Below, in pieces: positions 1 to 64,000 of a DNA stretch of 64,000 bases. This stretch comes from Ptychodera flava. Taxonomy: Eukaryota > Hemichordata > Enteropneusta > Ptychoderidae. The notes beneath the pieces are model-generated. The model was not told where the DNA came from and did no database searches. It was given only the letters and a program-made list of their open reading frames with translations. Positions within the stretch are counted from its first letter, which is position 1. Every line of letters starts with the position of its first letter. Position numbers and translations under genes: made by a program. The stretch covers positions 31,179,933 to 31,243,932 of the forward strand of contig NC_091933.1 in NCBI RefSeq assembly GCF_041260155.1. Reading direction: 5' to 3'.

Positions 1-366
1 TTAGTATAATTATTATACTAATATTGGAACTCACTTATACATCGAGGAATCCTGTGATTACATCTTTCACACAGGGGACTGAAAACTCACAAATTTGCCT
101 TCTATTGAATTGGACAAGTACGAATTACTGTATTCATGATTTTCAAGTAATAAAATCAGTGACAAAAATTCAGAATTTCTTCTGACGGTGAGGGGTTGGC
201 ACTCACTTGAAGTATACAGATAAAGTGTGATATAAGAAAGATTGTTGGGTATAATTCTTCATTAGCATGTAAACAACTGGAGTATATACAAATGTGAAGA
301 ACATTAGGGATATTAATGGCAAAATCCTGTTCAAAGGTGTTGTCCTGGGGTGCCTTTTGCATTAAA
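1..366. other. Non-coding flank, no gene seen
   Basis: AT-rich sequence with no convincing exon, splice signal or repeat boundary. Short open frames here have no coding-like composition. Confidence 0.5.
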
Positions 367-1349
367 AACAAGTCATCGTTGATGACACAGTCCCCACTTG
401 TTAATGGGTGCTTTGATTACAGGTCCTCAGAGAGGATAGAGTCCTCTTCATTAGGTCTGTGATAAAAATACTTTTGAATAAATTCGCTTGATACATGTCT
501 GAGTTGTAGTTCAGGACATGAAAAAATCATAATAAAATGGCCACATGGTGAACATATTGATCGAATCACAAAACAAATCAATGTGCATATGTATGACATA
601 GGTCAATGTCCTTGTACCAAGTTTGAATAAAATTGGTTGAGATATGCCTGAGTTATGGCTCTGTACATGAAAAAATCATAACAAAATGGCCGCACGGCGG
701 CCATATTGGATCGTATCACAAAACAAATTGATGTGCATAGCTATGACATTGGTCATTGTCCTTGTACCAACTTTGAATAAAATCTGTAGAAACATGCCTG
801 AGTGATGGCTCTGTACATGAAAAAATCGTAATAAAATGGCCGCCTGGCGGCCATATTGGATCGTATCACAAAACAAATTGATGTGCATATGTATGACATA
901 GGTCAATGTCCTTGTACCAATTTGAATAAAATCGGTTGAGAAATGCCTGAGTTATGGCTCTGTACATGAAAAAATCGTAACAAAATGGCCGCACGGCAGC
1001 CATATTGGATCGTATCACAAAAAGAATTGACGTGCATATCTATGACATTGGTCAATGTCCTTGTACCAACTTTGAATAAAATCAGTTGAAACATGCCTGA
1101 ATTATGGCTCTGTACATGAAAAATCATAATAAAATGGCTGCCTGGCAGCCATATTGGATCGTATCATAAAACAAATCGACGTGCATCTGTATGACATATG
1201 AAGTAATCCTTGTACCAAGTTTGAATGATTATCGCTTTAGGCATCTCTGAGATATCTGTGTGAACGGACGGACGCACCCACGCACAGACGCACCCACGCA
1301 CGGACATGACCAAACCTATAAGTCCCCTGGACGGTGTCCGTGGGGACTA
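367..1349 (+). repeat. Tandem-repeat mobile element, family A copy 1
   Basis: The element opens with AACAAG and a small palindrome, GTCATCGTTGATGAC, followed by AGTCCCCAC. About 5.5 tandem units of roughly 149 bp follow; the landmark CCTTGTACCAA recurs near 610, 758, 908, 1057 and 1208. Each unit carries a GC-rich palindrome of the type GGCCGCC-T-GGCGGCC and the text CCATATTGGATCGTATCAC. After the last unit comes a GGAC/GCAC tetranucleotide tract (about 1264-1305), then a terminal hairpin whose last arm is GTGGGGACT, the inverse of the 5' motif. This order (5' motif, core units, microsatellite, 3' hairpin) is that of Helentron-derived DINE-1/pearl-type elements; the assignment is by layout only. 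Open frames inside it are antisense shadows of the repeat. Confidence 0.85.
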
Positions 1350-4300
1350 AAAAACAATGGTCCGGACTAGAATTCATCGCTAAATCTTGACACTTAGACA
1401 TACTTTACAAAATGTGCTGTGAAGACAAGGCTAATACTTTGTGTTTGAACATTGAAATTTAGGGTGAAGACGAAGCAAAAATGAAAAAACAATAAAAAAT
1501 CACATCTATTGTCTTACCAAATTTCTACCACAATATGCATGTAAATTTGAACACGACCAACGGTTCCAGATTACAACAGCTTTTCAAGCCTCCAATCAGT
1601 GGATAGAGTGAAAAAGAGCTACAATGGCGAATCATTAACAGCCAATTCACAAGTATCGTTTTCCAATATTGATTACTTTTATTTCTAAATGTTTCACTGG
1701 ATACAGTAACCTGGGAATTTCATTGTACAAATTGCTAGAAATCTGTAGAAAAGATAAAGCACTGTGAGGCTTGACAAAGTGGCTTGCCACAATTGACCAT
1801 CATGGTACAAATCACCCTGCTTCACACAAAAGCTGACAGAAGGGGTACCCTATTATATAGAAAAAACCCAAAGCTTTAAAGAAACACTTTGGTATATTAG
1901 CACTTACAATATTTATAAATTATTTGTTGTATTACTATAATATGAAAATGAAAATCACACCCTGTATCCAGAGTGTAAAGCTAGAGAAAAGTTGTATTGT
2001 CAAGAAATGTCTATTTATCGATCTATTGATATTAACATTTTTCTTTGAGTCCTGATGTCTTTTTGACTTGTCAATATTCAATAATCTGCCACAGCAAGTA
2101 TCATGGTAGAGAGCATTCTCAGATGATGGTGGGACAAATTTTGTGATTGTGCCTTCTGAGAGCTGGCACAGTCATAAGTCAAAAACCAGTGGAAAAAGGC
2201 ATTTGCTCAAAATGATGGAGTAGTTTGTCACGAGTCAGCCTTTACACACATTAAGCAAAAGTGATAATGAATGGAAATTTGCATGTGTACAGATTTTAGA
2301 ATGATAGATTATGGATGTTTTCCATATTCACTGCAAGCGTCTTTTGATATAAAACCAGACGTTTATAGGACATGAATGTTGATTGGATGATATAGAAGAA
2401 GTTCTGAATTTGAAAGCCACAGATTATGAGACACAGATACTGATTGGACAGCTTTGAACTTTGCCATTTCTTTAGTGTTGCTCTGTAGCATTCAGTATTC
2501 AGAAGAGCTCTCTATCTTCAGCAGAGATTTCAGAACAATACAACTTTAAGTAAATTAATGCTTCATAAAATATTAATTCTCCTTTATTTTGTTGCCTTGA
2601 CAACAAAGTCTTACTATAATATCCCACTTCTCTTATTTACGGAAGTGATTCTGAAGTTGTTCACATTTGACATATCCCATAATGCACTAGTTATGGACGT
2701 GCTCTATGAACAATTCTGTGTGCATCATCACAGTAGTATGTGAAATGCAAACATCATGACTCGCTACTTTTGAAAAGTTTACTTTACACAGGTTGACTCG
2801 TAAAATCAAGGCAAATGCCATACAAATCTTACACAGAAAAGCACTTTAATATGCCGATAAAACCAACCTGATAACAGGTATGACACAGGCATTCTAAAAC
2901 ATTCTCAAAAGAAAAAATGTGTTAATAAAAAGTCTCAGAGTGAGTGTTCTTTCTTCAATTATTTAAATTGTCTGCATAGAATATTAGTTAATTTGTGTCA
3001 GTTTCAAACGGGAACTAGCATAAGCTGTCCAGATATGAAAGGTAATTTATAAAAGCCAGCGTTAAAAACTGCACAGACTAAATATAAGAGAACGTTAAAA
3101 GATGGATATATAACTTATAGATTTGAAGAAGAAATATGAAGAGCAGGTTGTGTATAAAATGAGCTGTTACACTAAAAAAAGAAATTTTTGATATAATGGT
3201 AGAGAATCGTAAAACATCCTTAGCCATTAGAATGCACTTGGTGAAATCCCTGTTTTCTTTGGAATTCCGTATACCATATATCAAAATTGTATTTGGTACA
3301 CATTCATCAACTTCTTCTTGTTATCACTGTTAGCAGTGAAAAGTTCTTAATCTGTCAATTTCTATAGAAATATATAACAATAGGTATAAGTGAGAATGAA
3401 AGTAATAAAATCTATGAAAGTTTAGAAATGTGCATACATCACAAAAACGACAGTAAAAGTAACACTCAGGAAAACTATGAAACATTAAAATTACTCTGAT
3501 TATTAAAAATGCTAAGTTTTGTAATAGCGACAATGCCTCCAGGGCTGAAGTGGATGATTTTGATATTTTTCATTTATTTTCTTTCTCAGTCCAGCTCTGT
3601 TTCACTGGTACACCTTTTAATGATTTCACCTGCTGAAGGATATTTATATATTTAGTGAAGATGACTAGAAGAAGGACGGTCAAAGTTAGGTAAAGCTGAA
3701 AGATATGCAGTTCATGGCTTTGACAGAGTTGTGTCATTACGGGACCTGAAGCCATTGGTGATTTCAGACATATATGAATTACAACACGCAAAATGGACAC
3801 TGTATTGATAACCGATAAGATATCATGAAAATATGAGCCACACGTCTGGAGTTAGCAGTGGCAAATCAATGCCCTCGTTGATCCAACTGATGTCAATACA
3901 GTAGTGCTCGGTATCTAAAATACCCAGTATTGCCCTACAACGCTACTCTCAGACCGTGAGGGCTTGAAAATACATCTATTGAAGTCGTAAATGAGGGAAA
4001 TTAACAAAATCTAATATAAAACAATATCATACAAGTTATCTGTGAGTTCATCACACTAAAAGCAACAAAAAAACTTGTTCAATATTATATAGCTGTCTAT
4101 TGCAATATTTTGCACCAACCTGTCTGAATCAATCTTTAAAATATCACTCTTCATCAGGAGTGACCATGACAGGATTTTTTCATCCCATAGTAAACAGCCA
4201 CAATGCATGAAAGAAAATCAACAACACACAAAGCAGTAACATCTGATTTACAAGGCAAATACATTGGTATATCAAGTCTTGCTTAGGTACACCAGTGCCA

Positions 4301-7300
4301 CCATAACGAAACACTGCACAATCTGTGCTCGGGACCTAAGGCACAAAAGTTCACAGTTTTGTAAATAATTGAATATCCCTATTCGAAAAAGAGCACTAGA
4401 AATTTATCCTGAGTCTATTTATTACGATAAAAACCAAACATGTCTCCAAATATCCCTTAGTCAATGTAGGTCATCCAATACAATTTCAAATTATCCATAA
4501 ATGCAATAATGCAGATATCTGTCCCCCGCCACAATTACAATGTAGCATGTTTCTCATAAAACATTAATAAAGCATAACACTTGCTATAAATATCAATATA
4601 AATATGGCATATAAATACAGCGTATGTGTAAGTAGCACTACATCTTGGGTTGTGAACTCAACAGAATAACACTGATGCTTTGCACATGGGCTTTGTTAGG
4701 TTTATATCGAAATGTACTGGGTACTGTACATTTCTTGTCTACACCACAGAGAATTAACAAATATGTTGTCAGACAGATCATGGTCTTTGTGGAGGGACCT
4801 TGTACAGATATACGATATTACACTCAGAATGTGCCTTCAGACAGACTGGAAATGAAAATCTGACTCAGTGCAGAACACACTGCCTGCAGTCACTTTATTG
4901 CCTGTGTTTTCTTCTCTCTTTCCTTGCTGTCAGCGTTGTGAACAGCATCCTGCACTTTGTCAGCAACCTCTCTTTACAACGTTGGAATGCTGGCCTTGTC
5001 CGCCGACTTTGTTGAGTCTTCACATTTTGAAAATGCATGGCTGGTCGTCTCAGAGCTGGAAATACGAATTCCTTGTGTTCTGTCCGACATTTTTGTATTG
5101 TGCAAACAATATTCTGACATTTGACTTTGTAGTTTAATTACCCTGGATGATGTTTAGGTCATCATGACAACCAGCATTAATTATCATACTGGTTTTGAAA
5201 AATTAGCACAAACAGCACACATGAAACATTCTGTTGGTTATCAACACATTGATCGTGGTTGACCTTTAACCCCTCAAAGACCTCACCTGTTGCTACTTAC
5301 TCCACTCCGGTATGATACAGATCAAGCAAATTTTTCATTTAACAAACGGGAGTCTGTGCGTCATTCACAGTTAGGGTCAAAGGTCATTTGTTGCCCTGTG
5401 TTATGGACTGTCAAAGTTTAAGTTTTGACTGGCAGTGGCATAGCCAACATGGTGAAATATGGTTACATCATTCATTGGTCAATTCTGTGAAACTGCAATC
5501 CTATGCAAATTTAATCATCATCATACTCCGCCCACACTTCATATTTCTATTGCTTTTTTGTTCTTCTTTATTTCAAATTTGTTTTCAGTGAAAGGGAGGG
5601 ATCAGTGGTTAGATGCTACATGCATAGCATCACACAATTTTTCTTCCTTCATCATTTACTTCTTTTTGTTTTATTTTTTGTTTCTCAATTCCCTCGGTAT
5701 TATGAGAGAGTTGGTTTTTATAGGCTTTACAGATCGGTACCTGCCCTGACACTGCGATGAAAATCACCCCATAGGGGATCTATTTCCAAGAGGTTTATTT
5801 TGAATGTGATACATCACAATTCATATCCAGTGATTTCTCTTCTTGAGAGAATCACAGTTTTGATGCCGCCTTTGGATTTTCAACACGCACTTGTTATACT
5901 TAAGGAGACCTTACAAGACAAAGACTGGCACAAATTGATGTGTTTCTGCTCATTGGGTTTTGCTTGTATGTCATTGATAATTTGCGGCCTTGCAAAACAA
6001 TACAAAGTGTACATAGCTTCTTCTTTTACCACAATTTTCATGGAATTGCATCTGACAATCTTGGATTAAGACATCGTCATGCCAGTGCTGAATATTTTAT
6101 ATTTTAAGGTTTGATTTTTTTCTTGCATGAAGTCACTCAGCACTTAAATTTCAGATCAAGAACGTGCAAGCTCATCCAGTTCTATTTTGAAATGTTCACA
6201 TGAATTCACCCTGTATTTAATATCATCACTCACCCAAAGTGACAACACTCTTACAAGTTGAGTTTGCAGGGCAGACATACTGTTACACAATTACATATAC
6301 TATGGTTAAATATGAAATTTGGAGATTGACATTACATCACTTTTTGGTCTGTGCATGACAGGTTGACATAAATCACTTTCTGAGCAGTCAAACACAAAAC
6401 TCACAATTATGTGTAGCAGCTGATGTAATCACAGATAGCAGAAAAAGAGCCTGTCTGCTATCGTCTGTGATCCTATATGTGCATGCATAAAATATTATGG
6501 CACACTTCAGAAACTTACAACACGCAGGGATAAGGAAAGGGACACCTGAAAGCAAACTTTTGTAATTGCAATATGTTATGTTAGCTCTGCTGGTTTGAGC
6601 AATATGGCAGAACCGATGGAACTTAGAGCAAGTGAGAAACAAACTTCACATTGGCAGAAATGGCTGCTAGTAGTGTGTAACACTGCACAAAGGCTATAAT
6701 ACTTTGTTCAGTTACATTCCTAAGCTGTTCTTGGCGTCTTTTCTTTCATGTGCATTTTTCTACAGAATCAGGTGTGAATTTTGTTTCTCTTTGCAATGCG
6801 CTTCCTTGGTGAAAGAGTAATGACAGCAGACAAGCTGGCTGGGTTCCTTCTGGTCATGCCCTAGTATCTACACGCATATATCACAGCTGGAGTGAGATGT
6901 CAAGACGGAAGGAAAGGTCTTTGTGGTCATGGAAAAACTTTGCTTCAGACACCTATGGTTGTGTTCCGTGGTATGGTTTGTGAAATGAATAATGACAGCG
7001 GTGCAGTTGCCGACTCGAGTAGATGTCCCTAACTCACCCAAATGCAATCAAATCATTTTCCATGCTTTACTCTTATAGTTTTGGCGTCAGTTGTCAGAAC
7101 AAGCAGATAAACAACAGGTGGGCGGTTGGTCTGACCTCATTCAACTTTGAATAATTTTGTATTAGGAAGGCAACTCTGTAGGTGGTGTACCTTCACCTGT
7201 CAGCCAGTGACTGTGTGTATATTGGCAATATTATGCATAAGATGTGAGGTATATATTGGTCTGAAAATCACAGCCATGGATGGATGGGTGGATGGATGAT

Positions 7301-7663
7301 TTAGATGGTGTTTCTCTTCCTATGAAAACAGGTGAAAACCATCCCGGCTGCACTGATCAGCTTTTATTTGGTGCTACAGAAACCCTTTGGAGCTGGAAAC
7401 GGCTAGTTCTGTTGAAAGACAGAAAGCAAAAAACAAAAAAAAAGATAATTTATGGTTATGAAGAGAATAGCAGTAAAATGAAACGTGGCAGCTAGAAAGC
7501 AATAATCTTGGCATTACATTAAATTTAGGAGAAGTGCGGTGGGGGGGGGGGGGAGTGAGGTGTGCAGGTATGTTACGCAGTGCAGAAAAATATGAAGCAA
7601 CACTTATAACATCCAAAAGAACGTTGAACACACACGCATAAAAACCAACATAACAATGGAAAT
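1350..7663. other. Intergenic stretch without a supported gene
   Basis: Mostly AT-rich unique-looking DNA. Short open frames occur (for example near 4645-5137, 5388-5749 and 5800-6069) but they lack an ATG start, splice context or recognisable protein motifs. A homopolymer run of G lies near 7541-7552. No tRNA or terminal inverted repeat was recognised. Confidence 0.4.
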
Positions 7664-7867
7664 ATGCGAGAAAATTCACAGGAAAAAGGGAATATTACCA
7701 CTTTTAGGAAGAAGGCTGGTGTTGGCGTCCCTGATGGAACTTGCCTTGAGGTCTCTGAGCAGGAGGCTGTGGCAAAATTAAAACACTTGTTGAACAGATA
7801 CAGACATGAAGAGGAGTTCGAAAATCAAACGGCGGTGATACAGTCTTTGAAAATCACACGGCGGTGA
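7664..7867 (+). CDS. Possible short ORF or exon, unknown protein
   Basis: An ATG-started frame of 67 codons with coding-like composition, rich in Glu, Lys and Ala; the stretch EVSEQEAVAKLKHLLNRY looks like an amphipathic helix. A good acceptor-like sequence (polypyrimidine then TTTTAG) sits near 7695-7708, so it could be an internal or terminal exon rather than a stand-alone gene. The last 20 codons overlap a 29-bp tandem duplication that also creates the stop, so the true 3' boundary may lie earlier. No family was recognised. It may also be chance, or a fragment of a decayed gene together with the frame at 8449. Confidence 0.2.
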   Translation: MRENSQEKGNITTFRKKAGVGVPDGTCLEVSEQEAVAKLKHLLNRYRHEEEFENQTAVIQSLKITRR

Positions 7868-7876
7868 CACAGTCTT
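7818..7876. repeat. 29-bp tandem duplication
   Basis: Two adjacent copies of a 29-bp unit (GAAAATCAAACGGCGGTGAT and GAAAATCACACGGCGGTGAC, each followed by ACAGTCT) start at 7820 and 7849 and differ at two bases. Confidence 0.8.
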
Positions 7877-8448
7877 GTTAATGTCACTAATTTAATTAAT
7901 TAGTGGAGTTTATTTTTTTAACATTCCAAAAAAATAAATCTAGCAACTTGTCATTTAGTTTAAAAAAATGAAAGTTAGTCAGTACTGGTTCCTTGTTCTT
8001 GAAGTTGCCCGGCAATTAGTTATGTTTGGCAGATGAAATTGTGCATGATGGATTAAATTATAAAAAAAATATTCTTCACATGCAATCCATTCCTTATCAT
8101 TGTTTGTGCTCTCCATTGCCTGTATCATTCCTTTGAAAAGTTACTCAAAAACTCTTGCATGACAAAATAACCTTGTTTTTATGCATTAATTTCAATGAAT
8201 ATTACATTTCAACAGTGTGTTAGGTAAGCAATAAAACTATCACAGGTAAAAGTAAGCGATAGTACATGAACTGTCATACAAGACCACCTCTAACAAAAAC
8301 AATATTTGAACAAAGTCGGTTTTTGTTTTTTGCATCCAGTAGACAGGTATGACCTAACTTGCGACACTTGTCGGTACTCATCGGTTGTGTTCAACACGTT
8401 TATTTTCATATCATTGAATCTGACCATCATTTTTTTTCAAAAATTGAC

Positions 8449-8745
8449 ATGAATAATTTACAAAAACAAATTCGAGGAGGTACGGCACAGAAAGAGTGGC
8501 GTGGTCTTACGTTGGCAATAGGTTTGATAGAGGCAATGCAGAACGTGTTACACAGCAAAATCATTAGCCATGAGATGCTTGAAAGTTATGTGTTAAAGTC
8601 TCCTGAACTCCTCCATAAAGAATACTTCAAAGCCACGATCAAAATTTTCAAAATCCTGTCAATTATTTGTACAGACTCGCTCACTGAGCTAACAGATTTA
8701 GTTGTGTTGGAGCTACAATGTACATACATGTACCCCAACATCTGA
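8449..8745 (+). CDS. Possible ORF of unknown function (98 aa)
   Basis: An ATG frame of 98 aa in otherwise stop-rich AT DNA. The product looks globular and helical: segments such as GLTLAIGLIEAMQNVLHSKI and KEYFKATIKIFKILSIIC alternate charged and hydrophobic residues, unlike translated repeats. The frame stays open upstream to about 8359 without an ATG. An acceptor-like GGCACAG lies at about 8482-8488, so it may instead be a terminal exon starting at Lys-Glu-Trp-Arg. No conserved domain could be named. It is on the same strand as the coding-like frame at 7664, and the two might be parts of one gene or pseudogene. Confidence 0.3.
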   Translation: MNNLQKQIRGGTAQKEWRGLTLAIGLIEAMQNVLHSKIISHEMLESYVLKSPELLHKEYFKATIKIFKILSIICTDSLTELTDLVVLELQCTYMYPNI

Positions 8746-9561
8746 TTTTGCAAGTCTGTATATAGTTTATAATTTAGGTAATATAATCAATCGCTGTTTC
8801 ATAAGTACTGTAATTATAAATATATATTCAGCTGCCACTGGTGGTTGAAATTTTTAGGAAGAAAAACAGAAAAAGCTATCTTTAAGTTTAAGTGGTGCTA
8901 TTTATCAATAATAACAATTACACTAAAGCAGTTGCAGTCACTCACTCAGATTTCAGAAATTCAACCAGGCCAACCGTCTCTTACTGCTGCTTTGTGAAGA
9001 AATTCTTTTCCTGCATTTCTTATTATTGATTGTTAAAAGCTAAGGCACTAGTTGGTATACTAGTAAGTACCTTCATCTGTGAGAAAGCAACATCATCAGA
9101 TAGTAGCTTCATGTTTCAGAACTGTGTTGTTGTGGCAAACACCATTGCCACAAAAAATACTAAACCACCCTAGCATGTCAAAATGGGTTTTAGGTTAAGA
9201 CCTTGAATTTGATTATCTTGGATAAAAAAATATTGTTCTAATAATGTGCCCCAAATATGTCATGAATTTAAATTGTAGACGTTACAAGTCAAGTATTTAA
9301 TGAAATTTGTTAAAATAACAATCACAGGGTGCAGCATTTTCATTAAGTACTGTCAAATTTAATTGAGGTAGATAATTTAGCGTGACACACATTTTCAACA
9401 ATTTTGTGTTAAAACCTATCAGGTAAAACCAAAAAATAAATTTATCAAAGCTTAGGCTGCTCGTCCAAATTAATTAACAACTAAAGTCTAACATTTTGAA
9501 TACATCATATTTCAATACTGATAAAAAATGTCAAAACCTATGGAGACCATTGTATCATATC
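8746..9561. other. Non-coding, nothing recognised
   Basis: AT-rich spacer between the 98-aa frame and repeat element B; no exon or repeat boundary identified. Confidence 0.4.
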
Positions 9562-11244
9562 AACAAGCGACCTAGCGGCCGATATAGCTCCGCTGTGTTT
9601 ATGTAGAGAATAACTATTTTTGACACATGTTGATGAAGAAGGAGGAAATCTTTGATAGCTCAATGCAGTGGCCAGAAAAAAGTGGCTAAAATAAGCTGCA
9701 AAAATACACAATTGAAGATTTCATCATACTTTGAATATATCACATCGGATCATCCCTAGGAACATGTCAACCAAAGCTATCTGATGAATAGTGTTTTGAG
9801 AATAAAATTTTCTGACCAAAAATGGCAACAATTGCCCCCCAAAATAAAAATTGCAGATTTCATCATAATTTCAAAAGATCAAATTGAGTTCATCTATAGA
9901 AACCTGTATACCAAATTTCAAAGCTGTTAGACCAGTACTTTTGAGAAACACATATTTTGACCAAAATGGGAAAAATTGCCACAAAATTCAAAATTGCAGA
10001 TTTCATCATTATTTCAATAAATATCATGTAGTTCATCTATGGAAACCTGTATACCAAATTTCAAAGCTATCAGATGAGCAGTTGTTGAAATACACATTTT
10101 TTGACCTAAAATTGCAAAAATTGCCCCAAAAATACAAAATTACAGATTTCAGGAGAAATTAAATATATATTACTTAGCTCATCTGTAGGAACCTGTATAC
10201 CAAATTTCAAAGCTATCAGACCAGTACTTTTTGAGAAACACGTTTTTTGACCAAAAATAGCAAAAATTGCCCCAAAATTACAAAATCGCAGATTTCATCA
10301 TAATTTCTACAAATATCATTAAGGTGATCTGTAGGAACCTGTATACTAAATTGCAAAGCTATCAGATGAGTACTTTTGGAAATACACATTTTTTGACCAA
10401 AAATGGCAAAAATTGCCCCAAAAATACAAAATTGCAGATTTCATCATATTTCAATACATATCATTTAGTTCATGTGTAGGAACCTCTATACCAAATTTCA
10501 AAGCTATCAGATGAGTAGTTTTGGCAATACACATTTTTTGACCAAAAATGGCAAAAATTGCCCAAAAATACAAAATTACAGATTTCATCAGAAATTCAAT
10601 ATATATTACTAAGTGCATCTATAGAAACCTGTATACCAAATTTCAAAACTATCAGACCAGTACTTTTTGAGAAATACATTTTTGACCAAAAATGGCAAAA
10701 ATTGCCTTAAAAATGCAAATTTGCATATTTCTTCACAATTTGAACAAATCTTAAATAGATCATCCCTAGGGACATATGTACCAAATTTCAAAGCTATCTG
10801 ACCGGTAGTTTTGAAGAAGAAGATTTTTAAAGATTTTTTTACCAAAATGACAAAAATTGCCTTAAAAATACAAATATGCAAATTTCACCACGATTTGAAG
10901 AAATCTGACTGAAGTCATCATAAGTAAACTGCATATTAAATTTCAAAGCAATCGGACAAGCGGTTTGAGAAAAGAAGATTTTTTTTACCAAAAAACACCA
11001 AAAAATGCCCCAAAAATACAAATATGCAAATTTCACCACGATTTGAACAAACTTAAGTGAGGTCACCCCAAGTGAACCGCATATAAAATTTCAAAGCAAT
11101 TGGACTTGCGGTTTCAGAGGAGAAGGCAATTGTTGACGGACGACGACGACGACGACGACGACGGACGACGGACGACGGACGACGACGGACGACGACGGAA
11201 AATCAACCTATTTGATAAGCTCCGCGTCGCTGACAGCGGAGCTA
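9562..11244 (+). repeat. Tandem-repeat mobile element, family B
   Basis: The 5' end reads AACAAG, then TAGCTCCGCTGT at 9585-9596. The 3' end carries the inverse, ACAGCGGAGCTA, at 11233-11244. Between them lie about ten units of roughly 145 bp, each with the landmark TATACCAAATTTCAAAGCTA (near 9908, 10050, 10196, 10343, 10490, 10630, 10780, 10935 and 11085) and a poly-purine AAAAATGGCAAAAATTGCC stretch. The units diverge toward the 3' end. A GAC-rich tract (GACGACGACGG type) spans about 11137-11200. A hairpin with arms AGCTCCGC and GCGGAGCT closes the element. The layout is that of family A with different sequence. Open frames here are repeat translations, not genes. Confidence 0.85.
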
Positions 11245-12536
11245 AAAAAGCTATAGTGAGTCACTGCATGATGTCAGGACTGACTGGTTTAGTGTCAAAA
11301 TAAAAAATATCTTTTAAAGTCATGTGACGCAGGAACTGGTAATTTGCTCAGAGGAAACACATTTCACTTATATCAACTAGGAAACAGTTCAATCTTACAT
11401 TTTACTACATGTGATAAGACAGACTGTATCTGGTGCGAATACACCATCAATCCCCGAGTTTGTCAAGCTCAGGGTCTAACTTTACCAACATTTGTTCAGC
11501 ATATTTTGCTTTCATAATTTGAGTCTCTCATCAGTCTGTAAGACGTTCAGAAGGCATTTCATCGTACCCTTTGAAGTGGCTCAAGGCAAAGCGTGCAGGC
11601 AGTTAGTTGCAGTTGGAAAGTTGCCTCTAGCTCAAACATTAAACTTACACAAAAGACAGAGTAGATTAAAAAGGAATTACTGAAGGACACCACATGCAAA
11701 AACACACACCAAGTTGTTAGGAAATTGACAATGCTAATGTTAGGAGAGATAAAATATATAGCAAAACACATATTTTCTGATTTGTGTGTAAAAATAACAC
11801 ACATTTGGTCCTGGTCAAGTTCAATGGTCTCTCCCTTAGTCGTAGTAGTATATTGAAATACTGTTGCATCAGATAAAGTATTTGCGTAGGAATTTCTTTA
11901 CTTCACTTTGCAGGTCTTTGAGTATGTACATGTATATGTGGGGATGGCACTCAATCATATGAAAAGATTTGTTTATAGGAGAGTTTTGCACCAAAGGGAA
12001 ATGCTTTTGGCAACAGATTTGAGTATTTTAGTGATGTGACTGTTCTATTTTATCTCAAATGAGAGGGGATCTTGCATTAACAAGGTGTCTGATATTCACA
12101 CGTAAATGCATTACATTGTTTATGGCAAGTCTGCAATCAGTAACCAGCTAAGTACTCATCTATTTCCCTTATAAGAAATCATAAAATTATTGCGATACTA
12201 GGTGATTGAAGTCCGTACTGACTACATTTCCTGTTTACATGTCTGTGAAAACTACATCTGATTAATCCTTCCATATGGGTGAGTGCCAAGTCCACAACTT
12301 TGTACCATCCAATTCATACCCTTTATGCATGTTTTGTATTGCTACGGTCACAGTCATAGTTACTTGAAAAATATTTCATCCGCAAAGATGCATTTTTTGA
12401 AAAGGTTCAAGAGACTTGGTTTGTTTCTGATGTAAATGACAAGAATTTGAAAGGGTATCAATGGATAATTTGACTAGGGCAGTATTTGTTACTGTAAACA
12501 TCGATAGTCTGCCTTAAATGGTTTTCTGTGTTCAGC
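11245..12536. other. 3' flank of BICD
   Basis: No exon is evident. Part of this stretch must hold the BICD 3' UTR on the minus strand, but no clear polyadenylation signal close to the stop codon was found, so the transcript end is left open. Confidence 0.4.
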
Positions 12537-14480
12537 TCAGAGGTGAGATTCATATCTGGCAAGTTTATCAGACAAAGCTTTCGAATCAACAGGATTGCTA
12601 TATCCACGGTAATAACTCACTCGAGATGATTTCTGTCGCCTCGTTCCGGAGCGTCTCGATGACTGTCTCTCGCTGCTGATCTCGTAATCTTCCAGCCGCT
12701 GTGTGAGGGCCAGTTTCTGCTGTATGGCCATTCTCAGGAGGGAGTTGAGGGTCTTCCTCTCCTCCTCTGCTGAGGCAAGTTTACGTTGCATCTCATCGAG
12801 TTGGGTGACGTAGTCGTCGCAGCGAGTTGCGAACATTGCCCGCAGACTCGCGAAAGTGGCGGCGTCTTCTTTGAGGGCTTTGAGTTCGTTGCGTAGTTTC
12901 ATCATGGTCTCAGCAACAATGGCCTTCTCGTTGGCGTATTTGCTCTTGAGGTTGGCCAACGCCACTTCTGCAGTGGTTTTGTTAGCTTTAAGGACTGTTC
13001 TCAGCGTTGTGATCTGTTCACGCTTTGTTGACAGCAGTGCTTTCAGCTTGACTACCTGGTCCTGCAGGTCTTCATTCTCAGCTGAGCCGCCGCCATCCAC
13101 CCGATGCTGTCTAGCTGATTCCAGTGTGTGCTCAACGGCACGTTTCAGGTATTTAACCTGATCGCGCATTGTAGCTAACATGGTGAAGCATGTAGATGCG
13201 TCTGCGGGGCCTTCGCTGTTGAGAATGCCATTCTGTTCAACCTTAGCATCTCCTGTACCATTGGTTGACGCAGCTTCAAGCATTGCTTCATCGATATCCT
13301 TAGAGTTCCTGTCTGCATTTCTCCTCTCTTTACGACTCATGCCGCTGGCATTGTTGCTCCTAGATGGGGCAATGCCTCGTAGTTTGCTGGCAATCTGAGT
13401 ATGGAATCCCTCTCTCCGACTCATGCGCGTGTTCTTGAAGTGTTCCAACATCACTTTGTTTGGAGTTTCCCCGTTCACTGTACAGATATGGTGATACAGC
13501 TGGGCAAGATCCTCACTTATGCTAATCAGCTCGTCTCGCATACAGTTCAGATTCCCTTGGCTCTCTCCCATAATTTCGCTTGTTTCTTTCAGTTTCCTCT
13601 CAAGTTCCTTCACCGTGGAGTTCTGCTTCCTGTTGTTGTCATTCAAGACGTTCATTTCAGCTTGCAAATCATTGTAGACCTTGGTGGGGATGTTCTGCAG
13701 CTCGTCGGCAGAACTCGTGCGATATGATTGCAGCTCGGCCTGCTGTTTCTGCACTCTGGTGACAGCAGCCAAGAAACGCTTCTCATATCTGTTAATTTCT
13801 TTCTTTAACATGGCAATTTCTCTGTCCTTGTCAAGAAGGTCCTCATACTGCTCACTTTCCTCATCCTCGCTGGCTCCTCCATCTTCATCAAACTCACTAA
13901 AGACCTTTTGGTCGACGACGGCGGACAGCTGGTTTACTCTCTTGCTCTGCTCAGAGAGAGCGTCTTTCGTGTTCCTAAGTTCTTTGTGGGACTCCTGCAG
14001 CGTTCTTGAAAGCTCTGATTTTTCATTCTTCAGAGAATTCAGCTGGGCTTCCAACCTCTCCACTTCAGTTGTGTGGAGTTCACTGAGGAGATCAGAAACT
14101 GTTGCCGGTGCTGGTTGGGGCGAGCCTTCATTGGGCAAAGATGCACGGAACTCGTGTTCCATTCTGCGTAGTATAGGGTGATCAGGCGAGCTACATTCTT
14201 CCCTGTCCAGCTGTAACCTATCGGTGCTGCTTTCTAGATCCTCATTGAGAGCTTCTAGCTCTGACAGCATTTTTCCATCAAGCTCTTTCTTCAGAGCGTG
14301 TTTCTGCTCACGTTCATGTTCAAGGGCGTTTAAGGTCTCCTCAATTTGTTTCTCGGCAATTTCCTTAAGTTTGGCCAGGTCTTCAACCTGGGTGTTCAGG
14401 TACTCTGTTTCTTCGTTCATTCTTCTGATTTCGTGTTTCATGGCTTCAAACTCCACTTGAGATGATTTCAGGCCAGAGAC
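12537..14480 (-). CDS. BICD: BICD coding exon 3 (terminal)
   Basis: 647 codons plus a TGA stop, beginning Val-Ser-Gly-Leu-Lys after the acceptor CATACAG at 14481-14487. This single exon carries the rest of coiled coil 1, the central coils, an acidic stretch (EFDEDGGASEDEESEQYEDL), the linker and the whole cargo-binding domain. In vertebrates this region is spread over several exons (family knowledge), so intron loss here or gain there is implied. The last 45 residues after the cargo domain are basic/Ser-rich and then RGYSNPVDSKALSDKLARYE, not recognisably conserved. The antisense strand has long open frames (up to 166 codons) caused by coding composition only. Confidence 0.95.
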   Translation of the reverse strand, partial: VSGLKSSQVEFEAMKHEIRRMNEETEYLNTQVEDLAKLKEIAEKQIEETLNALEHEREQKHALKKELDGKMLSELEALNEDLESSTDRLQLDREECSSPDHPILRRMEHEFRASLPNEGSPQPAPATVSDLLSELHTTEVERLEAQLNSLKNEKSELSRTLQESHKELRNTKDALSEQSKRVNQLSAVVDQKVFSEFDEDGGASEDEESEQYEDLLDKDREIAMLKKEINRYEKRFLAAVTRVQKQQAELQSYRTSSADELQNIPTKVYNDLQAEMNVLNDNNRKQNSTVKELERKLKETSEIMGESQGNLNCMRDELISISEDLAQLYHHICTVNGETPNKVMLEHFKNTRMSRREGFHTQIASKLRGIAPSRSNNASGMSRKERRNADRNSKDIDEAMLEAASTNGTGDAKVEQNGILNSEGPADASTCFTMLATMRDQVKYLKRAVEHTLESARQHRVDGGGSAENEDLQDQVVKLKALLSTKREQITTLRTVLKANKTTAEVALANLKSKYANEKAIVAETMMKLRNELKALKEDAATFASLRAMFATRCDDYVTQLDEMQRKLASAEEERKTLNSLLRMAIQQKLALTQRLEDYEISSERQSSRRSGTRRQKSSRVSYYRGYSNPVDSKALSDKLARYESHL

Positions 14481-17454
14481 CTGTATGAGAGCCAATGATG
14501 AAAAAATGTCAGTTTCTCTACTGGTAATGGTAACATAGCCAACAGTAAAATTTCTGCAAAGGTACCGGTATCTGTGGTTTAACAAGAATTCCGCCAATTT
14601 AATGCATTTCAATCAATATAATTAAACATAGCTAACAGTTTGATATTTACTGGCTTAAACAGTCTCTGTAAAGTAATGTCGGTAGTATGTTTACACAAAA
14701 AGGATGAATAAAGCAAAACATTCTGGAACACCCTTCATGGTTTCCTTGGTAACTGTTGCATCAGAGAAACAAGGTATTATATATTTTCAATATTACATGA
14801 GCTGTTATTGGCTTGTCAGATGACATCAGCTGATACTTCCACACTATCTATAGATGTACAGCTATATGATATTCCACACTCTCTATGAACCATCCACACT
14901 TCTCTCACCTGTTTTTGTAGTTGTATATTTTCCTCTTCCAATTCACTGTAATCCTGAAGCAGCCTAGTTTCCCGAAATTTATACTCCCTCAACTCGTCTT
15001 TGATTTGCTTCCTCTGTACTTCTAACTTTTCTGTCACATCATTTAATTCAGAGTTCCTGGAGGCAACCCTCTCATTTTCAGATTTAGTCCTATCAACAGA
15101 TAGACGACACTGTTTGATTTCGTTCTCTAAGTCACTGATTCGGGAAATAAAATCAGCTTCCCTGGATGCGGTTTCTTGTAAGAGTGTTTCCTCGTGGGTG
15201 ACTTCATACTGGGTGTGTTTCTTCAGATTAATTTGTTCTTGATCAAGTGCCTGATGGATTGAGATGAAAGATAAAAAACGATGGTGAGGGACACAAACAG
15301 GAAGTTAAACTCTGATGAATGATAGAAATCCACTGGAATACAACTACTCTACACATGACAGAGAGTGTTTTTGTGGAGCAGAGGCAAAAGGTTTATGGTC
15401 ACACTTTTGCCATCCACTGTGATTGCCTTGCTGTACTGAGGAAATCCCGTATAGATGGACATACAGGTGTACCCCTACAAACGTATAATGAAAATATTTA
15501 CTATCAATACCATGGATCCTGGAAGACTGAAATATAAATTTCATTCTTACTTCATCTGAATACCTGCAGGTTTAAACTTGAAACCAAATACTGGTAGAGG
15601 GCCATTGTATTTTCAACGGAAATGAGCCGACTCACATTTTTATTTGTACTGTACATACTATATAAAGGGTATCTACGTTTAGGTTTCTGCAGCTGAGGGT
15701 TTTGGAGGATGGTAAATTGGATTAGGGTGACACAGTACACTGACGCACAGATTGGTTTTTGTTGAGTAAGCAAGCCTCCAGTACTTCGTAATCATATTCT
15801 ACAATTCTTGACCTTTTATTGGAAAGCCAGACAAGAGACACTTGGAGTTGAGATTTCCGTTTCGAGAGAGCTTTGCTCATAATACCAAGCTTTCTAATGC
15901 ACTTAGGGTTCATGAAAAGGTCATGAATGCTTGCCACACATCCAGCTTAACCAAGCCTCTTTCAGTTCTATCAACAGGCATGACGGTATATCCACATTTG
16001 CGTTGTAATCTTTTTTTTTCAGCTGCATATTTACCTACTGTACAGCTATATTCCATAAGGATCGAAAAGGTGTGTGGACAGAATAAATTTCAGGAATTTT
16101 ACACTAATAAGATCACCGTGCATTTGTGTATGCCTGTGGGGGCACACAAGCTCTCCATTCCACACATGGTACAGGCTCGCTATTCCATACACGGTTCCTG
16201 CAGTTACTATGGATACTACAGAAACTAATTTCCTTTGGTTGAAGTAGTCTGATGTATGTGTACAAACAAGTACACTAGAAACACAAAATTTGCAGTAGAG
16301 CCTCTCACAAATTAATGCACCTCAGAGAATACCATGCAAGGCTATCTATATCTTAAAGGCATGCACTCACTTAATTTGATAAAACCCCTTTGTTTTCTAG
16401 GAGGCGGCAGATTGCTACAGAGAAATATAGATGAGATGGGTTCAAGGCTACAATGAGAGGAACTACACCTACGTGTCTCTGAACAGCAAGAGCACACACA
16501 TCAAAATGGATGAAAAGGTTCACATGAATGGAGTGAAAATCACCCTGGGATCATAAACTGCTCTGTAGCCATGCTTACATGCTAACAAGTGACTTTCATA
16601 TTCAAATTCAAATGGTTTGGATTCTATTGAGAACGGCTAATTGCTAACGGCCATCTTTTCGCATATGTCAAGGCATCTATCACTATACATTTATGCTACG
16701 AAAAATTCCAAGTGATGATACATGTAGTGCTCAGGACATCTGGTGCTTTCAAGCTTTACAATAGCATCAAAACAAACTCAAGAAAATGATTGATACTGTT
16801 ACTGAAATGAGACTTTGTGGAGAAGTGTGGTACCTTATTAAAATCCAAAACAAAATCTGGCAGTTTGACATGACCAGCACCTGTATTATTTGATACAGAC
16901 AGAATTGCTACTTATTGAAGAATCTGGCAGTGTCTAGTTACCTCCCACTTGATTACCATCAACTCATAGACAATCCATTGCAGTACCAGTACACTTACGC
17001 TACGGAAAAGTTTCAGAAATTTACAAACACTGTCCAATTCTGTGCAAAGTATACGACAACTTGGTGACCAGGTTGATTCATGCAACTGTTTGTATCATGT
17101 GTCACTCCTTGCTAATTTTTTTTGGCTGCTATAAAAAGATGTGGGATCATGAGGAGCCACAGAAATACAACAGATGCATGACATTTTTCAGTGAAATCTG
17201 ATAATTAATGATATTTCTGTGAATAGGACACCTGGCAATTTGTAATATTTTGTCTGTGCCAGTCTGATTTCATAATGACAATATTTTAAAATATCAGACA
17301 ATACTCATAAATCTAGTATTTTAAAACAGGTTTGATGACAAAGCATGCATCAAAATAATCATGAGTACTACTGAATCTAAAAGTGTATTTGCTGGAGTTC
17401 ATTATATATATACAGTATATATATTATTTGCTGGAGTTCATTATATATATACAG

Positions 17455-17511
<57 letters not shown>

Positions 17512-20500
17512 TGCAATGTAGATGACTTTGTATGATAAAGTGGGGTTTGCTGCAATTTGAATCCATAATGCAAGGACAAATATCAATTTTGAATGTACTA
17601 ATGAGAATCTGTATGGAAAAATTGCAGTTACTAGTTATACAGGACATTTCTGACTAACAATCTATACAGAGGAACTTTGTTTCTATCAACTGAGTTCAGA
17701 ACCGCTCTTCATTACTACAAATAATTTATCTTGGTCATTATCAGCAAGGTCATATTTCTTTGGACAAAACCATCTATTGCAATGAATCATTTGAATCAGA
17801 AACATGGAAAATGGCTTTGATAAAAAGATCGAAAAATGTCAATGAGAGCATTCAGCCATAAGTAATAAATAAAGCACTGATCAGTATGCCAATATCCCAA
17901 CTGCAACACTTTGTAATGGAAAGACATGTGTTACATAATCTTTCATATGGTACATTATTGATGGCTTTATCAGTAATAATTGTATTCATAGCTTGCTTCT
18001 GCATAAATGCATACTGTATGTTGGCAATATGATAAAGTACTGCAGTGAATATTGTTTTTCTTTTAAGCACAGACATTATACAGCATGTGTCAATCACAAG
18101 AGTTATATTGAAGTTATATTGTAACAAATTGACATGAGAAATTCAAATATGTATACGAGTTTGAAAACTCTAACTCGCTTTTCATTAATTGTGAACAAAA
18201 CAATCCCAGATTGCATCCGCCATATTGAAAGTAATTTTCCCTTTGATTTCTATCATGACAAGGTTTCAACAGGTATACCAGGTTGCAATATGATTGTCAT
18301 AATTACCTTTTGCCCTGTTCATCGAGGGGGGGGGGGACTGCTAATTGCTACTGGTTTGGGAGGAAGTTGGGAGGGGCCTAGGGGCTAAGGGAACAGTTAA
18401 ACTAAATTACTGTGGGCATGACACTTGCTGTGCATGTTCACTGCCATATGGTTGATATTAACTACTGGCCAGTTTGAAACTAGAAAGACTCATACCGGAT
18501 ATACATGCACCTCAAATTACATGCACCCAAGATTAATTTGATGTTATTGCTGCATGTTGGTGATTATTATTTAGCAGATGGGTGTGGTGACAATGGGAAC
18601 AGATGTTTAAGGAGCGCTGTTCAGGAGCATACTTCGATTGTCCACAACTGCCATCACCAGACACTGTTGTTTAGTGGGACAAAGTCAGCCATTTTAATGA
18701 ATTTGTTTGATATGAGATACTACGTATATTGTTTGACATGTTGAAAGGTACTGAATGAATGGGTGACCATGCATATATTCGACCCCAGTTTTAGACAAAT
18801 GAAATGAAACCATCGCGAAAAATAATTAATGGTCATGACCATTAATTCATTTTCGCCATGATTTCATGTATCATGTCTAAAACCAGGGTCAAATATATGC
18901 AGGGTAATCCGTTCATTCAGTACCTTTCAACATGTCAAACAATATAAGTAGTATCTCATATCAAACAAAATTCATGAAAAATGGCTGACTTTGTCCCTTT
19001 GATACATGTACATGTGAATTCCATGGGTGAAATACATGATACACAAGCCACTGGTGTGCATAGTACAGTTTGTGATTTACAGTATGTGCAGGGGTTTTGA
19101 TTCACTGATAGATATTAGTGCCAGTGCCTTGACGGATATACTTGTGAGTTGAACATGTACAAACTATGGTGTGATGAGGTAACAGTATTCTTGCACAGTG
19201 CCGCTGCCTAATAGCCATCTACAGAAACAGTTCTATTGTTCTTTTGCATACATGTAGTAATAAATTCTTTGAAAATTGTCTGTTGATTCCTGCCTAGTAG
19301 CATCTGTAGATTCTCAAATCAGAATGACAGCCTGGCTTACTGTAAATAGAACTGCTACTAATGGTAATAAGATACAAATATGAGTTTTAAGTACAGTTTT
19401 TTAATATTATATCCTTTCTCATATTTTCTCCTGTAAAGTTCCATCTTTAGCCAAGAAAACAGTAGTAAAAAAGTAAGGTAGTAGAACATTGAAGAATAGT
19501 GCGTTCAATATATCACTTTAATGCATTACTGTTACTTTTGATGGTATATGGCATTGCCTGAAGGTACACAAAAAATGGTCTGGGCATGTTTCATGATAAG
19601 TGACATAACAACAATGGAGAGCATTTGTATTATTTCAATTTTTGTTTTACTCATTTTCCTCAGGTCAGGTTTTTCAGCTTTTCTGCTGTACCATCATGAT
19701 ATGGACATCATAAACAAACAAACTAACAGGAAACTGATAGACATGACATGCATGTCAGAGACAAGTACACCAGCATGTTACATGTTATTACAGATAAGCA
19801 TTCTACATTCAATTGTATAGGTTCAACACTTTTCCTTTTATTTCTCCATTAAAACATCCTAAACAGGTACATGTAATGTCTTGGACTTCAGCCCTCAGTG
19901 AATCATGCACATGATAGACCTACTACAGTTGAGGGACAATGCATGATATCTCATACAGCTATACAAATACGGTGAAAATCAACTGCACAACCGGCCCTCC
20001 AATTTTAATAGTGATAATTTTCTCCTCATTCCATGTAGAAATAATTAATTGGAATAATTCACATACTGGGAAGAGTAACATCAACCCTTTGAGTGCCAAA
20101 GTCAATTTTCGTTACCTTCATAAAATGTAAGACATAATTTTTTTTCAGATTCAGACATTTTTTTTCAGATTTATCCCAAACCACTGGTCAAAATATAGCC
20201 AGCGAAAAGTTATGTCCAATTGATCCAAAATTATTTTAAAAATACATGTAACAGAGAGATTCATAAAAATTGGTCAAACAATTACGGCTCTCAAAGGTTG
20301 ATTTCTTTCAAGTAGTCACGTAGAGAATAAGCTATCCCATCTCTTTTCTCTGCTGGAGTTCTTTCACATTAAGTATAAACCACCTGTTTTCTAACATCTC
20401 ATCCAAACTGCTGGACTGACGTTTTGGATAGTTGTGTGTATTGATTTAGCATGACTACATGTGTGTGCAATGGCACCTTGCACTGAAATCCGTACATATA

Positions 20501-23500
20501 TATCATACATGCAAATAACCATTGTATTTTATGAGAAGCTGCTACGTGATGTTAGTACCCAGCAAATTTAACATTGCTTTGTGAAAACAGAAACTGAGCA
20601 AGCTTGTATACATGTACATGTATATGTAGATGTAATAAGCTTTACATGCTGATGAGAATTACAAAATTTACCAAGTGTTTTCAAAAAGACTGGCATGAAA
20701 GGTGGCTGGTCAAAACATGCCTTTATTCTCAGTCATAGATACATGTATACTCTTGCTTTGCAGAATTTCAAGATAATCAGTCTCTGGATAGTAATTGAAT
20801 GTCCTGCCGGCAAATTGTTAGCTGTCTCCAACAGATGACGGCAGAACACTTTGAACTGCACAGTCAGAACTGCAACACAACTAAAATGAAGATTGTAAAG
20901 TGTTCCTCATGGCGTATCCAACATTATCCAATATACATATCTACCGGTACAGGGCATCCTACAACCTACATGTAAGAGCTCACATGCGTGAAGAGAGTTG
21001 TTGGACATCCTGACCATACAATGTACATGTACATATATTATTGTACACATGCTTCAATTCAATTAGTCAAACTAATTAGGCATACATGTACATTTGTAGA
21101 TCAAACCTTACTTCATGTATCATTGTTACATCAATGGTTTAACCCTTGAGTGCTGTAATTGTTCCAACCAAAATTTTAGTGCAACATTTTTACCAATTTT
21201 TATGAATTTTTCTGTAATTTTTTGATAATTTGGACCAAATGGACATCACATTTCATTGGCTACAGTTTTTTATCAAAATTTTGACAAAAATCTGAAAAAA
21301 ATTGACTGGAGTATATTTTCTAAAGGAGACAAAAATTGACTTTGGCGCTCAAAGGGGTAAGTACCAGCAATGTCCTGTCAAGATCAATGCATCATATCTG
21401 CATAACACTGGAAATTAATAACTTTATGGATTCTGAATCTTGCATGATCTTTTCAATTATTTCTGGATGAGTACAGTGTACATGTATGTGGCTCATTGCA
21501 GAATATGCCGGCAGAGTGTGATGTTCCTTATGAAATCCAAGAAATACTGGACAAGGAAAGTTGTTTGGATTTTGAAGGATATTAACAATGTTTTTAATTA
21601 ATAGAGAGAGTGCTCAGAGACTTTGGACTTGCACTGGGACACATGACAAATCTTAAACCTTCTGTACCTCTCGGTTCAGCTCAGGTAGATTTCATTTCTA
21701 CAATTTCTACACTTTAGATTCTGTAGTTCACATGGATGCTATCAATTTGAATATGTACTTACGCCATATTAACCTCCAAGAAGTTGTGATCAAAGTTTAA
21801 TTTAACCCTTTCAGGCCAGATACCCTATATATAGGGGAAATTTGGGTACGTTCCCAGAAAGTCAGGCCTGAAAGGGTTAAGGTAGAACGTGCCTTGGGAA
21901 CCGACATTCGGACTCTCAAATTTTTACAATTCATTTCTAGTATACCACTCTTGGGGGTTCGTTTTAAAGCTCTTGGTGTAAGAAAACTTTTCACTGGCTT
22001 AGATTTTTGAAATTCGAAAAGTTTTATTTTTCTCCATAGAGAAAACACAGGGATGGCGGCCATTTTGAATTTCGAATATTAGTAAATCTTGGTTTATTCT
22101 TTTCTCTAGTACCAATATTTGCATGGTGACCCCCAATTTTTATTCTTGATTATGAAAGAGAACAGTTGAAAGATTTCTTAAGGAAAGTTGGAGCAAAAGT
22201 TTAAGACTTTCACTTTCGAGGCACATACTACCTTAACTGCAGATGTATATGCAAATTAATTTTTTTGGACTCTCCCTGTTATCGTTTTTATCTGTCATCA
22301 TATGACAAGGTTTGGATGTATTACTGAGAAAGCTATGTCGTGTCAAGAGTTCAAATATAGAAAATACGCAAAATAATTTTCTTGGGCTCTCCTTGTTATT
22401 GTTTTTATTTGTCATCATTTAAAAAAGGGTGGATGTATTACTGAGAAAGCCATGTTGTGTCAGAGTTCTTGCTTGCTGTCACTTGTCTGAAATGCAGCCA
22501 GTCAGCTTTGCTGCTCTGGGAACCTGTGTCTTGGGTTATTAGAATGGAAAATGACCGGGTCCATTATTTAAACACCCATTTTAAATTATGTACTCTCATT
22601 AATGTGACTAAATTACGTTCCTTTTCTTAAAGCCCCAGTATTTGTAACTTTTAACCTTTTTTTATGTTCGAAATTACATATTATTCTCTTACATCCATCG
22701 TGAAATGTTGTTCAGTAAAGAAATAAGCCAAATTTGTGCTCCTGTAGTGACATACAAACGCTAAATATTGCCCGATCGAGTTGGATTGCCGCGCGGGTTT
22801 GTTGACAATTTGTAGGCTGTGCACGTGATCGAGAACGCCGATACTGATGACATCATCGAGCCTGCAACATTCCTGGGGCCTTGCCATGCCACGCCACACG
22901 GCCCGGGTAATCGCCCATGGTCGCCGGCTGAATGACCTGCGAAGGGTTTTATTCTGTTCTTCTCCGCTCAAATACGTAGTGCTACTGTGTTTCAGAGGAT
23001 ACAGAACTTTGGCAGAGGAGGCTAACATTATATTCTGGTACCGTGTGCGTTATATACGGATTATTCAAACTGCAGTCGGCAGTGCACCGATGCGCACCCT
23101 GCAGTTGGTCAATTAGAACTCCGGGTACCGATGTAAAATCAAGACGACACTATATACACTTGGCTTTCTTCTTTTGGCAAATAGCTATCAAAATTGAGTA
23201 ACTTGAAGTAATAAATTTCAGCTGATTGTTGCTTTAGCTGCAAGGTGATTGCGAAATCGAAGCAACATAGTTTTGCAATGTATGGTAGGCTGTCGAATGC
23301 AGTGAACGGGATGGCCTTTGGCAGCAAGTACGGGAACCGTCAGTATTTAAGACCTGGGGGTCATTCAACAATTGAAAGTTTATAAGGGGTGCTCAAAATG
23401 TTTTTTCTTTGTCTTACTATGTCCTCAATGACATAATGATTAGTTGATTATATATATTTTACTCTGATACATATTAAATAAAAAGAAATAAATACTCTAA

Positions 23501-26500
23501 CAGTACAAATAAATATCAACTAGATGAAGCAAGGCAAAAACTACAAGTAGTGCTACTACTAGCAATACTTATTATGAAAGAGAAGATACTGACGATGAGA
23601 ATGATATCGTTGTTCATGTACGCAATGGCACCAGCGACATTAAAGATGAGGATCAACAGTGGTGATGATGATGTCACACAGTAGTTTTCTGCAGTCGTTA
23701 CCAGGGTTGGAAGGAGAGGCTGGGTCATGGAGAAATGTTCTCGACAGATATCACTATAAGTGCACAGGATCTAGGACAAAACTGAACTGTTGTGAATTCA
23801 TCCTTTACATTATCATAGAAATATATATTTTATTTTACTTGAGTTCAACAACCATTTGGACATTTAACCATACCATAATGACATGCTACCCATCCAAATG
23901 TAACAATACTATATGGTCTGAGACTGCTTATTAGGTGAGCTTTTCTATCTACATATTATTAAATGGGCTCAGGTAAGCCAAACTTTCTGTTAGAGAGGGG
24001 GTTACTCAAAGTCATCATGGTTGGCTGGGGTGCGACTCAAAATTTCGGAGTTTCTAATGTAATTCCTCCGACCCCCAGATCGTAAATAATGACGGCTCCC
24101 TAAACAGCTGTGAACGCCTGAGTCAGAACGATTGGTACCAGTATACGCACTGCTGTATCTCAGCGAAAATTTAGAAAAAAACAATGGAGCTACTGCTAAG
24201 AAATTTACAGACTCTTGGCTCTTGATGCATCAGTTACTGAGCTTTTATACTGGTAAAAAGGCATTCTGAATACAGCGGTAAATTTCCTCCAAAACGACAA
24301 AGGATAAACACGCGGGCATTCTGCAATGGACGCTGTCAATTTACCTTGCTGCAGGCCCCACACCAATCTCGGCCCGGCCCCGCTGCACTTGTACAGTCTA
24401 CTACCTCCATGTAGTACAGCCTTTACAGGTCTCGTATCATGCCAAACACACAAAAAACACGTCGCAGTGTAAATTCCGCAGGTCAGAACCGTTGATCATA
24501 AATTTTCAGAACCAGTGCTGTTTAAAAGTTTTGTATTGATCACTTCATTTAGGTTTATGTGAATGACTTTCTCATCGAGCTGCGTCCATAATTGTCCCGG
24601 GCATTGTCCATGTAAATTTGGGGCCTGCCTTAGCTCCCTCCGATCGTCTGTAGACTACAGCCTGAGCATATTGTACAGTTGTGAAAGTCAGATATGTATC
24701 ATGAATTTTATACAAAAATATAAACAACAGAATCAACCAAGAGGTTAGTTTGCTGTCGGGCCGGGTGCGCAGGGGACGACTTTGCAGTGAGGCTGGGATC
24801 TCTCTTGTGTTCGAACTTCCATATCGCATTGCAGCTAGCCGATAATTGTACTACTGTAGTCCTTGTGAGGATTAGATACCCGTTACGTTCGATATTATTT
24901 TGAAATACTTTTAAATTTAATAAGTAAGACTTTTGTACTGCATTCAAGATATAATTTTCCTTTCTGAGCGTTTTCAATTACGGCAACGATATGCGAAGTT
25001 GATAGGCTGTGTTGCCTGCAGCGTAGCCTGGCCGTACACAAAACTTCGTTTGAGTAGACGGAGCAGAATCAGTCCCGTCATTTATTTTCAAAGAAATTTT
25101 CATTATACTCCATAATGGAAGAAACGACTATTTCAATGATTACAATGGTGAAGTGTTGAATTTTTATTCATATATGTTTTTCTCTCTCAATTCATTCAGC
25201 AAACTTGATCTCCGTACCATCGGTCACAACGTGCAGTGCCTTGCATGAAGCTTACAATCGACTGCCTCCGTCGTTAGTTTAGCTAGCTGTTCAAGACGTT
25301 TGTTTGCACGGCTCATTATAGTCGGAACAATCTGTAAACACCTACATATTTATATCTTTCCGGTATTTCACCCAACTTTCGCCCGTTTTTAGCTGAGTCT
25401 CCAGTTTCGATGGACCAGACCTTTTCGAAGAGCGATGGTTTCTACGGACGCCACAGTAAAACTTGCGTAGATGTGGTTGAGCATGCGCGGTGGTGTGATT
25501 ACGTTTCGTTTCGTGTGTCAACAAAGCTGACTTCTGGTCCGGACAAGAAGTCATTTTTCACTCCTTTTACTGTTAATCGTGAGGCGGGCTGGGCATGCAA
25601 ACCATGCGATTCAGTATTAATTATGGTCTACTTTCACATACTGAGGATGTCATTTTAATCAACAAGTCATCGTTGATGACACAGTCCCCACTTGTTAATG
25701 GGTACTTTGATTACATGTCCTCAGAGAGGATAGAGTCCTCTTCTTAGGTCTGTGATAAAAATACTTTTGAATAAATTCGCTTGATACATGTCTGAGTTGT
25801 AGTTCAGGACATGAAAAATCGTAATAAAATGGCCACATGTCGGCCATATTGGATCGTATCACAAAACAAATCGATGTGCATATGTATGACATAGGTCAAT
25901 GTCCTTGTACCAAGTTTGAATAAAATCCGTTGAGATATGCTTGAGTTATGGCTCTGTACATGAAAAAATCGTAACAAAATGGCCGCACGGCAGCCATATT
26001 GGATCGTATCACATGAGAAATTGACGTGCATATCTATGACATTGGTCAATGTCCTTGTACCAACTTTGAATAAAATCAGTTGAAACATGCCTGAGTAATG
26101 GCTCTGTACATGAAAAAATCGTAATAAAATGGCCGCCTGGTGGCCATATTGAATTGTATCACAAAACAAATCGATGTGCATATGTATGACATAGGTCAAT
26201 GTCCTTGTACCAAGTTTGAATAAAATCGGTTGAGATATGCCTGAATTATGGCTCTGTACATGAAAAAATCATAACAAAATGGCCGCCTGGCGGCCATATT
26301 GGATCGTATCACAAAACAAATTGATGTGCATATCTATGACATTGGTCAATGTCCTTGTACCAGCTTTGAATAAAATCAGTTGAAACATGTCTGAGTTATG
26401 GCTCTGTACATGAAAAAATCATAATAAAATGGCCGCCTGGCAGCCATATTGGATCGTATCAAAAAACAAATTGACGTGCATCTGTATGACATATGAAGTA

Positions 26501-29500
26501 ATCCTTGTACCAAGTTTGAATGAAATCGCTCCAGGCATCTCTGAGATATCTGCGTGAACGGACGGACGGACGCACGCACGGACGCACGCACACACGCACG
26601 GACATGACCAAACCTATAAGTCCCCCCGGACGGTGTCCGTGGGGACTAAAAATATGAAAAAAATTGTTAACAGTTACAAATACTGGGGCTTTAAAATATC
26701 ATATTTCCATTTAATCTTCTCCTAACTTTCCATGCCATGGTCGGGAATAAATTCTTCTCTGACGTGTATTTTATGTGGTACTGGGAGTTATTGTTGATAT
26801 GCGGCTGGTATGCTAAGTTGTAATTCATAGCATGCGTACATGTACATAATGCAGATTTTAATATCTCCAGCCAACCAAGGAACTGAGTTGGCATTCCATT
26901 GGTATTACACAATAAAAGGTCAGCGTTTTGATGCCAGTTGACATACATGTACTTCCAATACTGCAGATACCCTGTTGTCAAATTATGGCAAGTCAAAAAT
27001 CAGAGCAACAACATTTTACAGTATCTGGCAAGCAAGCCCAAGAGACAGCAGATACCAGGGCAAACAGACAACATCTCATTTAAAATTAAAGTGATTGTGG
27101 AGGGACCATGGATAACCAGTTGAAATTTTGTCTTCTTCACTACTTTCAATGATCAATAATCTACCAATTAAGGTTTGCATTAAATATTTGGACTATTACT
27201 TGGTCTACCCTACATGTACATGCATTTGTAATGAAATACATGTAACTGTGTCCCATACTGACTGACTATTGTCACAGGCATTTCCTATGAGTATTCAAAA
27301 TGTTTCCATGGGTATTTCACTATTTTAGATTTTTTGTAGTAAATGAGAGACAATAATTAGCATAATATATATCATCAAAGTCTTCGAAGTCACATTTACA
27401 GCCAAGTGTTTGTTTCTGTCTATATTACACACTATGAATGTGGTTGCTAGCTGTCTGGTATTTTGCTTTGACAGCACAGGACAGAAAGAATGCATACTGC
27501 CTGTGGCAATTGGAGACAGCCTACCAATGGAGGTGGTGAATACAAACATTTTAATAGCGGTATATTACCTGACAGGTATGGTCTAATAGTACATGGCAGG
27601 TGTTTGTTACCTTAGATACATGCAGACAATATGACTGGAAATGATATGCACTGTCTCTACATGCTAGCACCGTTTTCAACAACAGCCTGACAACGATTAG
27701 CTTTGAAACTCAACAAATTGCACAGTAATAATGATTTATTGACAGCTTTAATTTCTGTCTTTCTTGTCAACAAAAGTGAAGCCCTGAAGAAGGTTCTGGA
27801 TAATCTCTCATGCCAGCAGACTGCCCGGCTAATTCCTTGACGGAAATCTATATTTGGAATACAGCATCCTTGTCAGCAATGACCTTCCATGATGCATGGT
27901 GACAAGTTGCATAATGTTATGTATGTGTGATCAGGGTGTCAGACTGTGTGTTTTGCACAGACTCATTCTCCATCAATGTACAAAGTAGTTTGTACATTGG
28001 CAAAGCAACTTTTACTCCACAATATACAACGTGATATACATACACATTTGATATACATGTATAAGCTACAAAATAGTATATCACAAACACAACCACTACA
28101 GATTTTTCCTGGTTGATCTAAAGTTATTTTCCTATTATTATTATTATTATTATTATTAAGACTTTATTTCGGACTTTGCCACCCATATCATAATTACGAA
28201 AAAATAAAGCTTACTGTAATACAGAGAAGTTACTATGTGAGAAAATGATGCAATATGTAGCGTTGTGAAACCTTGGACAATGTTATAGTGGGCAACTCTT
28301 TGGCAAGGGGCCTATTGGCATAGAGCCAGGAGACAGGTCTGTTTAATTGGTAGAGGCAACACACTGACCACCTATCAGTTTAGTCCACTGGTATCTCTCA
28401 CTTTCTTATTACAAAAAAATTCAAGGGATCTACATGTGGGTATGAACATCTGATTTGTCTTATTATTAAGAGGTCTTCCCGTGAAGAGCTGAAATGTGAC
28501 ACGTCCGACCCACGGAAACCACTACATTCCAACCATCCGATGATCAATCCAAGGAATATGGCACTGGCACATGTACATATCCGGTTATCTCTTGGACAGA
28601 GAAACTGGCCAGTTCACAATGCAATATTATTTGGATATTCATTGGATTTTTAATATCAACTGCATACAAATAAACTGAGTGTGAGTCCCTCATGTATCTC
28701 TGCTGTGGGGTGACTTTCCCAGTGTTTGAGAATATTGGAATGGTTTTGGAGCCCCCTGCCACATAGATTTCTGTCAGTTCCTTTTACAAAATTTGACCAT
28801 AAACAAGTTTCTCTTGGGGCTATGATTTGACAAAATGGTGGAAATCTACTTCCCGTCACTTGTTCCTCTTCGTATTAGTCATTCTACATGGATGTGGCTA
28901 ATTTATACAGGAAGCTGAATGCAATATTCTTGTACTCATTAATTTGGTAATCTTCATTTACCTAGTCAATACTTCAAAGGTTTTCACAGGTTATTGTTGA
29001 ATATGAGTGTAAATTTGTTTGTTATTTATCTGCTTTCTACAATGCTACAATAATGTAGCCAGGTGGGCTATCAAACGAGTTTGAAGCATTTAAATGCAAC
29101 ATTACCCAATACTGTACATGTATGCATTAATTTGCACAAGCTATGAAGGCTCCGCTCACATTTTAAATAGTAACACTGAATAAATTAATCATATGATAAA
29201 AATTTGAATATTGCGGCACAGATAAAATGAAATACATTTATGCAGATACATAACTATGGATGAACCGTTTTATACATACATTATTCTATTTTTCAAATGT
29301 ACTTACAGATCACAGATGTGACAGAACACTTGGCTATGTGAGAAGAATCGCTTGACAGCAAAAACATATAAACTGTTTTACTGAACATGTGTATGCGCGC
29401 AGCGTACATGTTGCCTTGATGGCTTTGGGCTGGAAGTTTGAATCAAAGACAGGGCTGTCTCAGTCCAAACCTTTTGATATTGAATGGAAACCCTCAGTTA

Positions 29501-32500
29501 ATTTGACACAATTCTACTTAAGCCCTGGGTGCTGCTGAACTGTGGCGACGCATGGATTCAGAACAATGTACTCTATTGACACAAGTTTGATGCACTTTGA
29601 TTATTTATTGATTTCCCAAACAAACTATTGCCCTACATTCTGGTACAGTAACCCTATTAGCCAAGCAAAATTGAGCTTTTGTCCCTAGCATATGTCAATT
29701 AAAATAAAATGTGACCAGCATACCGCAATATGAAAAGTGCCTTCAACTTTTAGAATTCAAACAAAAGACTTTTTTGATATGGAACAATGCACACGGATAT
29801 TAAAAGTCAATTTATAGAAAACCATTCATAGATAACAATGTTGTGGACTAGGCTATTGATATAAAAGTTGAAACGGAAAATAGACATCATAAACTTATGT
29901 AACTTGAGCATGTGTTTAAAAATGTCGTACAAGGGATGGTCCTTGAATATATCAATCACAGAATGACTCAAGCTGTCACAAAGCACCTTTCTCTCTTGTT
30001 TTGTCTGCTTAATTTTCAGCAGAACTATTTGATCCCAAAAGAACTGTCATCTAATAATATGCTGTGGGCATTGTGGAAATGAAAAAAAAACCAGTTCTAT
30101 GAGTGAAAAAGGATTATCCTATTTTGATGGGAGCTTGAATCTGCATGTTATTTAGGCAATCTGTCGAATATTGCTAATTGGATAAGTTGGATGAAAGAAT
30201 TAGTTCACAGAGATTTAGAGCTGGACCATTATTATTATATTACCACAAAGGACCATCATTATTTCAAAGTGGCACACTCTTAATGAGATTAGAATAAAGT
30301 AATTTCATTCTACTGATTTAAAATATCAAAGACTTGCATAAGTATAAAGTGAATAAACCATACAAATAGAACAATTATTGTATACAGAAATGTGCTTGAT
30401 AAACCATCTTCCCCTTCTACTGCCTATGGATCAACTATCAAAGGTAGAACTCTGGACAAACACCATGTACAGTAGGCAGTGTCAACAAGGACAAGTGCCT
30501 CTTTGCCCTCAAATCTTGTTCTAGTACATGTACTACCGGTAGTAGTAGTGTCTGTGCTTTTTTCCAGGTTCCTACCAGCCTCTCATTAATTTGAAAGTGG
30601 TTCTGATTTACAAACCTTTGCCATAAAAGGGACATAAGCTGTAACTTGTGGCAAATTTTTCTTGTTCTCTGCTTCTGTATATCAACTACCCTGTCTAAGA
30701 GTCAGGACTTGAATACAATTTTCAACAATAACAATGGAGATTATACTCATATATGGGTTGCCAATAGGTTGTGTTAATATGCTAAATAATTGGCATTAAA
30801 TTACAGTTCAGGGATTCAATGCAGAAAGTGTAGGGAAACTACAAAAAAGAAGTTCTGAAAAAATAGCAAAAAGATACAGCTTATGGAGCTATAAAGTACT
30901 GGTTGAATTCTCAATGGTGGAGATATCTCACTTTCAGGACACATTTCTTTCTAGATCTCTCAATGCAAGGAGCTCTAGCTCATCATTGCATGGAAGATGT
31001 ACCGCACACTGACATACTGATACCCAGACACAATCACAATTGAAAAGACATCAACAACAACTTGTCTCTTAAAATCCAGGCTGCTGCCAACTTTTCTATG
31101 AAGAAGGTCACGAGTTCTGAAACTGTACACCGAGAAAGGTCATTGAAACGTGAGAGAAATTCTGTCTGTGTGTTGGCATGATTCAATGAGGATCCCAAGG
31201 CACACAAGTATTGATTTTACAATGACATGTGACAATTGCCCGGCCTGGATATCAGCCCTTGGGGTTAGGAGAATCAGTGCTCAGAGGTCTGGGACCATTG
31301 ATTTTTTTAACCAGCTTTTACGGCGTGTGTGATCGATTAAAGGTTAAAACAGTACATCGGGGCATTTTAATACAGTTTACATAAATGGTCCTGGGACCAG
31401 TGCACTCAAAAATGGATTTGCTATCCTAATCTGTCTGCATAGCTTGTTCACTAAACCTATTGATTTCTGTATCAAATGTCTAATGTAAAGTCAGGTTGGC
31501 TTGGAAAGATGCACAATGGTTAGGAAGGTTTATCTGTGGAGTGCATGAGGAATGGACACTATTATATCTTGAAAAAAAAAGTTTATTCATCATCTTGAAC
31601 ATGTGTAAACAGATGTAAATACAATTCAAAGACTACAAACACAATACTCTATACCTACAATGAGAGACTCTCAGGTTGCCTGTGTTAAGTGTTTACTTGC
31701 CTTTTCAAAATTGATACTGGATCTATACATAGGTAACTCCCATCAATTTGTATCAACTTATGTCATTTCTACAAGAGATCAACATTGTTTTTGCATAAAG
31801 TTTGGTCCTGGTAGAAGGTATGACATCATGACCTTTGTGAACTTTAACGCACCTACCCTATGCCTGACTCACACCATTTCCTCAAATGTCATCGGTCAAA
31901 AGCAAAACGTCAGCAACAGTATGTGGAACGGACTAAAATAAGCTTTGACCATGGACTCTGACATGACTAACTGTACTTCATCTTTGTAACATTGCATATA
32001 TTGTTACACACATTCAGTACAGAAGAAGCAGAATATGTCCTCTTTCTCTGTGAATTATGACACACAATGATAATGATCTACATACATTCTATCAGATCTG
32101 ATGCAAAGCATCAATAATTACAATTCTGTCAGAGTTTGACTTTATCAAGCCTGTCAAATCAGGAGGGTTGATCTTAAAATATTTAAAACATGACATTTTT
32201 TGTCAATTTAAGTAAAATGTGTCATGATAATTAATTTAAGTACTCAACTCAAACATTGAAAATACTTGGTGCTAACTCACGAGACAGCTGTAGTTGCATG
32301 CATGTAAACAAGAACATGCAGATTCTTTCCTACAATATAAGGACCGATTAATTTTGCACTTACTGTTTGGTGTTTCTGCACAAAGCCAAACAATCATAAT
32401 GGACTAAAGTGGCTTCATAAACTAAAGTCTCTATTTATCAAGCTGCTTCACCTACTGAGCACAGAAAGAAAAGATGATATGAAATTTCCAGGGAGGAGGG

Positions 32501-35500
32501 ATGTCAGAACTGCAATTGTGTGACTTTCTTGTGTACAAACAATTTATTTATTGCACAATATCTGGATGCATTATAGCTGCAATATGTAAATTTTATGAGG
32601 TACATTACGACAAACATGTTTTAACTTTAATCAATGCCTACATTTTAATGTTTTTTTAAAAAATGCCTACATTTTAATGTTTTTCTTGGTATGGGCCGAT
32701 GGCCTGAAATAAAGGTAATAATAATGATAATATCAATCGCCAATTGGACACAGAATTTACATTGTCATATGGGTCCCATACAACCTATGACATGACTGCA
32801 GTTCTGATAAACCCCTTCCCTTTCAACATGATCAGGTACTAGGTATTTGATAAAAGTTATGGACTACAAGAATGAAATGTCAAGTCCCTTGTTATTACAT
32901 GTAGCATTGATATCATTCCCATGAACCTATGCCTTTACGTATGAATTATTCACCAGAAAAATGTTAATGTAATTTCATGTAAAAAGTGTCTTCATCGGTA
33001 ACAGTACAGTGCAGACTCCAATTCAGATACTCTTTGCAAATCTGTCTCATACACTCAGATTAACCAGTGAATTTCCTGGAAATCACGACACTTATTGTCT
33101 AGCTTGATATCTCTGATAGATGTCCAGTTTTACTAAGCATATTATTTGAGCAATAACATTCTTGACCATATATCATATTGATTTGCTTGCTTTGACCTAT
33201 TGTAATTACTGTAAGATGATTTGCATGCCTGAAATTCAAAGACAGGTAACAGGTGTACTTGAAAATTGTAAGGATTTCGATACTTGCTCCTATAACTTTC
33301 ATGACAGCAAATTTGAAATTTTGATGATGGAACACAGGTCTGGCAATGTCATTCATACTGTATGTACATCACAGCCTAGCCTTTCAATGTTGGCGCTGGA
33401 GTGGATTTGATCACCCTAGGGCTCATGTTCAGCCTGTCCTGCAGTAGTACCGGTAGTTTTGGCTTTGCATGCTTCGATATCAGCAATTCACTTTACATGC
33501 TACTGGCAGTTCTGTCACCCATTTTTAGCACAAGGGTAATATAACGAGATAAAAGGCAAGCACCTTGAATTATTGCATATTAAAATATCAATCAATTTTA
33601 TAATTAGCTCTTTATCTTAGAGGTATGAAATATCATGTGTACATGTGCACATACAAATTGAAATTACATGTACCACGTTCACTGACCACACCTCTGCCAT
33701 ACTCTAATACTTCAAAATGTATGCTAAATAAGGATGTCAATGTTCTTTAAATAATTATAGCAAGGTTTACCATTTATATATCATGGATATCTTATACACA
33801 TTCAAATAATTTTGGCAAAATTAATGTATTTGAGCTTTTCTGAAGAGAAGAAAACGTGTTATACAAGTCATACTAAAAGAAAATAAACAAAAAGACAATG
33901 CATCACTCTTTTCATTAAATGTCACACTGTGAATTCAGATCTCTCAAAAAAATTGCATTGTATTATTGTACTTTGATAATTGCTTGTTAAAAAAATGTGT
34001 GACAAATGCAAAATTACCGGTAAATTTTGCAGATTTTACCTCTAAAGTGGCTCAACACAAAAATCGTCTCTACCGGAAAGTAAACAAAATGCAATAACAC
34101 GAAGTGAAATGGCTCAACTGATGAATCTCATAAAAACTCCTTTAGCAGATTTGCAGTAGGGTTTGCAATCAATTATTCATCTATGCCAGACATGATTAAC
34201 AGTCTGTTTAGGCTCAGCGTTATATCTCTGCCACCATTACTTTCAGTTTTATCAGAGGGGTCCTATTACTCCATAGTCATTACTTGGCTGTGACATTTTC
34301 AGAAATAATATCAGATATGTTTTGAAACCTCCAGTGAATAATATATTTAGCAGTGGTGAGAGGCTGCGTGATACAGTGTGTGTTCCAATTTTCTTGTTCC
34401 TCTCTATGTAATGTTCAATGGTGAAAAAATTGTGTTAATCTGCAACTCGTGTCATCCAAATATGCCCTGTTTCATCAAATACACATTGCCAAAAATATAC
34501 TAATGAGGCAAGGTTGACATTTACAACTGTATATGGCAAGTTCAGTGTAAATATCTATATTGACGTACTAAAACACAGTGACACTTTCTCAATATACATG
34601 CATCTCTAAAGAGAACATGAACTCCAAGTTTCCAGCTTCACTGACAAAGACTGAACTATTAAAACCACACCAAAGTTCAATATGATCAAAGAGCTATTTT
34701 TTGCCAATTAAAAATCAGACACAGAGTTCAGCAATACATATAAAGTTTGACGAAAGAGCTTGATCAAGAACTTCCCATTTTGAGAAGCGATATGCATTTG
34801 CCCATAAAGAAATGTTAAAGTACCATGGCAGTGTTGGTGCAACTTCATTATAAACAGTGTATTTATTTCACAACAACTGGATGCAGCATGTTAAAACAGC
34901 TACACACAAATTACACGTTCACCATTGTGTATTACAAAAGAAAACTTCAACTCTGAATCCTTCCTACAAACATGTATCCTTGTAAGATGGGTATCTTATT
35001 ATGACCTCTAATGATAACGTGAATCTGTTAAACTTTATATTTATCAAACAATTCTAATCATGGTACAATATTATTTCAATCTTCATTTAAAGACAGATTA
35101 AAATGGCAAGGTTCTATTTATCATTTTATGTGATTTGACCCTTGACCTTTGGCTTTTAAAACATCCCCCAGTGTTTACTGGCCCTGAAAAACTGTTTTAC
35201 CTTTAAAAAATTTCAAACCTGCTCTGGTTGTGTTATTTATTTCGTTTGACGAGTAAAATAGTTGTAATCGCTGTTTCAACTTTCAATACAGGTAAAAAGA
35301 TCAACAACAGGTAGCTGAAAGCTTGTTTGGTCAATTTTACATATTCAATACACAGTAGACCGCTCAGATTAGGGATGCACCATTAGACACTGCGAGGGAT
35401 AATCAAAGTGACACTGTATAACTTTTTCACCCTCAATGCTTTGAAATGTTTTTAGAGTGGGCAGAACATGCATTGGTTACTTTTCAATCAAATATTTTTT

Positions 35501-38500
35501 TTAAAAAGCAGCACAGCTCCAAAATTTGCTGACATTTTCTCTTCTGACATTTCAGCTCATTCGTAACTATCCACCACCCTCCCATGATCTAATGGTCTTG
35601 CCCTCATTTTCCATCACAGTGCTGTCTCAGGCAAGCATATCCTCGTGACATTCTTGTGATTCCTACTGTCTTCATACCAGGCCTTGGTATAGCATCACTT
35701 GAGAAAATTTCAATACAGGATTGCCATTTCTATATTTACTGTAAGAGCAGAACAAGAACTGTCGTACAAGTACCGTGAATGTACAGACAGCTGTGGTTTC
35801 CAGCATCTGAGAGTGTGAGAAACAGAATGACGGGCACACTCACACACTGTCACATACACATATGACTGGCACACACATCACAGTAGGACTGGCACATATA
35901 TGACAGTATGACCGACACACACCCAGTACGTGAAGACCGAACAGGAACTGGTACCCTGCAGAAACTGTCCTCAGTTTCAGGATGATGTCAAAAATCACAC
36001 TTGAATGTGAAACGGCACAAGGTTACCTGCTAACAGCCAAAATGGATTTGACTATCAAGAATAAATAAGAACAAGAATTCTTTGTGTGTTGGCTTTTAAA
36101 TTGTAATCTATATTCTTCATAACCATGCACTGTTTTCTATATTTGTCCAAATATACAATTTTATTTGAATACACACTCTGCTCATATTATGTGCAATATA
36201 CCACATGTACTTGAAAAGTTGGCATACAAGCACAGTTAAAACCATCAACTAAATGTAAATACGGCCTGGCAATAGAAATCAATGAGGCTTGATCATGCCA
36301 TGGTCTTTTAAAATGTCCATCAGTCCACGGTTGACTTATATGTAACTATGATGTATGCACACTTCTCTTTGTCAGAACTAATTCCTTGAAACTTCCGCTG
36401 TTAACAGAAAAGATGCAACTTCCACAATGGTATAAAAACATAATTTTCCTCAAGGGGATTTTAGGGGGTGGTCCAACCCTGTGATTTTGGACAAATCTAT
36501 TACTACGTACAAATTACACAAAATCAGCCCTTTGTTCAATACAATACAAACTAGATATCGTTATGTAAATTAGCCATCCTTTTGTTTTAAGCTGTGGAAA
36601 ACTGATATAAATGCACAGATAATTTATGTGGTTGAATATACATCAAAATATGTAACTCTCAGGGTCTGAGCACCACCTTATAGATCAATAATAATAATGA
36701 ACAGAGATATATACCATAAACAGGGTTTCAGTTCCTCTGAACACTGCTTTCATAACAGAAAGTAAACCATGGTAAGTTTTATGACCAAGCTGCAATAAGG
36801 TGATACTGATAGCACCAGCTGATATACGTCAGATCACATCACAGCTACATTTAGCAACATCAACAAGAATATTGTCTGGGAATGTGTTGGGAAATGTGTA
36901 TCTGGATTTATGCTGTGCACTTGCTTTGTAAAAGAATTTTTCTTTCAATTGCTGACATTTTCAGTGATGTTTTCATGAACTTCTGACATTTTATGTACAA
37001 CCATACTTTGACTAATAGAACCTGGTATGCTGAATATTATGAAATAGTTTTTCCTGAAAAACATTTCCCAATACTATTTTAAATCAATTTCCACTATTTT
37101 TGTCTCCTTGAAGCAGTGTGAAGCAGTGAACTTCCTCACTGGAGAGCCCTCTCAACCACAAGACAAACATGGATTAAATGAAAGCTACAGACCATGTCAA
37201 TATTAATCATATTTAACAATCAGAGAGCTATTTACAAAAGCTATTGGGCTCTGCTCTGACACATTGATGGTGTTTCTAATGGATCTACAGACACAAATGC
37301 AGGACTGATTCCTGACACCCTTTTGAAGGGTTGACATCCTTTTTGAAATATCGATTATTATGTGACTTGAACCCCCTTGTGAACAAACTATGGTATATGT
37401 CAAGGCTGATGCGACGGCAGGCCACTGAAACTCAACAGCTGTCATGGTGTATTCAAAATGACAATAAATTTGACAGCGTGAATGTGATTTCCTTTTGGAA
37501 ACGTGACAAATTTGTACACTGCTGCAAGAGATGTTGCACTTGTTAGATGCATTTGTGAACAGGAATTATTTTGGCTGTGGGAAATGATATAACATTATGC
37601 CACAGTCCCTCCATCATGACCGTGATCATGCCTAGATTGAATGAGCCAAATGGAAGATAAACCCTACAAAGTAGCTCACAAGTGTGCATCATTCATGTCT
37701 TTGTATAGTCATTCAGTCCATTATTTTAAGTTCATTTGGGTAAATGTGTGGTTTATTTTACTGTCATCTTACTTTGAGCATCAAGACATGATTATTTCGT
37801 GTACATGTATGTCTGGTTTGTTAGTAGTTTTATGGATATTGTGTCAATAATATGGAATCCATGCCTTGTCAATCAGTAGCAATCATATGAAGAATCATAT
37901 TGGTATGACTATGAGGGTGGGGAATTTTTTTTAACAGGAGAGCAGTAATGACATAGACCTTAGAGCAGAAGCATCTATGTGTGTCTAGTTGCTTCTGAGT
38001 GATAAAATATGATAAAAGTATGAAATGAGAATAATTTTGTTGGTTAAACAACTGTTCCACAATTGGAAAAAACACTGGCTTTGCCTTCATTTTATGATAG
38101 TCTAAAGATCTATTCCTACTTTAGGTACCCATCCATAAGTTCAAAACATGGAGACTACATCCTGGGCAAGCATTCGTATTTGATTATTAATTCACTTCAA
38201 TTACTGCATCGAGAAACATGAAACATGTCATAAGAATATAGTCACTTTAGTAAAATAGTGAGAGTATGTACGGTTTTAGCAATTGCCAATCCAATGTTGT
38301 TTCGGGGCTCTGCTCAGAGCATAGTACAGCAAAAGATATGCATACATTTGTGTGTGTACATGCATGAAGCCATTTGTGTACCTTCAAAAGGCAAACAAAC
38401 TTCTTGAGAAATGGGAGCAAGTTAAAGGCAAACTTATGGTTTAATAATTAATGATTTGTATACTGAAATTGCACAGGTGACCGTGTACTACACTATCACA

Positions 38501-41286
38501 GATGATCACCATATGTTACTTGCAATGTACTGGCTCAACAACACTACCGGTATGTGAAAGGTTGCAATATGACATAATCACTACATATACTGGGGCAAAT
38601 ATTTGGTTTTTACAAATTACACACAATTTCAGTACCAAGATATTTAACTTTTCCTTATCTGACTCTATTTGTGAAATGCCTGCCAGTCTTGCCTCATCAG
38701 TATGGGTGCAGTCTTTCCACTTAAGTATCAGGTTTGCTGTGCGTTACAGAGAAGATGACCGTAAACTCAACGCATTCTCAGTTCATGCTGTTTTGGTACA
38801 GTAAGTTGAATATTAATGGAGGTCAGGTGTGTGGAGGTCTTTCTCATCCATTTGTTATGGTCAAAACAGTGCTCTGAATAATTTGTGATCCAGAAAACTA
38901 ATAATTTATACTTGATGCATGGAAAATAGCAAAATTGAAGAGTTATGTACCATGTGTGTACCAACAGACTGTTGTTGGTAGTTTAGCCGTTGTATTTGCA
39001 TGATGTGATCTCCTGGCCAGGTAGAGAGATCAGAATCTTTTGTCCTCCTTTACTGCAAATTGATTATCACTTTATCAGCTTTGACAAAATAAACACCATG
39101 TTAACTTAAAATTTAAGTAGACACAAGCTCAGTGTATTATTGATTACAGGAAATGATGGTATCAATTGCTCAGCCCTGAAGATGAGTCCACCAGTTTTAT
39201 GACAATATTGTATCAATTTAGGAATATATTTGAATTCTGTTGAGTCAGCACTATTTTATTGAACCAAAGAAAAAACTCTAGATATAGTTTGTAGGTGAGG
39301 ATAAGTGCAAAATGTCCAACTTGACCAACACTGCCAATCCTATTAGTGCTATCAGGCTCCACCCACAAGAAAGTATTGATTTGACCAGTAATCACATTAG
39401 CACTTTTGTTACATGTAAATTTCCATATGTCCTACAGTCTGTACAAGAAACGATAGAAATTATCAGATAACTGGCAATATACAAAGCTGGTTATTTTTAG
39501 AAAGAGTGATCTACACGTTGATATTAGACACATTTTTGATATCATATAGAGAAGACTGACGTTTGGGATAATGTACTATTTGTAATAAAATTGTTCAATG
39601 GTTGATAAAGCTTGATCAAAAAACATCTCATTGAGATGACAAGATAATGGTAGTGCTGGATTGTGAAGTATTTTAATAGAAGGAGAATAGCTAAGGTATA
39701 CACCGGATAAAAAGATTCAAATGTGCATCCTAGTCACAAAATATGATGTCCTGATAGGCAACTGAGCAAATGCAGAGAACTTCAGATGAATTACATGATG
39801 TTGACATTAAAGTGTGCCACCAACTACCAATGGGGGATTCATTTACAGAAATAATTGGCAAGAAAGCTGCAATTCAGTATCTCAATGTTATTATCACAGA
39901 CTGACGTACTGTCAACCCATCTTTGATTACTGAGTTTCATGCTTCCTGGCGCAGTGGACTGAAATGTTTTCTCAGTAATTATAGTCTTTCTTTTCCTCAT
40001 TTTGTGAAAAAGGGAAACCGAATAACAGGACAATCATGGATCTTTCTTCTTCGGCAGTTACATTTACAGCAACCTGGATAGGCTCATGATTAAATTACAT
40101 AGACAATATCGGCACTGCTATATAATTCAAAGTGGGGTGCTGAATTCCTGACACACTCCATTCACACAATTGAATGTTTAAACTGAAAACAATTACCCTC
40201 AGTACTGGCTGAGGTATGCCCTATTGTCAAACACCGAAGTTCTTGTCCAAACTTGAATTTAGCTACTTGACTTGCAAAATACACACAGTGACATTTCCAA
40301 CTTGCAGATCACTTTTCCGGTCCTCATTTACCGTGTTCAAGGATCAAAAGAGGGAAAAAAATTGTGGTACAATAAAGCCAAATACAAATGTACACAGGTA
40401 GAGGAACTAAAGTTTGGCAACAGTATCCACTGAATGAATGAAATAATAATGGGTAACGCCTTTGTTGTCTGTCCCTAGAAATGCGGGTCAAACTGCGTAA
40501 GGAATCTCCTACACCTCCAGCGACGATTACTAAAACGTCTGACATTCTAACTATTAAACATTTCTGTCGAATAATCTTTGACTAAACGACTGGCTGTGAT
40601 TAAACAAAATAAACCTTATCTACGAAGCGTGGGACGTAAAACCTAACCCAATATTCCGACTTCCGGTTATGCCCTAACCGGCAGTAGGAAAGTCAGAATT
40701 ATGCGCCAAATACCAAATCGATCAAACAATTTAAGTTTAAACTTCTGTCTCGTTAATTCAACACTTCTTGATGGTGGGATCTGGATTGCACTCGTCCGAT
40801 CTCGCAAAAAGATTACACCGTACTTGTGAACTAATTAAAAATACAGAAACTTCGGTTTGCGAGAGGCTATCTGATGTGACGTTAAACAATACGTTAAAAT
40901 CGTTATCGGCATGATCTGGTGTATGGGCCAGCCATACGATACATCATTTTGTCTCGCCTTCTAAATAGAGCCGTATTGAACTCTCTTCATAACAGTACTT
41001 ATTCGGTGCAAACCAAACAGCCAAGTGCAAGTCGAAGGCAAAAACTATTGTAAAAGAAGTAGGGTTTTACCGTTTTTGCCAATTGAAGTTCATGTTTGGT
41101 ACTTTCATACAGTGATTCCAAGTCCTCATACTGTTGCTTCAGAGCTTGCTTTTCTTCCAATACCACCAACCCGTACTCGGCCGCTTGAATTTTCTCATGG
41201 CTTGCTTCTGACAGTTCGCGGTTCAGACGGTCGATTTCTACCTTAAGTTCTTCAATACTTTCCATGTTTGTATCTTGGTGTGTCAT
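12537..41286 (-). CDS. BICD: Bicaudal D dynein adaptor, three coding exons
   Basis: Joined exons 41286-41071, 15250-14909 and 14480-12537 encode 833 aa, close to human BICD2 (about 824 aa) and fly BicD (782 aa). All junctions are GT-AG and phase 0. BICD proteins are dimeric coiled-coil adaptors that join dynein-dynactin (N-terminal half) to cargo such as Rab6 vesicles and nuclear-pore RanBP2 (C-terminal domain). Visible features: the CC1-box AAEYG at residues 35-39, which binds dynein light intermediate chain; coiled coil through about 330; the family motif LYHHICTVNGETPNKVML near 514; a charged low-complexity linker at about 540-610; and the highly conserved cargo-binding coil at about 665-795 with STKREQITTLRTVLKANK and [20 protein letters not shown]. 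The start is the first ATG (MTHQD); a second ATG seven codons on (MESIE) is possible. It is divergent from ZCRB1. Confidence 0.95.
14481..14908 (-). other. BICD intron 2
   Basis: 428-bp GT-AG intron; no embedded feature seen. Confidence 0.85.
14909..15250 (-). CDS. BICD: BICD coding exon 2
   Basis: 114 codons between acceptor CCATCAG and donor CAG|GTGAGAG. It encodes the second part of coiled coil 1, including FRETRLLQDYSELEEENIQL, nearly identical to vertebrate BICD. Both boundaries are phase 0 and the sequence on either side aligns without a gap to the family, so no exon seems to be missing between exons 1 and 2. Confidence 0.94.
16431..16556 (+). CDS. Possible 41-aa ORF inside BICD intron 1
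   Basis: An ATG frame of 41 aa (starting MRWVQGYNERNYTYVSLN and ending VKITLGS) with notably coding-like codon choice: many third positions are C or G, in contrast to the AT-rich intron. It lies on the strand opposite BICD and follows a strong acceptor-like TGTTTTCTAG at 16391-16400; reading from that acceptor in another frame gives a short peptide and stop. It could be a remnant exon of a processed or decayed gene. No family was recognised. Confidence 0.2.
   Translation: MRWVQGYNERNYTYVSLNSKSTHIKMDEKVHMNGVKITLGS
17385..17516. repeat. (TA)n microsatellite with 5' duplication
   Basis: A segment containing GTATTTGCTGGAGTTCATTA plus TA repeats occurs nearly twice in tandem, then runs into an almost pure TA tract ending near 17510. 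Translations of Tyr-Ile repeats here are artefacts. Confidence 0.9.
18674..19001. repeat. Foldback palindrome without a loop
   Basis: Two arms of about 163 bp, both starting GGGACAAAGTCAGCCATTTT from the outside, meet at the centre ATGGTCATGACCAT (around 18838). The arms are roughly 90 percent identical by eye and there is essentially no spacer. No clear target duplication was found at the ends, so it could be a foldback-type MITE or a local inverted duplication. Confidence 0.85.
20081..20301 (+). mobile_element. piggyBac-like MITE, copy 1
   Basis: A 213-bp body (20085-20297) with ends CCCTTTGAGTGCC and GGCTCTCAAAGG. The flanking tetramers are TCAA and TTGA, each one transition from TTAA. 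The interior is A/T rich. A second copy of the same length in the opposite orientation lies 0.84 kb downstream. TTAA plus CCCTT ends point to the piggyBac group; no transposase is present. Confidence 0.6.
21139..21360 (-). mobile_element. piggyBac-like MITE, copy 2 (inverted)
   Basis: A 214-bp body (21143-21356) flanked by TTAA on the left and GTAA on the right. Its right end, read on the minus strand, GAGCGCCAAAGTCAATTTTT, matches the left end of the copy at 20085. Length and ends agree, so both belong to one non-autonomous family. Confidence 0.65.
21802..21880. mobile_element. Very short TTAA-flanked MITE
   Basis: TTAA, then CCCTTTCAGGCC, an interior of about 47 bp, GGCCTGAAAGGG and TTAA. 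The 71-bp body is little more than its terminal inverted repeats. The TTAA duplications are perfect. Confidence 0.8.
21877..22236. mobile_element. TTAA-flanked MITE abutting the previous one
   Basis: A body at 21881-22232 (352 bp) with ends GGTAGAACGTGCC and GGCACATACTACC, flanked by perfect TTAA at 21877-21880 and 22233-22236. The left TTAA is also the right TTAA of the 71-bp element, so one element landed in, or next to, the target duplication of the other. Non-autonomous; no transposase. Confidence 0.75.
22254..22475. repeat. Imperfect tandem duplication (about 125 bp)
   Basis: Two diverged copies share the order GGACTCTCC(C/T)TGTTAT, TGTCATCAT, GGATGTATTACTGAGAAAGC and TGTGTCA-AGTTC. Frames translated across it are artefacts of the duplication. 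Confidence 0.75.
22740..23120. promoter_or_regulatory. CpG-rich block in BICD intron 1
   Basis: This segment is much richer in CG dinucleotides than the surrounding intron (for example GCCGCGCGGG, CACGTGATCGAG, CGGCCCGGGTAATCGCCC). It also contains a 115-codon ATG frame on the BICD strand (23028-22681) whose last codons overlap a donor-like GAT|GTAAGAG near 22690. It may be an alternative promoter and first exon of BICD, or simply a GC-rich insertion. Confidence 0.3.
24000..25620. promoter_or_regulatory. Second CpG-richer block in BICD intron 1
   Basis: Patches with raised CG content (around 24050-24130, 24310-24400, 24590-24650, 24755-24800, 24970-25080 and 25240-25500) alternate with AT-rich sequence. 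No exon could be defined. A regulatory region or older gene remnant is possible; the evidence is compositional only. Confidence 0.2.
25661..26648 (+). repeat. Tandem-repeat mobile element, family A copy 2
   Basis: Same plan and sequence as the copy at 367-1349 and in the same orientation: AACAAG, GTCATCGTTGATGAC, AGTCCCCAC, then units of about 149 bp (CCTTGTACCA near 25901, 26051, 26199, 26349 and 26502), a GGAC/GCAC tract at about 26558-26600 and the terminal hairpin ending GTGGGGACT. The 5' unique part differs from copy 1 by only a few changes over about 180 bp. It lies inside BICD intron 1, on the opposite strand to the gene. Confidence 0.87.
27974..27999. repeat. Small perfect hairpin
   Basis: CAATGTACAAA, a 4-base loop GTAG, and TTTGTACATTG form an 11-bp perfect stem in the BICD intron. 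No neighbouring signal suggests a function. Confidence 0.6.
28132..28215 (-). mobile_element. LINE/SINE-type 3' tail (minus strand)
   Basis: Read on the minus strand, sequence ending GTCCGAAATAAAGTCTTAA runs into a (TAA)n tract (28133-28160). An AATAAAG followed by a trinucleotide tail is typical of CR1/L2-type non-LTR 3' ends. Nothing coding is attached, so it is a heavily 5'-truncated copy. Confidence 0.5.
32636..32715 (+). mobile_element. LINE-type 3' tail (plus strand)
   Basis: GGGCCGATGGCCTGAAATAA, then AGG and a (TAA/TGA)n tail at about 32708-32725, the same kind of terminus as at 28132 but on the other strand. Just upstream a 30-bp segment (AATGCCTACATTTTAATGTT) is duplicated in tandem. 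Length unknown; the left boundary could not be set. Confidence 0.45.
35830..35935. repeat. Short CA/GACTGGCACA minisatellite
   Basis: About four imperfect repeats of a 22-30 bp unit built from GACTGGCACA and CACACACATCACAGTA-like text. Confidence 0.55.
41071..41286 (-). CDS. BICD: BICD coding exon 1
   Basis: 72 codons beginning MTHQDTNMES and ending at Lys-Thr before the donor GTAAAACC. It holds the dynein light-intermediate-chain motif (AAEYG) and the start of coiled coil 1. The frame is open upstream of the ATG by nine more codons without another ATG, so the start is well placed. The next exon lies 25.8 kb away. Confidence 0.93.
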
Positions 41287-41755
41287 TTTGTTACGTTGGG
41301 GCTTTGTTGGCAAAACGGGGCGAATATTTTGGTGGTAAAAGGGAGCTATGCACGACCACTGCCAGCCATGTTAATATTTATGTAGATATGATGACGTCAT
41401 CTGTATACTACAACTGTAGAGGGCGAAATTTCAAAATGGTGGCGGCGTTCGTGATGTCGACGTCGACTTGAGTACGGTTTCGGTGTTTCGGAATTAACCA
41501 TCCGCATGGACTTTGGTTCGTTGACCCTGTCTTCAGGACGTAATTGCACCACCACGGAAGCATTATATTCTTTTCCGAAAGTTTAAAAAATTCTTGTTGT
41601 GCAAATATCAAACGTCCTTATTTTGTTCAATGGCTTCTCTGTACAGTACATACGACAGGATGTAACGTTACGGTGCATCCCACACGCATAGCATTTCACT
41701 ACAAGTTTTCTCAAGGTTGATTAGGAAGTTAAAACTACTTTACACGGAATATACA
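41287..41755. promoter_or_regulatory. Bidirectional BICD/ZCRB1 promoter
   Basis: The start codons of BICD (minus) and ZCRB1 (plus) are 469 bp apart with no other gene between. The interval is richer in CG than the surroundings. It holds a perfect palindromic CRE, TGACGTCA (41392-41399), and a YY1-like AAAATGGTGGCGGCG (41433-41447), both common in TATA-less housekeeping promoters. The transcription start sites are not visible from sequence. Confidence 0.65.
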
Positions 41756-41839
41756 ATGAGTGGTGGTCTAGCGCCGAGTAAAAGTACCATATATGTTTCA
41801 AATCTCCCGTTCTCCCTCACAAACAACGACCTCCACAAG
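41756..41839 (+). CDS. ZCRB1: ZCRB1 exon 1
   Basis: 28 codons from the ATG to Asn-Asp-Leu-His-Lys, with donor GTGAGTG and phase 0. Contains RNP2. Confidence 0.94.
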
Positions 41840-44800
41840 GTGAGTGTGCAACCTGTGTGCCCAAACTGAGCGAAGTAAATAGGAAGGAAGGAATCGTGTA
41901 GAATGGTATTTTCATGATTTTCAGCCATTGACATATATGTTAAAGATGTGACACTTTTGTTCCCCATAACATAATGAAGTCAAAGAGTACGACAGGGCCC
42001 GGACATTACCAGAATAGCAGTGTTGCTTCTGCTGTAATAGATAATCGACAGAGCCATTATATTGGGGCAACATAACAACTTCAGATTGTCTATTGTCAAT
42101 GTTGTCCTCCATCTCTCAGCAACATGGCTAATGCTTCATCAAATGTAGTCATAGATGCTTGGAAGGATGGTTAAATTGTTTGGTAGAGAATTTCAATCTG
42201 ACTGATACAGGGCATGTTTTGCATGCAACCGAACATTATTGTTTATCTTGATATTTTAAAACTCTGATTATTAAAATAATGTCACTGTTGACAAAAATTC
42301 TGATTTTGTTTTCATTGTCTGAATTTATCCCCTGCATGTTTTATTGACACGTATGATTGATTAGTCTCTGAAAAATTTTGCGGACATTGAAATTTACAAA
42401 TTATCTGATATCTTTACATATTTTCCAGATATTTGCAAAGTATGGAACAGTTGTCAAGTAAGTGTGTGATTTGTTATTGAAATTGACAAATTTATTTGCT
42501 ATTGTATGATAAAAAAGACCATTGTCATTGTTGGTGTATGAATTCTTCTTGCAAATGTATGTGTGTAATGGTACTCTTAGGATCAAATTATTGTCAGATT
42601 GTATGTAGTTTATGGAGTCTGTATGGGAACTGGTTGATTGGACCCCCTGCCAATTGGATCCCCTGATTTCACACTTTGTATTTTTATGGTTGACATTCTT
42701 GCAGTTATTCAATATAAAATTCATGTAAGTGCATCATGGAAAGTTTCTTTTTCAGACGATTCCAAACAAAATTTTGTAATTAACACGTTGAATTTTATTC
42801 GTATATTGCCAGTACAACACTGATGACACAAACACCATGCACCAGCAGTACATGAAATAGAAAGTTGCTGTGCCTGAGTACTGTGATGCCCAGTGCAATT
42901 ATAGATTTAATAGCAAATTTCTTTGTAAAGTCTCTATTTGAGGGCAATAAAAGTTGGGAAATCCCTACCCGTTATGTTTTGGGCATCATAATTCAACCTT
43001 TTAGTGCAAGACACATCGCTACTCGAGAATCACAACATTGAAAAAATGCATGACACGATATTGGCCTGCTGAAGAAAAATTACAAGTTGCTTTTTGAAAT
43101 ATACGTAAGCCTCTACACATCACAAATTAAATAAACTAGATACAAACTACAGATTTTTCGATGAGTGAAACGGGTTATAGCAAATCACATCACGACTACT
43201 TACAATGATTACAGGGTCCAATTGATCAGGGTCCAATAGGTTAGGGGTCCAATTAACTAGAAAACGTCTGTATCGTTGTATAAAGGTAGATGTAACAATC
43301 CATACAATGTTGGCATAATGTACTGTGTCTGCGAATTTGTTTTCAGGGACATCTTGCAGTGAATATCTATCATTCAGTTCTTGGATTAGAACTTTATGAT
43401 AGCCTGTAGTGTCAGCAGCAAGTTGCCTGGTAGAAATCAGTATCTAATCTTGACCTTTCACAGAGTAAAGATATTACAAGTGACTGTGATTTTATTCACC
43501 ACCAAATCTTCAAGAATGATTACTAAATTGTTTTGTTATGTGTAGGGTGACAATAATGAAAGACAAGGAAACCCGGAGAAGTAAAGGAGTTGCTTTTGTC
43601 TTGTACTTGAAGAGAGAAGAGGCTTACAAGGCAATCAAAGCTTTAAACAATAAAGAGGTAGGATAATATTTCCAATTACAAAAGGAAGTTAAAGTTTTAC
43701 AATACTCTTCTGGTCTGCCACGTTTTTTGTGGACTTATTTTATAGCCTTTGGGTTTTAAACAATTTTTGAATGGTTTTGTGGTGAAGAATTCATCAGTCT
43801 CAACGTGCAATACCAATAATTGCTGCCATTTGATAATAGCATATGAAACATCACCAATGAAGTATGACAAAGTACCTCATGCTACATATCAATGATTTCC
43901 CGTCCCTCTCTGTGAAGAAATGCCTGAGATAACATCCTGGCTGATTTGACTGAATATTGTGATATCTAATATTTTTTCATTATTGTAGTTGTTTGGAAGA
44001 AGACTAACATGTAAGATAGCGACAGACAATGGAAGAGCATCAGATTTTATCCGAAGGAGGGATTACCCGGACAAGTCTCGGTGTTATGAGTGTGGGGTGA
44101 GTTTCCTACAACTTTATATTGCAATACACCTTTACCAACACAGTGGATTGACAATTTTAATTTCTTTATCACTTTCACTATGGAATTTCTAGAAAAGAAG
44201 TACAGTAGACAACAAATTTTGCCCAGAGACTAAATCACTTTCTTTTCCACCATACTTTCTCTTTCAACAAAACACGAAAACCATGATTCATATTTCTGCA
44301 TTAGTACACGGAAACACCAGCAAAATATGAAATACATTCATGGGGAAAAGCATACAATGGTGATAGTCTATTATGGAGGAACCAACAGGGATGTGGAAAT
44401 GCTAATTCAACACCCACATACTGATAAATCCGGTATAATCTGATTTATGGATCCTCTACCATTGAATTTGATGTCCATTAACTTTTATGTTGGTCAGTAT
44501 AATTTGGAAAGAGGGTGCTGTAGGGAGAAATGGCAGAATTTGGAATACTTCATTTCTCTCAGTGTTTGTAAATCGTAACCAGAAGTAAGTAGTACCTGTC
44601 CAAGGTCTTACCAGTAAAGTTAGCGCAATATATCAAGCAATTACGTAATGCTGAAAGGGCTTTCTGGAGGATTGAAGATTTCTCACAGTGTTTGTTCCTC
44701 ATATTTTGCGGTACAGGAGGTTGGTCACCTTAGTTACAAATGCCCAAAAAATGCACTCGGGGAGAGGGAGCAACCAAAGAAGAAAAAGAAAAAAGACAAG

Positions 44801-46232
44801 AGAAACCAAGATGAGTCGTACAGGTTTGTTTTTGATTTATTTCTCATTGATTACGATTAAAGACTTTTTGATATGTTTCGAACAGAAGAGATAGTAAACT
44901 TAATATAGTATCAAAGAAGTGACGCTCTGGAGTGTTTAATCAGTGACCTTCAACTTTTTAAGCTTGGAGTGCCAGATTTTCGGTAGAATATTAAATTGTC
45001 CATGCTCAGTTTTCAGATTGGATAATCATACTCAACATCTTTAATTATGTCACGATAAAATGTTTTCATGGATATGTATACTTTTAACATTTAAAATACA
45101 CACCTTTATTGTGAACTCTCCATTCCTACTGCAGATTACATTGTGTATGTTGGATCGATCGACCAATACAATGTCATGTATAGTCCATGAAAGTCTGTTT
45201 GAAATGTTAGCATACATGGACTCAAGGTCAAGCACAAAGTGTTCAACCCTTCCACAGATACTCATAAGTTCTATGAGAGTTCTGTGTGTCAACAAGAGCA
45301 TGCTGTCCTACAGTTTCAGCATTCCATACCATCATGTGATTGTTGTTCACACTGTACAATGTTGATCAATTTACAGTAAATATCTTCGCAATTTTCAATC
45401 ACCATTTGTTAGGTATACACTACAAAATGTAGTGACGTTACTGCAGAGATATAGATCAATTGCCTAAGACCATGAAAGAGCTAGCGGTACATTGCTTATT
45501 TTGAATGTCATACTTTTTTCTGTTTTCCCCCGAAGCAATCAAATGGCCAGAGAGGAGGAAGAGGAGGAGGAGGAAGCAGAAGAGGAGGAGGAGTTCCAAG
45601 GAGAAGATCCTGCTTTAGAAAGCCTCAGCGCAGCTATTCAATATCAGGTATCAGAAGCTTTAAGAACAAATGATTACTTCAGACACTGGTAGGGTTTTGT
45701 ACTCTATAAAATTCAATTTACCCTGAAGAGCAGAATTGCAGATTCCACATGGAAAGAGCAAATCTCACAGAGCTTTCTTCACTACTTCTGTTATTGAAAT
45801 CCTGAAAACATGATAGTCTGTGATTTTCTTTAGTGATGAGCTAAGTGCATCATTTGGCTATCGTCACGGTGAGTTAACTTGTTCTAGATTCATACTCTGG
45901 GCTGGTTCTCGAAAGCCTAAATGTGCCTCCAGGCTTTCAGAATCCGACAAAGTAAATATGTTCCCACATAAGCTATAATGATGGACTGAGTTGATCATTT
46001 ACCATTGATTGCAAGTAATACAGATTTTGTCCAGAGTGTGATCAGAACTTACCACATGAAAAATATGTCTTTTCTGCAGAGAGAGAGAATGGAAGAAGAA
46101 GAGTACAGGTATCGTGTCGCTACGGGAAACTATGAAAGTGAAAACCCATCAACCAGCGAGGATGCCAAAAAGCTGAAAATTAAGAAGGATGCATATTTCA
46201 GTGATGAAGAAGCAATTAGCGATGACGATTGA
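41756..46232 (+). CDS. ZCRB1: ZCRB1, U11/U12 snRNP 31K protein, seven exons
   Basis: Joined exons 41756-41839, 42429-42457, 43546-43657, 43989-44096, 44717-44823, 45536-45647 and 46080-46232 encode 234 aa (human ZCRB1 is 217). ZCRB1 is a nuclear RNA-binding subunit of the U11/U12 di-snRNP, which recognises minor (U12-type) introns. The N-terminus [11 protein letters not shown] matches the vertebrate protein. One RRM follows (residues about 11-88) with RNP2 IYVSNL at 12-17 and RNP1 KGVAFVLY at 51-58. A CCHC zinc knuckle uses C107, C110, H115 and C120. A Lys-rich stretch, an acidic Glu-rich run (about 153-167), the motif EDPALESLS and the C-terminal [10 protein letters not shown] complete the protein. 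All introns are GT-AG of major type. It is divergent from BICD. Confidence 0.95.
42429..42457 (+). CDS. ZCRB1: ZCRB1 exon 2 (29-nt microexon)
   Basis: Acceptor TTTTCCAG and donor GTAAGTG bracket only 29 nt encoding IFAKYGTVV plus two bases of the Lys codon. It supplies the RRM helix 1 to strand 2 turn, so skipping it would shift the frame and destroy the RRM. Confidence 0.92.
42630..43260. mobile_element. TIR element in ZCRB1 intron 2
   Basis: The left end CTGGTTGATTGGACCCC and the inverse of the right end CTAGTTAATTGGACCCC match at 15 of 17 positions. Inside each end ATTGGAYCC is repeated two or three times. The 631-bp interior has no ORF. A target duplication was not identified. Confidence 0.5.
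43546..43657 (+). CDS. ZCRB1: ZCRB1 exon 3
   Basis: 112 nt after acceptor TTATGTGTAG, completing Lys38 and encoding [20 protein letters not shown] and RRM helix 2; donor GTAGGAT. Confidence 0.93.
43989..44096 (+). CDS. ZCRB1: ZCRB1 exon 4
   Basis: 36 codons after TTATTGTAG, from [20 protein letters not shown] to the first half of the zinc knuckle (CYECG); donor GTGAGTTT, phase 0. Confidence 0.94.
44717..44823 (+). CDS. ZCRB1: ZCRB1 exon 5
   Basis: 107 nt after GTACAG; encodes [18 protein letters not shown] and a Lys-rich stretch. The donor is the weaker ACAG|GTTTGT; reading through it gives a stop within about 12 codons. Confidence 0.9.
45536..45647 (+). CDS. ZCRB1: ZCRB1 exon 6
   Basis: 112 nt after TTTCCCCCGAAG; encodes the acidic run and [16 protein letters not shown]; donor GTATCAG. 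Confidence 0.9.
46080..46232 (+). CDS. ZCRB1: ZCRB1 exon 7 (terminal)
   Basis: 50 codons plus TGA after TTTTCTGCAG. It ends [16 protein letters not shown], matching the conserved C-terminal end of the family. Confidence 0.92.
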   Translation, partial: RERMEEEEYRYRVATGNYESENPSTSEDAKKLKIKKDAYFSDEEAISDDD

Positions 46233-46596
46233 ATGCACACGATATCACTGGCTTAATTCAGTCAGTTTGTTCGTCCTTGAAAAATAGTCACACATCCATT
46301 GCTTTTGGAACAGTCATGAACAGAACAAGGACGGGAATTTCAGATAAATATTTTTGTATGTCAGTGTGACAGAAGAACAAAAAGTTAACCATATTGTCTC
46401 TAGCTGCCCTAAAGTATGGGAAAGGCTTTGTATCTGGGTCAGTTTTCACTGGGTTTTTTTATGAATCATCGAACTGGATTTTAATACAACAAATCTGATG
46501 AACTCTGTAATTTTCTTGCCTTGATATATTCAGCAATGTAAAGTAACAATTAATTTCTCACGTTTTTTCTTCATTTATTTGAGAAAGTAAAGAACA

Positions 46597-46602
46597 ATTA
46601 AA
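46597..46602 (+). terminator. Possible ZCRB1 polyadenylation signal
   Basis: ATTAAA about 365 bp after the stop codon, in an A-rich context; no closer AATAAA was seen. Confidence 0.3.
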
Positions 46603-46823
46603 AAAAGAATAATTGTCATGAACAGCCACAGCTACAGTGTGCATTTCATGAATTCAATATTCCATAGCTGTATAATGGAAAATTTTCACTTGATGGCAAG
46701 TTTGCTACAGAATCCTTGATACTAGCTTCTGTCTTCCTTTCTGTTGATCTCCTCAGACAGTAAAGCACAGATGGTGCAGTATTGCATCGTACAATTATAC
46801 CAATAGTACACAAATCATCTTTC

Positions 46824-47186
46824 TTTTTAGCTCCGCTGTCAGCGACGCGGAGCTTATCAAATAGGTTGATTTTCCGTTGTTGTCCGTCATCCATCGTCGT
46901 CTGTCGTCCGTCAACATTTGCCTTCTCCTCTGAAACCGCAAGTCCGATTGCTTTGAAATTTTATATGCAGTTCACTCGGGGTAAACTCACTTAAGTTTGT
47001 TCAAATCATGGGGAAATTTGCATATTTCTATTTTTGGGGCATTTTTTGCTGTTTTTGGTAAAAAAATCTTCTCTGAAAGCGCTCGTCCGATTGCTTTGAA
47101 ATTTGATATGCAGTTTATTTAGGGTGACTTCAGTTAGATTTGTTCAAATCGTGGTGAAATTTGCATATTTGTATGCGGAAAATGTG
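46824..47186 (-). repeat. Truncated family B element, reverse orientation
   Basis: Read on the minus strand it ends in the family B hairpin (arms AGCTCCGC and GCGGAGCT at about 46830-46855), preceded by a degenerate GAC tract and then about two core units with TATATAAAATTTCAAAGCAA-like text. The 5' part is missing. This is the second family B copy in the window. Confidence 0.8.
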
Positions 47187-47346
47187 GAATAGATAGCATG
47201 CATGAATCTGAGCAAATCGTTTTGCTCATAAATTCATTATACTTTTAATTTTGAGCTGTTCCCTCAACACCAGCTGTTCCATCTTGTGTATGAGGTGAAG
47301 CCCTTTGGTGTCAGAACAGTGATCACATCTGGGTTAGTTACCCACT

Positions 47347-48891
47347 GCAATGAGCAGGGCTCCCGCTAAGTCACCAAAATGATTAGCCAACTCATTAGCC
47401 AAATCAAAAATCTTTTAGCCATTTTGAGTAACTTTTAGCCAGTTATGATCTCGTGGCAACAGCTTTCTCGTCATTCAGGAGTCCCTAATTTTACAAATCA
47501 AGATGTTTTGTATGATGTTCATGATGGTTTTTACATTAACGAAATATGTGTTTAGTTTTTGCATTTATAATCAGTGTTTTTATGACATTTCAGGGATAGA
47601 AATCGTTTCTCATTTTTGGTGGTAAACTTTAAACACCAGAAATAAAATTAGGTAGCAATTGAATTCTAAAATCTGGTAGCAATGTTAAGTGTATATTACA
47701 AGAGGTACAGATTGAATATTTCTGCCACATTCAGTTAGTATTCACAGTATGATAGCTTGTCATAAGTTACAGGCTTCTCATGTGGCAAATTGATGCAGTC
47801 TTCCATAACCTAAATGTTTGAGCCACACAAGTAAAACAATTTTCCATGCAGAAGACAGCATTTATAGCACAATGGCAGTGTAGATACGATTATTGTGGTA
47901 TTTAAGGGCCCGGTTTTACTTATATATCATAGTTGTGATCAAGCAGGCTGAAATAGCATCTTGAGTATAAGTACTTTTCTTGAGACAAAAAGGGCTGGGC
48001 CAAACACAACTCTTGTAAAACAAGACACAACGATATATGTTCATTAATAAATTACTCACTGTTTGAGGGCATTCATTGTTTTAATGATTATGATAATGTT
48101 TTAGCCCAGATATATTTTCATTTGATATTTTGATATCATCAAGAAATGTCTGGTGATGTTCACTTCTAGATTATTAAACTGGTGGAATCTACAAAAATAT
48201 TACAATCATTCAGAATCACATAATTTCTTGTATAAGTTATAGCAGTTTGAAAGTAGGCCGGATAAGCTGAATGCCAAAGGCAGCAAAATTACCTTTCACC
48301 TATTGGACCACCCCAGGTGGTTTCTTGTGAACCATAATAATATATTGTGTAATTAGGGGGTCTTCATGCATAACATCACATGATGAGATGACCTAGACTT
48401 GACCTTTCAGAAAACCTCAGTTTTTCTCCTTTTCTTTTGTATTATGGCTCCGTTTGTGAAAGTTTCCTTTGAAATTATGGTTTTTACTATCAAACTGAGT
48501 AGTTGCAGGCCAAATTTTGATACAGCAAAGTAGGTAAAACTTTTGATAGACTCAAGGACGACCCAGGACTCACAGAGGCAAAGCAGGCCTCAGTGTATTC
48601 ATGGACATTAGTTCATAATGTATTGTAGTATCGAACAGCAACAGTGTTTGTTTTACGTACCAGGGATTTGTAACTTTTTAAAACTGTTTCAATACATTGC
48701 AACTTTGTAGGAAGGAGGGTAAACTGTTTCAACATCTTACAACATTTTATTGTTAGGTGTAGTTTTCTGTTGAGGAGGTCTAAGAATTCAATAGCCACTA
48801 CATTAGCCTAACAGGAATTTTTGTAGCCATTTTTAACTTTCTTTCGCATTTGGCGAATTGGGCGAATAGGTAGCGGGAGCCCTGCAATGAG
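47347..48891. mobile_element. hAT-like non-autonomous transposon, 1.5 kb
   Basis: The left end CAGGGCTCCCGCTA (from 47355) and the right end TAGCGGGAGCCCT (to 48883) form near-perfect terminal inverted repeats. The flanks are identical: GCAATGAG at 47347-47354 and 48884-48891 (the match can be read as 8 to 11 bp). CAGGG ends with an 8-bp duplication are typical of hAT elements. TTAGCCA-like short repeats lie near both ends. The interior encodes no transposase, so it would depend on an enzyme from elsewhere. Confidence 0.8.
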
Positions 48892-49944
48892 CCTAGTTCC
48901 TTGAAAAGTAGAGCTGTTCAACGAGTTTTGATGCCTTCAGCGATGTTTGCTTGGCTCGAATTTGGATCTGAGACATTTTTACCGAGATTATTGTCTGTTT
49001 GAATCAAATTCAGACTGGTGAGAGACGTCTGTAGTATTCTGTGGTGTTTAAGTCGCACTTTAAATAATTTTGCAAAAACACCACTGGGGCGCTATTTTCA
49101 TCACTGATCAAAATTTCAAAGAACTTCGCTGCCCACATGCTCCAGCTGACATCGATCTAAATACCCGTCGTATCCCTTTTAATAGTATTAGTGCCAAAGA
49201 CACTCTTTCTTGAGCTGTATTTTATGAGTTCTGTTCGATATGAAAAGTTTGTGTTGTTTGAGGATTTAGAACATGCTGAAATATTGGTCAAATGTACACT
49301 GACTTTATCTCACATGCAAGGAGAGTTGCCAATGTGGGATACACAGAAGTCTTTCTTTTACGTTACTCTACACTGAACATTCCATCACGCGCCTGTACCT
49401 CTACTCAGCCTACAGCCAGACAACGTTAAACACTCATTTGAAACATTGTAGTGTCGCTATGTAAATTAAATCAAGCTCTGTGCAGAACTCTCACCATGAC
49501 GTAATATAAAGTTTGGACCTCATGCAAGCACAGTCAAACTAGGAAAGAATAGTCCAAGAAATAGGATATTAATGTCATAAATATCTTACCAGATATATTA
49601 TTATCAATAAAGCTGTTTTGATTTTGCACCAGGGTGGAGCTTCCTTTCCGCTTAGCAATATTTGATAAAACCACCGAACGTGTACGACTTATACTTGACA
49701 TAGTAGTCTATAGTGTGTCCCGATGTAGCATGAAGATGCCATATACCACTACGTCCATAGGGAACCCAGCAATGTTCTCCACAGCTTGGAAACAGAGGGG
49801 TGGCCAGTTTACATGACAATGCATAATCTGCATGTTGTTTTGTTGTGAAAATACATTCTTTTGTATAGTTATTAACATAAGCTTATGAATAGATTGCTTC
49901 AAACACCCTGAAAAATCCCCCTCAGTTGCGGAGAATCCTTTTCA
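48892..49944. other. Intergenic, nothing recognised
   Basis: No exon, TIR or tandem repeat could be supported. Confidence 0.4.
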
Positions 49945-50250
49945 GTCTCTGATGTTTTCTTGCTTTTTGCTTGTTTATGAACATATTCATGACTTAATAA
50001 CATAGCGTAAACATGAAGATGTATGTTCGTTTTTAATTAAAGCAATAAATAAGACATACAATGTGAAATGAAGTCTGAACAGCAAGTACACTCGAGCTCC
50101 ATAACTCTCCCTGAACTATAAAATACATGGTTAAAGTTTTATACATTGCTTTATTTCAAACAAACAGACATCTTCATGTTTCAGTTATACTAAGTATGTG
50201 TTTGTAAACAAGAAAAAAAACCAAACAAACAACAAGCAAACATCAGAGAC
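49945..50250. repeat. Inverted repeat (foldback), about 305 bp
   Basis: Arms of about 105-110 bp (49945-50051 and about 50141-50250) share GTCTCTGATGTTT, TGCTTGTTT, AACATGAAGATGT and AAAGCAAT in order and inverse orientation, with a spacer near 90 bp. Several small gaps indicate age. Confidence 0.65.
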
Positions 50251-50690
50251 CGAGTTCACTATGATATATACAGGTATGAGTGATAGCGAGTGCATATCAG
50301 ATTCATGGAGGTGAACTGGTCGAAAACGAGTGCTATACCCAATGCTGAGGTGCTTTATTGCAATTCAATCATAACAATATATTGAAATACACTTGTGAAA
50401 TGTCAAAAAGGAATTTTTCTCTAGCTGAGTGCAAGCTGAGAATTTTTCTCCAGCTATATAGGATATACTGCATGGTTATTTTATAGGTCTCAAATTACTG
50501 TACATGTATTTGTGCCATCAATATACTGATATGATATGATAATGTGGTAATGTTAATTAGGAAACCAGGCAGACATATTTTTCTACAAGTTGAACAAAAT
50601 CATGTTTGCATTCAGGAAACAGGTATAAAATTTGATAGTTTTCAAGTTACGCATCAACATCATTTTGAACACTAGCAAGTAATCCATGCA
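50251..50690. other. Intergenic, nothing recognised
   Basis: AT-rich sequence between two foldback elements with no coding signal. Confidence 0.4.
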
Positions 50691-51241
50691 TACGGTCCTC
50701 AGTCTCCGATGATGATGATGATGATGATGATGATTAATATTTAAAAATGAATAAAAATACATTTGGACTTAGTAAATTTGCTGTTGTTGTTACCATTATT
50801 GTTGTTGTTGTTGATAGTATTTGCAGAAAAGAACAAAGTATGCGCTGCAAAATTCAATACAGCTTAATATGTGCTGCAAAATTCAATACAGCCTAACTTT
50901 ACGGTGAATGGTAAAAATGTTTAAGCACATGGTTTAAGTATGATTGAGAAGGACTAATGTGCTTTGACTCTACGTCGAATTTTATCGCTTTCGATGCTTG
51001 CTAGGTGCATTTTTGGCGATGGAAAAAAAGTGTATGAAAATGAGACACCCCTTGGGTAAAGTTAGGCTGTATTGAATTTTGCAGCGCATACTTTGTTCTT
51101 TTCTGGAAATACTATCAACAACAACAACAATAATAACAACAACAACCGCAAATTTACTGAGTCCAAATATTTTTTTTTTTTCATTTTTAAATATTTAATC
51201 ATCATCCTCATCAGCATCATCATCGGAGACTGAGGACCCTA
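50691..51241. mobile_element. Foldback MITE with TA target duplication
   Basis: Inverted arms of about 190-215 bp, both starting GGTCCTCAGTCTCCGATGAT from the outside and continuing through GAT and GTT trinucleotide tracts to CAGAAAAGAACAAAGTATGC and CTGCAAAATTCAATACAGC. The left arm has an extra internal 33-bp duplication of the last motif. The loop is about 140 bp. TA dinucleotides flank both ends, as for Tc1/mariner-type insertions. No transposase. Confidence 0.85.
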
Positions 51242-52226
51242 TGCTATGACTAAGCTTGGCCTAAGGTAGTAGTCGCCACCAGTGGCCAAAATATGAAATA
51301 TATCCCACAATGCAAAAGGCCGTATTCGACCCTGAGTGCGAATCTCATGCTGTCTTAACAATAAGTAAAATGGCGTGGCATTTCGTAACCGGCGTGTGAC
51401 CGGTGGCGTAGTAGAGGAAATTGTGTATGTCCAGGGTGAGTATGTGGTATGTGATCTTCCTTTGGCATTTCTTAGATAATTTGTCAGCCAGAAGGTATCC
51501 TCAATGTTATAACGAGAGACATAAACTTGTCTTCTCGACAACACCGTGAACGGCGGCCAGTGCTGTTGCGGAGTGTGGTCCTCAACAGCACTGAGGAGGA
51601 AGCACGTTTGAGACACACAATTAGGTATACCATGGAGGTTGAAAAAGAGATACACAGTAACTCCTACTAGCTTCCAAAAAGGTGCTGAATTGCCAAAATA
51701 TGTACCAGCTATTCAGAAAATGCGGAACCCGTCACTGGGAATAGTGGTATTTAATCAGGACTGCGTAAAATGTCCTGACATGTGATGTAATCACATGAAC
51801 TTCATGATGAAGCCAATTTCAAACAGAAACAAATGGACAAAAAGCAAGACGTGCATTCTGTTTGTTAAGAAGAAAAGGTATGATTATGGATTATAAGATG
51901 CATTATAAATTTGACAAGTGTATCAACACTAAATCTGTAAGTTGTAGTATAATCCTGATGTCCATGATGCGCATCTTGTAATTCTCCTGATTCTTTATTG
52001 CGTAAAGAGCTTGGGTATCATGAGAAAAGCATCCAATAAGTGGACACTAAAAGTGGCAGGATAGTAGTAGGGACTGGAAACCAGTGTTTGCAGTGTAGTC
52101 ATTATTTCTTTCATTTGCAGTCATGACCGGGTGGACTGACCAACTTGTGAGCCTTGAAGGAAATGTTATGTTAATTAATACATATATTATTTTGCAGGTA
52201 GGCAAGTGGTCCATATTAACAGCACC
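51242..52226 (+). promoter_or_regulatory. TRMT10C promoter and 5' UTR (inferred)
   Basis: The stretch 51242-51620 has raised CG content and an AAAATGGCG YY1-like site near 51367. A good donor (CCAGG|GTGAGT) lies at 51435/51436, and an acceptor (ATTATTTTGCAG, ending 52197) lies 29 bp before the TRMT10C ATG. A non-coding first exon ending at 51435 spliced to 52198 is therefore likely. The AAAATGGCG ATG would open a nine-codon upstream frame. Start site unknown. Confidence 0.4.
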
Positions 52227-53816
52227 ATGCTTAGAGGAAATTCCCTAGTTGCCATCAGAAGGATACAGACGTCCATATTGGCGCGTCACCAAAAGAAAGT
52301 CAAGCCATCATCAGAAGTGTTGCAGACACTACCAGATCTATATGAAATCTTTGAGAGCAGTCATGTAACGCATAAAGCACCGTTGGTCCGCAAGTACAGC
52401 TGCACACCAAGGTCAGCTGTATTTGTGTCTCATTTGCAGGTGAGGTGTCTGTGTTCTCAGAAATCAGTGGATGCTTGCTTGCAGAATGAGGATGAGCTGT
52501 CAGATGAAGAGGCAACCCTCGAGAACGCATCAGGCAAAGTTGATACTGTGATTTCATCCAGTGAGCGGGAGAAAATGCTGGAGGATGCCCGACAACTCGT
52601 AGACATGTGGCGCAAGTCAGGAAAGTTTGTACCGGAGGAGGTGACTGAAAGCCAACTTGAGCATTTCTTTAAACTTGAAACGAAGAGCGGCCGAAAGAAA
52701 TACTTGAAATTTCTGGCCCGCAAAGAAATTTTCAAGAGAACAGATAGAATGAAGAAGCTGCGGAAGGCGGAAGAGAGAGAAAAACAACAAACTGGTGAAG
52801 AGGAAAAATTCGAGAAAAATACCATTTTTTTGTATATACGCAACAGTACCATGGCCAATAATGATTTGTGGAGTATGGCACGTGGCATGCGATTTGGTCC
52901 AAAACTTATCATTGACCACAGTTATGAAGATGATATGACCATGAGGGAAATAAAAGCACTAGTCAAACAACTCTCTGAAGTCCTCGGTGCCATGAAAACG
53001 CAGTGGGAACCATTCCACATGCTGTGGACAGATATCAGAAGAGGTGGCCTCGTTGAAAACGAAATCCAAAGAGTGTTTGGAGATTACTTGGACAAACTTC
53101 TCATTGATACCACATATGAAACTTTCACTGATATTTTCCCCAGAGAACAGTTGGTGTATTTGAGTGCAGATTCTCCAAATGTTCTTATGCAATATGACCC
53201 AAACAAGGTCTATATAGTTGGGGGTATGGTAGACCTGACGATAAGGCCACGCATTTCACTTGCAAAGGCCAAGCGGTACAACATCGCCAGTGCACGCCTA
53301 CCCCTGGATCACTATATGAAATGGGGTCCGGGCGGGGGCAAGAACTTGACCGTCGATCAGATGGTGAAGATCATGTTGGAACTGAAAAAGTCTGGAATTT
53401 GGCAAAAAGCACTGAAACATGTGCCAATGCGGAAAATTGAAGGGGTCTACGAAGAGGTCAAGTCGCCTAGGTACACCCAGAACCGACAGCAACCCATGGC
53501 ATCTAGGTCCAACAGACAAGTCCAACAACAATCACTCACAGGGAAATTTTCCTTCAGCCGAGCATCCAAGCCAGTTAAGGAGCAAAAGGAAATGAAAGAA
53601 AACAAACGGGACCTTCATGGGTTGTGGTATGGTAGGACTCCGTATCCTGAGGAGCAGTCATACTTTACTGCCAGGAGGAAAGGAATGATAGCCAGTGACA
53701 CTATCCCACCAAACTTTGCTGAGAAATACAAAAGGACAGTGGAAAAACAGAAAAATGAACGATACAAACAGAGGAGACAGATCCACAAAGAGTATCTAAA
53801 AGACATATTTGAATAA
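52227..53816 (+). CDS. TRMT10C: TRMT10C, mitochondrial RNase P subunit 1 / m1R9 methyltransferase
   Basis: An uninterrupted 529-aa frame. TRMT10C (MRPP1) methylates purine 9 of mitochondrial tRNAs with SAM and, with HSD17B10 and PRORP, forms the protein-only RNase P that cuts tRNA 5' ends. The first 25 residues (MLRGNSLVAIRRIQTSILAR) are basic and amphipathic with no acidic residue, as expected for a mitochondrial presequence. A coiled, charged region (about 100-200, including SGRKKYLKFLARKEIFKR) precedes the SPOUT fold (about 205-405) with VYIVGGMVD, whose Asp336 matches the catalytic Asp of the Trm10 family, then ARLPLDHYMKWGPGGGKNLT and a Trp-x-x-Ala-Leu-x-x-Val-Pro helix. The C-terminus runs about 120 residues past the SPOUT fold; human TRMT10C is 403 aa in total. 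Upstream in-frame codons lie within the UTR exon and lack an ATG. Confidence 0.93.
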   Translation: MLRGNSLVAIRRIQTSILARHQKKVKPSSEVLQTLPDLYEIFESSHVTHKAPLVRKYSCTPRSAVFVSHLQVRCLCSQKSVDACLQNEDELSDEEATLENASGKVDTVISSSEREKMLEDARQLVDMWRKSGKFVPEEVTESQLEHFFKLETKSGRKKYLKFLARKEIFKRTDRMKKLRKAEEREKQQTGEEEKFEKNTIFLYIRNSTMANNDLWSMARGMRFGPKLIIDHSYEDDMTMREIKALVKQLSEVLGAMKTQWEPFHMLWTDIRRGGLVENEIQRVFGDYLDKLLIDTTYETFTDIFPREQLVYLSADSPNVLMQYDPNKVYIVGGMVDLTIRPRISLAKAKRYNIASARLPLDHYMKWGPGGGKNLTVDQMVKIMLELKKSGIWQKALKHVPMRKIEGVYEEVKSPRYTQNRQQPMASRSNRQVQQQSLTGKFSFSRASKPVKEQKEMKENKRDLHGLWYGRTPYPEEQSYFTARRKGMIASDTIPPNFAEKYKRTVEKQKNERYKQRRQIHKEYLKDIFE

Positions 53817-54628
53817 TTTTCACAGCCACAAGGGTCAAGAGATCAGTTACAAACATTTTCCAAGTTTCAGAATGGTGATATCTATGAGACAGAATACTGA
53901 ACACTTGACTTGGGTACAGCATAAATTGCAATTGCATATTCCAATATAGCCTAATGAAACGATTTTATCACGTGAAATAATCAGTTGCCCACATCTTCTC
54001 CTGGCATTTTTCACGACTTAAATGCCACCATGAATGCTGTTCATCCTCCCTGTGTAACAGCATACATGTAGAAGTTATCTGACATGTACAAAAAATAGTA
54101 CAATCAGCCTGCCAAAAAGCCACCTTAAAAAAAAATTCAACTGATGATTGGTCAAGATGAAATTGTTCTGAGGATTCTTAACTGAAAGAGTTGTGTGTTT
54201 CAAAGATTACAAATTGTGAACCAAAGCACTGAAAGAGTTGCTTTTTGTCTTGTTACTGGTGGATTCATAATGTGTTAATTTACTTGAAGTGTGAAGGCAT
54301 TTTGCAGTCACAAAAGAATTAAACTAAAGTATTACTATCATATTACATACTTTGTCGGAAGTATTTATTTTTTCCAGGATTTTACTTGAGTAATCCTTAT
54401 CCTGCCAGGCCTATCAGTTCAGTAACTGCTGTTAACTGCCCTCCAAGGCCAAATAAGAAGAGAAAAGGTTTTGTTTCTCATTCTTATTCAAGTTGACCTA
54501 GACTAGCCAAAACAAATTATTTTAAACAATGACAGCATGGCAGTAAACGTAAAATTTATTGTCTGTAAGACCTCATGCATACAATGTACACTTCTAAACA
54601 GTAAAGTTGCCTTGCATGGTGCAAAATG
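53817..54628 (+). other. TRMT10C 3' UTR and flank
   Basis: Non-coding. A variant polyadenylation signal, ATTAAA, at 54318-54323 could end the transcript about 0.5 kb after the stop; no nearer AATAAA was seen. Confidence 0.35.
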
Positions 54629-54784
54629 TTAGAATTGCCTTTGCCTGTTAACTGTAACATTCCCAATATGGGTTTTTCTCATATGGGTAGTTGGATCGTC
54701 TGAGCTGAAATAAAACCCACAAAACCAACAATAAAAATCTGCGTCACGTCGCCACATCATATTTGTCAGACACCTATAGGATGA
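54629..54784 (-). CDS. Possible terminal exon with a C2H2-like finger
   Basis: On the minus strand, after an acceptor-like TCATCCTATAG (about 54776-54786), an open frame encodes WRRDADFYCWFCGFYFSSDD followed by PTTHMRKTHIGNV and a stop. The spacing Cys-x2-Cys-x11-His-x4-His fits a C2H2 zinc finger. The frame is open further upstream (to about 55042) without an ATG. No other exon was found, so this may be a remnant of a zinc-finger gene or chance. Confidence 0.25.
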   Translation of the reverse strand, partial: SSYRCLTNMMWRRDADFYCWFCGFYFSSDDPTTHMRKTHIGNVTVNRQRQF

Positions 54785-55042
54785 GAAATTTGTTTTTGCC
54801 AAAGCTGATATGGCAATGCCAGAATGTAAACGAATCGCCATACATGTGAGCCAAGTAGATGTGTTCCTTTTACAAGTAAAAAGAAGTAGCGCTAAAACTT
54901 TATCGTGTTGGTCACCCTCGCTTGTTTTGCCAAGAAGTCCAAGCAACTGCTGGTGTTGTCTTGAGTTTGTAAATATCATTCTCTGTTGTACAAAAGCACT
55001 TCTGAAGATGTCGGTGAAGCGAGAGGGCAATATTCGTCTCAC

Positions 55043-55588
55043 TGTACCAATGGATTTGTCGAAAAGGGATTTTAATGATTACAATACCTATAATTTATGC
55101 GAGTTAGTACTTTTTGCACTGTCACACCAGTTTGGACTCAATTCTGGAATCTAAGACCATAACACCCAGCATGACCTTTTCACCCTGGCACTTCAGGTCT
55201 ATCAATCTATAGTTTGAGTGAAAGCCCTTAAGGAGCTCAGCACTATCATCAGTTGGCTTATTTACTAAATTGTCGATTGCCAAAAATTCATTTTTGTCTC
55301 AGGATATGGGGTCATGTCGGGACCATTGAGATGGCTTGTTATCCTGAAATTCAGTAACCAACTAGTGAGATTTGAAAGCCACGGAGCCATCAGTCATTTT
55401 AAAGATTTAGGACATCCCCTTTTCAAAATTTTCAGTACATGTAACCTGAACATCCTGGGTTCGTTGGTTCAAAACTTTCAGTCCAAATTCATACTACTGT
55501 ACTGAATGATAGTTTGTACATTCAGTCGCCACAGTGTGTCATGTCCTTGAATAAAATTTTGAAAGCTTCACTGCTACAGAAGGGGAAA
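55043..55588. other. Intergenic, nothing recognised
   Basis: No supported exon or repeat boundary. Confidence 0.4.
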
Positions 55589-56231
55589 GGGGCCATGGAT
55601 AATTAAAACATGCGCGCGGTAAACGAAACTAAGTGTGTTTTTCCTAACCCCCCCTCCCACCTCCCCTAAACGAAAGTTTGGAGTGCAAAAATCCAACCAA
55701 GCCTCATTCTGTATCTGTATCCAACAATCAGCGATAACGTCGCTATGAAATCACATATACGCTACTGACCCCCCCTCCCAACCACATACCCCCTCTAAAA
55801 TAAATCTCGCACACGCTACTGACCCCCCCCCCTCCCAACCACATACCCCCTCTAAAATAAATCTCGCACACGCTACCGACCCCCCATATGCATACCCCCT
55901 CTAAAATCAATCTTTGTTCAGCACCAACTCGACAACCGATGGAATGAAATGAAAAAGTGTATCCAAAATGATTGTTGCGTTATTTTACTCATGCAATGAT
56001 TCACATGTATGTCAAAAGAATGCTGGTGTAGCGCCGGTGCCGTACTGGCCTGGTAGACGCCAAACAATGTAGCACCATATTTTACAATACAGAAAAACAA
56101 GTAGTGAGATGTTGCGATAGGAAAACTTGTACTGTGATTTTTACACATGGTAATCGAAATACAGCCAAACCCCCTCCCCCTAACACAGAAGTTGCATTTA
56201 CCATGCGCGTGTTGTAATTATCCACAGCCCC
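55589..56231. mobile_element. PIF/Harbinger-like MITE 1
   Basis: The left end GGGGCCATGGATAATTAAAA and the inverse of the right end GGGGCTGTGGATAATTACAA start terminal repeats of about 40 bp. The interior holds about 2.5 copies of a roughly 65-bp unit with CACACGCTACTGACCCCCC and CCACATACCCCCTCTAAAAT. The flanks are AAA and TAA, one change from a TAA duplication. No ORF. Confidence 0.7.
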
Positions 56232-56640
56232 TAAGTAATTTAAGTTTGGGCAAGTATTTAAGGTTGAATGACCTCATACCAATGTCATAATCTCGAAGTG
56301 CTCAGATCATGTCTAAGATGGGAAGATTAAAGCTAACAAAATGACTGCAACATTTGCTGTTTGGAATGCCAAAGTATCAGAACAGCTACACTGTCTGTTA
56401 TGACAACAGAGACACAAATGTGATATTTTCAATTGGTTTAAGAATTTTAATGTCACTTAGAGATAAACATAGGTTGTTACACAATAGCTGGTGAAGGACA
56501 ATAAAAAAGCATAATATACACCTCTCCGCATTGTAAGCTTATCTTTGTTACTGTATTTTGCTCTGTCATTATCATAGAGCCATTATTGCATCAGCAAGTT
56601 ATACAAAAAATGCAGCCTACCATTATACTGTGCTACCTAA
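56232..56640. other. Spacer between two MITEs
   Basis: Non-coding; nothing recognised. Confidence 0.4.
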
Positions 56641-57151
56641 GGGGCCGTCGATAATAATAACTGACGCACGACAAACGTAATTCTTTCGTTGGGGGGAAGG
56701 GGTAAAAGCTCATTTCGTTTTGTGTGCGTCAAAATTGCATAAGGATTTTATTGTTTTCAAAGTGTGATTTTGCAGCGAGAACGCAATACTACCTTCACAT
56801 TCATCGAGAACAGAATGACCACAAAATACCGAGACAGAAAATAAAACCTTGTATGCTTTTTCGCGGTGAAACATGTACGTGAAACATTTTCCTAAGTGCC
56901 AAATGCATTAAAATGTTCTGTGTCTTAAAAAGTGAAACGCGTAAAGTGGATGTTTATTAATTAATGTGCACTTCCGGTATTTTTTCATCGGCGTGCGGAT
57001 CGGAAAGGTGCGTGTGGGTTTGTCAGAAACTACAAAATAATACGAAATTAATTTCGTCTAAGAACTTTCGTTTTGAGGGGGAGGGAGGGGGTTTCAAGTA
57101 AAGCGAAGGAATTACATTTCTTGTGCGTCAGCTTTTATTATTGACAGCATC
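56641..57151. mobile_element. PIF/Harbinger-like MITE 2
   Basis: The left end GGGGCCGTCGATAATAATAA and the inverse of the right end GATGCTGTCAATAATAAAAG begin terminal repeats of about 50 bp that both continue CTGACGCAC. TAA flanks both sides (56638-56640 and 57152-57154), fitting the 3-bp TWA duplications of PIF/Harbinger. The outermost 20 bp resemble the element at 55589. Confidence 0.7.
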
Positions 57152-57861
57152 TAAGTCCTTGCTCCTGCACTGGTATAAAATACTACAGCTAAAGTTTGAC
57201 ATGTGAACAGCAAGACCCCTTCTGATTTCTGAGCACAGTTCATTATTTTCATTTTATGAAACAATTGCTTCACACAGACAACTACGTTTGTAAAATAAAG
57301 GAAAAGTATTGTACTCTCTAATAGTTTGAACCAGATATGAACTGTAGTGTAAATGCTCACGTCTTTCATTATATATTGCAGTTATGTGTAAATTTGAACC
57401 TTTGCCACATGTTTGCAACTTCATTGAAAGTATTATGATCAACATAGTGAACAAAATTCACCACAGATTAACTCTATAGGTCATTAAGTATTCAAATATG
57501 TAATTAGCTTAAATAAAAATATAAAATAATTAATTTCTTTGACTGGTGTCATTGTACCACCACTTTATATAGCAAGTGTAATTGCCAAGTCCTTCAAACT
57601 ACATATTCCAACTTTGAAAGCTCATTAGATATGCAAACTATAAATTGGCAGTCATGAAAATTTAAGTGCGAAAATGACTTCCAATATTGGTATAAACCTG
57701 GTATAATCATCAATGTACATAGCATGTTTTGCCAACTTTGATCATGCAAATAAATCGAAGTATATATTCCTCATTAGGAAAGTTCATTAAATACACAAAA
57801 TAGGAATTGGCTGAAGCAAAAATGCTCTATGCCTTTCAATAAAGTTAGCCAACACAATAGT

Positions 57862-60000
57862 ATCTCAATTCAATTCAATTCAATTCATTTTATTACCTTT
57901 TATAAATCTTGACAAGTTCATTATTACAAAAACTGAAAATAGGCAAAAGGCAAATATAGATCCAGAAAAATAGCTATATGCTAATCGAGTCTGGTCCCAT
58001 TCTCTTAAATATTTACATTACATATTCCACCATGTGGCGCTCAGTGAAGTGAGTAGTATAAACTTTCTCAACTAATTTCGTAACAACCACTGTTTTAATG
58101 ATTTTATGAACTGATATCGTGATGTACTTATTTTAACAGTATTGGGTAAATCATTCCATAACTTTGCACCCATGTACGAAATTGCAAATTGACCAAAAGA
58201 GGTATGCATTTTAGGTAAAGATAGATTCGCACCAAGTTTGAATCTAGTGTCATAACAATGATCTGCCATTTCATAATAATCTTGTATAGGAAAAGGAAAA
58301 TTATGATGCAACAAGTCAAAAATAAATATCCCAACAAGAAGTTTGTGAAGTTTATAAACATCTAAAATTTCCAAGTTCTGGAATAAGGGTGAGGAAGGCT
58401 CTTGGAATCCAGAAAACGTTATCGCACGTACACACATTTTTTGAGAGATATAAATAGTATTCAAGTATGATGAATATGTATTACCCCAGACTTCAAGACC
58501 GTACATTATATTAGGTAAAATGAAAGCATTGTATAATAAAACAAGTACATTTCTTGGAACATAATTTCTTAATTTGAATAAATCCCTGCTTTTCTTCTTA
58601 TGTATTTATTTATTTCGGCAATGTGTTCTTTCCACATTAGATGTTTATAAATTATCACTCTGACAAATGATGCCTCTGAGGCCTCGTTAATTACAATGTT
58701 TCTGACAGACAAAACCCCTGTGGTTGATAACAATTTGCGTTTACTGTGAAAAATTACATAACTTGTTTTAGAAGTATTTATTGTCAACTTATTAGCATCG
58801 CACCAGCGTGTAACATTCTTAAGATGGTGATCAACTGTAGATAGATCTACATTCCTTATGTCAGCTGGAAAAGTATGAAAAAGGTTTGAATCATCTGCAA
58901 ATAGTCGAAAGTCAAAGTACTTAGAAGCATTCGGTAAATCATTAATATAGACTAAAGTCGGTCCAAGTACAGATCCCTGAGGAACACAATAAATCACTGG
59001 TAGTTTTTTTTTCTGACAAAAAATTCGTTTGTACACACATATTGGGATCTATTGTTCAAATAATTTGTAAACTAGAGAAGTGGGTTTCCTCTCACACCAT
59101 AATGCTGGAGTTTCGATAGTAGTACATTGTGATCAATCGTATCAAATGCCTTCGTAAAATCAATGAAAACACCCATGGTTGAATTTCCTTGATCAATTTG
59201 CTGTATTAAATTATTCACAAGATTGATGAGGGATAATTTGGCACTTCGTTTCTCACGAAAGCAGTATTGGTGTTTGAAAAGCAGGCTATGCCTGTCCAAG
59301 AACTTCATAATCTGCTTATTTACAATTTTCTCCAGAATTTTACTTACTAGGGGTAAAACAGAGATCGGACGATAATTTCCAGGCTCGTCTTTTGATCCCT
59401 TTTTGTAAATTGGGACGACTTTGGCAATTTTCAGTGCATCGGGAAACTGGCAATTTTGAAAAGACAAATTAAAGATGTGACAAAGGGGTTTTGCGATTTG
59501 TTTCGCAGCAATAACCAGGAGTTTCGCAGGCAGGTTATCATAACCTGTTGCCTTCTTCAAGTCAAGACTCATCAATAAGTTGTACACTTCCTGCTCCGTT
59601 GTCGGATGCAGAAAGAAAGAGTGATTTGACTGTTCTGGTAAAAACTCTACAAAAGAGGAACGATGCGTTGCAATCTTACTAGCCAAGTTGGAGCCGACAT
59701 TTGTGAAATAACTATTAAAGCCATTTACAATCTCTTGTGGTGTACTGTACATTTGTGGTATGCCATCTGCAGTCATCGTGAGATGATCTGGTAAACACTG
59801 CCCTTTCTTTCCCTTATGAAGTAGTTTGTTAATTACATTCCAGGTCATTGTTGAATTTTGACAGTTTTCCGTAAAGAGTGACATATAGTAGTTTCTTTTT
59901 GCAGCCCTTAGTAAAGAGGTGAGTACATTTCTGTATCGTTTGTACTGTACAACAATAGTTGGTTCATGATTTGATTTAACCACCTTAGTAAATAAAATCT
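57862..60000 (-). mobile_element. Truncated CR1-like non-LTR retrotransposon
   Basis: Body 57866-59996 on the minus strand, flanked by ATCT at 57862-57865 and 59997-60000. The 5' end is truncated: it starts just before the reverse transcriptase, and no endonuclease is present. The 3' end has a short UTR and a pentanucleotide tail (TTGAA)4-like instead of poly(A), as in CR1/L2-type elements. The flanking array D unit reads across when the insert and one ATCT are ignored (AGTATCT then TTAATGTACATAGC). Confidence 0.85.
58072..59996 (-). pseudogene. Reverse transcriptase ORF2 remnant, frameshifted
   Basis: Three frames in order on the minus strand: 59996-59072, 59036-58569 and 58506-58072. The first has the pre-RT FNSYFTNVGSNLA and RT blocks DLKKATGYDNLPAKLL, GNYRPISVLPLVSKILEK and motif A FIDFTKAFDTIDHN. 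The second has VPQGSVLGP, where residues are missing before YINDLP, and the catalytic FADDSNLF. The third has the C-terminal CR1-type domain ending SFGQFAISYMGAKLWNDLPN. Frame breaks near 59055 and 58540, an altered FREKRSAK block and the missing residues show it is dead. The enzyme family copies its own RNA into nicked target DNA. Confidence 0.85.
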
Positions 60001-61020
60001 TTAATGTACATAGCAAGTTTTCATCAATTTTGGTCATGTAAATTCAAATATATATCCCTATTTCAAAAATTCATTAAATATGCAAATTAGGAGCTGGATG
60101 AAGTAAAAATGCTTAATGACTTTCATAATGTCGTATCATAGTATCTTTAATGTACATAGCAAGTTTCGTCAACTTTGGTCTTGTCAATACAGATAAATAT
60201 CCTGATTATGAAAGTTCATTAATACGTATGCAAATATTAAGGAATTGGCTAAAGCTCAAATGCTTAATGACTTTCAATAATGTTCTATCATAGTATCTTT
60301 AATGTACATAGCCAGTTTCATCAACTTTGGTCTCGTCAATTCAGATAAATACCCCTAATTAGGAAAGTTCATAAAATATGCAAATTAGGAATTGGCTGAT
60401 GTAAAAATGCTTAATGACATTTAATAATGTTCTATCATAGTATCTTTAATGTACATAGCAAGTTTCATCAATTTTGGTCATGTAACTTCAAATATATATC
60501 CTTAATTTCAAAAGGTCATTAAATATGCAAATTAGGGTTTGGATGAAGTAAAATGCTACAATAATAATTCAATAACGTTAAATCATAGTATCTTCAATAT
60601 TCATACCAAGTTTCGTCAATTTTGATCGAGTAAATTCAGATTTATACTCCTAATTCGGAAATCTCATTAAACATGCAAATTAGTAATTATCTTTCACTTC
60701 ACCCCTTAATATCTTTCAAAGCTGATAATCTTGGTGTGATCAACATTTGTAGCGAATCTAATCAATTGTGTGCAGTCGTTGTCAATATATATCAGTTTTT
60801 TCTAAAATCATTAATTATGCAAATGAGCAAAAAGTAAGCAAGCCACACCCACCAAAAACTAATCAGTTCTTGCCATTTGCAAACTGAATCTATGTACCAG
60901 ATTAGATTCTGATCTAATGAGCCGTTTTTGAGATATTGAGTACACAGACAGACAGACAGACAGACACACAGACAGACAGCATCGCTGCGACACATGCTCA
61001 CGTGTGTCAACACGTGAGCA

Positions 61021-61283
61021 AATCAAGGTGAGACTTGAGTGACACCGTGGTCATCAGTATGTATTAGGGAGATGGTGCAGTGGCAAAGAATGTGAAATTT
61101 TCAGAAGAGTTACTTTCAGAATGTGCTTAGGAATACAATTCAGATTAACATTTAAAACTCACTATGTGAGATAATATTCTGTATATTCCAGAAGAGTCCT
61201 TTCAGAATGTGCTTGGAATACAATTCAGAATAATATTCAGACACTCACTGTGTGTGAGATAATATTCTGTATATTCTAGAAGT
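61021..61283. other. Short spacer between arrays D and C
   Basis: Contains an imperfect duplication of about 70 bp (CAGAATGTGCTTAGGAATAC / CAGAATGTGCTTGGAATACA and the following ACTCACT-GTGTGAGATAATA). Confidence 0.6.
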
Positions 61284-61693
61284 AACAAGTCATTGACAAT
61301 GACATAGTCCCCACTTGTAATAGGAGTATTAGTCTTGATGCATGACGGGATGCTCGCATCTAAAAAACAGTACACTTTTTTGGGCGCTTTCTCTCACTGA
61401 TAATATGCAATCTAACGTAGTTATATCAGATATTGTGGTTACTTATTTATTGACATAATCGTGTATTTTAGGTAAAAGGTTATCGAGATCACATGACATT
61501 TTGTCAAAAAATTTCTATCCTATAGTCTGTCCCCATATACTAAAAATCATACATTTACCTCTATTGGCTTGCTCAAATTAGATATGCACATAATTAATGA
61601 GGTACAATATGTGGCGTCATAAGGTGTCCCATCATACAAATATGAAGGGTGTAGCACTTGTGGTTACTGAGTTATGGACAATATGTATATTTG

Positions 61694-61721
61694 AGGTCAA
61701 AGGTCACCGAGGTCACGTGAC
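61694..61721 (+). promoter_or_regulatory. DR1/DR3 plus E-box motif cluster, first of the array
   Basis: AGGTCA-A-AGGTCA (DR1), then CCG and a third AGGTCA (DR3 spacing) overlapping GTCACGTGAC. The intact DR1 recurs at 61920, 62146, 62369, 62593, 63046 and 63913; the intact GTCACGTGAC recurs at 62164, 62387, 62611, 62838 and 63922. The motifs match nuclear-receptor (RXR/HNF4 class) and bHLH-Zip (TFE/USF class) consensus sites. Function is not shown. Confidence 0.4.
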
Positions 61722-63257
61722 ATTTTTTCAAAAAAATTGTATTGCTAAGTTATCCCTATATACCAAAAATCAGACCTCTAGCTCTATTGGCTCGCTCAAA
61801 ATTAGATATGTGCATAATTAATGAGGAACAATATGTGGCGTCATAAGGTGTCCCATCATACCAAATATGAAGGGTGTAGCACTTGTGGTTACTGAGTTTT
61901 GGACAAATATGTATATTTGAGGTCAAAGGTCACCGAGGTCATGTGACATTTTGTCAAAATAATTGTATTGCTAAGTTATCCCTATATACCAAAAATCAGA
62001 CCTCTAGCTCTATTGGCTTGCTCAAAATTAGATATGTGCATAATTAATGAGGTACAATATGTGGCGTCATAAGGTGTCCCATCATACCAAATATGAAGGG
62101 TGTAGCACTTGTGGTTACTGAGTTATGGACAAATATGTATATTTGAGGTCAAAGGTCACCGAGGTCACGTGACATTTTGTCAAAATAATTGTATTGCTAA
62201 GTTATCCTATATACCAAAAATCAGACCTCTAGCTCTATTGGCTCGCTCAAAATTAGATATGTGCATAATTAAGAGAAACAATATGTGCGTCATAAGGTGT
62301 CCCATCATACCAAATATGAAGGGTGTAGCACTTGTGGTTACTGAGTTTTGGACAAATATGTATATTTGAGGTCAAAGGTCACCGAGGTCACGTGACATTT
62401 TGTCAAATAATTGTATTGCTAAGTTATCCCTATATACCAAAAATCAGACCTCTAGCTCTATTGGCTCGCTCAAAATTAGATATGCGCATAATTAATGAGA
62501 ACAATATGTGGCGTCATAAGGTGTCCCATCATACCAAATATGAAGGGTGTAGCACTTGTGGTTACTGAGTTATGGACAAATATGTATATTTGAGGTCAAA
62601 GGTCACCGAGGTCACGTGACATTTTGTCAAAATAATTGTATTGCTAAGTTATCCCTATATACCAAAAATCAGACCTCTAGCTCTATTGGCTTCGCTCAAA
62701 ATTAGATATGTGCATAATTAATGAGGTACAATATGTGGCGTCATAAGGTGTCCCATCATACCAAATATGAAGAGTGTAGCACTTGTGGTTACTGAGTTAT
62801 GCACAAATATGTATATTTGAGGTCAAAGGTAATTGAGGTCACGTGACATTTTGTCAAAAAAATAGCATTGCTAAGTTATCCGTACATACCAAAAATCAGA
62901 CCTCTGGCTCTATTGGCTCGCTCAAAATTAGATATGCACATAATTAATGAGGAACAATATGTAGCGTCATAAGGTGTCCCATCATACCAAATATGAAGGG
63001 TGTAGCATTAGTGATTACTGAGTTATGGACAAATATGTATATTTGAGGTCAAAGGTCACCAAGGTCACATGACATTTTGTCAAAAAATTGTATTGCTAAG
63101 TTATCCATATATACCAAAAATCAGACCTCTAGCTCTATTGGCTTGCTCAAAATTAGATATGCACATAATTAATGAGGTACAATATGTGGCATCATAGGGT
63201 GTCCCATCATACCATATATGAAAGGTTTAGCACTTGTGGCTACCGAGTTATGGACAA

Positions 63258-63898
63258 TTATAATATGCTTAGCTTGAATCCGGCAATCTGATTGGCTGGA
63301 GCCAGGGTTTATATTCTCAACAAGAAGACCTGAGCCTCGCGTAACATTTTTGAGCTCGCGCAAATTTAGAACGACAACTTGAGAGCTCAACGCGTCATGT
63401 CGAACAAGTCTATGGCTTCAGATTGATTTTGATTGTTAAATTTTAGTCTAGTGCAGCTTGACGAACCAACAAATGAAGAGTTTCTGTAAGCTGCGGAGGC
63501 CAAGTAACAACAACATAATTTTTAAAAGTTTTTTGAGAGTTTTTTGAAGTAAAATTCTTTAAGTTGGATGACTAATCGCGATATCGATGCGTTGCGTAAC
63601 CGTATTTTATGAATTCAACTGTGCATGGGCGCGCGTTCTAAAACGTTCTTTTTAAGTTTGTGTGAGGCTGGGCGCTCCTGAACTCTCGCTCCGACTTCAG
63701 CCCTATTAACGACATTGTCCACTTGTTTTTAACTTTAGCATATTATAATGAGGTTATAAACGGTGCGCTCGGGTATTTGGTTGCGGATATAAGACCTCTG
63801 GGGTGAGAATTAGCATATTTCCCGCCAAATATGCAATTTTCACCCCAGAGGTCTTATATCCGCAACCAAATACCCTCGCTTGCCGTTTATAACCTCTA
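63258..63898. mobile_element. Insertion interrupting the last family C unit
   Basis: The array text GGACAA...ATATGTATATTTGAGG is split here. The inserted DNA starts TTATAATATGCTTAGC and has a matching inverse AGCATATTATAA ending at 63748, then a separate palindrome (63750-63896). It is more CG-rich than the array (for example GCGCGCG, CTCGCG). No target duplication could be fixed; it may be one element or two adjoining ones. Confidence 0.6.
63750..63896. repeat. Long near-perfect hairpin
   Basis: Arms of about 62 nt starting GAGGTTATAAACGG and running through GGTATTTGGTTGCGGATATA and AGACCTCTGGGGTGA, separated by a roughly 23-nt loop that itself has GCATATTT/AAATATGC complementarity. The arms differ by only a few bases. 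Confidence 0.85.
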
Positions 63899-64000
63899 AA
63901 TATGTATATTTGAGGTCAAAGGTCACGTGACATTTTGTCAAAGCGTCTGAGATATCTGCGTGAACGGATGGACTCACATGGATGGACTAACGGACTGACA

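Follow-up and report, generated by a model that had tools for sequence, protein, structure and literature searches.

The window (the whole 64,000-nt stretch of DNA analysed here, in whose numbering all positions are given) contains protein-coding genes and members of four repeat families, A to D. A BicD gene is represented by two minus-strand ORFs (12537-14612 and 14816-15304), and a tRNA methyltransferase 10C-like gene lies on the plus strand at 52179-53816. The product of the latter is 97% identical (450/465 residues) to a Ptychodera flava protein, the next matches, in Glandiceps and Saccoglossus, being at 50%. The host is a hemichordate of the genus Ptychodera, and the bivalve parallel drawn in an earlier note on this DNA does not extend to the host setting. 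A C-rich 57-bp minisatellite (2.1 copies, 98% matches) occupies 55769-55885. The elements of families A to D, whose coordinates are collected in the table, make up 16.3% of the window.

Table. Elements of families A to D, their parts and the sequences nested in them (~, approximate position)
Feature	Position	Strand	Remarks
Element A1	367-1353	-	complete; 3' end CTTGTT at 367-372
A1 palindrome	373-385	-
A1 3' subTIR	389-397	-
A1 core	~466-1257	-
A1 tract	from 1266	-	GTCY-type, degenerate
A1 5' subTIR/IR hairpin	1321-1348	-	with T5 edge
Element B1	9562-11248	-	complete; end CTTGTT at 9562-9567
B1 3' subTIR	9585-9596	-	12 nt
B1 core	~9772-11125	-
B1 junction module copy	11082-11125	-	9 nt to first GAC
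B1 tract	11135-11199	-	GAC-type
B1 5' hairpin	11218-11243	-
Element A2	25661-26652	-	complete; 93.7% identity to A1
A2 junction module copy	26508-26551	-	9 nt to first GAC
Element B2	46824-47174	+	5' fragment without 3' end; T5, hairpin, microsatellite, about two core units
Element D	57329-61025	-	interrupted; 3' end uncertain
D putative 3' subTIR	57354-57362	-
D core pieces	start at 57470 and 59993	-
Non-LTR retrotransposon remnant in D core	~57866-59992	-
D junction module copy	60895-60938	-	8 nt to first GAC
D tract	60944-60979	-	ACAG
D 5' hairpin	60995-61020	-
Element C	61284-64000	-	runs off window end; 5' hairpin outside window
C end CTTGTT	61284-61289	-
C palindrome	61290-61302	-
C subTIR-like sequence	61306-61314		AGTCCCCAC (plus-strand reading)
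C best-scoring module copy	62985-63028	-	in the 226-bp core
Insertion nested in C core	~63257-63902		two inverted-repeat structures
C tract	from ~63966	-	degenerate

That A to D are real repeat families, as the earlier note had it, is borne out by their tandem cores, by the agreement between copies and by significant 5' hairpins. The core units measure 149-150 bp in A (five copies), 145-148 bp in B, 226 bp in C (8.1 copies) and 147 bp in D (4.7 copies). An alignment of A1 with A2 (991 columns) shows 93.7% identity, and one of B1 with the oppositely oriented B2 (381 columns) shows 85.8%. On the minus strand, the same succession of parts is seen in A and B: T5, a 5' subTIR with its IR as a hairpin, a GTCY-type tract, the tandem core, a 3' subTIR and a terminal CTTGTT. 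A palindrome (TCATCAACGATGA in A, TCATTGTCAATGA in C) is placed between the 3' subTIR and the terminal CTTGTT of A and C; the single difference between the two versions is a compensatory change of C-G to T-A. The GTCY-type microsatellite, a common though not obligatory feature of HINEs, follows the 5' end and precedes the core; it is degenerate in A1 and C. Tracts of at least three GAC steps occur four times in the 64 kb, all four inside elements, namely B1, A2, D and B2; the degenerate tracts of A1 and C fall below this filter. The layout proposed earlier thus had the order of the parts right but their polarity wrong: the minus-strand reading is the one that matches DINE-1 and Cg_HINE, and what had been called the 3' hairpin is actually the 5' end of the element.

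A 5' subTIR with a complementary IR is found in A1, A2, B1, B2 and D. The folding z-scores of the corresponding hairpins are -3.5 (A1), -5.2 (A2), -4.1 (B1), -4.75 (B2) and -3.8 (D), and 0 or 1 of 200 shuffles folds equally well in each of these five copies. The inverted match between the two ends of an element is 12 nt in B1 (0/1000 shuffles) and 9 nt in A1 (20/1000), A2 (11/1000) and D, where it is marginal (52/1000). Palindromes are visible at the 3' ends of A and C, and a convincing one is absent from B and D; 3' palindrome folding energy is non-significant, the shuffles that fold as well numbering 29 (A1), 23 (A2), 39 (B1), 21 (C) and 112 (D) of 200. The flanks of the three complete copies, A1, A2 and B1, show no multi-base repeat. 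A TT duplication would be compatible with these flanks, because the element edges are T-rich (as the 5' edge is at A1, A2 and B1); the same difficulty in scoring TT duplication is acknowledged in the accessible literature.

Two of the elements are interrupted. The core of D is split by a minus-strand non-LTR retrotransposon remnant (~2.1 kb), two of whose ORFs match reverse transcriptases (E 2.1e-15 and 1.9e-7). The remnant is degenerate, its RT ORFs are broken up, and it has a TTCAA-repeat tail; a possible ATCT duplication can be read from the neighbouring units. D, previously taken as one element from 57470 to 61020, accordingly has a retrotransposon inside it, and position 57470 belongs to the core and is not an element end. 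In the case of C, the element spanning 61284-64000 stands as such, but it is truncated by the window end, and an interruption of ~0.65 kb had been counted as part of it. In that insertion, ATTATAATATGC at 63257 pairs with 63738, and a long foldback occupies ~63750-63896. An 88-bp direct repeat (2.1 copies, 61102-61282) ends at the 3' end of C; from its sister copy, one side of the site can be read as it was before C inserted.

A and C match over 35 nt of their 3' ends at 85.7% identity (a 3' region match seen in 0/1000 shuffles) and over 28-32 nt adjoining the microsatellite at 91-96%, the alignment being confined to near both ends. Since these two families share end regions while their cores otherwise differ, some of the lineages are related. 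D has no flank alignable with those of the other families, RF similarity between pairs other than A-C was rejected, and the similarity of the A and B 5' blocks (22/1000 shuffles) is suggestive only. Compared as whole units, the cores show no strong alignment across families (20 pair-and-strand tests), strong agreement being found only between two B variants. The next-best whole-unit pairs (B-C on opposite strands, 2/300 shuffles; late B-D, 7/300; late B-C, 15/300; A-C, 27/300) are unused as evidence. To this extent the core sequences are different, as had been stated, but the cores of A, B, C and D have in common a 44-nt module, TACCAARTTT...TGAGWTAT, and its retention in all four argues against the proposal that the cores were simply swapped or re-evolved.

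The register of the module comes from an exhaustive ungapped search of all registers of the four consensus units. The six pairwise comparisons, each of 44 columns, total 143 matches at the optimum; a register predicted by eye, two nucleotides off this optimum, has 141. A score of 143 is reached by 0 of 60 shuffles and by 1 of 1200 in a larger set, and seven orientation-flipped controls give 125-136 matches. The module seeds were picked by eye with all families in view; for each family held out in turn, a matrix made from the other three was applied to both strands of the whole window. Held-out A yields 10 sites at 9.3-26.8 bits (best site outside elements, 8.7), B 10 sites at 10.7-24.6 (9.8), C seven at 13.0-21.7 (12.9) and D two, at 17.3 and 19.8 (10.6), and all 29 of these top-ranked sites are in element orientation. 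The module copies that fail the cut set by outside sites are two in A (5.6 bits), one in C (8.4) and most D units. At 40545, away from the elements, a candidate module (9.8-12.9 bits) was rejected as background. Thirty shuffled windows give maxima of 17.3, 19.6, 19.4 and 19.0 bits, so that lone sites below ~20 bits are non-significant, the best D site (19.8) leading slightly; column-permuted matrices attain the observed maximum in 0/300 trials for each family.

The module also has a near-fixed place. Its last copy ends 9 nt from the first GAC in A1, A2, B1 and B2 and 8 nt from it in D (all five testable copies), and at the tract of C the last part of the module alone is present, 9 nt ahead of a GAT step. 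The 226-bp unit of C includes a second, diverged module copy (29/44 self-match at offset 98, 0/500 shuffles). Within 61433-63256, the C unit thus resembles an old dimer. Beyond the window, the 14 viral-contig loci L002-L015 have a best module score of 14.5 and, with no RGAC tract adjoining the listed top sites, are read as chance; other scans of viral contigs for related sequences gave no matches. A genome-contig match (L001) comes from an archaeal gene region in which an ACAG tract occurs by chance; its positions 3500-3588, in a thaumarchaeal metagenome-assembled genome, hold adjacent intergenic (TCTG)n and (GTTC)n tracts. Rfam (4227 families, gathering threshold) gave 0 matches.

The five-unit arrays of A1 and A2 correspond in register. 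Same-register units of the two copies are 92.7-94.7% identical, different units inside A1 75-93%, and this excess of in-register over within-array identity means that the array was most likely copied as a whole during transposition and has probably escaped homogenisation since then. Units 2 and 4 are an exception in that they cross-match between copies at 94-96%, a value that equals or exceeds the in-register identity and agrees with an earlier duplication of two units (299-bp period).

A, B, C and probably D can be thought of, with a probability of about 85%, as HINEs, that is, non-coding, non-autonomous Helentron-type rolling-circle transposons, which would be moved in trans by a putative Rep/helicase encoded elsewhere in the genome. 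The earlier assignment to non-autonomous Helentron lineages survives in the parts of A and B, their minus-strand order, the T-rich edge and the lack of multi-base duplication, but its polarity, its uninterrupted D and its simply swapped or re-evolved cores find no support. Rep would recognise the 5' end, with its T-rich edge and its subTIR and IR as a hairpin; the strand would be copied through the GTCY-type tract and then the tandem core; the 3' subTIR (together with the palindrome in A and C) would mark termination; and insertion would be into T-rich sites without multi-base duplication. A finished array would be copied whole. Since the units are built around the 44-nt module, at near-fixed spacing from the microsatellite, the arrays most likely expanded through successive duplications of a segment that carries the module, and the remainder of the core unit would have diverged family by family.

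Short, non-coding elements with inverted repeats near both ends, and with T-rich edges at which a TT duplication could go unseen, might also be MITEs that derive from a cut-and-paste (DDE) transposon and contain minisatellites by coincidence, a description once given to pearl elements and DINE-1. The inverted repeats of A to D, however, lie subterminally and are asymmetric, an IR accompanies the 5' one, and A1, A2 and B1 are without multi-base flanking duplication; a DDE origin is very unlikely. There is appreciably more room for doubt about D, which has no T5 edge, no palindrome, a weak 3' subTIR and flanks unlike those of the other families, and might be a minisatellite that has an ACAG tract and, by chance, a hairpin. 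On the other hand, its 5' hairpin is strong (z -3.8), its GTCT tract is correctly placed, and its junction module, 8 nt away from the tract, scores 19.8 bits, so that exclusion of D from the HINEs is a minority possibility, albeit one that deserves some weight. As regards the module, convergence or composition (A+T-rich repeats being alike) might stand in for common descent or constraint: one of the 1200 shuffles does reach the four-way score, shuffled windows attain 17.3-19.6 bits, and two D sites pass and no more. Yet leave-one-out recovery succeeds in four of four families, with 29 uniformly oriented sites, permuted matrices fail in all 300 trials for each family, and the 8-9 nt tract spacing recurs in five of five copies, which makes fortuitous resemblance quite unlikely.

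The HINE reading of A to D finds a close parallel in the oyster Crassostrea gigas. In the accessible text of PMC7492417, Cg_HINE elements have a left flank of subTIR, IR and GTCY-type microsatellite, a tandem core, and a right flank of subTIR and palindrome; they insert into T-rich sequence without duplication, and several families occur per genome. Cg_HINE_3 and _6 have related flanks and unrelated repeats, and the otherwise divergent monomers of group 1 are said to share two motifs (PMC7492417). The plan of flanks and core is the same as here, a 3' palindrome being visible in A and C and the T-rich 5' edges of A1, A2 and B1 being what such insertion would leave, and the flank-repeat pattern of Cg_HINE_3/_6 is like that of A and C. 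With several families and a shared-flank pair in Cg_HINE, the coexistence of several HINE lineages with different cores is of a kind already published; what is new is the finding of HINE members in a hemichordate, the kind itself being ordinary. Helentron proteins have been reported from Hemichordata (PMC4067079), a literature search for hemichordate HINEs found none described in the titles or abstracts of the papers listed, and Helitron is unmentioned in the accessible main text of PMC11175523. The difference from Cg_HINE, besides the host, is that many cores there are grouped as unrelated (in the same accessible text), whereas here a 44-nt module lies by the microsatellite in four families. 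In the literature examined, no genome was seen whose families all carry the same module within their central repeats and at a constant distance from the GTCY tract, and a search for the printed module or repeats gave no transposon paper carrying the module among the matches listed. The HINE plan is thus extended to a hemichordate, in which several families coexist, and the four cores suggest that "unrelated" central repeats of different HINEs may be built on a single shared module in a constant position; this bears on the origin of satellite DNA from transposons.

Mite HINE-Mo and Helentrons have subTIRs, a 3' palindrome and T-rich insertion without target modification, as set out in the accessible text of PMC4067079; the subTIRs of HINE-Mo are palindromic and without IR in that account, whereas the elements of the window resemble DINE-1 in having an IR. 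Bivalve pearl elements (CvA, CvE, CvG) have a tandem core of ~160-bp units and have been re-categorised as non-autonomous Helentron (accessible text of PMC7492417 and PMC11136912); they are likened to A to D by description (tandem core, Helentron class). The 5' block of Drosophila DINE-1/INE-1 contains a subTIR with partial IR and a GTCY-rich microsatellite, and is followed by variable central repeats and a 3' stem-loop, with a preference for TT; a conserved core of ~90 bp lies in block A (accessible text of PMC2374699 and PMC4067079). The likeness to the present elements is in subTIR/IR, tract and central repeats, and the difference in the subTIR sequences, as compared with those in the accessible text of PMC2374699.

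A reads GGTCATGTCCGTG before its tract and GATATCTCAG after it. The 5' block of Drosophila DINE-1 has a similar segment, ATCTCAGGAAC, after its tract, and the printed INE-1 primers GGCCATGTCCGTCTGTCC and TATGAACGCGTCGATCTCAG are compatible with that segment. Equivalence of the ~90-bp DINE-1 core with the 44-nt module is a lead that comes from this segment and the two primers. It may tentatively be supposed that the module is an ancient cis-acting Helentron part, whose distance downstream of the 5' GTCY tract is fixed, that each tandem unit descends from one copy of it, and that it is perhaps in DINE-1 too. If so, satellite-like monomers would be multiplied replication or transposition signals, not captured sequence, and this would account for the spreading of satellite DNA by Helentrons in many animals.
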